In this document: in pieces, positions 1-42,780 of the stretch
How positions within the stretch are numbered: position 1 is the first letter of the stretch
Layout: every line of letters begins with the position of its first letter
Assembly (NCBI GenBank): GCA_944384105.1
Contig: CALWSC010000095.1
Coordinates: forward strand, 1 to 42,780
Reading direction: 5' to 3'
DNA: 42,780 nucleotides
DNA from: an uncultured Lachnospiraceae bacterium
GTDB lineage: Bacteria > Bacillota > Clostridia > Lachnospirales > Lachnospiraceae
The notes under the pieces: model-generated
What the model saw: the letters and a program-made list of their open reading frames with translations, nothing else
The model's database searches: none
What the model was told of the DNA's origin: nothing
Program-made: the position numbers and the translations under genes

Positions 1-179
1 ACCAGCAGTACATTGAGCGTATCTACTGAGGAGACGCCCGAGACAGCCGCTTCTCCTGCGCTCGATACCATAACGGTATCTGCCATTCCCACAAAAATAC
101 TGAGAAACTGTTCAATAATTAAGGGAATGATCAGCGAGAGCAGTTGTCTGCGGGTAAAGAGTGTAGGGGCAGAGCCCAT
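1..179 (-). CDS. MATE family efflux transporter, N-terminal fragment
   Basis: Reading leftward from an ATG at 179, the first 59 codons are open to the window edge, so the 3' part is missing. The product begins MGSAPTLFTRRQLLSLIIPL and continues into a hydrophobic first helix, then a GMADTVMVS segment. This is the typical start of MATE (multidrug and toxin extrusion) cation/drug antiporters of Clostridia, which are membrane proteins of about 450 residues with 12 helices. A GAGGTG ribosome site lies about 9 bases before the ATG. The gene is divergent from the UroD-like gene at 375 and shares an AT-rich intergenic region with it. The substrate cannot be inferred. Confidence 0.8.
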   Translation of the reverse strand, partial: MGSAPTLFTRRQLLSLIIPLIIEQFLSIFVGMADTVMVSSAGEAAVSGVSSVDTLNVLL

Positions 180-289
180 GGTGAAACACCTCGCAATTTC
201 ATTGGAATTTTGATATTTACAGTCTACTATAGCGAAAAACAAAAGAATAACAGATTTGTTGGAAGAGTAACACAAAAGTCATAACTTGA

Positions 290-308
290 GAAATTCAGTA
301 GAAATTTC
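290..308. promoter_or_regulatory. inverted repeat in the MATE/UroD divergent intergenic region
   Basis: GAAATT (290-295) and AATTTC (303-308) form a perfect inverted repeat with a 7-base spacer. It lies in the 195-base AT-rich gap between the divergent MATE and UroD-like genes. A possible operator for a local regulator, such as the AraC-type regulator at 5974, but AT-rich DNA yields such repeats by chance. No convincing -35/-10 pair was found for either gene. Confidence 0.2.
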
Positions 309-374
309 AATAATAATTTAGTAAAATTTAATTAACTTAAAACCCTTTGATGAATTTTTTTGGAGGAATTATCT

Positions 375-1493
375 ATGAAGTATAAGAAAAACTGGGAAGA
401 GACAAAGGAAAAATTCAGAAACTACTGGAAGCATCAGAACACAGGACGTCCGCTGATGATTGTGGTAGCTGAGAAGGAGGATGCGAAACCGCTGCCGGAG
501 GAATTGAAGTCCAAAAATATGGAGGACAAATATATGAATCCGGAGCGCATGGTCGCAAGTTATCGTCACTGGTGCGAGAATCATGAATTCCTGGGAGAGA
601 GCTTCCCGAATATGAGCGCTGATTTCGGTCCGGGCTCCGTGGCGGCGTATCTGGGCTCTGACATTGAATTTCAGGAGAGAACCGTGTGGTTTACCGAGTG
701 CGTGGACGACTGGGAAGAACAGCCGCCGCTGACCTTTGATCCGGAAAACAAATGGTTTAAAAAACATATGGAAGTGGTGAAGAAATGCCGCGAGCTTGCC
801 GGAGACGATTTTTATGTGGCGATTCCCGATCTCATGGAGAATATCGATGTGCTCGCCTCCCTGCGGGGAGCGCAGAATACGATCTTCGATCTGATTGACG
901 AACCGGAGGAGATGGAGAAGCGCATTCAGGAAGTGACGGATGTATATTTCGAGTATTACAACAGATTTTATGACGTTGTAAAAGATTCCCTGGATGGTTC
1001 TTCCTGCTACACGGTCTTTCAGATCTGGGGCGAGGGAAAGACCGCAAAGCTGCAGTGCGATTTCTCCGCTCTGATGTCCCCGGATCAGTACCGTGACTTT
1101 ATTGTGGATTCCCTGCGTCAGCAGGCAAGAAAGCTGGACAATGTGCTCTACCACCTCGATGGCCCGGATGCGATCAAGCATGTGGACGCGCTGATGGAAG
1201 TGGAGGAGATCGACGCGCTGCAGTGGACCAGCGGCGATCACGGTCCGGACGGGACGCTGGAGGAGTGGTATGAGATCTACGACAAAGCACGCCGTGCAGG
1301 CAAGTCTTTGTGGATTAAAGTATACACCGGAAATGTGGACGACTGGATCCGCAACGTGGACCGTCTGGTTCAAAGATACGGTTCGCACAGTATGCTGCTG
1401 TACTTCAATCCGATGTCCATGGCAGATGCGAAGAAGCTGATGACGTACGCGGAAGAACACTGGAAGGATGTCAAGGGAACATTTGAATGCTGA
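375..1493 (+). CDS. uroporphyrinogen decarboxylase (UroD/MtaA superfamily) family protein, paralogue 1
   Basis: 372 residues. The ATG at 375 is chosen because GGAGGA lies at 362-367; the in-frame TTG at 360 lies upstream of that site. The sequence has the TIM-barrel pattern of UroD-like proteins, which include haem-pathway decarboxylases and the cobalamin-dependent methyltransferases MtaA/MtbA. The position that carries the HxC zinc motif in methyltransferases reads YHLDGPDA here (His260, Asp262), so the zinc-thiol cysteine is absent. Ordinary UroD function is unlikely because no haem genes are near. It is followed after 16 bases by a large glycosidase-like protein. A second, clearly different UroD-like gene lies at 7556, and the two bracket a YesM/YesN two-component pair. 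The substrate is unknown. Confidence 0.75.
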   Translation: MKYKKNWEETKEKFRNYWKHQNTGRPLMIVVAEKEDAKPLPEELKSKNMEDKYMNPERMVASYRHWCENHEFLGESFPNMSADFGPGSVAAYLGSDIEFQERTVWFTECVDDWEEQPPLTFDPENKWFKKHMEVVKKCRELAGDDFYVAIPDLMENIDVLASLRGAQNTIFDLIDEPEEMEKRIQEVTDVYFEYYNRFYDVVKDSLDGSSCYTVFQIWGEGKTAKLQCDFSALMSPDQYRDFIVDSLRQQARKLDNVLYHLDGPDAIKHVDALMEVEEIDALQWTSGDHGPDGTLEEWYEIYDKARRAGKSLWIKVYTGNVDDWIRNVDRLVQRYGSHSMLLYFNPMSMADAKKLMTYAEEHWKDVKGTFEC

Positions 1494-1509
1494 GGTGAGG
1501 AGAATCGAG

Positions 1510-4218
1510 ATGAAAAAAGCAGTAATGATACAGCCGGCGCAGGAAAACAGCCGGATAGCTCTGGGAATTTCACGCGTGGAGGATGCGCTGAAAAAGACGG
1601 GATATGAGATCAGCCGCATTTCGGAGAAAACAGGGGAAGATTATCGTGAGCTTGAGGGCATGAAAATTTATGTTGGGAACAGGAATACGTCGCCGTATCT
1701 GAAGGATCTTGAGGAGAGAGGACTTCTCATTTACCACAGGGAGATTCCGGGGAGCGAAGGATTTTACCAGAATGTGATCGCCCCGAAGCTGTGCATTGTC
1801 TCCGGAGGAGACGATACGGGAGCGCTGTACGGCTGTCTGGAGCTTGCAAAGCGGATCAGGCGGGAAGGCCGCATTCCGGAAGTGCTCGCGTTCCAGGATC
1901 AGCCGGTCTACAAACTGAGAGGCCCGGTTATCGGGCTTCAGAAGACGAAGCTGGAGCCTCCGCGACTGACGTATGAATATCCGATCACTCCGGACAGATT
2001 TCCGTGGTTTTATGACAGAAAGCTGTGGGAGCAGTATCTGGATATGATGCTGGAGGATCGCTGCAATGTGCTCTATATCTGGAGCGGTCATCCGTTCTCC
2101 TCGCTGGTGAAGGTACCGGAGTATCCGGAGGCGCTGGAGGTGACGGAGGAGGAATTCAGGAAGAACCGGGAGGTGTTCGAGTGGCTGACAGCGGAGGCTG
2201 ACAGGAGAGGCATCTGGGTGGTGCTGAAATTCTACAGTATTCACATCCCGCTGCCGTTTGCGCAGGCGCATCATCTGGAGCTGCTGCAGAGCTCCATCCA
2301 TCCTTTGGTGGCAGATTATACATATAAATCTATTGTGGAGTTTATCAAAAGCTTTCCGCACATCGGCCTGATGGTGTGCCTGGGCGAAGCGCTCCGCGGC
2401 GACCAGAACAAGGAGGACTGGTTTTTAAAGACTATCATCCCTGCGGTCAACGAGGGTATCCGCCAGGCGGACCTAAAGGAAATCCCGCCGCTGATCCTGC
2501 GCGGGCATGACTGCAAGGCGGAGCAGATCATGCACAAGGCGGTAAAGGAGTATTCCAATCTGTATACGCAGTGGAAATTCAACGGTGAAAGCCTGACCTC
2601 CTATTATCCGACCGGAAAATGGCAGCAGAAGCACAACGAAATGACCGTTCACGGACAGACGCATATCATGAACGTTCATGTACTCGCGAATCTGGAACCG
2701 TTCCGGTTCGCAGCGCCCGGTTTTATACAAAAGTGTATGCAGGCAGGCATGCACCGGCTGGGAACAAGCGGGCTGCATCTGTATCCGCTGTTCTTTTGGG
2801 ACTGGCCGTACTCTGCGGACAAAACGTCTCCGCGCCTGAAGCAGGTGGAGCGCGACTGGATGTGGTACCGTGCCTGGATGCGCTACGCGTGGAATCCGGA
2901 TTACGACGAGACAACGGAGAGAGCGTACTGGATGGAAGAACTCGATGCGTTCTTTGGCTGCGGAAGGGATGCGGCGGAGCATGTGCTGAACGCTCTGGAA
3001 GCGATCGGGGAGTGTGCGCCGAGAATCTTAAGGCGCATCGGCATCACCGAGGGAAACCGGCAGACCATGGCGCTCGGCATGACCATGAGCCAGCTTACCA
3101 ATGTGAAGAAATACCGCCCGAACCAGGAACTCTGGAAATCTGTCTCCACACCGGGAGAACAGCCTGATGAATATGTCAGGAAGGAAATAAGCGGCGAGCG
3201 CCACTATGGGGAGACTCCGGTGGAGATGGCAGCCGATGTGCTTCGTTTCTCAGCTGAGGCGGAGAATGAGATCAGGACAGCAAAGGAATTTGTCACCCGT
3301 AACCGGGAGGAATTTGACCGCTATATTGCGGATATTGAAGCGATCCGCATGATCTGCGGTGTATACGCGAAAAAGATCGATGCGGCGGTCAAGGTGCTGA
3401 AGTATAAATATACAATGAATGAGGAGCTGAAGGGCGATCTGGCGCTTTTGGAATCCGCAGAAAAGGATCTGTATGAGAGTCTGGAGATATACCGCAGGCT
3501 TGCGGCGCTGACCGAAAAGACGTATCTGTACGCCAACAGCATGCAGACGCCTCAGAGAAAGATTCCGTTCCCGAACGGAGAGACTTACGGACACTGGAGC
3601 CAGTGCCTGCCGGAATATGAAAAGGAGTACGCTGCATTTGCCCGCCATGTACAGGAAATGAAGGAGGGAATTTTCCCGGCAGAGGAAGAGGAAGATCCGG
3701 ATATCGAACCTTTGCGCGGTGCGGAATTTAAGCTATTGTCAAATAACTGCGAAACCTATACAATAGAAAAAGGAGCAAGCGTTTTCACCGACTGCAGTTC
3801 TCCGATCCAGAGCGCTGCTCCGGAGATCACAGGACTTACGGGTATCCGTTTCGGACTGGGAGAGTGCATTGAGAGCGGCGTGACGGTAAAGATAGAGCTG
3901 CCGCAGGACAGCCTGATCCTCGTGGGATACATGAATGCGAAAGGCGTGGAGTGGCTTCAGGTTCCCGACCTGGAGACGAATACACACGCGGATGACAGAG
4001 GAGGGCTTGCGGTCGTATACGGATCTGCAATCTACGCCGAGGGCTGCCCGCTGATCAATGTCCATGCATTCCGCTACGAGAAGGGGACGCACGAGATCTA
4101 TATGGGGACCGGAGGCTATACGATCGTGGGAATCGTGCCGATGGATGCGCCGATCAGGGTGAGAAACGCCGGATTATCTGACAACAGCCTGGACAAGCTG
4201 GACTGGCTGTACGAATAA
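1510..4218 (+). CDS. large putative glycoside hydrolase-like protein (GH20/GH67-like architecture)
   Basis: 902 residues from the ATG at 1510, with AGGAGA at 1498-1503; an upstream in-frame start at 1468 would overlap the previous gene. No signal peptide or membrane segment is visible, so it is probably cytoplasmic. Residues 1-130 resemble the small alpha/beta domain that precedes the barrel in GH20 and GH67 enzymes (IVSGGDDTGALYGCLELAKR). Residues about 150-480 look like a TIM barrel with aromatic-rich substrate loops (for example NVLYIWSGHPFSS and PLFFWDWPYSADK). Residues about 500-720 are helical, and the last 170 residues are beta-rich. I cannot name the catalytic acids or substrate. It is in an apparent operon with the UroD-like gene upstream and ends at a terminator. 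A non-enzymatic barrel protein is possible. Confidence 0.55.
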   Translation: MKKAVMIQPAQENSRIALGISRVEDALKKTGYEISRISEKTGEDYRELEGMKIYVGNRNTSPYLKDLEERGLLIYHREIPGSEGFYQNVIAPKLCIVSGGDDTGALYGCLELAKRIRREGRIPEVLAFQDQPVYKLRGPVIGLQKTKLEPPRLTYEYPITPDRFPWFYDRKLWEQYLDMMLEDRCNVLYIWSGHPFSSLVKVPEYPEALEVTEEEFRKNREVFEWLTAEADRRGIWVVLKFYSIHIPLPFAQAHHLELLQSSIHPLVADYTYKSIVEFIKSFPHIGLMVCLGEALRGDQNKEDWFLKTIIPAVNEGIRQADLKEIPPLILRGHDCKAEQIMHKAVKEYSNLYTQWKFNGESLTSYYPTGKWQQKHNEMTVHGQTHIMNVHVLANLEPFRFAAPGFIQKCMQAGMHRLGTSGLHLYPLFFWDWPYSADKTSPRLKQVERDWMWYRAWMRYAWNPDYDETTERAYWMEELDAFFGCGRDAAEHVLNALEAIGECAPRILRRIGITEGNRQTMALGMTMSQLTNVKKYRPNQELWKSVSTPGEQPDEYVRKEISGERHYGETPVEMAADVLRFSAEAENEIRTAKEFVTRNREEFDRYIADIEAIRMICGVYAKKIDAAVKVLKYKYTMNEELKGDLALLESAEKDLYESLEIYRRLAALTEKTYLYANSMQTPQRKIPFPNGETYGHWSQCLPEYEKEYAAFARHVQEMKEGIFPAEEEEDPDIEPLRGAEFKLLSNNCETYTIEKGASVFTDCSSPIQSAAPEITGLTGIRFGLGECIESGVTVKIELPQDSLILVGYMNAKGVEWLQVPDLETNTHADDRGGLAVVYGSAIYAEGCPLINVHAFRYEKGTHEIYMGTGGYTIVGIVPMDAPIRVRNAGLSDNSLDKLDWLYE

Positions 4219-4230
4219 GACAAATGTAAT

Positions 4231-4265
4231 GCTCCCGGAACACAGCAGTTTCCGGGGGCGTTTTT
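4231..4265 (+). terminator. intrinsic terminator after the glycosidase-like gene
   Basis: GCTCCCGGAA (4231-4240) pairs with TTCCGGGGGC (4250-4259), giving a 10-bp stem with one G-T pair. TTTTT follows after one G. It lies 12 bases after the stop codon and 22 bases before the sensor kinase start. The kinase gene must therefore use read-through or its own promoter. Confidence 0.8.
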
Positions 4266-4287
4266 ACGATGTGGTACGGAGGATTCC

Positions 4288-5967
4288 ATGAGAGAAAACA
4301 GAAAAAATTATACGCTAACGAGGAAGATTCTGCTTGCCTTTCTGATCGTCACAATCCCTCTTACGAGCGTGCTTTTCGGCGTGACCGCGTACAGCAGAGA
4401 GGTTATTCAGGATGAAGTGAGCCGTTCCAACCAAAATCTGCTGAACGAATGTATCGGACAGATCGATACGGCGCTGAGAAATGCCGATTCCTATCTGGAT
4501 CAGATCAAGTATCAGTTATCTTCGGAGATCTCATGGAATTACGAGGAGGAGACAGATTATATCCTGATGCTGCAGTCGCTGAGAAATCAGCTTCGGAGGA
4601 ATCTGAGCGCATACGCGTCGGGAGCTCCGTTTATCTATGACTTTGACCGAAACAGAATTGTTACGACGGAGTATGAGGTCGGAAGCAGGCTATCCGCCGA
4701 TACGCTGCATGCCCAGGCGGAGGAACTGCGGACAGCAAAATCTGCCTGGCAGATACAAAAGGATGAAAACGGGGAGCTTCTGATCTATAAGACCATATAT
4801 GTAAAGAGCAGTATCTACATCGGCGCGGCGTTCCGGGAGTCAGACCTCATGCCGGAGCTGGACGGATTAAAAGGAGACTCCCGGGCGTCGCTTCTCACGA
4901 ATGAGGAGGCGCAGGAGCGCGGCAGGGATGGAAGCGGAAAGTATCTTGTGATCGCCCGTAAGTCACAACAGGCTCCGCTGCAGCTTCGCCTGGAAATTTC
5001 AAAAGAGGCTATTTTTGCCCCTCTGTATGTGATTCAGCGCATTCAGTATATCATCCCGTTTCTGATTCTGGCAGCTGCGATGCTGTATATCTGGCTGCTT
5101 CGCACCTCCGTCGTGCGCCCGATTCAGACACTGGAGCATGCGATGAAACAGGTGGGGATCGGAAACTGGGATATGCGCATCCGCGAGGAATGGAAGGGAG
5201 AGTTCTCAAGCATTGCCAAAGGATTCAATGACATGGTGGAACATATCCGCAGCCTGAAGATTGACACTTATGACAAGCAAATTCAGCTTCAAAAGGCAGA
5301 ATACCGCTATCTGCAGATGCAGATTAACCCGCATTTTTACATTAATACGCTCAATATTCTCTATAATATGTCGGCACTGGGAGAAAACGAGAGCGTACAG
5401 CAGCTTGCGATCTACCTGTCGAATCATTTTAAATATATTCAGGGCGCGGATCAGCATTTAGCGGAGCTGAACAGAGAGATCGAGTATACGGAGAATTATC
5501 TGCGCATAAATCAGATGCGCTTCGGCGACAACCTTCGCTATACAATCAAAGTAGAACCTGAGAAAAATAATTACTATATCCCCATGATTACGATTCAGAC
5601 TTTTGTGGAGAACAGTATCATGCACGGCTTTAAGGAGAGAAATCGTCCGTTCCTGATCACGATTTCCGCCGCGCCCTGGCTGGAGGATCCGCAGCACTAT
5701 TTTGAGGTTAAGATTCTCGATACAGGCGCCGGATTTGACGAAGCGTATTTAAAGTGCTGGGATGAAGAGACGTATCCTGAGCAGTTCCAGCATCATATCG
5801 GCATCCGCAATACGATCTGGCGGCTGCGTCTCTGGTACGGCGGGACCTGCAGGATTTATCTTGAGAATCCCCCGCAGGGCGGTGCGCTGGTGCGGCTGAT
5901 TCTGCCGAATGAACGCCGGGAGTTTGGGATGACATTTGACACTGAGAGAGAAGACGGTAAGGAGTGA
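4288..5967 (+). CDS. YesM-type sensor histidine kinase
   Basis: 559 residues, start ATG 4288 with GGAGG at 4279-4283. Domain order: cytoplasmic N-tail, TM1 (about residues 13-34), an extracytoplasmic sensor region to about residue 253, TM2 (about 255-273), HAMP linker, then the His_kinase/HATPase_c unit of the LytS/YesM class. The phosphoacceptor motif is QINPHFYINTLN with His349; the ATP-binding N-box is FVENSIMHGF. YesM kinases usually sense extracellular carbohydrate-related cues and phosphorylate the AraC-type YesN partner, which is encoded 6 bases downstream. The genes on either side suggest that this pair controls the UroD/glycosidase locus, but this is inference. Confidence 0.92.
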   Translation: MRENRKNYTLTRKILLAFLIVTIPLTSVLFGVTAYSREVIQDEVSRSNQNLLNECIGQIDTALRNADSYLDQIKYQLSSEISWNYEEETDYILMLQSLRNQLRRNLSAYASGAPFIYDFDRNRIVTTEYEVGSRLSADTLHAQAEELRTAKSAWQIQKDENGELLIYKTIYVKSSIYIGAAFRESDLMPELDGLKGDSRASLLTNEEAQERGRDGSGKYLVIARKSQQAPLQLRLEISKEAIFAPLYVIQRIQYIIPFLILAAAMLYIWLLRTSVVRPIQTLEHAMKQVGIGNWDMRIREEWKGEFSSIAKGFNDMVEHIRSLKIDTYDKQIQLQKAEYRYLQMQINPHFYINTLNILYNMSALGENESVQQLAIYLSNHFKYIQGADQHLAELNREIEYTENYLRINQMRFGDNLRYTIKVEPEKNNYYIPMITIQTFVENSIMHGFKERNRPFLITISAAPWLEDPQHYFEVKILDTGAGFDEAYLKCWDEETYPEQFQHHIGIRNTIWRLRLWYGGTCRIYLENPPQGGALVRLILPNERREFGMTFDTEREDGKE

Positions 5968-5973
5968 CGGAAT

Positions 5974-7530
5974 ATGAGAGAGTATGGACTGTTGGTGGTG
6001 GACGACGAAATATTTGCCGTGAGGGGCATCACGGAAGGCATACGCTGGAAGGATGTGGGGTTTGACCATATCTATGGCGCCTGCAGCGTGCAGGAGGCGA
6101 TAGAGATTATGAACACCAGACAGGTGGATGTGGTGATCACCGATATTGAGATGCCGAAGGAAAACGGGCTGGATCTTCTGGCATGGATTTCGGAGCATTA
6201 TCCATTCGTTCGGGTATTGATGCTTACCGCCTACGCGCGGTTTGATTATGCGGCGCAGGCGCTCCATTACCGGGCAGCGGATTATATCTTAAAGCCGGCG
6301 GCGCATGATGATCTGAAAAAGATTGCGGCAAAATGCCTGGAGCAGATCCGCCGGGAGGAGAAAGAAGCACAGGAGGCCAAAAAGCTTAGGGCTGCGCTTC
6401 CGCTTCTTGCCGAAAAGTTCTGGACAGACATCCTGGAAGGAAGAAAATCTGCCTATCCAAAACGCATCCAAAAGCTGCGGCAGTATTTCAGCCTCCCGGC
6501 AACGGCACAGGATCTGGTGACGCCGGTACTTTTGATTCCCGGGAATCATACGGGGATGATGGAGGCTGAACAGAAGTGCCGGGAAGTGCTGGAGTATTTA
6601 TGGGAGGATGCAGGCGGTATGCTCGGCGGTGTGTCAGGAATCTTCTACGAGGAGATGCTTCTTCTCTTCGTATGCAGAAAGCTGGACGTACAGGACGGTA
6701 CCGCGCTTATGGAGGAACTCCAAAGAGCCGGAAAGCAAGCGGGCATAAAACTTCAGATGTGCGTGGGAATATGCGCGTGTCTGGATGAGCTTCCCGCAGC
6801 GTGCGAGTCTTTGCTGTTTTGCTCCGAGACGATAGGGGAGAGGAGTGGCTTATTTTGCAGTGAACGCGGTGAGGAGAAACTTTCTCCTGAGAAATACCCT
6901 CTGGTTGTGGACTGGATTCCGCTTCTGGAGAGCGGAAAGAGAGAAGAATTTTCCCGGAGACTGGAGGAACTGTTACAGGAGCTCTCAGGAAGGGAGAGGG
7001 TGGGGAGAAATGAGCTGCAGGAGATTTACAGCGGTCTGTGGTACAGCTTTACCGCTGCCGCGAGGAGAAACGCCATGCCGGAGATGATGCGCATTATGTC
7101 GCGGCAGGATCGGAGGGATTCCCGCAGCGTGCGGGAACTGGCAGGATGGTGCAGGCAGATCCGGGACGAGTATTTCCGGGAATTTGAGAAAAATGAGAAG
7201 AAGAACTCCACAGTGGCGGAGAAGGTTGAGCGGTATGTAATGGAGCATATCTCTGAGGATTTCAAGCGGGAAGACATTGCCAATGCGCTGTATTTTAATC
7301 CGTCATATCTGTCCCATATTTTCAAGCAGGAAAAGGGAATCTCGCTCAACCGCTTTATCAATCAGCTTCGCATCCAGGAGGCAAAGCGCCTGTTCGACAC
7401 CACGAATCTGCCGGTGGGAAATGTGGCGATGGACACGGGATACTATAATTTTTCTTATTTTTCCAAGCAGTTTAAGGAGATGTATCACGTGACACCGAGT
7501 GAATATAAGAAAATGGTTGGAAATGTCTGA
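5974..7530 (+). CDS. YesN-type response regulator, AraC family output
   Basis: 518 residues, ATG 5974 with AAGGAG just upstream, overlapping the end of the kinase gene. The N-terminal receiver has the acidic pair VVDDE (Asp10, Asp11), phosphoacceptor Asp57 in ITDIEMPKENG, and the later conserved MLTAYARFDYA and ILKPA segments. A long middle region (about residues 130-410) has no recognised catalytic motif. The C-terminal 100 residues are a double helix-turn-helix AraC domain (ALYFNPSYLSHIFKQEKG; SYFSKQFKEMYHVTPSEYKK). It is predicted to bind DNA when phosphorylated by the adjacent kinase. Likely targets are local promoters, including those before 375 and 7556. Confidence 0.92.
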   Translation: MREYGLLVVDDEIFAVRGITEGIRWKDVGFDHIYGACSVQEAIEIMNTRQVDVVITDIEMPKENGLDLLAWISEHYPFVRVLMLTAYARFDYAAQALHYRAADYILKPAAHDDLKKIAAKCLEQIRREEKEAQEAKKLRAALPLLAEKFWTDILEGRKSAYPKRIQKLRQYFSLPATAQDLVTPVLLIPGNHTGMMEAEQKCREVLEYLWEDAGGMLGGVSGIFYEEMLLLFVCRKLDVQDGTALMEELQRAGKQAGIKLQMCVGICACLDELPAACESLLFCSETIGERSGLFCSERGEEKLSPEKYPLVVDWIPLLESGKREEFSRRLEELLQELSGRERVGRNELQEIYSGLWYSFTAAARRNAMPEMMRIMSRQDRRDSRSVRELAGWCRQIRDEYFREFEKNEKKNSTVAEKVERYVMEHISEDFKREDIANALYFNPSYLSHIFKQEKGISLNRFINQLRIQEAKRLFDTTNLPVGNVAMDTGYYNFSYFSKQFKEMYHVTPSEYKKMVGNV

Positions 7531-7555
7531 CAAGATTTTCCGGAAGGGAGACAGT

Positions 7556-8593
7556 ATGAAATATGATATTACGTTCCACCCGTCGTGGTGGAATAAGAAC
7601 GAGGGTATCTGCTTTACACGGGAATTTTTTGATGAACCTGAATACAGGATGGAGTGCGATGTCCGGATGAGAAGGGCGCTTTATGAGCGCTTCGGGGCGT
7701 ACGGCATCGGAGAGAAACAGCCGAAAAAGCGTCCGCTTCTGGGCACAGATCTGCTGGCGGCGGGGTATCTTTATTCAGAGCTGATGGGATGCCGGATTGT
7801 CTATCAGGAGAATAATTCTCCCCAGGTAGTGTGTCTGGATCTGGACGAGGACGAGATCAGTACGATGGAGGTTCCCGAGCTTGCCGGAAGCGCGGTGTGG
7901 AAGAGAACGCAAAGGCAGATAGATTATCTGCTGGAGAAGTACGGCAGAGTTGAGACGTATGTGAATCTGATGGGAATTCAGAATATCGCGATGGATCTGA
8001 TGGGACAGAATGTGCTGATGGCGTATTATTCAGCGCCAGATGAGGTAAAGGAGCTTCTAGCGAAGATCACGGATCTGACGATTGCGGCAGGCAGAGAATT
8101 CCGGAAGCTCTCGAGGGATAATTCCGGAGGCGTGACCTCCATAGTGCGGAAAGTGCAGCCGGAGTGTTACCTGACGTCAAATTGCTCGGTCGAGATGATT
8201 TCAAACGCCATATATGAAGAATTCCTGCTCCCGGAGGATCAGCGTCTTGCGCACGAGTTCGGCAATTTCGGAGTCCACCACTGCGGAGGGACGATGGAGC
8301 ACGTTGCAGACGGCTATGCGAAGCTGCGCGGACTGACATTTGCAGAGGTCGGGGCCGGTTCTGACATCAAAGCTGTGAGGGAAAAGCTCCCGTCTGTCTG
8401 GCTCAATGCCCGATTCAGCCCGGTGGAACTGAACGGCGCGTCCGAAGAAGAGATCAGGGCACGGGTACAGAGCCTCGTAGAAAGCGGAAGTACTGAGAAC
8501 GGTCTTTTGTCCGTCTCCTGTGTGGGAATCGATGCAAATGTGACAGATCAGAAGGTAGAGTATTTCCTGAAGGCATGCAGTGAAATGGAATAA
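7556..8593 (+). CDS. UroD/MtaA-superfamily protein, paralogue 2, with zinc-thiol motif
   Basis: 345 residues from ATG 7556, with GGAAGGGAG at 7542-7550. The longer in-frame start at 7499 lies inside the regulator gene and has no ribosome site. It shares the UroD barrel but keeps the methyltransferase-type metal motif: His241-x-Cys243 in VHHCGGTMEH, and a late Cys322 in SVSCVGID. In MtaA/MtbA-like enzymes the equivalent His, Cys and Cys bind zinc, which activates a thiol for methyl transfer from a corrinoid. No corrinoid protein or activating ATPase gene is nearby, so any partner would be encoded elsewhere. It is 25 bases after the regulator and ends in a strong bidirectional terminator. Confidence 0.75.
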   Translation: MKYDITFHPSWWNKNEGICFTREFFDEPEYRMECDVRMRRALYERFGAYGIGEKQPKKRPLLGTDLLAAGYLYSELMGCRIVYQENNSPQVVCLDLDEDEISTMEVPELAGSAVWKRTQRQIDYLLEKYGRVETYVNLMGIQNIAMDLMGQNVLMAYYSAPDEVKELLAKITDLTIAAGREFRKLSRDNSGGVTSIVRKVQPECYLTSNCSVEMISNAIYEEFLLPEDQRLAHEFGNFGVHHCGGTMEHVADGYAKLRGLTFAEVGAGSDIKAVREKLPSVWLNARFSPVELNGASEEEIRARVQSLVESGSTENGLLSVSCVGIDANVTDQKVEYFLKACSEME

Positions 8594-8640
8594 ATAAAAC
8601 GAGGCGGTGAAAGTAAATGTTTCCCGCCTCGTTTTATTTA
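8591..8640. terminator. bidirectional terminator between convergent genes
   Basis: 8591-8607 and 8624-8640 form a perfect 17-bp stem (A/T-rich outside, GAGGCGG core), with GAAA/TTTC stacking above it. The flanking A and T tracts make it a terminator for both strands. It separates the UroD-like gene (+), whose stop codon it overlaps, from purF (-). Confidence 0.92.
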
Positions 8641-8648
8641 TATGTGCA

Positions 8649-10043
8649 TTAAATCTCCATCGGATACTTTCCGTCAAAGCAGGCCTTGCATACCGGAAGT
8701 CCCCCGGTCATCTTATCCAAGTCCTCCAGCTTCAGGTACCCGAGTGAATCTGCGCCGATCATGGAGCAGATTTCATCAGTTGTGTGGGAAGAAGCGATCA
8801 GCTGCTCGTTAGAGGGAACGTCTGTCCCGAAATAGCAGGGATACAGAAACGGAGGTGAGCTGATCCTGACATGAACGGAGAGAGCGCCGGCACGTCGGAG
8901 CATCGTGATGAGGTTAGCGATGGTCGTGCCGCGAACAATGGAGTCGTCCACAAGGACAATTTTCTTACCGCTGACAACAGATTTCAGTACATTAAGCTTG
9001 ATTTTTACGCTTGACTCCCGTTCTTTCTGTGTTGGTTTGATAAATGTTCTTCCCACATAACTGTTTTTGTGAAACGCCAGGGCAAAAGGAATCCCGGAGG
9101 CCTCCGAAAAGCCCTTGGCGGCAGGAATCCCGGAATCCGGAACTCCACAGACTATATCGGCATCGGCAGGGTACGCTGCAGAAAGCGCTTTCCCTGCTCG
9201 GATTCGTGCGTCATAAATATTGATGCCGTCCATCCGGCTGTCCAGACGGGCGAAGTATATATATTCAAAAATGCAGTGCGCTCTGCGGGGCTGTACGAGA
9301 CTTTTATCCGAGGAAATCCCGTCCTTTGTGATGGAAACAATCTCCCCGGGCTCAATATCCCGGATAAACTCCGCATCCACAGAAGACAGCGCGCAGCTCT
9401 CGGAGGCGAGGATATACGCATTGCCGCGGCGTCCGAGGCAGAGCGGCTTTAATCCCAGCGGATCCCGCACGCCGACAAGCTTTCGGGGGCTTGCGATCAC
9501 CAGACCGTAGGCGCCCCGGATTCTTGCGGCGGCGCGTACAATGGCCTCCTCCACAGTTTTGGCGGTCAGCCGCTCTCTGGCAATGCAGTAGGCGATAATC
9601 TCTGAGTCCGTCGTCGTGTGAAAAATTGCGCCCTGATACTCGAGTTCGCGGCGCAGTGCCTGCGCATTGACGAGATTGCCGTTGTGCGCCAGAGCCAGTG
9701 TTCCCTTTACATATTTCAGAACAAGCGGCTGGGCATTTTCCGGCACAGACGCTCCCGTTGTGGAGTAGCGGACATGTCCAACGCCCAGATTTCCGTGCAT
9801 CGCGTGCAGCTGCTCCTCCTCAAAGACTTCATGCACGAGCCCGAGCTCTTTATGTGATGAGAGATTTCCCCATGGGCCGCTGGTGTCCGACACGGCGATG
9901 CCGCAGGATTCCTGGCCGCGGTGCTGCAGCGCGCAAAGCCCGTAATATATTGTGGGAGCGACGTCCTCCCCGTCCATATCGTAAATGCCAAAGACGCCGC
10001 ATTCTTCCTTCAGCTTATCCTCTGCAGTGCAGTTTCTGTCCAT
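8649..10043 (-). CDS. purF: amidophosphoribosyltransferase
   Basis: 464 residues. It catalyses the first step of de novo purine synthesis, PRPP plus glutamine to phosphoribosylamine. A 14-residue propeptide ends at the catalytic Cys15 (KEECGVFGIYD), as in Bacillus-type PurF proteins that are processed and carry an Fe-S cluster. The C-terminal CKACFDGKYP segment fits such a cluster ligand set. The PRPP loop reads IVLVDDSIVRGTT. AAGGAGA precedes the ATG. It lies 45 bases downstream of glnN on the same strand with no terminator between. Co-transcription from the glnN promoter and leader is therefore likely, placing a glutamine consumer under nitrogen control. Other purine genes are not adjacent. 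Confidence 0.97.
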   Translation of the reverse strand: MDRNCTAEDKLKEECGVFGIYDMDGEDVAPTIYYGLCALQHRGQESCGIAVSDTSGPWGNLSSHKELGLVHEVFEEEQLHAMHGNLGVGHVRYSTTGASVPENAQPLVLKYVKGTLALAHNGNLVNAQALRRELEYQGAIFHTTTDSEIIAYCIARERLTAKTVEEAIVRAAARIRGAYGLVIASPRKLVGVRDPLGLKPLCLGRRGNAYILASESCALSSVDAEFIRDIEPGEIVSITKDGISSDKSLVQPRRAHCIFEYIYFARLDSRMDGINIYDARIRAGKALSAAYPADADIVCGVPDSGIPAAKGFSEASGIPFALAFHKNSYVGRTFIKPTQKERESSVKIKLNVLKSVVSGKKIVLVDDSIVRGTTIANLITMLRRAGALSVHVRISSPPFLYPCYFGTDVPSNEQLIASSHTTDEICSMIGADSLGYLKLEDLDKMTGGLPVCKACFDGKYPMEI

Positions 10044-10088
10044 TTTGTATGTCTCCTTTCAAGTGCCTCCGAAAAACGCCCGCAGCCG

Positions 10089-12188
10089 TTATACAGAAAA
10101 CAGTAATTTATCATAAGTCGGATAACTTAAGCAGTCATCCGGAATCATAGCTTCCGCAGCGTCGGCATAAACGCGGAGCTCATCCATTGCAGTGAGAACC
10201 GAATCGTGGAAGAGCTGTGCCTGCTTTAAGGCATCGCTTTCGGCATCAGCCTCAGCAACGGCATCTTTTAACACCTTCACCTGACGGCTCATTTCTGAAT
10301 ACAGCTCAGTGAGCTTTTTCAGAAGCGCAGTCTCTGTCTCGATGGACAGATCCGGGATAAGAGCCTTTTTGGAGGAAGCCTCCTGTGTCAGCTTCTGCAT
10401 ATATGCCATAGCAGACGGCATCACATCCTTCATCACCATTTCCGCCATGGTCTTTCCTTCGATGCAGATTGTCTTGCTGTAGTTTTCCAGCAGGATATCA
10501 TAGCGGGAGAAAACCTCTTTCTCTGAGAAGATATGGTGCTTCCGGAACAGATCCAGGTTCTTCTTGGCAATAAACTGCGGCAGCGCATCCGGTGTGGATT
10601 TCAGGTTATACAGCCCGCGCTTCTGTGCTTCGGCAATCCACTCGTCGGTGTAGCCGTTTCCATCGAAAATAATTTTCCTGTGTTTGCGGATCGCGCGCTT
10701 TAACAGCTCATGAACCGCGTGCTCCATCTCGTCGGCGGAAGTATCCTTCAGTTCATTATAGAAAGCGTCGAGTGCCTCCGCCACAGCGGTGTTCAGGATC
10801 ACGTTCGGTCCTGATACGGATAAAGAGGAGCCCAGCATACGGAACTCAAACTTATTTCCCGTAAACGCAAACGGTGAAGTGCGGTTGCGGTCGGTGTTGT
10901 CCTTGAAGAAATGCGGCAGCACCGTTGCCCCGGTTTCCATTGGTACGCGCGCACTGGTGCCGAAGAAGGAATCATTTTCCACGGAGTCGAGTACGGCATT
11001 TAACTCCTCGCCGAGGAAAATGGATACGATTGCAGGCGGCGCTTCATTCGCACCGAGGCGGTGATCATTTCCGGCACTTGCAACGGAAACGCGCATCAGG
11101 TCTGCGTAGTCGTCCACAGCCTTGATGACAGCCATGAGGAAAATTAAAAACTGAATATTTTCCGCAGGGGTCTTGCCTGGGTTCAGCAGATTGATGCCGG
11201 TATTCGTGATCATGGACCAGTTGTTGTGCTTGCCGCTTCCGTTGATGCCCTCAAACGGCTTCTCGTGGAGCAGGCAGACGAGATTGTGCTTATCTGCAAC
11301 ATTCTTCATAATCTCCATTGTGAGCTGGTTGTGATCCACAGCAACGTTTGCCGTATCAAAGACGGGAGCCAGCTCATGCTGTGCCGGAGCGACCTCGTTG
11401 TGCTTTGTCTTTGCCGGAATGCCCACTTTCCAGAGCTCTTCGTCGAGATCGTGCATGTATGCGGAGACTCTCGGCTTTAAGACTCCAAAGTAGTGATCCT
11501 CCATCTCCTGCCCCTTGGGAGCCGGAGCGCCCAGCAGAGTGCGTCCGCAGAAGATTAGATCTTTGCGTTTTAAATAGAGGTCTTTGTCCACGAGAAAATA
11601 TTCCTGCTCCGGGCCGACTGTCGTAGATACGCGGGTGACCTCTGTATTCCCGATCAGATGTAAGAGACGCACAGCAGAATTGCTCAGTGCTTCCATAGAG
11701 CGCAGCAGAGGAGTTTTCTTATCAAGAGCCTCCCCGCTGTAGGAACAGAATGCCGTCGGAATGCACAGTGTTCTGTCTTTAATAAAGGCGGGTGAGGTTG
11801 GGTCCCATGCTGTATAGCCCCTTGCCTCAAACGTGGCACGCAGACCGCCGGAGGGGAAGCTGGATGCATCCGGTTCACCCTTGACGAGCTCTTTGCCGGA
11901 GAAATCCATTGCGACCTCGGAATCTCCGACCGGAGTGATAAAGCTGTCGTGCTTTTCCGCCGTGATTCCGGTCATGGGCTGGAACCAGTGCGTAAAATGT
12001 GTTGCTCCGTTCTCGACCGCCCACTCCTTCATTGCGACCGCAACGGAGTTCGCAACCTCAAGCTCAAGGTGCGTGCCGTTCTCGATCGTCTTTCGTAGCG
12101 CTTTATAGACGTCCTTGGGAAGCTTATTTTTCATGACTTTGTCACTGAAAACCAGACTGCCGTATAATTCAGGAATGTTTTTGTTCAT
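10089..12188 (-). CDS. glnN: glutamine synthetase type III
   Basis: 699 residues, the usual size of GSIII, ATP-dependent glutamate plus ammonia to glutamine. The family hallmarks are present: the N-terminal segment ending in FTHWFQPMTG, the active-site glutamates in TVGPEQEYFLVD, EVAPAQHELAPV, the NGSGKHNNWSM loop and the FEFRMLGSS segment. AGGAGG precedes ATG 12188. It is expressed leftward from the promoter at 12263-12292 through a leader with an ANTAR-type hairpin and terminator, and purF follows. A type I enzyme is encoded at 20268, so the organism has two unrelated-class glutamine synthetases with matching leaders. Confidence 0.97.
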   Translation of the reverse strand: MNKNIPELYGSLVFSDKVMKNKLPKDVYKALRKTIENGTHLELEVANSVAVAMKEWAVENGATHFTHWFQPMTGITAEKHDSFITPVGDSEVAMDFSGKELVKGEPDASSFPSGGLRATFEARGYTAWDPTSPAFIKDRTLCIPTAFCSYSGEALDKKTPLLRSMEALSNSAVRLLHLIGNTEVTRVSTTVGPEQEYFLVDKDLYLKRKDLIFCGRTLLGAPAPKGQEMEDHYFGVLKPRVSAYMHDLDEELWKVGIPAKTKHNEVAPAQHELAPVFDTANVAVDHNQLTMEIMKNVADKHNLVCLLHEKPFEGINGSGKHNNWSMITNTGINLLNPGKTPAENIQFLIFLMAVIKAVDDYADLMRVSVASAGNDHRLGANEAPPAIVSIFLGEELNAVLDSVENDSFFGTSARVPMETGATVLPHFFKDNTDRNRTSPFAFTGNKFEFRMLGSSLSVSGPNVILNTAVAEALDAFYNELKDTSADEMEHAVHELLKRAIRKHRKIIFDGNGYTDEWIAEAQKRGLYNLKSTPDALPQFIAKKNLDLFRKHHIFSEKEVFSRYDILLENYSKTICIEGKTMAEMVMKDVMPSAMAYMQKLTQEASSKKALIPDLSIETETALLKKLTELYSEMSRQVKVLKDAVAEADAESDALKQAQLFHDSVLTAMDELRVYADAAEAMIPDDCLSYPTYDKLLFSV

Positions 12189-12213
12189 GGAAATGTCCTC
12201 CTTTTATAAATGA

Positions 12214-12252
12214 GAAAAGGCGCCCTGGATTTCTCCAAAGCGCCCTTGCTTT
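12214..12252 (-). promoter_or_regulatory. glnN leader: ANTAR-type hexaloop hairpin overlapping an intrinsic terminator
   Basis: On the minus strand AAAGC (12252-12248), loop AAGGGC (12247-12242) and GCTTT (12241-12237) form a 5-bp hairpin whose six-base loop has A at position 1 and G at position 4. The same loop starts the 5' arm of a 14-bp terminator (12247-12234 with 12229-12216, GAAA loop) ending in TTTTC. The two folds exclude each other. This matches the recognition rule of ANTAR antiterminators. A canonical second ANTAR hairpin is not evident. The T-tract is short. Confidence 0.7.
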
Positions 12253-12262
12253 TATGTGTAGT

Positions 12263-12292
12263 AGTATAAGCACAAACTTTGGAAAATGTCAA
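12263..12292 (-). promoter_or_regulatory. glnN-purF promoter (sigma-A type)
   Basis: Minus-strand -35 TTGACA (12292-12287), 18-base spacer, -10 TATACT (12268-12263). The predicted start near 12256 puts the hexaloop hairpin at the very 5' end of the RNA. It is divergent from the pyrG promoter, with 34 bases between the two -35 boxes. Confidence 0.85.
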
Positions 12293-12326
12293 GCACTTTT
12301 TTTGAGAAAAAATATTTTTTGGGGGA

Positions 12327-12355
12327 TTTACAAATCAGAAAAAATGGTTTATAGT
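12327..12355 (+). promoter_or_regulatory. pyrG-gltB-gltD promoter
   Basis: -35 TTTACA (12327-12332), 17-base spacer, -10 TATAGT (12350-12355). A start near 12362 gives a leader of about 100 bases containing the hexaloop hairpin and terminator. A TATACT at 12355-12360 overlaps but is spaced 22 bases from the -35. Confidence 0.65.
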
Positions 12356-12381
12356 ATACTGCATATTTAAAAGGCAGGAAA

Positions 12382-12429
12382 TGACAAAGGCGTCAGAACA
12401 GTATCAAAGACTGTTTTGGCGCCTTTTTT
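12382..12429 (+). promoter_or_regulatory. pyrG leader: ANTAR-type hexaloop hairpin overlapping an intrinsic terminator
   Basis: TGAC (12382-12385), loop AAAGGC (12386-12391) and GTCA (12392-12395) form a small hairpin with A1 and G4 in the loop. From the first loop base begins a 17-bp terminator stem (12386-12402 with 12410-12426, 7-base loop) followed by more T residues to 12429. The hairpin and terminator share 12386-12395, so only one can form. It lies 30 bases before pyrG. It should therefore act as an attenuator for pyrG and, through co-transcription, for gltB and gltD. Confidence 0.75.
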
Positions 12430-12459
12430 CTGATTCAAAAAGCAGGAGGGCGAAAATAG

Positions 12460-14079
12460 ATGGCAGTAAAATATGTATTTGTAACCGGCGGAGTTGTCTC
12501 AGGGTTAGGCAAAGGCATCACGGCGGCTTCCCTGGGGAGGCTGTTGAAGGCAAGAGGATATAAGGTGACAATGCAGAAGTTTGATCCCTATATAAATATT
12601 GATCCCGGAACTATGAATCCGATCCAGCATGGAGAGGTTTTTGTAACGGATGACGGCACGGAAACGGATCTCGATCTGGGACATTACGAGCGTTTTATAG
12701 ATGAAAGCCTTGACTTTAATTCCAATGTGACGACCGGAAAGATCTACTGGTCAGTGCTCCAGAAGGAGCGCCGCGGCGACTTCGGCGGCGGGACGGTGCA
12801 GGTAATCCCTCATATTACAAATGAAATTAAAAGCAGATTTTACCATTCTCCCAATCCGGAGGATGAGCGGATTGCGATCATAGAGGTGGGAGGAACTGTG
12901 GGTGATATTGAAAGCCAGCCCTTCCTCGAGGCGATCCGCCAGTTTCAGAATGAGGTGGGTAAGGAGAATGCAGTGTTGATTCATGTGACGCTGATTCCGT
13001 ATCTGAAGGCTTCCGGAGAGATGAAGACAAAGCCGACGCAGGCGAGCGTGAGAGAGCTGCAGGGGATGGGAATCCGCCCCGATATTCTTGTGTGCCGCTC
13101 GGAAAAGGAACTCTCCGGCGAGGTTCGGGATAAGATCGCGCTGTTCTGTAATGTTCCGAGCCGTCATGTGCTGCAGAATCTCGACGTTGAGTATCTGTAC
13201 GAGGCTCCGCTTGCAATGGAGAGAGAAAATCTCGCACAGGTTGTCTGTGAGTGCCTGAACCTGCCGTGCCCGAATCCGGATCTGCAGGACTGGATACAGA
13301 TGACGGAGGCGCTCAAAAACCCGCAGACGGAAGTCACGATCGCTCTGGTAGGCAAGTATATTCAGCTTCACGACGCGTATTTAAGCGTTGTTGAGGCTCT
13401 CAAGCATGGAGGTATTTCATGCCGTGCAAGCGTTCGGATTCAGTGGATTGACAGTGAGAAAATATCCCCGGATAATGCGGGAGAGCTGCTGGGCGGCGCC
13501 GATGGCATCCTTGTGCCGGGCGGATTTGGAAACAGAGGCACAGAAGGCATGATCTGTGCGGTACAATATGCCCGGACGCACGGGGTTCCGTTTCTCGGTA
13601 TCTGCCTGGGTATGCAGATGGCGATTGTGGAATTTGCCCGCCATGTGGCAGGATACAGCGACGCCAACAGCGCAGAGTTTGATACCGCAACCGGACATCC
13701 GGTTATTGCGCTGATGCCCGAGCAGAACGGGATTGAAAATATCGGCGGCACGCTTCGCCTGGGATCGTATCCATGCGTGCTTGCCGGGGACAGCCTGGCA
13801 TACCGTCTGTACGGACAGGCCGAAATACAGGAGCGCCACCGCCACAGATATGAGGTCAACAATGCGTACCGCGGGGCGCTTACGGAACACGGCATGAAGC
13901 TGTGCGGCACGTCCCCGGACGGAAGAATCGTGGAAATGGCGGAAATTCCGGAGCATCCGTTCTTCATCGGGACGCAGGGACATCCGGAATTTAAATCAAG
14001 GCCGAACCGCCCGCATCCTCTCTTTGCGGGATTTGTGCAGGCGGCTGTCCGGCAGAAATACAGCAGCGATAAAGATTGA
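12460..14079 (+). CDS. pyrG: CTP synthase
   Basis: 539 residues. It makes CTP from UTP, ATP and glutamine. The N-terminal synthase domain starts [17 protein letters not shown] (P-loop-like) and has the [14 protein letters not shown] segment. The C-terminal class I glutaminase domain has the nucleophile Cys in GICLGMQMA and the late [11 protein letters not shown] His/Glu pair. GGAGG precedes ATG 12460. It heads an operon with gltB (21 bases downstream) and gltD. CTP synthase heading a glutamate synthase operon is an uncommon grouping that makes sense if the leader responds to glutamine supply. Confidence 0.98.
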
Positions 14080-14100
14080 TAAACGGAAAGGAGATAACAT

Positions 14101-17100
14101 ATGCAGAAGAATTGCGGATTATACCAGGAACAGTTTGAACACGACAACTGCGGAATCGGCGCAGTCGTCAATATAAAGGGTGTAAAATCCCGTGCCGCTG
14201 TGGAGAACGCCCTTCGGATTGTGGAACATCTCGAGCACCGTGCGGGAAAAGACGCGGAAGGAAAGGCCGGAGACGGTGTCGGTATCCTGCTGCAGATTTC
14301 TCACAGATTTTTCTCCAACGCCTGCCGGCAGGCGCAGATTCCGATCGGAGGCGAGAGAGAATACGGTGTGGCAATGGTCTTCTTTCCGCAGGATGAGTTA
14401 AAGAAAAATCAGGCGAAGAAGATGTTTGAGATTATTGTGGAAAAAGAGGGAATGAAGTTTCTCGGATGGAGAGAAGTTCCCGTGGAGCCGCAGGTGCTCG
14501 GACAGAAGGCACGCGACTGTATGCCGTGCATTCTCCAGGCATTTATCCGGCGTCCCGAGGAGGCACAGACAGATCTTGAATTCGACCGCCGGCTCTACAT
14601 AGCCCGCAGGGTCTTTGAGCAGAGCAGTGAGAATACGTACGTCGCTTCCATGTCCTGCCGCACAATCGTCTATAAGGGAATGTTTCTTGTAAATCAGCTG
14701 CGCCTTTTCTTCCCGGATCTGCAGGCGGAAGACTATGAGTCTGCAATCGCGCTTGTACACTCAAGATTCAGCACGAACACAAATCCGAGCTGGCAGAGGG
14801 CGCATCCGAACCGCCTGATTGTACACAACGGCGAGATCAATACGATCCGCGGCAATGCCGACAAGATGCTGGCGCGTGAGGAGACGATGGAATCTCCGTA
14901 TCTGAAAGGGCAGATGCACAAGGTTCTGCCGGTTGTCAATACCGCGGGTTCTGACTCCGCGATGCTTGATAATACACTGGAATTTCTCATGATGAGCGGC
15001 ATGGAGCTTCCGCTCGCCGTCATGATTACAATACCGGAGCCGTGGGCGAACAATCAGACCATGTCTCAGGAGAAGAGAGACTTCTATCAGTATTATGCGA
15101 CTATGATGGAGCCGTGGGATGGTCCCGCGTCTATCCTGTTCTCTGACGGCGATGTGATGGGAGCCGTGCTTGACCGGAACGGTCTGCGCCCGTCCCGCTA
15201 CTACATTACAAAGGACGGAAATATGATCCTCTCCTCCGAGGTGGGCGTGCTGGATATTCCGGAGGAAGAGATTGTGATAAAAGAGCGGCTGCATCCGGGC
15301 AAGATTCTTCTGGTGGATACCGTGAAAGGCAAAGTATTTGGAGACGAGGAGCTTAAGGAATATTATGCGAAGCGCCAGCCGTACGGGGAGTGGCTGGACA
15401 GCAGTCTCGTGCAGCTCAAAGATATTAAAATCCCCAACAAGAAAGTGCCGGGCTATACGAGAGAGGAGCTCGCAAGGCTGCAGAAGGCATTCGGCTACAC
15501 CTACGAGGAATACCGCACCTCGATTCGGAATATGGCACTGAACGGCGCCGAGGGAATTGCGGCCATGGGCGTGGATACGCCGCTTTCTGTGCTCTCAAAG
15601 CAGCATCAGCCGCTGTTTCATTACTTTAAGCAGCTTTTTGCACAGGTGACGAACCCGCCGATTGACGCTATCCGTGAGGAGATCGTGACATCCACTGCCG
15701 TGTATGTGGGAGAGGACGGCAACCTGCTTGAGGAAAAGCCGGAGAACTGCCAGGTGTTAAAGGTCAATAATCCGATTCTCACAAACACGGATATGCTGAA
15801 AATCAAAAGCATGCAGGTGCCGGGCTTCAAGGTCGCAGTCGTGCCGATTACCTATTATAAGAGTACAAACTTAAAGCGTGCAATCGAGCGGCTCTTTGTG
15901 GAGGTTGACAAAGCGCACCATGACGGAGCAAACATTCTCGTTCTGTCCGACCGCGGCGTGGATGAAAACCACGTTCCGATGCCTTCCCTGCTCGCCGTAT
16001 CTGCAGTGCATCAGCATCTTGTAAAGACAAAGAAGCGCACCTCGCTTGCCGTTATCCTGGAATCCGGTGAGCCAAGAGAGGTACATCATTTTGCGACAAT
16101 CCTGGGCTACGGCGCATGTGCGGTGAATCCGTACCTGGCACTTGAGACGATCCGTGAGCTCATCGACGAGGAAATGCTCGATAAAGACTACTATGCTGCG
16201 GTTGATGACTATTGCGCGGCAGTGCTCCACGGCATTGTAAAAATCGCGTCAAAGATGGGAATTTCCACGATCCAGTCGTATCAGGGTTCCCAGATCTTTG
16301 AGGCGATCGGTATTTCGAAAGAGGTGATTGACCAGTATTTTACCAACACAGTCAGCCGGGTGGGAGGCATCACGCTTGACGATATCGCGGCGGATATGGA
16401 TGCCATGCATTCGAAGGCATTTGATCCGCTGGGACTCTCCGTTGACCTGACACTGGAGAGCGTCGGACGCCATAAGATGCGAAGCGGCAAAGAGGAGCAC
16501 CGCTATAATCCGCAGACGATTCATCTGCTTCAGCAGTCAACGAGAACCGGAAGTTATGAAATGTTTAAGGAGTACACCAAGCTTGTTGACCGCGAGGAGA
16601 CGGGAAACCTGAGAAATCTTCTCGATTTTGCCTATCCGGAGCATGGAATCAGCATTGATGAGGTGGAGAGCGTCGACTCTATCGTAACGCGCTTTAAGAC
16701 GGGAGCCATGTCTTATGGCTCGATCTCCCAGGAGGCGCACGAGACACTGGCTCTTGCAATGAACATGCTTCACGGCAAGTCCAACACCGGTGAGGGCGGT
16801 GAGAGCGAGGAGCGTCTTGACTCTGCGGGCACGGATCATGACCGCTGCTCCGCGATCAAGCAGGTAGCGTCCGGACGGTTCGGTGTGACGAGCAGATATC
16901 TCGTGAGTGCAAAGGAAATCCAGATCAAGATGGCGCAGGGCGCAAAGCCTGGCGAGGGCGGACATCTCCCGGCGAGAAAGGTTTACCCGTGGATCGCGAA
17001 GACGCGTCATTCGACACCAGGCGTCAGCCTGATTTCCCCGCCGCCGCATCACGATATTTATTCCATCGAGGATCTGGCGCAGCTCATTTATGACCTGAAG

Positions 17101-18630
17101 AATGCAAATAAGTATGCGAGAATCTCCGTAAAGCTTGTCTCTGAGGCTGGAGTGGGAACGGTTGCGGCAGGTGTGGCAAAAGCCGGCGCACAGGTTATCC
17201 TGATCTCCGGATACGACGGAGGTACGGGAGCTGCACCGCGGAGCTCCATCCATCACGCAGGTCTGCCCTGGGAGCTGGGACTCTCAGAGACCCACCAAAC
17301 GCTGATCCAGAACGGACTTCGCGACCGCGTCGTCATCGAGACGGACGGAAAGCTGATGAGCGGCAGGGATGTAGCTATCGCAGCGCTTCTGGGAGCGGAG
17401 GAATTCGGATTTGCGACGGCGCCGCTTGTGACGATGGGCTGCGTGATGATGCGCGTCTGCAATCTCGATACCTGTCCGGTCGGTGTCGCGACGCAGAATC
17501 CTGAGCTTCGCAGGCGTTTTACAGGAAAGCCGGAATACGTTGTCAACTTTATGCGCTTTATCGCACAGGAGCTTCGGGAATATATGGCAAAACTCGGTGT
17601 GCGCACGATTGATGAGATGGTGGGAAGGACGGATCTGCTGCAGCAGACTAAACGCCGGAGTAATCCGCACGGCATGAAGCTGGATCTGTCTGCCGTGCTG
17701 GCAAGTCCGACGAACGGTGCGGCATGCACGTTCCAGCCGGAGAAGGCATATAATTTCCACCTTGAGCAGACACTGGACGAGCGCGTACTCTTAAAGGTTC
17801 TCGATCTGGAAAAGGCAGAAGGACAGCGCCAGGAGATTTCCGTGAAGCTGACGAATACAGACCGCACGTTCGGAACACTGCTGGGAGCGGAGATTACAAG
17901 GCAGTATAAAGACGGCCTGCCAGAGGATTCCATCGTGGTTCGATGCACCGGAGCCGGCGGACAGAGCTTCGGAGCCTTCATCCCGAAGGGACTGACGCTC
18001 TCTTTAAGCGGGGACAGCAACGACTACTTCGGCAAGGGACTTTCAGGAGGAAAGCTTGCAGTATATCCTCCCGAGGAAGCTTCCTATGAGGCGGATGAGA
18101 ACATTATTGTGGGAAATGTGGCGCTCTATGGAGCCACAAGCGGCAGTGCCTATATCTGCGGCGTTGCCGGTGAGCGGTTTGCAGTCAGAAACTCCGGAGC
18201 GTATGCCGTTGTGGAAGGCGTCGGAGATCACGGCTGCGAGTACATGACAGGCGGAAGAGTCGCAGTGCTCGGCAAGACCGGCAAGAACTTTGCCGCAGGA
18301 ATGAGCGGCGGAATCGCCTATGTGCTCGACGAGGAGAGCCGGCTGTACCGCAACATCAATAAGGAAATGATTTCGATTGAGAAAGTAGACAATAAATACG
18401 ACCAGCAGGAGCTTTACGCTATGATCGAGAAGCATACAGAGGCGACAGGGTCCAAAAAGGGGAGAAAAATTCTCGAAAATTTTGAGGAGTATCTGCCCAA
18501 ATTTAAGAAAATCATACCGAATGATTACAAAAGAATGCTGCAGCTTGCCACTAAATTTGAAGAGAGAGGCTTGAGCAGCGAACAGGCACAGATTGAAGCG
18601 TTTTACGAGGCCATGGAGCAGAAGAGATAG
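14101..18630 (+). CDS. gltB: glutamate synthase (GOGAT) large subunit
   Basis: 1509 residues, full length. It converts glutamine plus 2-oxoglutarate to two glutamates using electrons from the small subunit. The precursor starts with 16 residues before the N-terminal glutaminase nucleophile Cys17 (HDNCGIGAVV). The central and FMN-binding synthase domains follow; the 3Fe-4S cysteines are in VCNLDTCPVGVATQ, and the C-terminal GXGXG-type beta-helix repeats are present. AAAGGAGA precedes ATG 14101. It is 21 bases after pyrG and 11 before gltD, so all three should be transcribed from 12327. Confidence 0.98.
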   Translation: MQKNCGLYQEQFEHDNCGIGAVVNIKGVKSRAAVENALRIVEHLEHRAGKDAEGKAGDGVGILLQISHRFFSNACRQAQIPIGGEREYGVAMVFFPQDELKKNQAKKMFEIIVEKEGMKFLGWREVPVEPQVLGQKARDCMPCILQAFIRRPEEAQTDLEFDRRLYIARRVFEQSSENTYVASMSCRTIVYKGMFLVNQLRLFFPDLQAEDYESAIALVHSRFSTNTNPSWQRAHPNRLIVHNGEINTIRGNADKMLAREETMESPYLKGQMHKVLPVVNTAGSDSAMLDNTLEFLMMSGMELPLAVMITIPEPWANNQTMSQEKRDFYQYYATMMEPWDGPASILFSDGDVMGAVLDRNGLRPSRYYITKDGNMILSSEVGVLDIPEEEIVIKERLHPGKILLVDTVKGKVFGDEELKEYYAKRQPYGEWLDSSLVQLKDIKIPNKKVPGYTREELARLQKAFGYTYEEYRTSIRNMALNGAEGIAAMGVDTPLSVLSKQHQPLFHYFKQLFAQVTNPPIDAIREEIVTSTAVYVGEDGNLLEEKPENCQVLKVNNPILTNTDMLKIKSMQVPGFKVAVVPITYYKSTNLKRAIERLFVEVDKAHHDGANILVLSDRGVDENHVPMPSLLAVSAVHQHLVKTKKRTSLAVILESGEPREVHHFATILGYGACAVNPYLALETIRELIDEEMLDKDYYAAVDDYCAAVLHGIVKIASKMGISTIQSYQGSQIFEAIGISKEVIDQYFTNTVSRVGGITLDDIAADMDAMHSKAFDPLGLSVDLTLESVGRHKMRSGKEEHRYNPQTIHLLQQSTRTGSYEMFKEYTKLVDREETGNLRNLLDFAYPEHGISIDEVESVDSIVTRFKTGAMSYGSISQEAHETLALAMNMLHGKSNTGEGGESEERLDSAGTDHDRCSAIKQVASGRFGVTSRYLVSAKEIQIKMAQGAKPGEGGHLPARKVYPWIAKTRHSTPGVSLISPPPHHDIYSIEDLAQLIYDLKNANKYARISVKLVSEAGVGTVAAGVAKAGAQVILISGYDGGTGAAPRSSIHHAGLPWELGLSETHQTLIQNGLRDRVVIETDGKLMSGRDVAIAALLGAEEFGFATAPLVTMGCVMMRVCNLDTCPVGVATQNPELRRRFTGKPEYVVNFMRFIAQELREYMAKLGVRTIDEMVGRTDLLQQTKRRSNPHGMKLDLSAVLASPTNGAACTFQPEKAYNFHLEQTLDERVLLKVLDLEKAEGQRQEISVKLTNTDRTFGTLLGAEITRQYKDGLPEDSIVVRCTGAGGQSFGAFIPKGLTLSLSGDSNDYFGKGLSGGKLAVYPPEEASYEADENIIVGNVALYGATSGSAYICGVAGERFAVRNSGAYAVVEGVGDHGCEYMTGGRVAVLGKTGKNFAAGMSGGIAYVLDEESRLYRNINKEMISIEKVDNKYDQQELYAMIEKHTEATGSKKGRKILENFEEYLPKFKKIIPNDYKRMLQLATKFEERGLSSEQAQIEAFYEAMEQKR

Positions 18631-18641
18631 GAGGAGATAAC

Positions 18642-20129
18642 GTGGGAAAGCCAACAGGATTTTTGGAATATGACAGAGAGACGGCCAGAGTAAAGCCGCC
18701 GCTTGAGAGAATTTCGGATTTTCGGGAGTTCCGCACGCCTCTGCCGCTGGAAAAGCAGAGGCTGCAGGGCGCAAGATGCATGGCGTGCGGTGTTCCCTTC
18801 TGCCAGGCGGGCGCCGTGATCGCGGGAATGGTCAGCGGCTGTCCGCTGCATAACCTGGTGCCGGAGACGAATGATCTGGTATACACAGGCAACTGGAAGC
18901 AGGCGTATGAACGATTAAAATCCACGCACAGCTTCCCGGAGTTTACCTGCCGCGTATGCCCGGCGCTGTGTGAGGCAGCCTGCACCTGCAATCTGAACGG
19001 GGAGCCGGTATCTACAAAGGAGAATGAACGCGCAATCATTGAGAAGGCATTCGCGGAGGGCTGGGTAAAACCCGAGATCCCTGCTGTGCGCACGGGCAAG
19101 AAGATAGCTGTAATCGGCAGCGGACCGTCCGGACTTGCGGCGGCTATGCAGTTAAACCGACGCGGACACAGCGTAACGGTATATGAGCGAAAGGATCGTA
19201 TCGGCGGCCTGCTGCGCTATGGTATTCCGAATATGAAGCTCGACAAGAGCGTGCTGGACCGCCGCCTTCGCCTGATGGAGGAAGAGGGCGTCCGCTTTGT
19301 GACAAACGCCGATATCGGGGCGGATATCGCTGCGGAGGAGCTGTTAAATGCATACGACCGCATCCTGCTCGCCTGCGGGGCATCCAATCCAAGAGACATC
19401 ACGGTTCCGGGCAGGGATGCCAAGGGCATCTATTTTGCCGTCGATTTCCTTTCCGGAGTGACAAAGAGCCTTCTCGACTCCAATCTCACAGACCGTAAGT
19501 TTGTGCCGGCAAAGGGAAAGCACGTTGTCGTGATCGGCGGGGGAGACACCGGAAATGACTGTGTCGGAACGGCGATCCGCCTGGGCGCAAAATCCGTGAC
19601 GCAGCTTGAAATGATGCCGAAAGCTCCGGATAAGCGCACTGCGGACAACCCCTGGCCTCAGTGGCCGAAGGTCTGCAAGACCGATTACGGACAGGAGGAG
19701 GCGATTGCAGTCTTCGGACACGACCCGAGAGTCTATGAGACGACAGTTACGGAATTTCTGACCGGAAAGAAGGGTGAGGTGCGCCGCGCAAAGACTGTAA
19801 AGCTTCAAAGTGTCGTTGATCCATCAACCGGCAGAAGGCGCATGGAACCTGTTCCCGGAACAGAAAAAATCATTCCTGCGGATATGGGGTTGATCGCAGC
19901 CGGATTTCTCGGAGCGCAGAAGTATGTTGCGGACGCTTTTCATGTGAAGTTAAATGAGCGCACAAATGTAAGCACCGTGGACGGCGGCTACTGCACCGGG
20001 AATCCCAAGGTCTTTGCTGCAGGCGATATGCGCAGAGGACAGTCTCTCGTTGTCCACGCGATTCACGAGGGCAGAGAAGCGGCAAAGGCGGTTGACGCGT
20101 CCCTGATGGGATACACAAACCTTCAGTAA
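18642..20129 (+). CDS. gltD: glutamate synthase small subunit
   Basis: 495 residues, starting with GTG at 18642 behind AGGAGG. It carries FAD and NAD(P)H-binding domains that pass electrons through Fe-S clusters to GltB. The N-terminal cluster cysteines are in CMACGVPFC and CRVCPALCEAACTC. The first dinucleotide fold is IAVIGSGPSGLAAA and the second is HVVVIGGGDTGNDC. The C-terminal AAGDMRRGQSLVV is the FAD-associated motif. There is no dedicated terminator after it; the glnA leader terminator (20189-20239) is the first one downstream, so read-through into glnA is possible when that terminator is disarmed. Confidence 0.97.
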   Translation: MGKPTGFLEYDRETARVKPPLERISDFREFRTPLPLEKQRLQGARCMACGVPFCQAGAVIAGMVSGCPLHNLVPETNDLVYTGNWKQAYERLKSTHSFPEFTCRVCPALCEAACTCNLNGEPVSTKENERAIIEKAFAEGWVKPEIPAVRTGKKIAVIGSGPSGLAAAMQLNRRGHSVTVYERKDRIGGLLRYGIPNMKLDKSVLDRRLRLMEEEGVRFVTNADIGADIAAEELLNAYDRILLACGASNPRDITVPGRDAKGIYFAVDFLSGVTKSLLDSNLTDRKFVPAKGKHVVVIGGGDTGNDCVGTAIRLGAKSVTQLEMMPKAPDKRTADNPWPQWPKVCKTDYGQEEAIAVFGHDPRVYETTVTEFLTGKKGEVRRAKTVKLQSVVDPSTGRRRMEPVPGTEKIIPADMGLIAAGFLGAQKYVADAFHVKLNERTNVSTVDGGYCTGNPKVFAAGDMRRGQSLVVHAIHEGREAAKAVDASLMGYTNLQ

Positions 20130-20146
20130 ATTTTAAAAATTTCGTC

Positions 20147-20175
20147 TTGCGCCGATAAGACAGCTTTGCTATAAT
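20147..20175 (+). promoter_or_regulatory. glnA operon promoter
   Basis: -35 TTGCGC (20147-20152), 17-base spacer, consensus -10 TATAAT (20170-20175). A start near 20182 places the hexaloop hairpin within the first few bases of the RNA, as for glnN and asnB. Confidence 0.7.
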
Positions 20176-20183
20176 AAGGTGCA

Positions 20184-20239
20184 GGGACAAGGGCGTCTTA
20201 GTGTGGAAATGAATTTTCCAGATTAAGTGCGCCCTTTTT
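20184..20239 (+). promoter_or_regulatory. glnA leader: ANTAR-type hexaloop hairpin overlapping an intrinsic terminator
   Basis: GGGAC (20184-20188), loop AAGGGC (20189-20194) and GTCTT (20195-20199) form a hairpin (three Watson-Crick and two G-U pairs). The loop has A1 and G4 and is identical to the glnN loop. From the first loop base starts the terminator: 20189-20200 pairs with 20224-20236 (one bulged T), TGGAAA (20204-20209) pairs with TTTCCA (20215-20220), and T residues run to 20239. The folds are mutually exclusive. The leader precedes glnA and the ANTAR gene itself, which suggests autoregulation. Confidence 0.75.
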
Positions 20240-20267
20240 ATTATAAAAATCGGCAGGAGGAAGCATA

Positions 20268-21599
20268 ATGGAAAGAAATCTCAGAGAAGAGATACTGAAT
20301 CTGATTGAAGAAGAGGATGTGGAATTCATTCGTCTGCAGTTTACGGACATGTGCGGAAATATGAAAAATATAGCAATCACCGCCGGGCAGATGGAGAAAG
20401 CGTTTCATAATCACTGCGTCATCGAGGGCGCTCCGCTGCCGGGCTTCGGCGGGGAGAAGACGGGAGACTTATTTCTGGCACCGGATCTGTCAACGTTTGC
20501 GATCCTGCCATGGAGGCCGCAGCAGGGCAAGGTGGCGCGTCTGATCTGCGACATATTAAAAGCGGACGGGACTTTGCTGGAGGAGAGCCCGCGCTATATC
20601 TTAAAGAGGACGCTCGCTGAGGCGGCCAAGAAGGGCTGTACCTTTCAGGTGGGAACGGAGCTGGAATTCTTTCTGTTTCATACCGATGACAACGGGGTTC
20701 CCACGACTATTACGCATGAGCAGGCGGGATATCTCGATTTAAGTCCGCTCGATCTCGGGGAGAATGCCAGAAGAGACATGGTGCTGACGCTTGAGGATAT
20801 GGGAATTGAGGTTGAGTCCTCGCACCATGAGCTGGCGCCGGCGCAGCACGAAATCGATTTCCGCTATTCGGAGAGTTTAAAGGCAGCGGACGAGATCATG
20901 ACTGCAAAAATGGCGATGCGCACGATTGCAAAGCGTCATGGACTGCATGCGACGTTTATGCCGAAACCCGTCATGGGCGAGGAGGGTTCGGGAATGCATA
21001 TGTATCTGTCGCTGGAAAGGGACGGCAGAAATATTTTTGCTGATGACAGTGATCCGCTGGGATTAAGCCGCGAGGCGTACTGGTTCATGGGCGGCATTAT
21101 GCACCACATCAACGCACTGATGGCACTGACGAACCCGCTGGTTAATTCTTATAAGCGGCTGATCCCGGACTTTGAGGCTCCGGTCTGGGCGGCGTGGTCG
21201 GCGGAAAACGGCAGCCAGCTTATCCGCATCCCTTCGATCAAGGGGGCGCGCACGCGGCTGGAGCTTCGCTGGCCGGATCCGTCGGCAAATCCCTATCTTG
21301 TGCATGCTGCCTGCCTTGCCGCAGGATTGTGGGGAATGGAGCATAAGATTGATCCGCCCGCACAGGCACCCGCGAAGATTAAGCGGATGGACGAGGAGGA
21401 AATCGAGGCACTTGGTATCCGCCGGGTACCGCAGAGCCTTCCGGAAGCGCTTCTGTATCTGGAGAGAGACGAGCTGATGAGAGATGTTCTCGGGGAGACC
21501 TTCCTGCGCAGATATATCCGCGAGAAGAGAAGGGAATGGCAGTCTTACGCAGCAGAAGTGAGCGAATGGGAGATTCAGCGGTATCTCTACCGCATATGA
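20268..21599 (+). CDS. glnA: glutamine synthetase type I
   Basis: 443 residues, the size of Firmicute GSI-alpha enzymes. Motifs present are FTDMCGNMKN near the N-terminus, the metal-site glutamate in VGTELEFFLF, ELAPAQHEIDF, the glutamate-binding GMHMYLSL segment, and the NSYKRLIPDFEAP flap. AGGAGG precedes ATG 20268. Its stop codon overlaps the ATG of the ANTAR gene (ATGA at 21596-21599), so the two proteins are translationally coupled. Regulation appears to be through the leader rather than adenylylation, since no adenylyltransferase gene is near. Confidence 0.97.
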   Translation: MERNLREEILNLIEEEDVEFIRLQFTDMCGNMKNIAITAGQMEKAFHNHCVIEGAPLPGFGGEKTGDLFLAPDLSTFAILPWRPQQGKVARLICDILKADGTLLEESPRYILKRTLAEAAKKGCTFQVGTELEFFLFHTDDNGVPTTITHEQAGYLDLSPLDLGENARRDMVLTLEDMGIEVESSHHELAPAQHEIDFRYSESLKAADEIMTAKMAMRTIAKRHGLHATFMPKPVMGEEGSGMHMYLSLERDGRNIFADDSDPLGLSREAYWFMGGIMHHINALMALTNPLVNSYKRLIPDFEAPVWAAWSAENGSQLIRIPSIKGARTRLELRWPDPSANPYLVHAACLAAGLWGMEHKIDPPAQAPAKIKRMDEEEIEALGIRRVPQSLPEALLYLERDELMRDVLGETFLRRYIREKRREWQSYAAEVSEWEIQRYLYRI

Positions 21600-22141
21600 C
21601 GGGCATCATTCTTGCGTTTCCGAACGCGGAGGACGGCAGGAGGATACAGAACATTCTGATTCGCCACGGCTTTGAGGTATCGGCAGTATGTACGAATGCT
21701 TCACAGGTCTTTGACGCTGTGTCACAGATGGATGCCGGGCTGGTTATATCCGGCTGCCGGCTGAAGGATATGCACTGTACGCAGCTTCGCGAGTGTCTGC
21801 CGAAGGGGTTCGAGATGCTGCTCATAGCGTCTGCTGCCGCAGTCAGCCAGTTAAACCTCGGCTTTATGGCACTGACCCTTCCGCTGAAAGTGTATGATCT
21901 GGTCAACACCGTGCAGATGATGACAAGCCAGATTGTCCGCTCCAGAAAGACAAAGCGCCCCCGCAGGGTAAGGAGCGAGCAGGAGCGCAGAATAATCGGA
22001 GACGCAAAACAGCTCTTAATGGAAAGAAACCATCTCAGCGAGGAGGAGGCGTACCGGTATCTGCAGAAGCAGAGTATGGACATGGGAAGAAGTATGCTGG
22101 AGACGGCGCAGATGATTCTCGCGCTGATGGATAATGAATAA
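21596..22141 (+). CDS. ANTAR-domain RNA-binding antiterminator with pseudo-receiver
   Basis: 181 residues from ATG 21596, overlapping the glnA stop by three bases; earlier in-frame starts lie inside glnA. Residues 1-115 have a CheY-like pattern but lack the usual acidic pair (ILAFPNAED) and the phosphoacceptor (position about 52 reads VISGCRLKDM), so phosphorylation is unlikely. Residues about 125-179 are an ANTAR domain: GDAKQLLMERNHLSEEEAY, then LQKQSMDMGRSMLETA. ANTAR domains bind RNA hairpins with A1/G4 hexaloops and prevent terminator formation (NasR, AmiR and EutV are examples). A comparable glnA-linked regulator, NitR, is known in Clostridium saccharobutylicum. Likely targets here are the leaders at 12214, 12382, 20184 and 27392. 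What signal it senses is unknown. Confidence 0.93.
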   Translation: MTGIILAFPNAEDGRRIQNILIRHGFEVSAVCTNASQVFDAVSQMDAGLVISGCRLKDMHCTQLRECLPKGFEMLLIASAAAVSQLNLGFMALTLPLKVYDLVNTVQMMTSQIVRSRKTKRPRRVRSEQERRIIGDAKQLLMERNHLSEEEAYRYLQKQSMDMGRSMLETAQMILALMDNE

Positions 22142-22163
22142 AGAAAAAAGGATGAGGTAAATT

Positions 22164-23381
22164 ATGTTTAAGATTAATGACAACTATTTGAAACTGCCGG
22201 GAAGTTATCTGTTTTCCGAGATTGCGTCAAGAGTGGCAAAGTACCAGGGGGAACACCCGGAACAGACGATTATCCGCCTTGGTATCGGCGATGTGACGCA
22301 GCCGCTTGCGCCGGCGATCATAGACGCGCTGCATAAGGCGGTTGACGAGATGGGACATGCAGAGACCTTTCACGGTTACGCTCCCGATCTGGGATATGCA
22401 TTTCTGAGAGAAAAAATTTCGGAAAATGACTATAAAGCGAGAGGATGCGCGATCGCTCCGGATGAGATCTTTATCTCTGACGGTGCAAAGAGCGATTCCG
22501 GAAATATCCAGGAGATCTTCAGCCTGAATAACAAGGTTGCCGTGTGTGATCCCGTCTATCCGGTTTATGTAGATACTAATGTTATGGCGGGAAGAACAGG
22601 CTTATACCGCCCGGAGAAAGAGAATTTCGACGGTGTGATCTACATGCCGTGCACCGAGGCAAACGGATTCGTGCCGGATCTGCCCTCCGAGGTGCCGGAT
22701 CTTATCTATCTGTGCTTCCCGAACAATCCGACCGGCGGCGCGGCGACAATAGAGCAGCTTCAGCGCTGGGTGGATTATGCGAATAAAAACGGCGCGGTTA
22801 TCATTTATGATGCCGCATATGAGGCATATATTTCTGAGGAGCATATTCCTCACTCTATTTACGAGTGTGAGGGAGCCAGAACGTGCGCGATCGAGCTGAG
22901 AAGCTTCTCGAAAAATGCCGGATTTACCGGCGTACGTCTTGGCTTTACGGTTGTGCCGAAAGACTTAAAGGACAAAGACGGCGTAACGCTTCACAGTCTC
23001 TGGGCGAGACGCCACGGAACAAAATTTAACGGCGCGCCGTACATTGTGCAGAGAGCGGGAGAGGCCGTTTACTCTGAAGAGGGAAAAGCGCAGCTTAAAG
23101 AGCAGGTCGGCTATTACATGCGAAACGCCAAAGTCATCAGCGAGAGCCTGAAAAGCCTTGGCTATCAGGTGTCCGGAGGAGTCAACGCTCCGTATATCTG
23201 GCTGAAAACTCCGGGCAGAATGACATCCTGGGAATTCTTCGACCGCCTTCTTGAAAAGGCAAATGTAGTGGGAACACCCGGCTGCGGCTTTGGAGCCTGC
23301 GGAGAAGGATACTTCCGCCTGACTGCGTTCGGAACGTATGAAAATACGCTGGAGGCAATGGAGAGAATCGCGAAGATATAA
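22164..23381 (+). CDS. dapL: LL-diaminopimelate aminotransferase
   Basis: 405 residues. This PLP fold-I enzyme converts tetrahydrodipicolinate plus glutamate directly to LL-diaminopimelate, bypassing the acylated dap intermediates. The start [20 protein letters not shown] is typical for DapL. The PLP lysine is in [16 protein letters not shown], and the NNPTGG segment is present. Ribosome site AAAGGATGAGG; it lies 22 bases after the ANTAR gene with no terminator, so it should be the third gene of the glnA operon. It uses glutamate as amino donor, which may explain its place under nitrogen control. Confidence 0.95.
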
Positions 23382-23441
23382 GGTATTCCTCTTTAATCTG
23401 ATTATATTGCATGAAATTTTTGGAAAATTTGACAAAATTAC

Positions 23442-23470
23442 TTGCATGTACTGTGCTGGTGTGCTATAAT
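23442..23470 (+). promoter_or_regulatory. tRNA-Leu promoter
   Basis: -35 TTGCAT (23442-23447), 17-base spacer, consensus -10 TATAAT (23465-23470), 27 bases before the mature tRNA 5' end. Confidence 0.75.
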
Positions 23471-23497
23471 CATTTGTGACTGAAACATGGCACAGAC

Positions 23498-23577
23498 GCC
23501 GCTGTGGCGGAATTGGCAGACGCATACGACTCAAAATCGTACGGGAAACCATATGGGTTCGAGTCCCATCAGCGGCA
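23498..23577 (+). tRNA. tRNA-Leu (anticodon CAA)
   Basis: The acceptor stem GCCGCTG (23498-23504) pairs with CAGCGGC (23570-23576), and the discriminator is A. The anticodon arm is TACGA, loop CTCAAAA, TCGTA, giving anticodon CAA, which reads UUG. The extended variable arm (GG-GAAA-CC) and the TTCGAGT T-loop fit a class II leucine tRNA. The 3' CCA is not encoded. It is the only tRNA in the window. Confidence 0.95.
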
Positions 23578-23603
23578 TTTAAGAAGTGATTTTCAGCAAG
23601 AAC

Positions 23604-23629
23604 AGCCTTCAAACCAGAGGGCTTTTTTT
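23604..23629 (+). terminator. intrinsic terminator after tRNA-Leu
   Basis: AGCCTT (23604-23609) pairs with AGGGCT (23618-23623, one G-U pair), followed by a run of T to 23629. It would separate the tRNA transcript from the aldo/keto reductase gene. Confidence 0.65.
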
Positions 23630-23670
23630 GCTTTAAAGAAACTCTATAAACGAAAAAGAGGTGTGTGAAA

Positions 23671-24807
23671 ATGGAACAAAATGTAAAGAAACTGGGATTT
23701 GGTCTAATGCGTCTGCCGCTGACAGATCCAAACAACGATGCCAGCATTGATGCAGAGACATTGAATAAGATGGTAGACGCATTTCTGGAACGGGGATTTA
23801 CATATTTTGATACTGCGTGGATGTACTGCGGGTTTCAGAGCGAATGTGCGATCCGGGAGGCACTGGTAAAGCGTCATCCGAGAGACAGCTATACGCTGGC
23901 GGATAAGTTGCATGCCGGATTTATCAAAAGTAAAGAGGATAGGGATAAGATTTTCCAGGAGCAGCTTAAGAAAACCGGTGTGGACTATTTTGATTATTAT
24001 CTTCTTCACGATGTGGGAACAGACCACTATAAAGTGTATGAGGATCTGGACTGCTTTCAGTGGCTGGAAGAAAAGAGGGCGCAGGGACTGGTGCGCCACA
24101 TCGGATTTTCTTTCCATGACCATGCGGAACTGTTGGACCGTGTGCTGACAGAACATCCGGAGGTAGAGTTTGTCCAGCTTCAGCTTAATTACCTGGATTG
24201 GGACAGCGAGGGCGTACAGTCCCGCAAATGTTATGAGACTGCCGTCAGACATGGAAAACCGGTGATTGTCATGGAACCGGTGAAGGGAGGAACACTGGCG
24301 CGCGTACCGGAATCTGTAGAGAAGATGTTCCGGGAATACAGCCCCAAAATGTCCGTCCCGTCCTGGGCGATTCGCTTCGCAGCCAGCCAGGAGCACGTAA
24401 TGATGGTCTTAAGCGGAATGAGCAATATGGAGCAGCTCACCGATAATATGAACTATATGTCTGATTTTCAGCCTCTGAACGGTGAAGAGCAGGCGCTTGT
24501 AAAAAAAGCGGTGGACATCATTAACAGTAATATCGCTGTTCCGTGTACCGGCTGTTCTTACTGTACGGAGGGATGTACGCAGCATATCGCCATTCCGAAG
24601 TATTTCTCGCTGTATAACGCCGATATGCAGGAAATCAAGGAAAAGGCATGGCGGCCGCAGGGAGAATATTATGACCGTCTGACGCTGACTTTCGGGAAAG
24701 CCAGCGACTGTCTGGAATGCGGACAGTGTGAGCAGGCATGCCCGCAGCATTTGCCCATTATACGGTATCTGAAGGATGTGGCGGCGCGGTTTGAAACACA
24801 GTCATAA
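23671..24807 (+). CDS. aldo/keto reductase with C-terminal 4Fe-4S domain
   Basis: 378 residues from ATG 23671, with GAGGTG about 7 bases upstream; a GTG two codons earlier is less well placed. The AKR barrel occupies about residues 1-275 (GFGLMRLPL start; catalytic Asp/Tyr region FDTAWMYCG). The C-terminus adds ferredoxin-like cysteine clusters CTGCSYCTEGC and CLECGQCEQACP. This fused type is widespread in anaerobic Clostridia and is probably a redox enzyme linked to ferredoxin rather than a simple NADPH carbonyl reductase. The substrate is unknown. The DUF362 gene follows 55 bases downstream on the same strand. Confidence 0.93.
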   Translation: MEQNVKKLGFGLMRLPLTDPNNDASIDAETLNKMVDAFLERGFTYFDTAWMYCGFQSECAIREALVKRHPRDSYTLADKLHAGFIKSKEDRDKIFQEQLKKTGVDYFDYYLLHDVGTDHYKVYEDLDCFQWLEEKRAQGLVRHIGFSFHDHAELLDRVLTEHPEVEFVQLQLNYLDWDSEGVQSRKCYETAVRHGKPVIVMEPVKGGTLARVPESVEKMFREYSPKMSVPSWAIRFAASQEHVMMVLSGMSNMEQLTDNMNYMSDFQPLNGEEQALVKKAVDIINSNIAVPCTGCSYCTEGCTQHIAIPKYFSLYNADMQEIKEKAWRPQGEYYDRLTLTFGKASDCLECGQCEQACPQHLPIIRYLKDVAARFETQS

Positions 24808-24862
24808 TTACCAGAGCAGTTCAAAACTTTTCAAAATATATGAACAGGAAAGGATGAGGAGT

Positions 24863-25729
24863 ATGGAACCGTCGAAAGTATACTTTCTAAAGGAGATTAC
24901 ACCGGAAAATCTGGTCAGGATTTACGATGCGCTGCAGACTGCCCTTCCGGGAAAGATTGCAGTAAAGCTTCATTCCGGAGAAGAGGGCAATCAGAATTAC
25001 ATGAAGCCGGAATTTGTGAAAGCTCTGATTGACCATGTGCACGGCACAGTCGTGGAGTGCAATACCGCCTATAGCGGTGAGCGCAACACGACGGAAAAGC
25101 ATGCGGCTCTGATGAAAAATCACGGCTGGAGCAAATATTTCGACGTGGACATTATGGATGCCGAGGGACCGGATCTTGAACTTGCGGTTGAGAACGGACT
25201 GCAGATTAAGACAAATTATGTCGGAAAGCATATGGCAGACTATGACTCCATGCTGGTGCTGTCTCACTTTAAGGGACACCCGATGGGAGGCTACGGCGGA
25301 GCGTTAAAGCAGCTCTCGATCGGCTGCGCTTCCTCTCACGGAAAGGCGAATATCCACGGAGCCGGTGAGCCTGACAAGATGTGGAGCACAGAGCAGAACA
25401 GATTTCTTGAGGCAATGGCTGATGCGGCGAAGACAGTAGCGGATTATTTTAAGGACAAGATTGTCTACATCAATGTGATGTGCAACCTCTCCGTAGACTG
25501 CGACTGCTGCGCTGTGGCGGAAGACCCCTGCATGAAGGATATCGGAATCCTTGCGAGCCTCGATCCTGTGGCACTTGATCAGGCATGCATCGATCTGATC
25601 TATCAGTCTGATGATCCGGGAAAAGGTCATTTCATCGAGCGCGTGGAGAGCCGAAACGGTATTCACACGATCGAAGCAGCGGCACAGCTCGGAATGGGAA
25701 GCAGAACGTACGATCTGGTTTCCCTCTGA
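24863..25729 (+). CDS. DUF362 domain-containing protein
   Basis: 288 residues from ATG 24863, placed about 9 bases after AGGAAAGG; an ATG at 24854 is a possible alternative. The sequence carries the DUF362 pattern: AVKLHSGEEGN near the start, LSHFKGHPMGGYGGALKQL, GCASSHGK, and a cysteine-rich DCDCCAVAEDPCMKD segment that could hold an Fe-S cluster. Such proteins are often annotated as Fe-S centre proteins, but their reaction is not established. It lies behind the Fe-S aldo/keto reductase, suggesting a shared redox role, and ends at a GC-rich terminator. Confidence 0.88.
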   Translation: MEPSKVYFLKEITPENLVRIYDALQTALPGKIAVKLHSGEEGNQNYMKPEFVKALIDHVHGTVVECNTAYSGERNTTEKHAALMKNHGWSKYFDVDIMDAEGPDLELAVENGLQIKTNYVGKHMADYDSMLVLSHFKGHPMGGYGGALKQLSIGCASSHGKANIHGAGEPDKMWSTEQNRFLEAMADAAKTVADYFKDKIVYINVMCNLSVDCDCCAVAEDPCMKDIGILASLDPVALDQACIDLIYQSDDPGKGHFIERVESRNGIHTIEAAAQLGMGSRTYDLVSL

Positions 25730-25746
25730 TTGATAATCAAAATATA

Positions 25747-25779
25747 ACAGCGCCGCCCGGCGGGGACGGCGCTGTTTTT
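25747..25779. terminator. GC-rich terminator between DUF362 gene and asnB
   Basis: ACAGCGCCG (25747-25755) pairs perfectly with CGGCGCTGT (25767-25775), followed by TTTTT on the plus strand. On the minus strand the stem is followed by TATATTTT, so it may also serve the convergent asnB. Confidence 0.88.
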
Positions 25780-25783
25780 GTGC

Positions 25784-27364
25784 CTATTTTCCGCTGTCTC
25801 CATAATTGGAAAGCACCCGCGCCGACGGATCGTTTACATCGCATCCTTTCCAGTTCTTGTTCGGCATCCAGAAATCCACAACCATGTGAGACTGTCCCGG
25901 ATAAAAACGCTCGAAGATCTCGCGGTATAACAGTGACTCTTTCGTAAAGGGTTTCGCATGGCTGTACGCGCTGCATTTCTGTTCAAATTCCGCGTCACTG
26001 TAGAGTTCTTCCGCGTACGCTTTCAGATCGTCGACGAGAGAGTGGCCGACTGCGTCGGAGAACGCGGCCTTCTCGCGCATCAGAATATTATATGGAAGAT
26101 AATCCCCTTCAAAAGCGTGGCGAAGCAGATATTTTCCCTTATGATACACATTCATTTTTTTCGCCGGATCGATGGCCATAACGTAGGAAACAAAATCCAG
26201 ATCGCCGAAAGGAACTCTTGCCTCCATAGAGTGGACGCTGATGCAGCGGTCCGCGCGCAGAACATCGTACATATACAGCTCCCGCACTCTCTTGACAGAT
26301 TCTTTTTGAAATTCTTCCGGCGAGGGGGCAAAATCCGTGTATTTATATCCGAACAGTTCATCGGAGATTTCTCCGGTCATCAGCACCCGGATATCCGTCT
26401 GCTCGTGAATTGCCTTACAGATCAGATACATTCCCATAGAGGCTCGAATAGTGGTGATATCATACGTTCCAAGCGCCTGGATTACCTCCGGCAGGGCATT
26501 GATAACCTGTTCTCTGGTGATGATGACTTCCGTGTGTTCGCTTCCGATATAATCGGCCACCTCTTTTGCATACTTCAGGTCGATGGCATCCGTTTCCATG
26601 CCGATGGCAAATGTCCGGATCGGGCGTTTCAGCAGCTTGGAGGCAATGGCGCAGACCAGGGAGGAGTCCAGCCCGCCGCTCAGCAGAAATCCCAAGGGAG
26701 CGTCGGAATCCAGTCTTTTTTTCACGCCTGCGATCAGCTTGCTGCGGATGTTGGCGCAGATTGTCTCGAGATCATCCGAAAGGACTTCTTTCACTGCCGT
26801 GATATCCCGATAACAGATAAAATTCCCATCTTTATAGTAGTGACCGGGCGGAAACGGGTAAATTTTATCCGCAAGTCCCACGAGATTCTTGGCTTCGCTG
26901 GCGAACAGGATCGCTCCCCGGCTGTCATATCCATAGAACAGCGGGCGGATTCCGATGGGATCTCTTGCCGCTATATAAGACCCGGAAGCGCCGTCATAAA
27001 GGATCAGGGCAAATTCCGCGTCCAGAAGAGAGAACATCTGAAGACCGAACTCTTCATAGAGCGGAAGCAGGATCTCACAGTCGCTGTCGCTTTCAAAATG
27101 GTAGCCTTTGCGGATCAGGCGCTCTTTGAGAGAACGGAAGCCGTAGATCTCTCCGTTGCAGACAAGATAATTCTGGTGCAGCGAGAACGGCTGCATTCCC
27201 TCGGGCGTAAGCCCCATAATCGAAAGCCTCTGGAATCCCAGGTACCCGTTTCCTGTATTGATAATCTTCATCGCGTCAGGACCGCGCGACTCCGTTTTGG
27301 TAAATCCTTCCAGAAACCGTGTATAATCTGCCTCAGAGGAGCAGTAAGCCATAATCGAACACAT
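25784..27364 (-). CDS. asnB: asparagine synthase (glutamine-hydrolysing)
   Basis: 526 residues from the ATG at 27364. This start exposes Cys2 (MCSIMAYCSS) as the N-terminal glutaminase nucleophile and has GGGAGG about 10 bases upstream; a longer reading frame to 27547 would remove this and run into the upstream gene. The N-terminal Ntn domain has SRGPDAMK and LVCNGEIYGF. The synthetase domain has the PPi-loop LLSGGLDSSLV and the MTGEISDELFGYKY segment. It makes asparagine from aspartate, ATP and glutamine. It has its own promoter (27450-27478) and an ANTAR-type leader, and is convergent with the DUF362 gene. Confidence 0.96.
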   Translation of the reverse strand: MCSIMAYCSSEADYTRFLEGFTKTESRGPDAMKIINTGNGYLGFQRLSIMGLTPEGMQPFSLHQNYLVCNGEIYGFRSLKERLIRKGYHFESDSDCEILLPLYEEFGLQMFSLLDAEFALILYDGASGSYIAARDPIGIRPLFYGYDSRGAILFASEAKNLVGLADKIYPFPPGHYYKDGNFICYRDITAVKEVLSDDLETICANIRSKLIAGVKKRLDSDAPLGFLLSGGLDSSLVCAIASKLLKRPIRTFAIGMETDAIDLKYAKEVADYIGSEHTEVIITREQVINALPEVIQALGTYDITTIRASMGMYLICKAIHEQTDIRVLMTGEISDELFGYKYTDFAPSPEEFQKESVKRVRELYMYDVLRADRCISVHSMEARVPFGDLDFVSYVMAIDPAKKMNVYHKGKYLLRHAFEGDYLPYNILMREKAAFSDAVGHSLVDDLKAYAEELYSDAEFEQKCSAYSHAKPFTKESLLYREIFERFYPGQSHMVVDFWMPNKNWKGCDVNDPSARVLSNYGDSGK

Positions 27365-27391
27365 AAGTATCATCCTCCCGTGTGAATTTTG

Positions 27392-27439
27392 AAATAAAAA
27401 AGAGCAAAGATGCCTTTTTGTAAAGCACCTTTGCTCTTT
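27392..27439 (-). promoter_or_regulatory. asnB leader: ANTAR-type hexaloop hairpin inside an intrinsic terminator
   Basis: On the minus strand AGAGC (27437-27433), loop AAAGGT (27432-27427) and GCTTT (27426-27422) form a hairpin with A1 and G4 in a six-base loop closed by C-G. The same bases belong to a 15-bp terminator stem (27439-27425 with 27413-27399, 11-base loop) followed by T residues. It lies 28 bases upstream of the asnB start. It also is the first terminator after the dlt-like cluster, whose last stop codon is at 27447. Confidence 0.75.
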
Positions 27440-27446
27440 ATGAATC

Positions 27447-28439
27447 TTAATTATACGTGACGGAATCATCAAAGTCAAGCATTTTTGCAAACCTCTCTGT
27501 AAACAAATCTGCATACTCCCCATAGTAATGCCCGTCATAATCCACAAAATAGTTCAGATCCCGCAGATCTGAGAATTCCTCTATATAATTACAGTTATAA
27601 TATGCAACACCCAGCTCTTTGGAGAGCGCTGTAAAATACTGATTCGCTCCTGCGTATGCACTGGAGTATTCCTGAACGGTAACTTCCGGCACCGGAGTCG
27701 TGACTGCAATGAGGCGGATTCCCTCGCGCTCGCAGAGCTGTGCCAATCTGCGAAAATAAATTTCAGATTCCGGGGAGATATTGTCTCCCGTGTAAAGGAC
27801 GGGAATATCCTTTACTGACTTATCCGCGGGCTGCACGAGCCGTTCAATAAATCCGCTGCTGTGATAAATCTGTGCCGGATTCGCAAAGGAAGAGATACCG
27901 AAGTCTTTATATTCTTCGCTTCTCTTTTGAGATAAGGTGTTATTCACAGAAAAAATCTTACCCCGGTACAGATACCACGGAAACAGTGTATTGCGGAAGT
28001 CTCCGTCGAGAATCTTTGTCATCCAGTAGTGAAACTTCGTAAACGACGCCGGGAATTCCTGATATAATATCGCGAAGTCTGCTCCCTCGTTCGGCTCGGA
28101 CACAAAGTAGCCCGCGTCCAGCTCGTAGATTACCTGCTTTGGCTTATGGCCCGTCTCGCAGGCAAGCCGGACAATGTGGTAGGCGTCGATCGGATATTCG
28201 CCGCCAAGGCACTGATTTGTGCTGACAGTGCCGCAGACGGAATCGAACACCTCGGGATTCAGCCCGCATTTTCCGTGGGAACTTCCCACAAAAATCGTGT
28301 CGTGATCCTCTGAGATAAGATGGTGTATATCCACCCGGCTGTAGGTGTAGGGATACAGCGCGAAAGAGAGCAGGCTGTTGACTCCGATCACCAAGGCAAG
28401 CAGAAACGCCAGAACAGCGAACCGTTTAAAATTGCGCAT
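27447..28439 (-). CDS. DltD-like SGNH-fold membrane-anchored protein
   Basis: 330 residues with an N-terminal signal anchor (residues about 7-28, FAVLAFLLALVIGVNSLL), so the bulk is outside the cell. The SGNH block I motif is TIFVGSSHGKCGLNP (Ser53/Ser54) and a late Asp/His block is FVDYDGHYYGEY. These fit DltD/AlgX/AlgJ-type proteins, which help transfer acyl groups to surface polymers. Its start overlaps the end of the MBOAT gene by 14 bases, so they are coupled. It is the last gene of the dlt-like cluster. The exact reaction is unknown; in the canonical system DltD supports D-alanylation of teichoic acids. Confidence 0.8.
   Translation of the reverse strand: MRNFKRFAVLAFLLALVIGVNSLLSFALYPYTYSRVDIHHLISEDHDTIFVGSSHGKCGLNPEVFDSVCGTVSTNQCLGGEYPIDAYHIVRLACETGHKPKQVIYELDAGYFVSEPNEGADFAILYQEFPASFTKFHYWMTKILDGDFRNTLFPWYLYRGKIFSVNNTLSQKRSEEYKDFGISSFANPAQIYHSSGFIERLVQPADKSVKDIPVLYTGDNISPESEIYFRRLAQLCEREGIRLIAVTTPVPEVTVQEYSSAYAGANQYFTALSKELGVAYYNCNYIEEFSDLRDLNYFVDYDGHYYGEYADLFTERFAKMLDFDDSVTYN
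27450..27478 (-). promoter_or_regulatory. asnB promoter inside the end of the SGNH gene
   Basis: Minus-strand -35 TTGACT (27478-27473), 17-base spacer, consensus -10 TATAAT (27455-27450). It lies within the last codons of the upstream SGNH gene and overlaps its stop region. The predicted start near 27443 places the hexaloop hairpin at the RNA 5' end. Confidence 0.8.
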
Positions 28440-29958
28440 AGATAAATCCTCCTGTCAGTGACGGCGGCTGTCCAAGGCATGGCAGTGCAAAGAACAGTGC
28501 GAGATAGACGGCCAGGCGCAGAACGAGCGGACGTTTTGCCAGAGCTTCCCGGACGCATACCCCCCGCTCCTGCAGCACGCTCACACAGAAGAGTACAAGG
28601 CAGCCTGCGGCAAGAATCACAAGAACCGCGGCAGTCATCGCCGTGCTTCCATTTTGCTGCACCGGAATGGACAGAAGCTCCGACGGAGTAAATGTTGTGA
28701 CCGCATTATGCATCATTCCGAGCGCCTGGGGAACGGAATCCGCCCGGTCGAAAAACCAGCTGATATTTACAAGCAGGAATGTCCTGAGAATCTGGAACAG
28801 CTGATACCACCAGGCGCTGCCGTTGATGTGCAGCGCTTTTTTCCAGCTTCGGTACTGTCCGGCGAGCAGTCCGCTTACTGCAATAATGATACCGTTATAC
28901 AGACCGTAGACGATAAACTTCCAGGCGGCTCCGTGCCAGATGCCCACCACGAGAAATACGATGAGATTTGCCACGCAGATCGGAAGTGTGCGGCCAATCG
29001 ATTTGCCGAACCGCTTTTTGGCAAACCTGCCGAATCTGTTCATCCATCCCGAGAGAGAGACCGGATAAAACACATAATCTTTCATCCAGGTACCCAGGGT
29101 GATGTGCCAGCGGTGCCAGAAATCGGTAATGGAGCGGGCAAAATATGGACGCTTAAAGTTATCGTCCAGAGTGATGCCGAACAGGTTTGAGATTCCCTGT
29201 ACGACATCCATTCCTCCGGAGAAATCTCCGTAGAGCTGGATACTGTAGCCCAGGACGCCGAAGATCGAGAGCCCCGCATATTTCTGCGTGTCAGAAAAAA
29301 TGGCGGATACAAAGACGCCTGCATTGTCCGCCAGAACCATTTTCTTAAAAAATCCCCACAAAATCAGTTCCAGACCGCGTTCGATCCTCTGAAAATCAAA
29401 CGTATGCTCCGCATAGAGCTGGCCTGCCAGGCGGTGAAAGCGCCCGATAGGACCCTGAAGAATCTGAGGAAAGAAGGAGACAAAGAGCGCGAAGCGCAGC
29501 ACATTTCTTTCCGGTTCGCATTTTCCCCAGTACACATCCAGGACGTAGCCCGTGGACTGAAAGGTGTAAAAGGAGATGCCTAAGGGCAGCAGCAGCGAAA
29601 ACAGATCGATCTGCGTGCCGAAGACGGCATTGATGTTTAAGACCGCAAAGTTGGTATACTTCATCACAGCCAGCATTCCAAAATTCAGAAACAGTCCGCA
29701 GACCACAATGATGCGGCCGTAAAACCGAACTTTCTTTTTGTCTGTGCACGAAGTTCTGACAGCGTAAAGCAGCCTTCCTGCCCCGTAAGTGGTAAGTGTG
29801 GAGAACAACAGGAAAAACAGAAACTTTACGCCTGAGGAAGCGTAGTAGATGTAGCTGAATAACAAAAGCCACATCCACTGAAAACGCTTCGGTATCACAT
29901 AATATCCGAACACAGCGGCTGCCACGAAGACGACAAATTTCATTGATATTAGTGACAT
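28426..29958 (-). CDS. MBOAT O-acyltransferase (DltB/AlgI-like)
   Basis: 510 residues with about ten hydrophobic helices. It contains the family motifs GDFSGGMDVVQGI, FWHRWHITLGTWMKDYVFYP, and the catalytic His342 in GIWHGAAWKF. MBOAT proteins of this type move an acyl or aminoacyl group from a carrier protein across the membrane to a polymer hydroxyl. It sits between a DltC-like carrier gene (16 bases away) and the SGNH gene, matching the order C-B-D rather than the usual dltABCD order. GGGAGG is 4 bases before ATG 29958; the downstream Met6 is a less likely start. Confidence 0.92.
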   Translation of the reverse strand: MSLISMKFVVFVAAAVFGYYVIPKRFQWMWLLLFSYIYYASSGVKFLFFLLFSTLTTYGAGRLLYAVRTSCTDKKKVRFYGRIIVVCGLFLNFGMLAVMKYTNFAVLNINAVFGTQIDLFSLLLPLGISFYTFQSTGYVLDVYWGKCEPERNVLRFALFVSFFPQILQGPIGRFHRLAGQLYAEHTFDFQRIERGLELILWGFFKKMVLADNAGVFVSAIFSDTQKYAGLSIFGVLGYSIQLYGDFSGGMDVVQGISNLFGITLDDNFKRPYFARSITDFWHRWHITLGTWMKDYVFYPVSLSGWMNRFGRFAKKRFGKSIGRTLPICVANLIVFLVVGIWHGAAWKFIVYGLYNGIIIAVSGLLAGQYRSWKKALHINGSAWWYQLFQILRTFLLVNISWFFDRADSVPQALGMMHNAVTTFTPSELLSIPVQQNGSTAMTAAVLVILAAGCLVLFCVSVLQERGVCVREALAKRPLVLRLAVYLALFFALPCLGQPPSLTGGFIYAQF

Positions 29959-29974
29959 ACTGCCTCCCGGATTC

Positions 29975-30205
29975 TTACGCCTCTTCTTTCAGGCGGCAGA
30001 CCATCGCCCACAGAGCTTTTGCGGAATTAAAATTTTCAGGGACGATTTCCGCCGGAGTGACGGATATTCCGAAAGCATCCTCCAGCTCGCTGACGATGGA
30101 GAGGATTGCAAAGGAATCCAGAATACCGTCGTCAATCAGAGTCTCACAGTGTTCATAATCAGCATCCGGCTGAATATCCTCTAAAATTTCTAGTAATTGT
30201 TCCAT
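29975..30205 (-). CDS. acyl/aminoacyl carrier protein (DltC-like)
   Basis: 76 residues. The phosphopantetheine site is Ser31 in DDGILDSFAIL, very close to the DGLLDSF context of DltC. The protein is acidic and helical like other carriers. It would hold the group activated by the adenylating ligase and present it to the MBOAT protein. GAGGT precedes ATG 30205. It lies 67 bases after the decarboxylase gene, the only real gap within the cluster. Confidence 0.9.
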   Translation of the reverse strand: MEQLLEILEDIQPDADYEHCETLIDDGILDSFAILSIVSELEDAFGISVTPAEIVPENFNSAKALWAMVCRLKEEA

Positions 30206-30272
30206 ATCATAATACCTCGCTTTCTTTAAATATCTGTGTGCCGCCTATGGCTGTCCCGTCTGGAATTGTTTC

Positions 30273-31478
30273 TTATACAGAGGAAACCCGCGGAGCATTA
30301 AGCACGTCCGTGGGCACCGCGCCGCGCGCCTCTACAAGTCCTTCTGCGGCAGACCAGAGATATACCTGCGGCAGATCCCTGCTCAGAAACAGAGAAATCG
30401 CTTCCGTGACAGAATATGCCCCCACACGGCTGAACAGCAGGCGGTCGCCGCAGGAGAGCTGCGGCAGTGAAGCCTTCCGCACCAGGATATCCCCGGCAGT
30501 GCAAAGCGCGCCGCAGAGCTGGTAATCCGCCGTTTCCCCGGCTGTCCCTCCGTCCTTTGGCAGAACAGAGAAGTACGGATGTTTCATCGCCATCGTCTGC
30601 CCGTAATAGTTCAGATGATGAATCCCTCCGTCGAGAATCGCATAATTTTCTCCCTGCGTGCATTTAACGTCGCGCACTGTGGTCAGGTAATAGCCGCACG
30701 GCGCGGCGAGAAAGCGACCCATCTCCAGCGTGATTTTGCCTGAAAAGGACAGTTCGTCCAGCATGCTGCCAAACTGCGCGAGAAGCTCCTCATCCGGTAC
30801 AGCGGGATCTGTCACAAAGTACGGTACGAAGAATCCCGGACCGTATTCCAGTTCCTCAGCCGTATAGCCCCAGACGCGGGCAAGATATGCCAGAAATTCA
30901 TCCAGCTGCCTCAGCTCTTCACCGATTGCGTCCAGCCGTTTCTTCTGAGTCCCCGAGTAAAATTGAATTCCCAGCAGCGTAAGCTGGGGATACGCTCCGC
31001 GCCCGCGGACGATATCCTGCACAGCGTCTTTGTCCATGCCAAACTGATTTCCGCTCGAGAGGCGCAAAAGCAGCCGCAGGGGACAGTGTTCCTCCTCGGA
31101 AATCCTGCGCAGCAGCCCGAACTGCCCCAGGGACTCGGCAGTGAAGATATTTGCCCCGCCCCAGGTGCGCACTGTACGGCGGATGTCATCCTCATCCTTC
31201 CAGACGCCGGAGAGCACAACCTTTTCCATTGGCACACCGAGCCGTTCGCAGATGCGCAGCTCTCCCGGAGAGCAGACCTCCAGACGGCCGGCACAGGACG
31301 CGGCGGTATGGGTGAGGAAGGGATTTGCCTTCATCGCGTAGCACAGCCGTGCCCGGGGAGCGAGCAGGCTGCGGATTTTCTGCACTCGCCCGGCAAAGGC
31401 GTCCAGATCGAACAAGTAGGCGGGAGTGGACTTCAGTGAGAAAAATTCCCGCGGAACATTTTGTATTAATTGCTTCAT
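30273..31478 (-). CDS. PLP-dependent fold-III decarboxylase (diaminopimelate/ornithine decarboxylase family)
   Basis: 401 residues. The PLP lysine is Lys50 in CYAMKANP. The barrel shows LEVCSPGELRICERLGV and GIQFYSG, and the C-terminal domain has the dimer-interface cysteine in CGALCTAGD (compare GPxCESxD in lysA) and GAYSVTEA. Its start overlaps the ligase stop by 4 bases, indicating tight coupling. Standard dlt operons have no such gene. It may decarboxylate an amino acid before or after loading, supplying an amine or modified residue for polymer decoration. A plain lysA role is possible but less likely given the context and the diverged signature. Confidence 0.82.
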   Translation of the reverse strand: MKQLIQNVPREFFSLKSTPAYLFDLDAFAGRVQKIRSLLAPRARLCYAMKANPFLTHTAASCAGRLEVCSPGELRICERLGVPMEKVVLSGVWKDEDDIRRTVRTWGGANIFTAESLGQFGLLRRISEEEHCPLRLLLRLSSGNQFGMDKDAVQDIVRGRGAYPQLTLLGIQFYSGTQKKRLDAIGEELRQLDEFLAYLARVWGYTAEELEYGPGFFVPYFVTDPAVPDEELLAQFGSMLDELSFSGKITLEMGRFLAAPCGYYLTTVRDVKCTQGENYAILDGGIHHLNYYGQTMAMKHPYFSVLPKDGGTAGETADYQLCGALCTAGDILVRKASLPQLSCGDRLLFSRVGAYSVTEAISLFLSRDLPQVYLWSAAEGLVEARGAVPTDVLNAPRVSSV

Positions 31479-32995
31479 GTATCTGCCTCCATATATTTCT
31501 GCCTCAGAAGCTGGCGGTCAATCTTTCCGTTTTTATTCAGAGGAAATTCCTCCAGAAAGATAAATTGGTTCGGAATCATAAAGGGCGGAAGGAGCTGTCC
31601 GAGTCTGTGTACAATTTCGCGCTTTGTAAGATCTGTCCGGCAGAATGCGGCAAGCCGTCTGCGCTTTTCGTCAAAGATGCAGCAGGCCCGCTCCATGCCG
31701 GAAAGTTTCTCAAGCGCCGCCTCCACTTCTCCGAGTTCAATGCGGTGCCCCATATGCTTAATCTGGAAATCTTTCCGGGAGGCAAAGTAGAAAAGACCGT
31801 CCTCCCCGCAGTACGCCAGATCGCCCGTTCGATAGATTCTCTGCGGATACTGAGGGCAGAGAGGATTGTCCACAAAAACTTTTGAAGTCTGCTCCGGATT
31901 GTTATAGTATCCGAGCGCCAGACATGTTCCGGATACGCAGAGCTCTCCGGTGACGTGCGGCTCTGTAATCTCCCTGTCGGATTCGTCGAGCAGAAATACG
32001 CGCTCATTGGGAAACGGCCTTCCGATTGGCAGATGCTCTCCGGGAGCAAATTTCCGGTCAACAGTATAATAGGTGCAGTTGCAGGTGATCTCTGTCGGAC
32101 CGTAGAGATTTACAAACTGCGCGTCCGGCAGGTGCTCCTGCCAGATATTGAGATCCCGAATCGGCATGACCTCCCCGGAAAAGAGAACTTTCTGAACGGT
32201 ATCGGGAACGCGGTAGTCGAAGCCCTTCAGCCCTGAGATCATGCACAGCGCCGAAACTGCCCAGATCAGCGTGGTGACGCGCCTCTCGCAGAGAAAGTCA
32301 AGCAGCTGTACAGGAAAGGAAAACATCCGCCGCGGAATGATCTGCACACACGCGCCGGTCTTTAATCCGGAGTAGATGTCCTTTACCGATACGTCGAAGT
32401 CCCACGGAGCCTGATTGCCGATGACGTCTTCTTCAGTGATTGAGAAGAGCTCTGTGAAAATGTCGATAAAGTCCAGCACAGAACGGTGACTGACCACAAC
32501 GCCCTTGGGAACTCCTGTAGAGCCGGAGGTGAAATTACAGTAGAGCGGAGCAGTGTCCGTCATTCGATCCCGTATCGCTGCCAGCCGCGCCGGTTCAGCC
32601 GGAGCACATTCGAGTTCCTCCATAAGAAGGATTTCCCGGGAAAATCCCGATTCCCGGAATGCGCCGATATAGGATTCACAGGTAACTGCAGCAGGAGCAT
32701 CCAGCGTCTTCAGAATCTGCTGCAGCCGTGCCGGTGGCTGCTTTACATCCAGCATACAGTAAAAACATCCCGCATACACACATCCGAGCAGCAGTGCGAT
32801 TGTATCTGCGCCTTTCTCCATAAACACGGGGACTGGCGTTTCGGGTGCGAGCTTTTTGGAAAGCGCACTTCCGATTCTCTGCGCCCTGCTCTCAAGCTGC
32901 GCAAATGTACAGGAGCCAAACACATCCGCAAAAGCCGTCCGCTCCGGAAATTTTTCCGCTGATTCCTCCAGATATTCCAGAACATTTTTCCGCAT
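31475..32995 (-). CDS. amino acid-adenylating ligase (DltA-like ANL enzyme)
   Basis: 506 residues, ANL superfamily. The ATP loop is FTSGSTGVPKG (residues about 155-165), followed by NLYGPTEITCN, YRTGDLAYCG and the C-terminal catalytic lysine region NKNGKIDRQLL. It would activate an amino acid as aminoacyl-AMP and load the DltC-like carrier. Length and motifs match DltA, which uses D-alanine, but the specificity pocket was not assessed and the neighbouring decarboxylase argues that the substrate may differ. It heads the leftward cluster behind the promoter at 33035. Confidence 0.88.
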   Translation of the reverse strand: MRKNVLEYLEESAEKFPERTAFADVFGSCTFAQLESRAQRIGSALSKKLAPETPVPVFMEKGADTIALLLGCVYAGCFYCMLDVKQPPARLQQILKTLDAPAAVTCESYIGAFRESGFSREILLMEELECAPAEPARLAAIRDRMTDTAPLYCNFTSGSTGVPKGVVVSHRSVLDFIDIFTELFSITEEDVIGNQAPWDFDVSVKDIYSGLKTGACVQIIPRRMFSFPVQLLDFLCERRVTTLIWAVSALCMISGLKGFDYRVPDTVQKVLFSGEVMPIRDLNIWQEHLPDAQFVNLYGPTEITCNCTYYTVDRKFAPGEHLPIGRPFPNERVFLLDESDREITEPHVTGELCVSGTCLALGYYNNPEQTSKVFVDNPLCPQYPQRIYRTGDLAYCGEDGLFYFASRKDFQIKHMGHRIELGEVEAALEKLSGMERACCIFDEKRRRLAAFCRTDLTKREIVHRLGQLLPPFMIPNQFIFLEEFPLNKNGKIDRQLLRQKYMEADT

Positions 32996-33034
32996 AAAAC
33001 CATCCCGCCTTTCTCGTTTCAGGAATTTTTCCCC

Positions 33035-33063
33035 ATTTTAAAAAGAAAGAATGCAAAAATCAA
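33035..33063 (-). promoter_or_regulatory. probable promoter of the dlt-like cluster
   Basis: Minus-strand -35 TTGATT (33063-33058), 17-base spacer, -10 TAAAAT (33040-33035). It lies 40 bases before the ligase start in the AT-rich region divergent from ldhA. No clear promoter could be assigned to ldhA, although a TGTTAACA palindrome lies at about 33164-33171. Confidence 0.5.
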
Positions 33064-33206
33064 TAGCCTTCACAAAATGTTCAGAGAAACGTAAGAAAAA
33101 TTACAAAAATCTGCGGTGAATTTTTTTGAAATCTTTTTACCCCTACATCTTTTTGCAAAAATGTGTTAACATAAAAGCATATGAACAGTCAGGAGGAAAA
33201 CGACAC

Positions 33207-34193
33207 ATGAAAATTTTATTCTACGACACAAAGAGCTATGACAAGGACTCCTTTGAGAGTATGAGATCCGAATATCCAGAGATCGAGATTGATTATCTCA
33301 AGACGGATCTGGCACCGAAGACTGCGCAGCTTGCCGCCGGGTATGATGCGGTCTGCGCGTTTGTGAGTTCGGATATTCATGAGGAGACGATGAGAGGTCT
33401 GCATCAGGCAGGCGTGAAGCTGCTTCTGATGCGGTGCGCGGGATTCAACAACGTGGCGCTCGATACGGCAAAAGAGTGCGGCATCACTGTCATGCGCGTG
33501 CCGGGCTACTCACCGGAGGCAGTGGCAGAGCACGCGATGGCACTCGCGCTCGTTGTAAACCGCAGGATGCATAAATCCTACGTAAAAGTCAGAGAGAATG
33601 ACTTCAGTCTCGGCGGGCTTATGGGCTTTAATTTCTATCAGAAGACTGCCGGTATCGTGGGAACCGGTAAAATTGGAGCCGCCATGTGCCGCATCTGCCG
33701 CGGCTTCGGCATGAGAGTCATTGCCTATGATGTCTACCGGAATCCGGATCTCGATTTCGTAGAGTACGTGACGCTGGACGAGCTGCTGAGCCAGAGTGAT
33801 CTGATCTCACTGCACTGCCCGCTGATGAATGACACCTATCACCTCATCAACCGCGAGACGATCCAGAAGATGAAAGACGGGGTGATTCTCGTCAACACTT
33901 CCCGCGGAGGACTTGTAAAGACAGCAGACCTCATCGAGGGTATCCGGGCACGCAAGTTCTTCGGCGTGGGACTCGACGTATACGAGGAAGAGACAAATAA
34001 TGTCTTCGAGGATCGCTCGGACGAGATACTGGAGACTTCAATCACAGCAAGGCTGCTCTCCTTCCCGAATGTAATGATCACTTCCCACCAGGGATTCTTC
34101 ACCAGAGAAGCGTTAAGTGCGATCGCAGAGACGACGCTCAATAATGCCAGGGACTTTGCTGAAGGACGCGAGAACGGAAATATTGTGAAATAA
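33207..34193 (+). CDS. ldhA: D-lactate dehydrogenase (D-2-hydroxyacid dehydrogenase family)
   Basis: 328 residues from ATG 33207, with AGGAGG at 33191-33196; the extended frame from 33126 lacks a ribosome site. It reduces pyruvate to D-lactate with NADH, a fermentative sink. Family motifs are MRCAGFNNVALDTA, VPGYSPEAVAEHA, the NAD fold GIVGTGKIGAAMCR, NTSRGGLVKTADL and the catalytic His in TSHQGFFTREAL. These match LdhA-type D-LDH rather than phosphoglycerate dehydrogenase. It is monocistronic or followed by weak read-through. Confidence 0.93.
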   Translation: MKILFYDTKSYDKDSFESMRSEYPEIEIDYLKTDLAPKTAQLAAGYDAVCAFVSSDIHEETMRGLHQAGVKLLLMRCAGFNNVALDTAKECGITVMRVPGYSPEAVAEHAMALALVVNRRMHKSYVKVRENDFSLGGLMGFNFYQKTAGIVGTGKIGAAMCRICRGFGMRVIAYDVYRNPDLDFVEYVTLDELLSQSDLISLHCPLMNDTYHLINRETIQKMKDGVILVNTSRGGLVKTADLIEGIRARKFFGVGLDVYEEETNNVFEDRSDEILETSITARLLSFPNVMITSHQGFFTREALSAIAETTLNNARDFAEGRENGNIVK

Positions 34194-34202
34194 CACCGGA
34201 GG

Positions 34203-34228
34203 GCCAATGCTCATGCGTGGGCATTGGC
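34203..34228 (+). terminator. hairpin after ldhA, possible weak terminator
   Basis: GCCAATGC (34203-34210) and GCATTGGC (34221-34228) form a perfect 8-bp stem just after ldhA. The following sequence is only moderately T-rich (TCGCTCTTG), so termination is uncertain. Confidence 0.45.
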
Positions 34229-34234
34229 TCGCTC

Positions 34235-34263
34235 TTGTAAACTGCCCCTTGAAGGTGTATAGT
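34235..34263 (+). promoter_or_regulatory. probable promoter for the zinc-finger protein and polA operon
   Basis: -35 TTGTAA (34235-34240), 17-base spacer, -10 TATAGT (34258-34263). It lies 62 bases before the TTG start of the zinc-finger protein. Confidence 0.55.
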
Positions 34264-34325
34264 GTAAGATAGCAAAGGAAACCGGCGGCTGCTTACAGCA
34301 CGCTGCGCAAAGGAGGAAACACGCA

Positions 34326-34667
34326 TTGGACTGCAAGGAAGCGCAGGCAAAGATCCCGGATTATATCAGCGGTACGCTCTCGCCCCGGGAATTGGAAAAT
34401 TTTATTGCGCATATACGGAAATGCCCGGTGTGCTACGAGGAGCTGGAGACATACTTTACGATTCACCTCGCCGTTGCCACACTGGACGATGACAAGCCGG
34501 ATTTTTATAACTTTTCCGGCAAGCTGGAGAAGGATATTGAGGAGAAGGAACACATGCTGCGCCGCGGCAGGGCGGCAAGACGCTTCCTGATCGCGGCAGG
34601 ACTGATCCTTCTGGCTGCACTGTTCGGCGTGGTGCTTGTGACATATGAGCTTCTGCCGGTACTGTGA
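34326..34667 (+). CDS. zf-HC2 (anti-sigma-like) single-pass membrane protein
   Basis: 113 residues, starting at TTG 34326 about 9 bases after AAAGGAGG; there is no in-frame ATG at the N-terminus. The zinc-binding pattern is Cys3, His29, Cys33, Cys36 (DCKEAQ, HIRKCPVCYEEL), as in anti-sigma factors of the ZAS type. A membrane helix follows at residues about 88-110 with a very short external tail. No sigma factor gene is next to it, which is unusual for an anti-sigma factor. It is 42 bases before polA and likely co-transcribed with it. Its partner is unknown. Confidence 0.75.
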   Translation: MDCKEAQAKIPDYISGTLSPRELENFIAHIRKCPVCYEELETYFTIHLAVATLDDDKPDFYNFSGKLEKDIEEKEHMLRRGRAARRFLIAAGLILLAALFGVVLVTYELLPVL

Positions 34668-34709
34668 CAGACATAATCAGGATAAACGGAAAAAAGGAGT
34701 TATACAGAC

Positions 34710-37334
34710 ATGGGGAAAAAGATAGTACTGATCGACGGACACAGCATATTGAACCGCGCGTTTTACGGACTTCCGGATCTGACGAATTCCGAGGGGCTGC
34801 ACACGAACGCGGTATACGGCTTTTTAAATATCCTCTTTAGAATCTTGGAGGAGGAGAAGCCGGATTATCTGACTGTGGCATTCGATCTGCACGCGCCGAC
34901 ATTCCGGCATAAGATGTATGAGGCGTATAAGGGTACGAGAAAGCCCATGCCCGCAGAGCTTAAGGAGCAGGTTCCGCTGATGAAGGAAGTGCTTCAGGCA
35001 ATGGGAATTGCGATTGTGCAGCAGGAAGGCTACGAGGCGGATGATCTCCTGGGGACGCTGGCAAGGAGAGCAGAGCGCGGGGGGATGGACGTTACAATCG
35101 TCTCCGGCGACAGAGATCTGCTGCAGCTTGCCACGGATAAGACTAAGATCCGCATCCCGAAGACAAAGGGCGGCAAAACACTGATTGAGGACTATTACAC
35201 AAAGGATGTCATTGAGAAATATCAGGTTAAGCCTTGGCAGATTGTGGAGCTGAAGGCGCTGATGGGCGATACCGCCGATAACATCCCCGGCATCCCCGGT
35301 GTCGGAGAGAAGACTGCCACGAAGATGATTGTACAGTTCGGAAGCGTTGCGAATGCCTATGCGCATCTGGAAGAAGTCAAGCCGAATAAGGCCAGGGAAT
35401 CGCTGCGCGACAACTACGACAAGGCAACGCTCAGCAGAAAGCTTGCGGCAATCGATGTGGAAGCTCCGGTGGAGTATTCGATGGAAGATGCCAAGATAGG
35501 CGATTTTTACACAGATGCCGCGTATGAGATTTTTCGGAGGCTGGAGTTTAAGAATCTGCTGAGCCGCTTTTCGGATACGCCGGCGGCGGAAGTGTTCAGC
35601 CCCCGGATGATTACGGAGTTTACAGAGGCAGAGGAAATATTTTCTCAGGCAGGAAAAGCTTCGGCAGCAGGAGTTTCCGTTCTGGAGAGCGGAAGAGATC
35701 TGCTGGGCGCTGCGCTGTCCTGGGAGGATAACCATGTATACCTCCCGGTTCAGGGCTTTATAACATCGGGGTATCTCGGACAGCAGCTCGACGGGCTTGC
35801 CCGGAATACAGAGGTCTGCAGCATGGATATCAAGGGGCTTTTGAAATGGGCGCCGCATCTGACGCCGGAGCGCTCCTTTGACGCCTCAATTGCCGCATAT
35901 CTTCTAAACCCTCTGAAATCGTCGTATCATTATGAGGATATCGCAAAGGAATTTGCGGGAAAATATCTCCCGTCTCCTGAGGACATATTTAAGGCTCCGA
36001 AGCTTCCATCCCCGGAGAAGATGGAGCAGGAGCAGGCGGCGCAGTATGTGTGTGCAGCGGCGTGCGCAGCATACGCCTCGCGCGGAGAAATGCTGCGAAA
36101 GCTTGAGGAGACGGACATGAGAAAGCTCTATGACGAGATTGAGCTTCCGCTCGCGTTCACGCTGCATGATATGGAGCAGGCTGGCATCCGCGTGGAGGGA
36201 GAAGCGCTCAAGGCATATGGAGAGCAGCTTGAGGTACGGATCGAGGAGCTTGAGAAGATTATTCATGAACAGGCAGGAGAGGAATTTAACATCAGCTCCC
36301 CCAAGCAGCTCGGCGTGATTTTATTTGAGAAGCTGGGTCTGCCGGGGGGCAGGAAGACAAAAAGCGGTTACTCGACGGCGGCCGACGTGCTGGATAAGCT
36401 TGCACCGGATCATGAGATTGTTGCAAATGTGCTGGAGTACCGGCAGCTTGCAAAGCTGAAATCCACGTACGCGGACGGGCTTGCGGCATTTATTGCGGAA
36501 GATGGGCGTATTCACTCAAACTTCAATCAGACGATCACCGCAACGGGGCGCATCAGCAGCACGGAGCCGAATCTGCAGAATATTCCGATCCGCATGGAGC
36601 TTGGCAGACTGATCCGCAAAGTATTTGTGCCCGAAGACGGCTATGTGTTCCTCGACGCGGATTATTCTCAGATCGAGCTGCGCGTGCTCGCGCATCTGTC
36701 CGGAGACGAGAAGCTCATTCAGGCGTACCGGGAGGCGAGAGATATTCACAAGATTACGGCTGCGGAGGTTTTTCATGTGCCGTTCGACGAGGTTACTCCG
36801 CTTCAGAGACGAAACGCCAAGGCGGTCAACTTCGGAATCGTCTACGGCATCAGTTCATTCGGGCTGAGTCAGGATCTGAGCATTACACGCAAGGAGGCCG
36901 CGGAGTATATTGAGAAGTATTTCGAGACGTATCCGAAGATTAAGGGATACCTTGATGGCTGCGTGGCACAGGCAAAGGAGAAAGGGTACGCGGTAACGCT
37001 CTTTGGCAGGAGACGCCCCGTCCCGGAGCTCTCCTCGAGTAATTTCATGCAGCGTTCGTTCGGAGAGCGCGTAGCGATGAACTCTCCGATTCAGGGAACT
37101 GCCGCAGACATCATTAAGATCGCGATGATCCGTGTCAACAACAGATTAAAATCCGGGGGATTTTCTTCACTGCTGATCCTGCAGGTGCACGATGAGCTCT
37201 TAATTGAGACAAAGAGAGAGGAGACTGCGCAGGTAGCTGCGATTCTTGAGGAGGAGATGAAGAATGCGGCGCATCTGAAAGTCAACCTCGAAGTGGATAT
37301 GGAAGAAGGAGAGAACTGGTACGAGGCGAAATGA
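34710..37334 (+). CDS. polA: DNA polymerase I
   Basis: 874 residues. The N-terminal 5'-nuclease has LIDGHSILNRAFYGLPDL and DTADNIPGIPGVGEKTA. The middle 3'-5' exonuclease-like domain shows none of the usual DxE catalytic motif, so proofreading is probably absent, as in many Firmicutes. The polymerase domain has motif A DADYSQIELRVLAHL, the O-helix RRNAKAVNFGIVYG and motif C QVHDELLIE. It acts in Okazaki fragment processing and repair. AAAGGAG precedes ATG 34710, and coaE follows after 16 bases. Confidence 0.98.
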   Translation: MGKKIVLIDGHSILNRAFYGLPDLTNSEGLHTNAVYGFLNILFRILEEEKPDYLTVAFDLHAPTFRHKMYEAYKGTRKPMPAELKEQVPLMKEVLQAMGIAIVQQEGYEADDLLGTLARRAERGGMDVTIVSGDRDLLQLATDKTKIRIPKTKGGKTLIEDYYTKDVIEKYQVKPWQIVELKALMGDTADNIPGIPGVGEKTATKMIVQFGSVANAYAHLEEVKPNKARESLRDNYDKATLSRKLAAIDVEAPVEYSMEDAKIGDFYTDAAYEIFRRLEFKNLLSRFSDTPAAEVFSPRMITEFTEAEEIFSQAGKASAAGVSVLESGRDLLGAALSWEDNHVYLPVQGFITSGYLGQQLDGLARNTEVCSMDIKGLLKWAPHLTPERSFDASIAAYLLNPLKSSYHYEDIAKEFAGKYLPSPEDIFKAPKLPSPEKMEQEQAAQYVCAAACAAYASRGEMLRKLEETDMRKLYDEIELPLAFTLHDMEQAGIRVEGEALKAYGEQLEVRIEELEKIIHEQAGEEFNISSPKQLGVILFEKLGLPGGRKTKSGYSTAADVLDKLAPDHEIVANVLEYRQLAKLKSTYADGLAAFIAEDGRIHSNFNQTITATGRISSTEPNLQNIPIRMELGRLIRKVFVPEDGYVFLDADYSQIELRVLAHLSGDEKLIQAYREARDIHKITAAEVFHVPFDEVTPLQRRNAKAVNFGIVYGISSFGLSQDLSITRKEAAEYIEKYFETYPKIKGYLDGCVAQAKEKGYAVTLFGRRRPVPELSSSNFMQRSFGERVAMNSPIQGTAADIIKIAMIRVNNRLKSGGFSSLLILQVHDELLIETKREETAQVAAILEEEMKNAAHLKVNLEVDMEEGENWYEAK

Positions 37335-37350
37335 GAAGGGAGAACATAAG

Positions 37351-37941
37351 ATGAAGATTGTGGGAATCACCGGAGGAGTCGGCTCCGGAAAGAGTGAGAT
37401 ACTCACCTATATAGGAAGAAATTTTGACGCCGCAGTAGTGAAGGCAGACGAGGTCGCACACCTTCTGATGTCTCCGGGCAGGGTGTGCTACCCCGAGATC
37501 ATCCAGCTGTTCGGAAGTGATGTGACACGCGCTGACATGAGTATTGACCGCAAAAAGCTCGCAGCCATAGTCTATCAGGACCGGGAGCAGCTTGAAAAGC
37601 TCAACCAGATCGTACATCCGGAAGTCAAGAAATATATCCTGCGCGCGATTGAGCGGGAGCGCAAAAATGAGACCGCATATTTTTTTATCGAGGCAGCTTT
37701 GCTTTTGGAAGATAATTATGATGCAATCTGCGACGAGTTGTGGTATATTTATACGGATGAGGATGCGCGCAGGGAACGGCTGAAGCTCTCGCGGGGATAC
37801 ACAGACGCCAGGATCGATGAGATCATGGCAAATCAGCTCTCCGAGGATGAGTTCAGCGAGAGGTGCGATTTTGAGATCGACAACAGCGGAGAATTCGCGC
37901 ATACCATAGAACAGATTGATCAGAGGATGAGCAGATTATGA
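37351..37941 (+). CDS. coaE: dephospho-CoA kinase
   Basis: 196 residues, the last step of CoA synthesis (phosphorylation of the ribose 3'-OH). The P-loop is GITGGVGSGKSE, followed by the conserved DEVAH segment and the HPEVKKYI motif. AAGGGAG precedes the ATG. polA-coaE adjacency is common in Gram-positive genomes. It overlaps the next gene by 4 bases. Confidence 0.96.
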   Translation: MKIVGITGGVGSGKSEILTYIGRNFDAAVVKADEVAHLLMSPGRVCYPEIIQLFGSDVTRADMSIDRKKLAAIVYQDREQLEKLNQIVHPEVKKYILRAIERERKNETAYFFIEAALLLEDNYDAICDELWYIYTDEDARRERLKLSRGYTDARIDEIMANQLSEDEFSERCDFEIDNSGEFAHTIEQIDQRMSRL

Positions 37942-38735
37942 AACTTTGCAGTATAGCAAGCGGCAGCAGCGGAAACTGTATTTTTGTGGGAAGCGACAGC
38001 AGCAGTCTGTTAATCGACGCCGGAATCAGCGGAAAGCGCGTGGAGGCGGGATTAAAGACGCTTGACCGCTCCCCGAAGGAGCTTGACGGAATTTTAATTA
38101 CCCACGAGCACTCCGATCACATTCAGGGTCTGGGTGTTCTGGCGAGAAAGTATGGAATCCCGATTTATACCACGCGGGGAACTGCCCGGGCGATTCTGGA
38201 GGCGGGAAAGATCGGAAAGCTGCCGGAAGGGATTTTCCGGGAGGTTCGGGAGGATGAATTTTTTACAGTGGGAGATCTGAGCGTGCAGCCGTTTCGGATT
38301 TCACATGACGCGGCGCAGCCTGTAGGTTACCGCGTACACCATGAAGGGCGCGCAGTTGCGGTTGCAACGGACATGGGGATTTACGATGACTATATCGTGG
38401 AGCATTTAAAAGGGGTCAATGCGCTGCTTCTCGAGGCAAACCACGATGAACGGATGCTTCAGGCGGGTTCTTATCCGTATTATCTGAAGCGCAGGATTGC
38501 AGGAAAAAGAGGACATCTCTCCAATACCACGGCAGGACAGCTTCTGTGCCGGATTCTGGGGGATCAGCTACATACGATTCTGCTGGGGCATTTGAGCAGA
38601 GAGAACAATTACGAAGCGCTGGCATACGAGACGGTCTGCGCGGAGGTGACAATGGGAAATACGCCGTATAAATCGGGCGATTTTCATATCGCGGTTGCAA
38701 AGAGGGACTGCGTATCAGAATTAATCAGCGTATAA
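37938..38735 (+). CDS. MBL-fold metallo-hydrolase (WalJ/YycJ-like)
   Basis: 265 residues, starting in an ATGA overlap with coaE. The metal motif is THEHSDHIQG; the first strand reads CSIASGSSGNCIFVG and the late LGHLSRENN supplies another His. This is the YycJ/WalJ class of metallo-beta-lactamase fold hydrolases, implicated in DNA repair or cell-wall/division coordination in Firmicutes. Usually it lies by the walRK operon, which is not seen here; instead it is in the polA-coaE operon. Confidence 0.88.
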   Translation: MKLCSIASGSSGNCIFVGSDSSSLLIDAGISGKRVEAGLKTLDRSPKELDGILITHEHSDHIQGLGVLARKYGIPIYTTRGTARAILEAGKIGKLPEGIFREVREDEFFTVGDLSVQPFRISHDAAQPVGYRVHHEGRAVAVATDMGIYDDYIVEHLKGVNALLLEANHDERMLQAGSYPYYLKRRIAGKRGHLSNTTAGQLLCRILGDQLHTILLGHLSRENNYEALAYETVCAEVTMGNTPYKSGDFHIAVAKRDCVSELISV

Positions 38736-38750
38736 GGAGAAGAGAGAGCA

Positions 38751-39023
38751 ATGAAGAAGACAATTATTACCGTAGTCGGAAAAGACACTGTGGGCATTAT
38801 CGCAAAGGTATGCACATATCTGGCGGAGAACGAGGTAAATATTGAGGATATCAGCCAGACAATCGTACAGGGATACTTCAACATGATCCTGATTACTGAC
38901 ACATCCCGCAGCAATAAGGAGCACGGTGTGATGGCGGAAGAGCTGGAGAAGCTTGGAACTCAGATCGGTGTGACAATCCGCTGCCAGCATGAGGACATCT
39001 TCAACATGATGCACCGTATCTAA
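38751..39023 (+). CDS. ACT domain-containing protein
   Basis: 90 residues forming a single ACT-like unit ([39 protein letters not shown]), related to the regulatory domain of GcvR. ACT domains bind amino acids, so this may be a small sensor subunit. It is 15 bases after the MBL gene and 22 before the UPF0210 gene; the ACT/UPF0210 pair is a recurrent couple in Firmicutes. The ligand is unknown. Confidence 0.92.
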
Positions 39024-39045
39024 TGAGGAAAAGGAGAACGACGGG

Positions 39046-40410
39046 ATGATTAATTTATTTGAAGCAAGCGAAACCAATAAAATGATTTCCGAGGAGAACC
39101 TGGACGTCCGCACGATCACCATGGGAATCAGTCTGTTAGACTGCATTGACTCCAATCTGGATAGAGTCAACGCGAAGGTTTATGATAAGATTACGACGAT
39201 GGCGAGAAATCTGGTTCAGACCGGAGAAGACATCTCGAGAGAGTACGGGATTCCGATTGTAAATAAGAGAATCTCCGTGACGCCGATCGCTCTGGTAGGC
39301 GGAGCGGCGTGCAAGTCCCCGGAGGATTTTGTGACTCTGGCGCGTACGCTTGATCGTGCGGCGCATGAGGTAGGCGTCAACTTTATCGGCGGCTATTCTG
39401 CGCTCGTAAGCAAGGGTATGACGCAGGCTGACGAATATCTGATCCGCTCCATTCCGGCTGCTCTTGCGGAGACAGAGTGCGTGTGCAGCTCCATCAATGT
39501 GGGATCCACAAAGACAGGCATCAACATGGACGCAGTCAAGCTGATGGGTGAGATTGTAAAACAGACAGCCGAGAATACGAAGGAGCAGGATTCCCTGGGC
39601 TGCGCGAAGCTTGTAATCTTCTGCAATGCTCCGGATGATAATCCGTTTATGGCAGGAGCATTCCACGGCGTAACAGAGGCGGACGCAATTATCAATGTAG
39701 GTGTATCAGGACCGGGTGTTGTAAAGCATGCTCTTACAAAGGTACGCGGCAAGAATTTTGAAGTGCTCTGTGAGACAATCAAGAAAACGGCATTTAAGGT
39801 AACGCGTGTTGGTCAGCTCGTGGCGCAGGAGGCCTCCAGAAGACTCGGCGTGCCGTTCGGCATCATCGACCTGTCCCTGGCTCCGACTCCGGCTATCGGA
39901 GATTCTGTAGCTGAGATTCTTGAGGAGATCGGTCTGGAGTCCGTGGGCGCACCCGGTACAACGGCGGCTCTGGCGCTGTTAAACGATCAGGTGAAAAAAG
40001 GCGGCGTTATGGCTTCCTCCTATGTCGGCGGCCTAAGCGGCGCATTCATTCCGGTCAGCGAGGATCAGGGTATGATCGATGCGGTGAACGCAGGCGCGCT
40101 GACGCTGGAGAAGCTCGAGGCAATGACCTGTGTATGCTCTGTGGGCCTTGACATGATCGCCATTCCCGGCGATACGAAGCCGACGACGATTGCGGGTATC
40201 ATTGCGGACGAGATGGCAATCGGAATGATCAACCAGAAGACAACGGCAGTCCGTCTGATACCGGTTATCGGAAAAGGAGTTGGCGAGACTGTGGAGTTCG
40301 GAGGACTTCTGGGATACGCTCCGATCATGCCGGTTAACCAGTTCAGCTGTGATGCATTCATCAACCGTACAGGCCGCATCCCGGCTCCGGTTCACAGCTT
40401 TAAGAATTGA
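39046..40410 (+). CDS. UPF0210 (PFL-family, DUF711) protein
   Basis: 454 residues, the normal family length. It starts [26 protein letters not shown], here split by N-terminal helices, and contains [28 protein letters not shown] and the C-terminal [10 protein letters not shown], all typical. The family is structurally related to pyruvate formate-lyase-like folds, but lacks a proven reaction. It follows the ACT protein and ends with a strong terminator, closing the polA operon. Confidence 0.93.
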
Positions 40411-40420
40411 TTTTTTTTCA

Positions 40421-40460
40421 CAGCGCGTTTTCAATTCTCTGAAAACGCGCTGCTTTTTTT
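40421..40460 (+). terminator. intrinsic terminator after the UPF0210 gene
   Basis: CAGCGCGTTTTCA (40421-40433) pairs perfectly with TGAAAACGCGCTG (40440-40452) around a 6-base loop, followed by C and seven T. It closes the polA-to-UPF0210 transcript. Confidence 0.93.
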
Positions 40461-40484
40461 GGTTGAAGTCAGGAGAAACATAGG

Positions 40485-40661
40485 ATGAGAAGTTGGGAAT
40501 TCAATCTGTTTATGGCATTTCTATGGGCAATAGCTGCTGCAGTGCTTTTCCTGGAATACCGCTCAGGAATTGCGGCAATCCCTGCCTGCCTGGCATCCGT
40601 TATTTTTCTGGGAATTGCGGTTTTCCTGCTGAGGAAAAGCAGAAAAAATAAAGATATTTGA
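40485..40661 (+). CDS. small two-helix membrane protein, 58 residues
   Basis: ATG 40485 with AGGAGA at 40471-40476 gives MRSWEFNLFMAFLWAIAAAV and continues for 58 residues. There are two hydrophobic stretches (about residues 8-23 and 29-49) linked by LEYRSG, then a basic tail RKSRKNKDI. It sits between a terminator and the secreted CAP protein gene. The well-placed ribosome site, the basic C-terminus and the topology support a real gene. No function is recognised. Confidence 0.6.
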   Translation: MRSWEFNLFMAFLWAIAAAVLFLEYRSGIAAIPACLASVIFLGIAVFLLRKSRKNKDI

Positions 40662-40673
40662 GTATATAAAAAG

Positions 40674-40702
40674 TTGCTCTGCAGTGAAAAAAAGAGTAAA
40701 AT
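40674..40702 (+). promoter_or_regulatory. probable promoter for the CAP-domain protein
   Basis: -35 TTGCTC (40674-40679), 17-base spacer, -10 TAAAAT (40697-40702). The start would be near 40709, just before the AGGAGG site, giving a very short leader. Confidence 0.5.
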
Positions 40703-40731
40703 GGAAAAAAAGAAGAACAGGAGGAATGTAT

Positions 40732-42246
40732 ATGAAAAAAGGACAGAAGTGGCTGGCAGTTTTACTGGCAGGGGCGATGACCGCAGGAAATGCTCTGCCT
40801 GTGTACGCACAGGACAAAACAGCAGAGGCTCCAAAGACGGAAAGTGCGGCTGTAAGCTATAATTTGGTAACGGACACAGAAGCTTGGAGCGGAACCATAC
40901 AGAGAACTCCGGAGGAAATCATGGAGTATCTGAATGGGCTGGGAGACGCGGTATACGGTGATTATGAGATGACATATGAGCAAGAGCCATCCACATCTGC
41001 TCCGTACGCGCCCGGCCGGCTGTCTATGGAGACACAGCAGCACGCGCTGGATACGCTGAACGCAATCCGCTACATTGCAGGAATTCCAAATGACGTGACA
41101 TATAATGCGTCTTACGCGGAACGCGTACAGGCGGGTATGCTGGTAAACTATGCGCTGGGTGAACTGTCACACACACCGGCACAGCCTGCGGATATGGACA
41201 GTGCACTGTATCAGCTCGGATTTTCCGGGACAAGCAGCTCCAATATTGCCTGGGCGTCATGGAGAAACTGTTCTTTGAGCTGGACACTGATTCATTCCTG
41301 GATGGCAGATGATGATTATTTAAACATTTCTGTAGTAGGGCATCGCAGATGGCTTCTGAATCCCGGAATGGGGCAAACGGCATTCGGCATGGTCCAGGGA
41401 GATAAAGGAACATACAGCGCGGTATATGCATTTGATTACACCGGCGAGTCAGCGGGAGATTATTATGACGTATCCTGGCCTGCGCGCGTGATGCCGGTGG
41501 AATTTTTCAATACAGGGTATCCGTGGAGTGTGAGCACGGGAACATATGAAAACGCATCTCAGGTTCAGGTGAATCTGCTGCAGACCCGTACCGGACAGGA
41601 GTGGAATTTCTCCGCAGCCGGCTCTGACGGAGCGTTCTATGTGGACAATGGAGGCTACGGTCAGACCGGCTGCATTATCTTCCGTCCGGATAATCTTTCC
41701 TATCTGCCGGGCGATACATTTGAGGTGACGATCACCGGCCTTTCCGGCGGGCGTACACTGGAGTACCCCGTACTCTTTTTCGATGCCGAAACAGGAGCAG
41801 GTGCAGACGGCATGGTGAAAGACGGATGGGTTCTGGAAGACGGCGAGTGGCATTTTTACGAAGACGGAACACAGGTCATGAACGGCTGGGTGAGCGTACA
41901 GGAGGAAGATCCGTATAACGGAAATCAGATAGGAACCGTCTGGTATCATATCGGTGCCAACGGCAATCCGGGACAGATGGATACCGGATGGATTGCGGAT
42001 GAGACGGGATGGAAGCATTACTACCTCGACACGAACGGCAGAATGATTCACGATACCTGGGCAAATGCAAACGCACAGCCGGCGATCCACATGCCGGCAG
42101 GGCTTTACTATCTGCAGCATGACGGCTCTGTACAGATGAACGGCTGGGCGCTGTTTGACGGAAGCGCATGGCTTTACTGCCGCCCGGGCGATGGGTTGGC
42201 TGATGTCGGAAATCCAGATAACTGGGCCTCCGAGAAGCTCTGGTAA
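40732..42246 (+). CDS. secreted CAP/SCP-domain protein with C-terminal cell-wall-binding repeats
   Basis: 504 residues from ATG 40732, chosen because AGGAGG (40719-40724) is about 8 bases upstream. The signal peptide is KKGQKWLAVLLAGAMTAGNA and ends near PVYA. Residues about 100-260 form a CAP (SCP/PR-1-like) domain: LDTLNAIRYIAGIPNDV, a GELSHTP region and SVVGHRRWLLNPGMGQTAFG. From about residue 365 come tryptophan/glycine-rich repeats like choline-binding modules (DGWVLEDGEWHFYEDGTQVM; DTGWIADETGWKHYYLDTNG; MNGWALFDGSAWLYCRPGDG), suggesting non-covalent wall attachment. Bacterial CAP proteins of this form are surface proteins of unclear activity. Confidence 0.88.
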   Translation: MKKGQKWLAVLLAGAMTAGNALPVYAQDKTAEAPKTESAAVSYNLVTDTEAWSGTIQRTPEEIMEYLNGLGDAVYGDYEMTYEQEPSTSAPYAPGRLSMETQQHALDTLNAIRYIAGIPNDVTYNASYAERVQAGMLVNYALGELSHTPAQPADMDSALYQLGFSGTSSSNIAWASWRNCSLSWTLIHSWMADDDYLNISVVGHRRWLLNPGMGQTAFGMVQGDKGTYSAVYAFDYTGESAGDYYDVSWPARVMPVEFFNTGYPWSVSTGTYENASQVQVNLLQTRTGQEWNFSAAGSDGAFYVDNGGYGQTGCIIFRPDNLSYLPGDTFEVTITGLSGGRTLEYPVLFFDAETGAGADGMVKDGWVLEDGEWHFYEDGTQVMNGWVSVQEEDPYNGNQIGTVWYHIGANGNPGQMDTGWIADETGWKHYYLDTNGRMIHDTWANANAQPAIHMPAGLYYLQHDGSVQMNGWALFDGSAWLYCRPGDGLADVGNPDNWASEKLW

Positions 42247-42305
42247 ACCGGAGGATGCCGTCTGTATGGCTTTAAAATTCTAAGAGAAATTTCCTATACG
42301 GCGGT

Positions 42306-42770
42306 TCAGCGGATTACCACTGACCGCCGTAATTCATGCCTGAATTCCTGGTCGGTCTTTGCACACCGCACGGTTTCATAGAGGTTTGCTGCGTGGATGT
42401 CTGCGGAAAAGATGTCGTATTCCTCAGGCGCCAGCAGCCGCCCGGCATCCGCCGCTTTGGAAATAAGAGGAATACGGGCGCTTTTTTTGAGCAATGACAG
42501 GAGCGGTGCGGCATCCTTCCTGAAGCCCAGAATTCTGGCGTAGGGGCAGGGAAGAAGGGGTCTGTGTTCGATACCGAGCAGCAGCCGCAGCAGCGCGCGG
42601 GAAATGCCGGTGTAGGTCATGTCCCGCGTCTTTAAAAGCGAGACAAAGGAATCAAAGCTCCGGCAGGAGAAACGATTCCCGTAACTCCTCTCTGCCAGCG
42701 CCGGCTGAATATCCGCGTCCCCGCCAAGCGTCTCACGTGCCTGCTCCCGCAGCCGGCCTGCGCGCCCGAC
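42306..42770 (-). CDS. tmcAL: tRNA(Met) cytidine acetate ligase, C-terminal part
   Basis: The minus-strand frame ending at 42306 reads through 154 codons matching the C-terminus of TmcAL (formerly DUF795/YlbM): FVSLLKTRDMTYTGISRALL, LLLGIEHR, PYARILGFRKDAAPLLSLLK and a C-terminal AANLYETV segment. TmcAL acetylates the wobble cytidine of elongator tRNA-Met using ATP and acetate. The N-terminal nucleotidyltransferase domain lies outside the window. An in-frame TGA occurs at 42771-42773, seven bases from the edge, so either a frameshift or end-of-sequence error is present or the gene is broken. The Met at 42620 is internal to the family alignment and is not a credible start. Confidence 0.7.
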   Translation of the reverse strand, partial: VGRAGRLREQARETLGGDADIQPALAERSYGNRFSCRSFDSFVSLLKTRDMTYTGISRALLRLLLGIEHRPLLPCPYARILGFRKDAAPLLSLLKKSARIPLISKAADAGRLLAPEEYDIFSADIHAANLYETVRCAKTDQEFRHELRRSVVIR

Positions 42771-42780
42771 TCAATCATCC

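Follow-up and report, generated by a model that had tools for sequence, protein, structure and literature searches.

A putative NitR (ANTAR) attenuation regulon for the glutamine economy of a Lachnospiraceae bacterium

The stretch of DNA analysed here (the window, 42,780 nucleotides from an uncultured Lachnospiraceae bacterium) probably encodes a transcription-attenuation regulon for the glutamine economy, controlled by the ANTAR protein NitR. To this reading, made from sequence, we assign a probability of about 0.86. An ANTAR attenuation regulon had been proposed in the initial annotation, and the proposal was borne out by several observations: the sole detected ANTAR gene lies by glnA, the leaders share one loop code and have overlapping terminators, a fifth site was found in the same genome, and the element recurs throughout the family.

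Genes and leaders of the window

The gene identities originally suggested (PurF, GSIII, PyrG, GltB, GltD, GlnA, an ANTAR protein, DapL and AsnB) agreed with the profile matches:

8649..10043, minus strand, purF, amidophosphoribosyltransferase (NCBIfam TIGR01134, 508 bits)
10089..12188, minus strand, glnN, type III glutamine synthetase (Pfam GSIII_N, 9e-82)
12460..14079, plus strand, pyrG, CTP synthase (NCBIfam PRK05380, 840 bits)
14101..18630, plus strand, gltB, glutamate synthase large subunit (Pfam GATase_2, Glu_synthase, GXGXG)
18642..20129, plus strand, gltD, glutamate synthase small subunit (TIGR01317, 661 bits)
20268..21599, plus strand, glnA, type I glutamine synthetase (TIGR00653, 464 bits, above cut-off)
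21596..22141, plus strand, nitR, pseudo-receiver, coiled coil and ANTAR domain, 181 aa (Pfam ANTAR, 1e-17)
22164..23381, plus strand, dapL, LL-diaminopimelate aminotransferase (TIGR03542, 606 bits)
25784..27364, minus strand, asnB, asparagine synthetase (PRK09431, 618 bits)

The start of purF lies about 45 nt past the end of glnN, and no hairpin was found in this gap among those with arms of at least 6. In the window, purF is presumably co-transcribed with glnN, and dapL is presumably the third gene of the glnA transcript. The claim that both belong to the regulon was strengthened by sites directly before purF (locus L149) and dapL (L191 and L206) in relatives; within the window it depends on the presumed co-transcription.

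Each of the four transcripts (glnN-purF, pyrG-gltBD, glnA-nitR-dapL and asnB) was found to have a predicted promoter followed by a hairpin with a C-G-closed AARGGY hexaloop and an overlapping terminator, and the loops and their places were those first reported. (Bit scores refer to model R1, whose training set includes these four sites.)

12216..12292, minus strand, glnN leader with promoter, hairpin and overlapping terminator, 31.7 bits
12292-12263, minus strand, predicted glnN promoter, TTGACA-18-TATACT
12252-12237, minus strand, glnN leader hairpin, loop AAGGGC 12247-12242, overlapping terminator 12247-12216
12327..12430, plus strand, pyrG leader with promoter, hairpin and overlapping terminator, 28.7 bits
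12327-12355, plus strand, predicted pyrG promoter, TTTACA-17-TATAGT
12382-12395, plus strand, pyrG leader hairpin, loop AAAGGC 12386-12391, overlapping terminator 12386-12426 followed by a T tract
20147..20239, plus strand, glnA leader with promoter, hairpin and overlapping terminator, 41.9 bits
20147-20175, plus strand, predicted glnA promoter, TTGCGC-17-TATAAT, -35 weak
20184-20199, plus strand, glnA leader hairpin, loop AAGGGC 20189-20194, overlapping terminator up to the T tract at 20239
27399..27478, minus strand, asnB leader with promoter, hairpin and overlapping terminator, 28.8 bits
27478-27450, minus strand, predicted asnB promoter, TTGACT-17-TATAAT
27437-27422, minus strand, asnB leader hairpin, loop AAAGGT 27432-27427, overlapping terminator 27439-27399

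All four hexaloops sit on stems of 4-5 bp with a C-G closing pair; at the top of the stem the 5' side reads AC in pyrG and glnA and GC in glnN and asnB. Loop positions A1 and G4, which mark ANTAR-target RNAs, are present at 4/4 sites and also at the amtB site described below, and the overlap with an intrinsic terminator is the P2 feature of such RNAs. In a mechanical scan of the window three of the four overlapping terminators ranked among the four with most pairs; the glnA terminator, which has a longer apex, was absent from that list and was identified by folding. The promoter scan was near chance overall (21 promoter-like sites against 16 expected), so the window promoters rest on their position and on the relatives.

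In the proposed mechanism, RNA polymerase would start a few bases before the 4-5 bp AARGGY hairpin; hairpin, terminator and promoter-like boxes are seen, and the start sites are predicted from them. By default a downstream CRCCYTT arm would pair with the loop and with the 3' side of the stem to form the intrinsic terminator, and transcription would end about 40-70 nt from the start when the hairpin is left alone. NitR, produced from the glnA transcript and thus controlling its own synthesis, would bind and hold the hexaloop hairpin, as the ANTAR mechanism suggests, so that the terminator is blocked and the operon is read. With a common loop code in each genome all targets would rise and fall together: the glutamine makers and ammonium importers (glnA, glnN, amtB-glnK), the glutamine users (gltBD, asnB, pyrG, purF) and dapL. 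Unlike in EutV or NasR targets, there would be no recruitment hairpin (P1), the sole hairpin lying at or close to the RNA 5' end.

Recurrence of the element in relatives

Lack of hexaloop conservation in relatives had been named beforehand as a finding that would refute the regulon. When 1.45 Mb of sequence (80 relatives' loci plus the window) was passed through an AARGGY hairpin-plus-terminator filter, 53 sites were obtained, whereas eight altered loops gave 0, 0, 0, 1, 1, 1, 2 and 2 sites with the same filter and sequence. Cultured relatives that carry these leaders include Blautia hansenii (L072) and Fusicatenibacter saccharivorans (L046). Two of the 53 sites look doubtful (L042, L075) and two repeat near-identical relatives (L045, L074). 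These four were removed to begin with; alignment A2, with 40 sites kept, also omits L041, L048+513, L055+515, L062, L069, L082, L087, L100 and L111. The fourth stem pair, which the filter does not demand, was formed in 35 of the 40 aligned sites, all collected without a model, and in 14 it was changed on both sides.

A larger set comprised 191 sites from 166 sequences, the window included. The filter (AARGGY, C-G and 3 pairs) makes the loop invariant by construction, and 5 of the 114 loci L112-L225 had no strict site. Here the fourth pair was formed in 176/191 sites against 113 expected, in a set collected in part by R1, a model that itself contains that pair. The top of the stem read AC/GT in 126 sites, GC/GC in 37, GC/GT in 27 and CC/GG in 1, the C-G pair being imposed by the filter. 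The AC-GU closing pairs under the loop, which EutV requires (PMC3369931), are thus conserved. TTTT-AAAA tracts were present upstream of 30/191 sites against 11 +/- 3.

Terminators do occur between divergent or tandem genes, and the leaders could simply be constitutive attenuators, or terminators belonging to the genes upstream, with loops that are alike by chance. The altered-loop control, the stem pairs in which both bases have changed and the position of the sites just after promoters make this highly improbable.

Building a model from the leaders and searching the genome and its relatives had been recommended earlier, and this search yielded further sites before nitrogen genes. In the bacterium's own genome (2.93 Mb, 78% complete), where 150 of the 538 candidates from a first look were scored, R1 returned the four window sites and one further site (contig C34, 21314-21360) before amtB (Pfam 6e-122) and the P-II gene glnK; this site was recovered blind, at an E-value of 0.31 that is weak taken alone. 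Among the matches listed, sites were found upstream of glnN, glnA, gltB, asnB, pyrG, dapL, purF, amtB, glnK, gdhA and carA. The gene tally covers 80 regions chosen among those matches, with most nitR-adjacent and lower-ranked matches left out, so that glnA is undercounted; it counts tandem sites twice and includes the five sites of the own genome, and the gltB assignments of L205 and L217 are based on 24-31% identity.

The sites track ANTAR genes. At the level of the order (E <= 0.05) 41 of the 93 genomes that bear ANTAR genes had sites, as did 1 of the 53 in which no ANTAR gene was detected (p 3e-9), and at the level of the family (E <= 0.1), among the matches listed, sites were found in 102/131 against 5/19 (p 2e-5), p-values that are overstated as the genomes are related. 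About two of the five matches in family genomes with no detected ANTAR gene are expected by chance, and in one of these five (G137) the glnA contig is cut before the place of nitR. No match was seen at E <= 0.05 in 52 of the 93 ANTAR-bearing genomes of the order. The strict element lies no more than 320 nt from glnA in only 38 of the 80 glnA-nitR loci; 4 loci are cut there, and inspection by eye showed that of the remaining ones some lack a leader and others carry a variant loop.

Alternatively, nitR could be a mere neighbour and the hairpins be read by another factor, such as a different RNA-binding antiterminator or a metabolite, or serve reiterative initiation at the transcript 5' end. Bacillus subtilis pyrG is controlled at the 5' end of its transcript by reiterative transcription, the ANTAR proteins tested so far need two hairpins, and sites also occur in genomes that carry a different glnA-linked ANTAR subfamily. 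Nevertheless, loop A1/G4 with AC-GU at the top of the stem is an ANTAR signature, the sites co-occur with ANTAR genes as described above, and one code before a dozen unrelated genes is ill-suited to CTP-sensitive slippage. At gathering score the only Rfam match in the window was one tRNA. Control by another factor is therefore considered unlikely. With lax Rfam thresholds, applied to 12150-12470, a Moco riboswitch was matched below threshold on the glnN side (25.8 against 36 bits, E 0.00035); it was judged a chance match because it spans the promoter. Cyanobacterial glnA riboswitches, T-boxes and RAT-type antiterminators were also weighed and set aside.

One hairpin or two

In the eut leaders of Enterococcus faecalis the EutV targets consist of two hairpins 5-12 nt apart (PMC3369931, PMC8934654), both of which EutV needs in vivo (PMC3369931). 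Binding of NasR to a single hairpin was seen only at about 12 uM. The initial annotation had appealed to an established ANTAR recognition rule; the A1/G4 loop code is indeed present, but the rule holds for a dual hairpin of which both parts are needed, and here there is one. That the hairpin is single rather than double had been overlooked.

The leaders could still be standard dual-hairpin targets, with P1 upstream and true starts farther upstream than the promoters read here, and the ANTAR targets described in the literature, as far as the sources consulted extend, are dual. For 51 of the 191 sites no strong promoter lies within 110 nt. In the 140 that do have one, the distance from the -10 box to the loop was 10-20 nt in 116 (1.4 in resampled sequence), the loop lay at most 12 nt from the predicted RNA start in 113, and 119 have no space for P1; in the other 21, at least 17 nt precede the loop. 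Three window leaders have about 7-11 nt of predicted RNA before the loop and no room for P1; the pyrG leader has about 24 nt, and none of the four shows a P1. Upstream P1-like hairpins were not enriched (12/191 sites against 18.6 +/- 3.9 in resampled sequence), and among 26 sites in 20 loci of the order's other families, 3 had any ANNGNN hairpin just upstream. A P1 at a fixed upstream linker, the defining feature of the dual hairpin motif, was thus lacking in these sets, and a dual target has little probability.

A second hairpin downstream (P2) was also considered. A1/G4 hexaloops occurred there in 42/191 sites against about 19 in resampled sequence; however, downstream hexaloops of all classes were raised (1.5-fold overall, C/C 5.6, G/C 3.7, A/G 2.2) because the terminator apex sits there. 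These hairpins were not taken as a P2, although that reading keeps some probability.

The regulon therefore appears to work with a single hairpin, whereas the well-studied ANTAR examples require a pair. Published ANTAR tests requiring both hairpins count against a single-hairpin target, unless NitR differs. Taken jointly, and with somewhat less assurance than the regulon itself, the sequences favour a second class of ANTAR target, in which one hexaloop hairpin forms the first bases of the transcript and works without a recruitment hairpin, its reader being an unphosphorylatable, glnA-coupled NitR. This class would be the main glutamine-economy switch of Lachnospiraceae and their kin, would have been invisible to earlier dual-hairpin searches, and in some operons would be stacked as two complete units in series.

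NitR and related regulators

The proposed coupling of the regulator gene to glnA was confirmed: the nitR start codon overlaps the glnA stop (ATGA), and nitR is the one ANTAR gene detected in the 78% complete genome. In all 80 loci kept, out of 559, glnA lies directly upstream of nitR. The name NitR and the gene order glnA-nitR-gltAB are those we take to belong to the Clostridium protein.

NitR scored 64 bits with Pfam ANTAR against a cut-off of 27. Its AlphaFold2 model (pLDDT 88) has helices at 99-119, 128-145, 149-163 and 167-179, with the three-helix ANTAR fold following the coiled coil, and the closest solved fold is EutV, which shares the receiver, coiled coil and ANTAR architecture. The phosphoacceptor position, directly after strand 3 (48-52), is occupied by Gly53; among 104 distinct orthologues it is Gly in 88, Ser in 13, Ala in 3 and Asp in 0. 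The receiver thus should not be phosphorylatable in the usual way, so a bound ligand or partner must supply its signal. Since nitR is coupled to glnA and glnK is among the targets, glutamine synthetase or PII may be guessed as the partner. The residue at EutV contact Tyr164 is His in 80/104 orthologues and Tyr in the window NitR, and EutV Lys147 is not conserved; both points count against the proposed reading. The initial annotation had not remarked on the missing phosphoacceptor.

The leaders resemble the eut leaders in the A1/G4 hexaloop, the C-G closing pair followed by A-U, and the hairpin overlapping an intrinsic terminator. Unlike EutV, which reads two hairpins and is phosphorylated by EutW, NitR has no phosphoacceptor and would read one hairpin at or near the RNA 5' end. 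Control without phosphorylation is, in the material available on them, a property of the ANTAR proteins AmiR and NasT, governed by their partners AmiC and NasS, and resembles that proposed for NitR; the AmiR leader, however, is dual-hairpin (amiE is in the survey seed, PMC3369931), whereas the NitR leaders are single-hairpin.

In Clostridium, NitR-type proteins are already known to control ammonia assimilation. According to the accessible part of PMC4676874, NitR of C. acetobutylicum and its C. thermocellum homologue are ANTAR proteins linked, like the present one, to ammonia assimilation and proposed as antiterminators. The available text of the ANTAR survey (PMC3369931) lists glutamine synthase, P-II and ammonium transporters for its targets overall, and in Desulfotomaculum several nitrogen operons, glutamate synthase included, are under one ANTAR code, a similar multi-operon arrangement but one found with the dual-hairpin model. 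The cluster is consequently less new than first claimed, since the literature already has both nitR itself and glutamine and glutamate synthase genes under ANTAR control. The survey's running text, tables aside and so far as it was available, does not mention CTP synthase, PurF, AsnB, DapL or GSIII (PMC3369931). In the literature searched, partly available as excerpts, neither a published RNA target structure for NitR nor a NitR regulon this wide was found.

Lachnospiraceae are major gut bacteria, and the literature searches found no ANTAR nitrogen regulator described for them. The single-hairpin reading touches an open point of mechanism, namely why EutV requires two hairpins when, by the crystal study, it seems unable to hold the two simultaneously (PMC8934654). 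With a natural single-hairpin system the recruitment-hairpin model could be tested directly. If the reading is true, most of the sampled genera would have a nitrogen regulator and its targets in the form of a single ANTAR protein and an RNA element of 16 bases.

Genes and leaders in the window

Genes between 8.6 and 27.5 kb were assigned by known families:

Within 8.6-27.5 kb, minus strand: purF and glnN
Within 8.6-27.5 kb, plus strand: pyrG-gltB-gltD
Within 8.6-27.5 kb, plus strand: glnA-nitR-dapL (nitR encodes the ANTAR protein, NitR)
Within 8.6-27.5 kb, minus strand: asnB

The four leaders described in the initial annotation, each with a promoter, a hexaloop hairpin and an overlapping terminator, were all found in the sequence. 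The loops are AAGGGC, AAAGGC, AAGGGC and AAAGGT, each closed by C-G on a 4-5 bp stem. In all four leaders the stem starts almost directly behind the promoter, and the loop plus the 3' half of the stem forms the 5' arm of the terminator. Because they share these bases, hairpin and terminator are mutually exclusive. The glnA and nitR reading frames overlap, the gap from nitR to dapL is 22 nt, and no hairpin of at least 6 pairs was found in the gap of about 45 nt between glnN and purF; co-transcription of glnA-nitR-dapL and of glnN-purF is therefore likely.

A Moco riboswitch match across the glnN promoter (12182-12336, minus strand; 25.8 bits, cut-off 36) is probably due to chance. Beside asnB, inspection by eye suggested a putative MBOAT-type acyltransferase gene and a partner gene (27447-29958, minus strand).

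Conservation of the loop code

The loop code is conserved in relatives and specific. When the window and 80 loci of relatives (1.45 Mb) were scanned for C-G-closed hairpins of at least 3 pairs overlapping a terminator, AARGGY gave 53 sites, whereas each of eight altered loops gave 0-2 with the same filter. In an alignment of 40 of the scanned sites the fourth stem pair, which the filter did not demand, was formed in 35 and changed on both sides in 14. Both-sided changes occurred in four of the five stem pairs, for two of which pairing was already required by the filter. In a larger set of 191 sites, chosen in part by a model that holds this pair, the fourth pair was formed in 176 (113 expected from independent columns). 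The sixth pair showed no excess in this set (74, 78.5 expected), indicating a stem of 4-5 bp. In many relatives' glnA leaders of the 40-site alignment the terminator loop carries a G-rich stretch, often AGGG or GGGG.

A covariance model trained on the 40 sites, the window's four included, was used to search the organism's own genome (2.93 Mb, 78% complete) for further copies before nitrogen genes, as the initial annotation had proposed. Besides the four training sites it returned one weak match (E 0.31), agAC-AAGGGC-GTct, which has a terminator; a weak promoter lies at a distance of 12 nt. This fifth site, absent from the training set, is negligible by score alone, but its position before an ammonium transporter gene followed by a P-II gene (amtB-glnK) makes it the strongest individual functional clue. 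A Pfam search of the same 78% complete genome found one ANTAR gene, nitR.

Probable single-hairpin architecture

As described by Ramesh et al. (PMC3369931), an ANTAR target consists of two hexaloop hairpins (P1 and the terminator-overlapping P2), 5-12 nt apart in eut genes; induction was reduced by deletion of P1, by changes of loop position A1 or G4 in either loop and by linker changes, and their genome searches required both hairpins. Walshe et al. (PMC8934654) report that EutV has similar affinity for P1 alone and P2 alone and needs the right linker for antitermination; they proposed that P1 serves recruitment and P2 antitermination. NasR is described as binding a single hairpin only at about 12 uM (PMC7496416). 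In contrast to the eut targets, where both hairpins are needed (PMC3369931), the NitR-type leaders appear to have one hairpin and show no enrichment of P1, and this is their main departure from the known system.

A strong promoter lies no more than 110 nt away at 140 of the 191 sites (10.9 in resampled sequence); at 116 of them the -10 box ends 10-20 nt ahead of the loop (1.4 in resampled sequence). Assuming an RNA start 7 nt after the -10 box, the RNA before the loop is at most 12 nt long in 113 of the 140 strong-promoter sites, and 119 have no room for a minimal P1. Upstream P1-like hairpins were fewer in the 191-site set than in resampled sequence (12 versus 18.6). The predicted RNA before the loop is about 7, 9 and 11 nt in the window's glnA, glnN and asnB leaders and about 24 nt in the pyrG leader, in which no P1 was seen. 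Twenty loci, most of them belonging to other families of the order, provided 26 sites; 3 of these show an ANNGNN hairpin of any kind directly upstream, and several of the 26 lack a clear promoter nearby.

Runs of TTTT, up to 2 nt and AAAA precede the promoters of 30 of the 191 sites (11 in resampled sequence), e.g. at glnN in the relatives' loci L170 and L179, and are perhaps UP elements or second binding sites. Some loci carry two complete hairpin-terminators in series with one code, i.e. two successive attenuators:

L166, 3039 and 2989, minus strand: tandem units before asnB
L171, 3036 and 2981, minus strand: tandem units before amtB
L158, 307 and 348, plus strand: tandem units before gltB

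The novelty claimed in the initial annotation holds only in part. Published work already places glutamate and glutamine synthase genes, P-II and ammonium transporters under ANTAR control (PMC3369931), and for Clostridium NitR is cited as acting by antitermination in ammonia assimilation (PMC4676874). Our literature search, in which subscription journals were thinly covered, found no paper on ANTAR regulons of Lachnospiraceae, judged partly by titles, and no natural single-hairpin ANTAR target, the matches being dual-hairpin systems. The element is thus a variant within a known system.

Regulator and probable regulon in relatives

An ANTAR gene was present in 131 of 150 genomes sampled from the family, judged to be Lachnospiraceae, and 128 of these had exactly one. 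In all 80 named loci (those kept of 559 from a NitR search) glnA lies directly upstream of nitR, and in 38 of them a strict element lies no farther than 320 nt from glnA. Model matches (E <= 0.1) occurred in 107 of the 150 genomes, about 15 being expected by chance: 102 of the 131 with an ANTAR gene versus 5 of the 19 without. In one of these five, G137, the glnA contig ends before the place of nitR (L177). In a sample of the order, own genome included, sites (E <= 0.05) were found in 41 of 93 ANTAR-bearing genomes versus 1 of 53 others, the latter no more than chance; these co-occurrence tests are not independent, as the genomes are related.

The retrieved part of the family matches, 114 loci in which matches beside nitR were mostly skipped, contained 123 distinct strict sites, the own genome's five included. 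The first gene was glnN at 31, glnA at 20 (an undercount owing to the skipped matches), gltB at 8, asnB at 7, pyrG at 6, dapL at 2, purF at 1 and another at 48. The 43 of these others that could be scanned included genes for P-II (10), ammonium transporter (8), circularly permuted ATP-grasp (5, in five genomes: L135, L152, L161, L201, L210), glutamate dehydrogenase (3), ABC ATPase (3), carbamoyl-phosphate synthase small chain (2), PPDK_N (2), amino-acid-binding proteins (2) and single cases such as AsnA, DAP epimerase and EutA, some without a clear nitrogen tie. The copies sought before nitrogen genes of relatives were found at glnN, glnA, gltB, asnB, pyrG, P-II and ammonium transporter genes; purF and dapL, only later operon genes in the window, have their own sites elsewhere. 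The EutA-like gene, behind L197 307 (plus strand), recalls classical EutV targets.

The NitR model (pLDDT 88, pTM 0.65) comprises a receiver, a coiled coil and an ANTAR bundle; among solved structures it is closest to EutV, both free and RNA-bound. The residue right behind strand 3 aligns with the Asp of EutV LVLMD, which we take to be the phosphoacceptor. Among 104 distinct orthologues this position is Gly (88), Ser (13) or Ala (3), never Asp. At positions of EutV residues whose roles are described in PMC8934654, that of Met172 is Met in all 104, and that of Tyr164 is His (80), Tyr (20) or Phe (4). In some genomes NitR is replaced by another ANTAR protein, likewise linked to glnA, whose phosphoacceptor position holds Asn (VIxIN; L251 and L253, and by eye L247, L248 and L249), and genomes with this type carry the same RNA sites (L192, L193, L191, L186, L214, L243). 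L252, from another family, has Asp at this position.

The element shares bases with the terminator, lies close behind promoters and tracks the regulator. NitR binding would hold the hairpin and so prevent termination, and NitR would control its own operon. Its signal would be other than phosphorylation and might, as a guess, come via glutamine synthetase or P-II. The regulon covers makers and users of glutamine; GOGAT, AsnB, PyrG, PurF and CarA have glutamine amidotransferase domains. The joining of makers and users would suit a low-glutamine switch, which may raise all the enzymes that have to function when their substrate is scarce.
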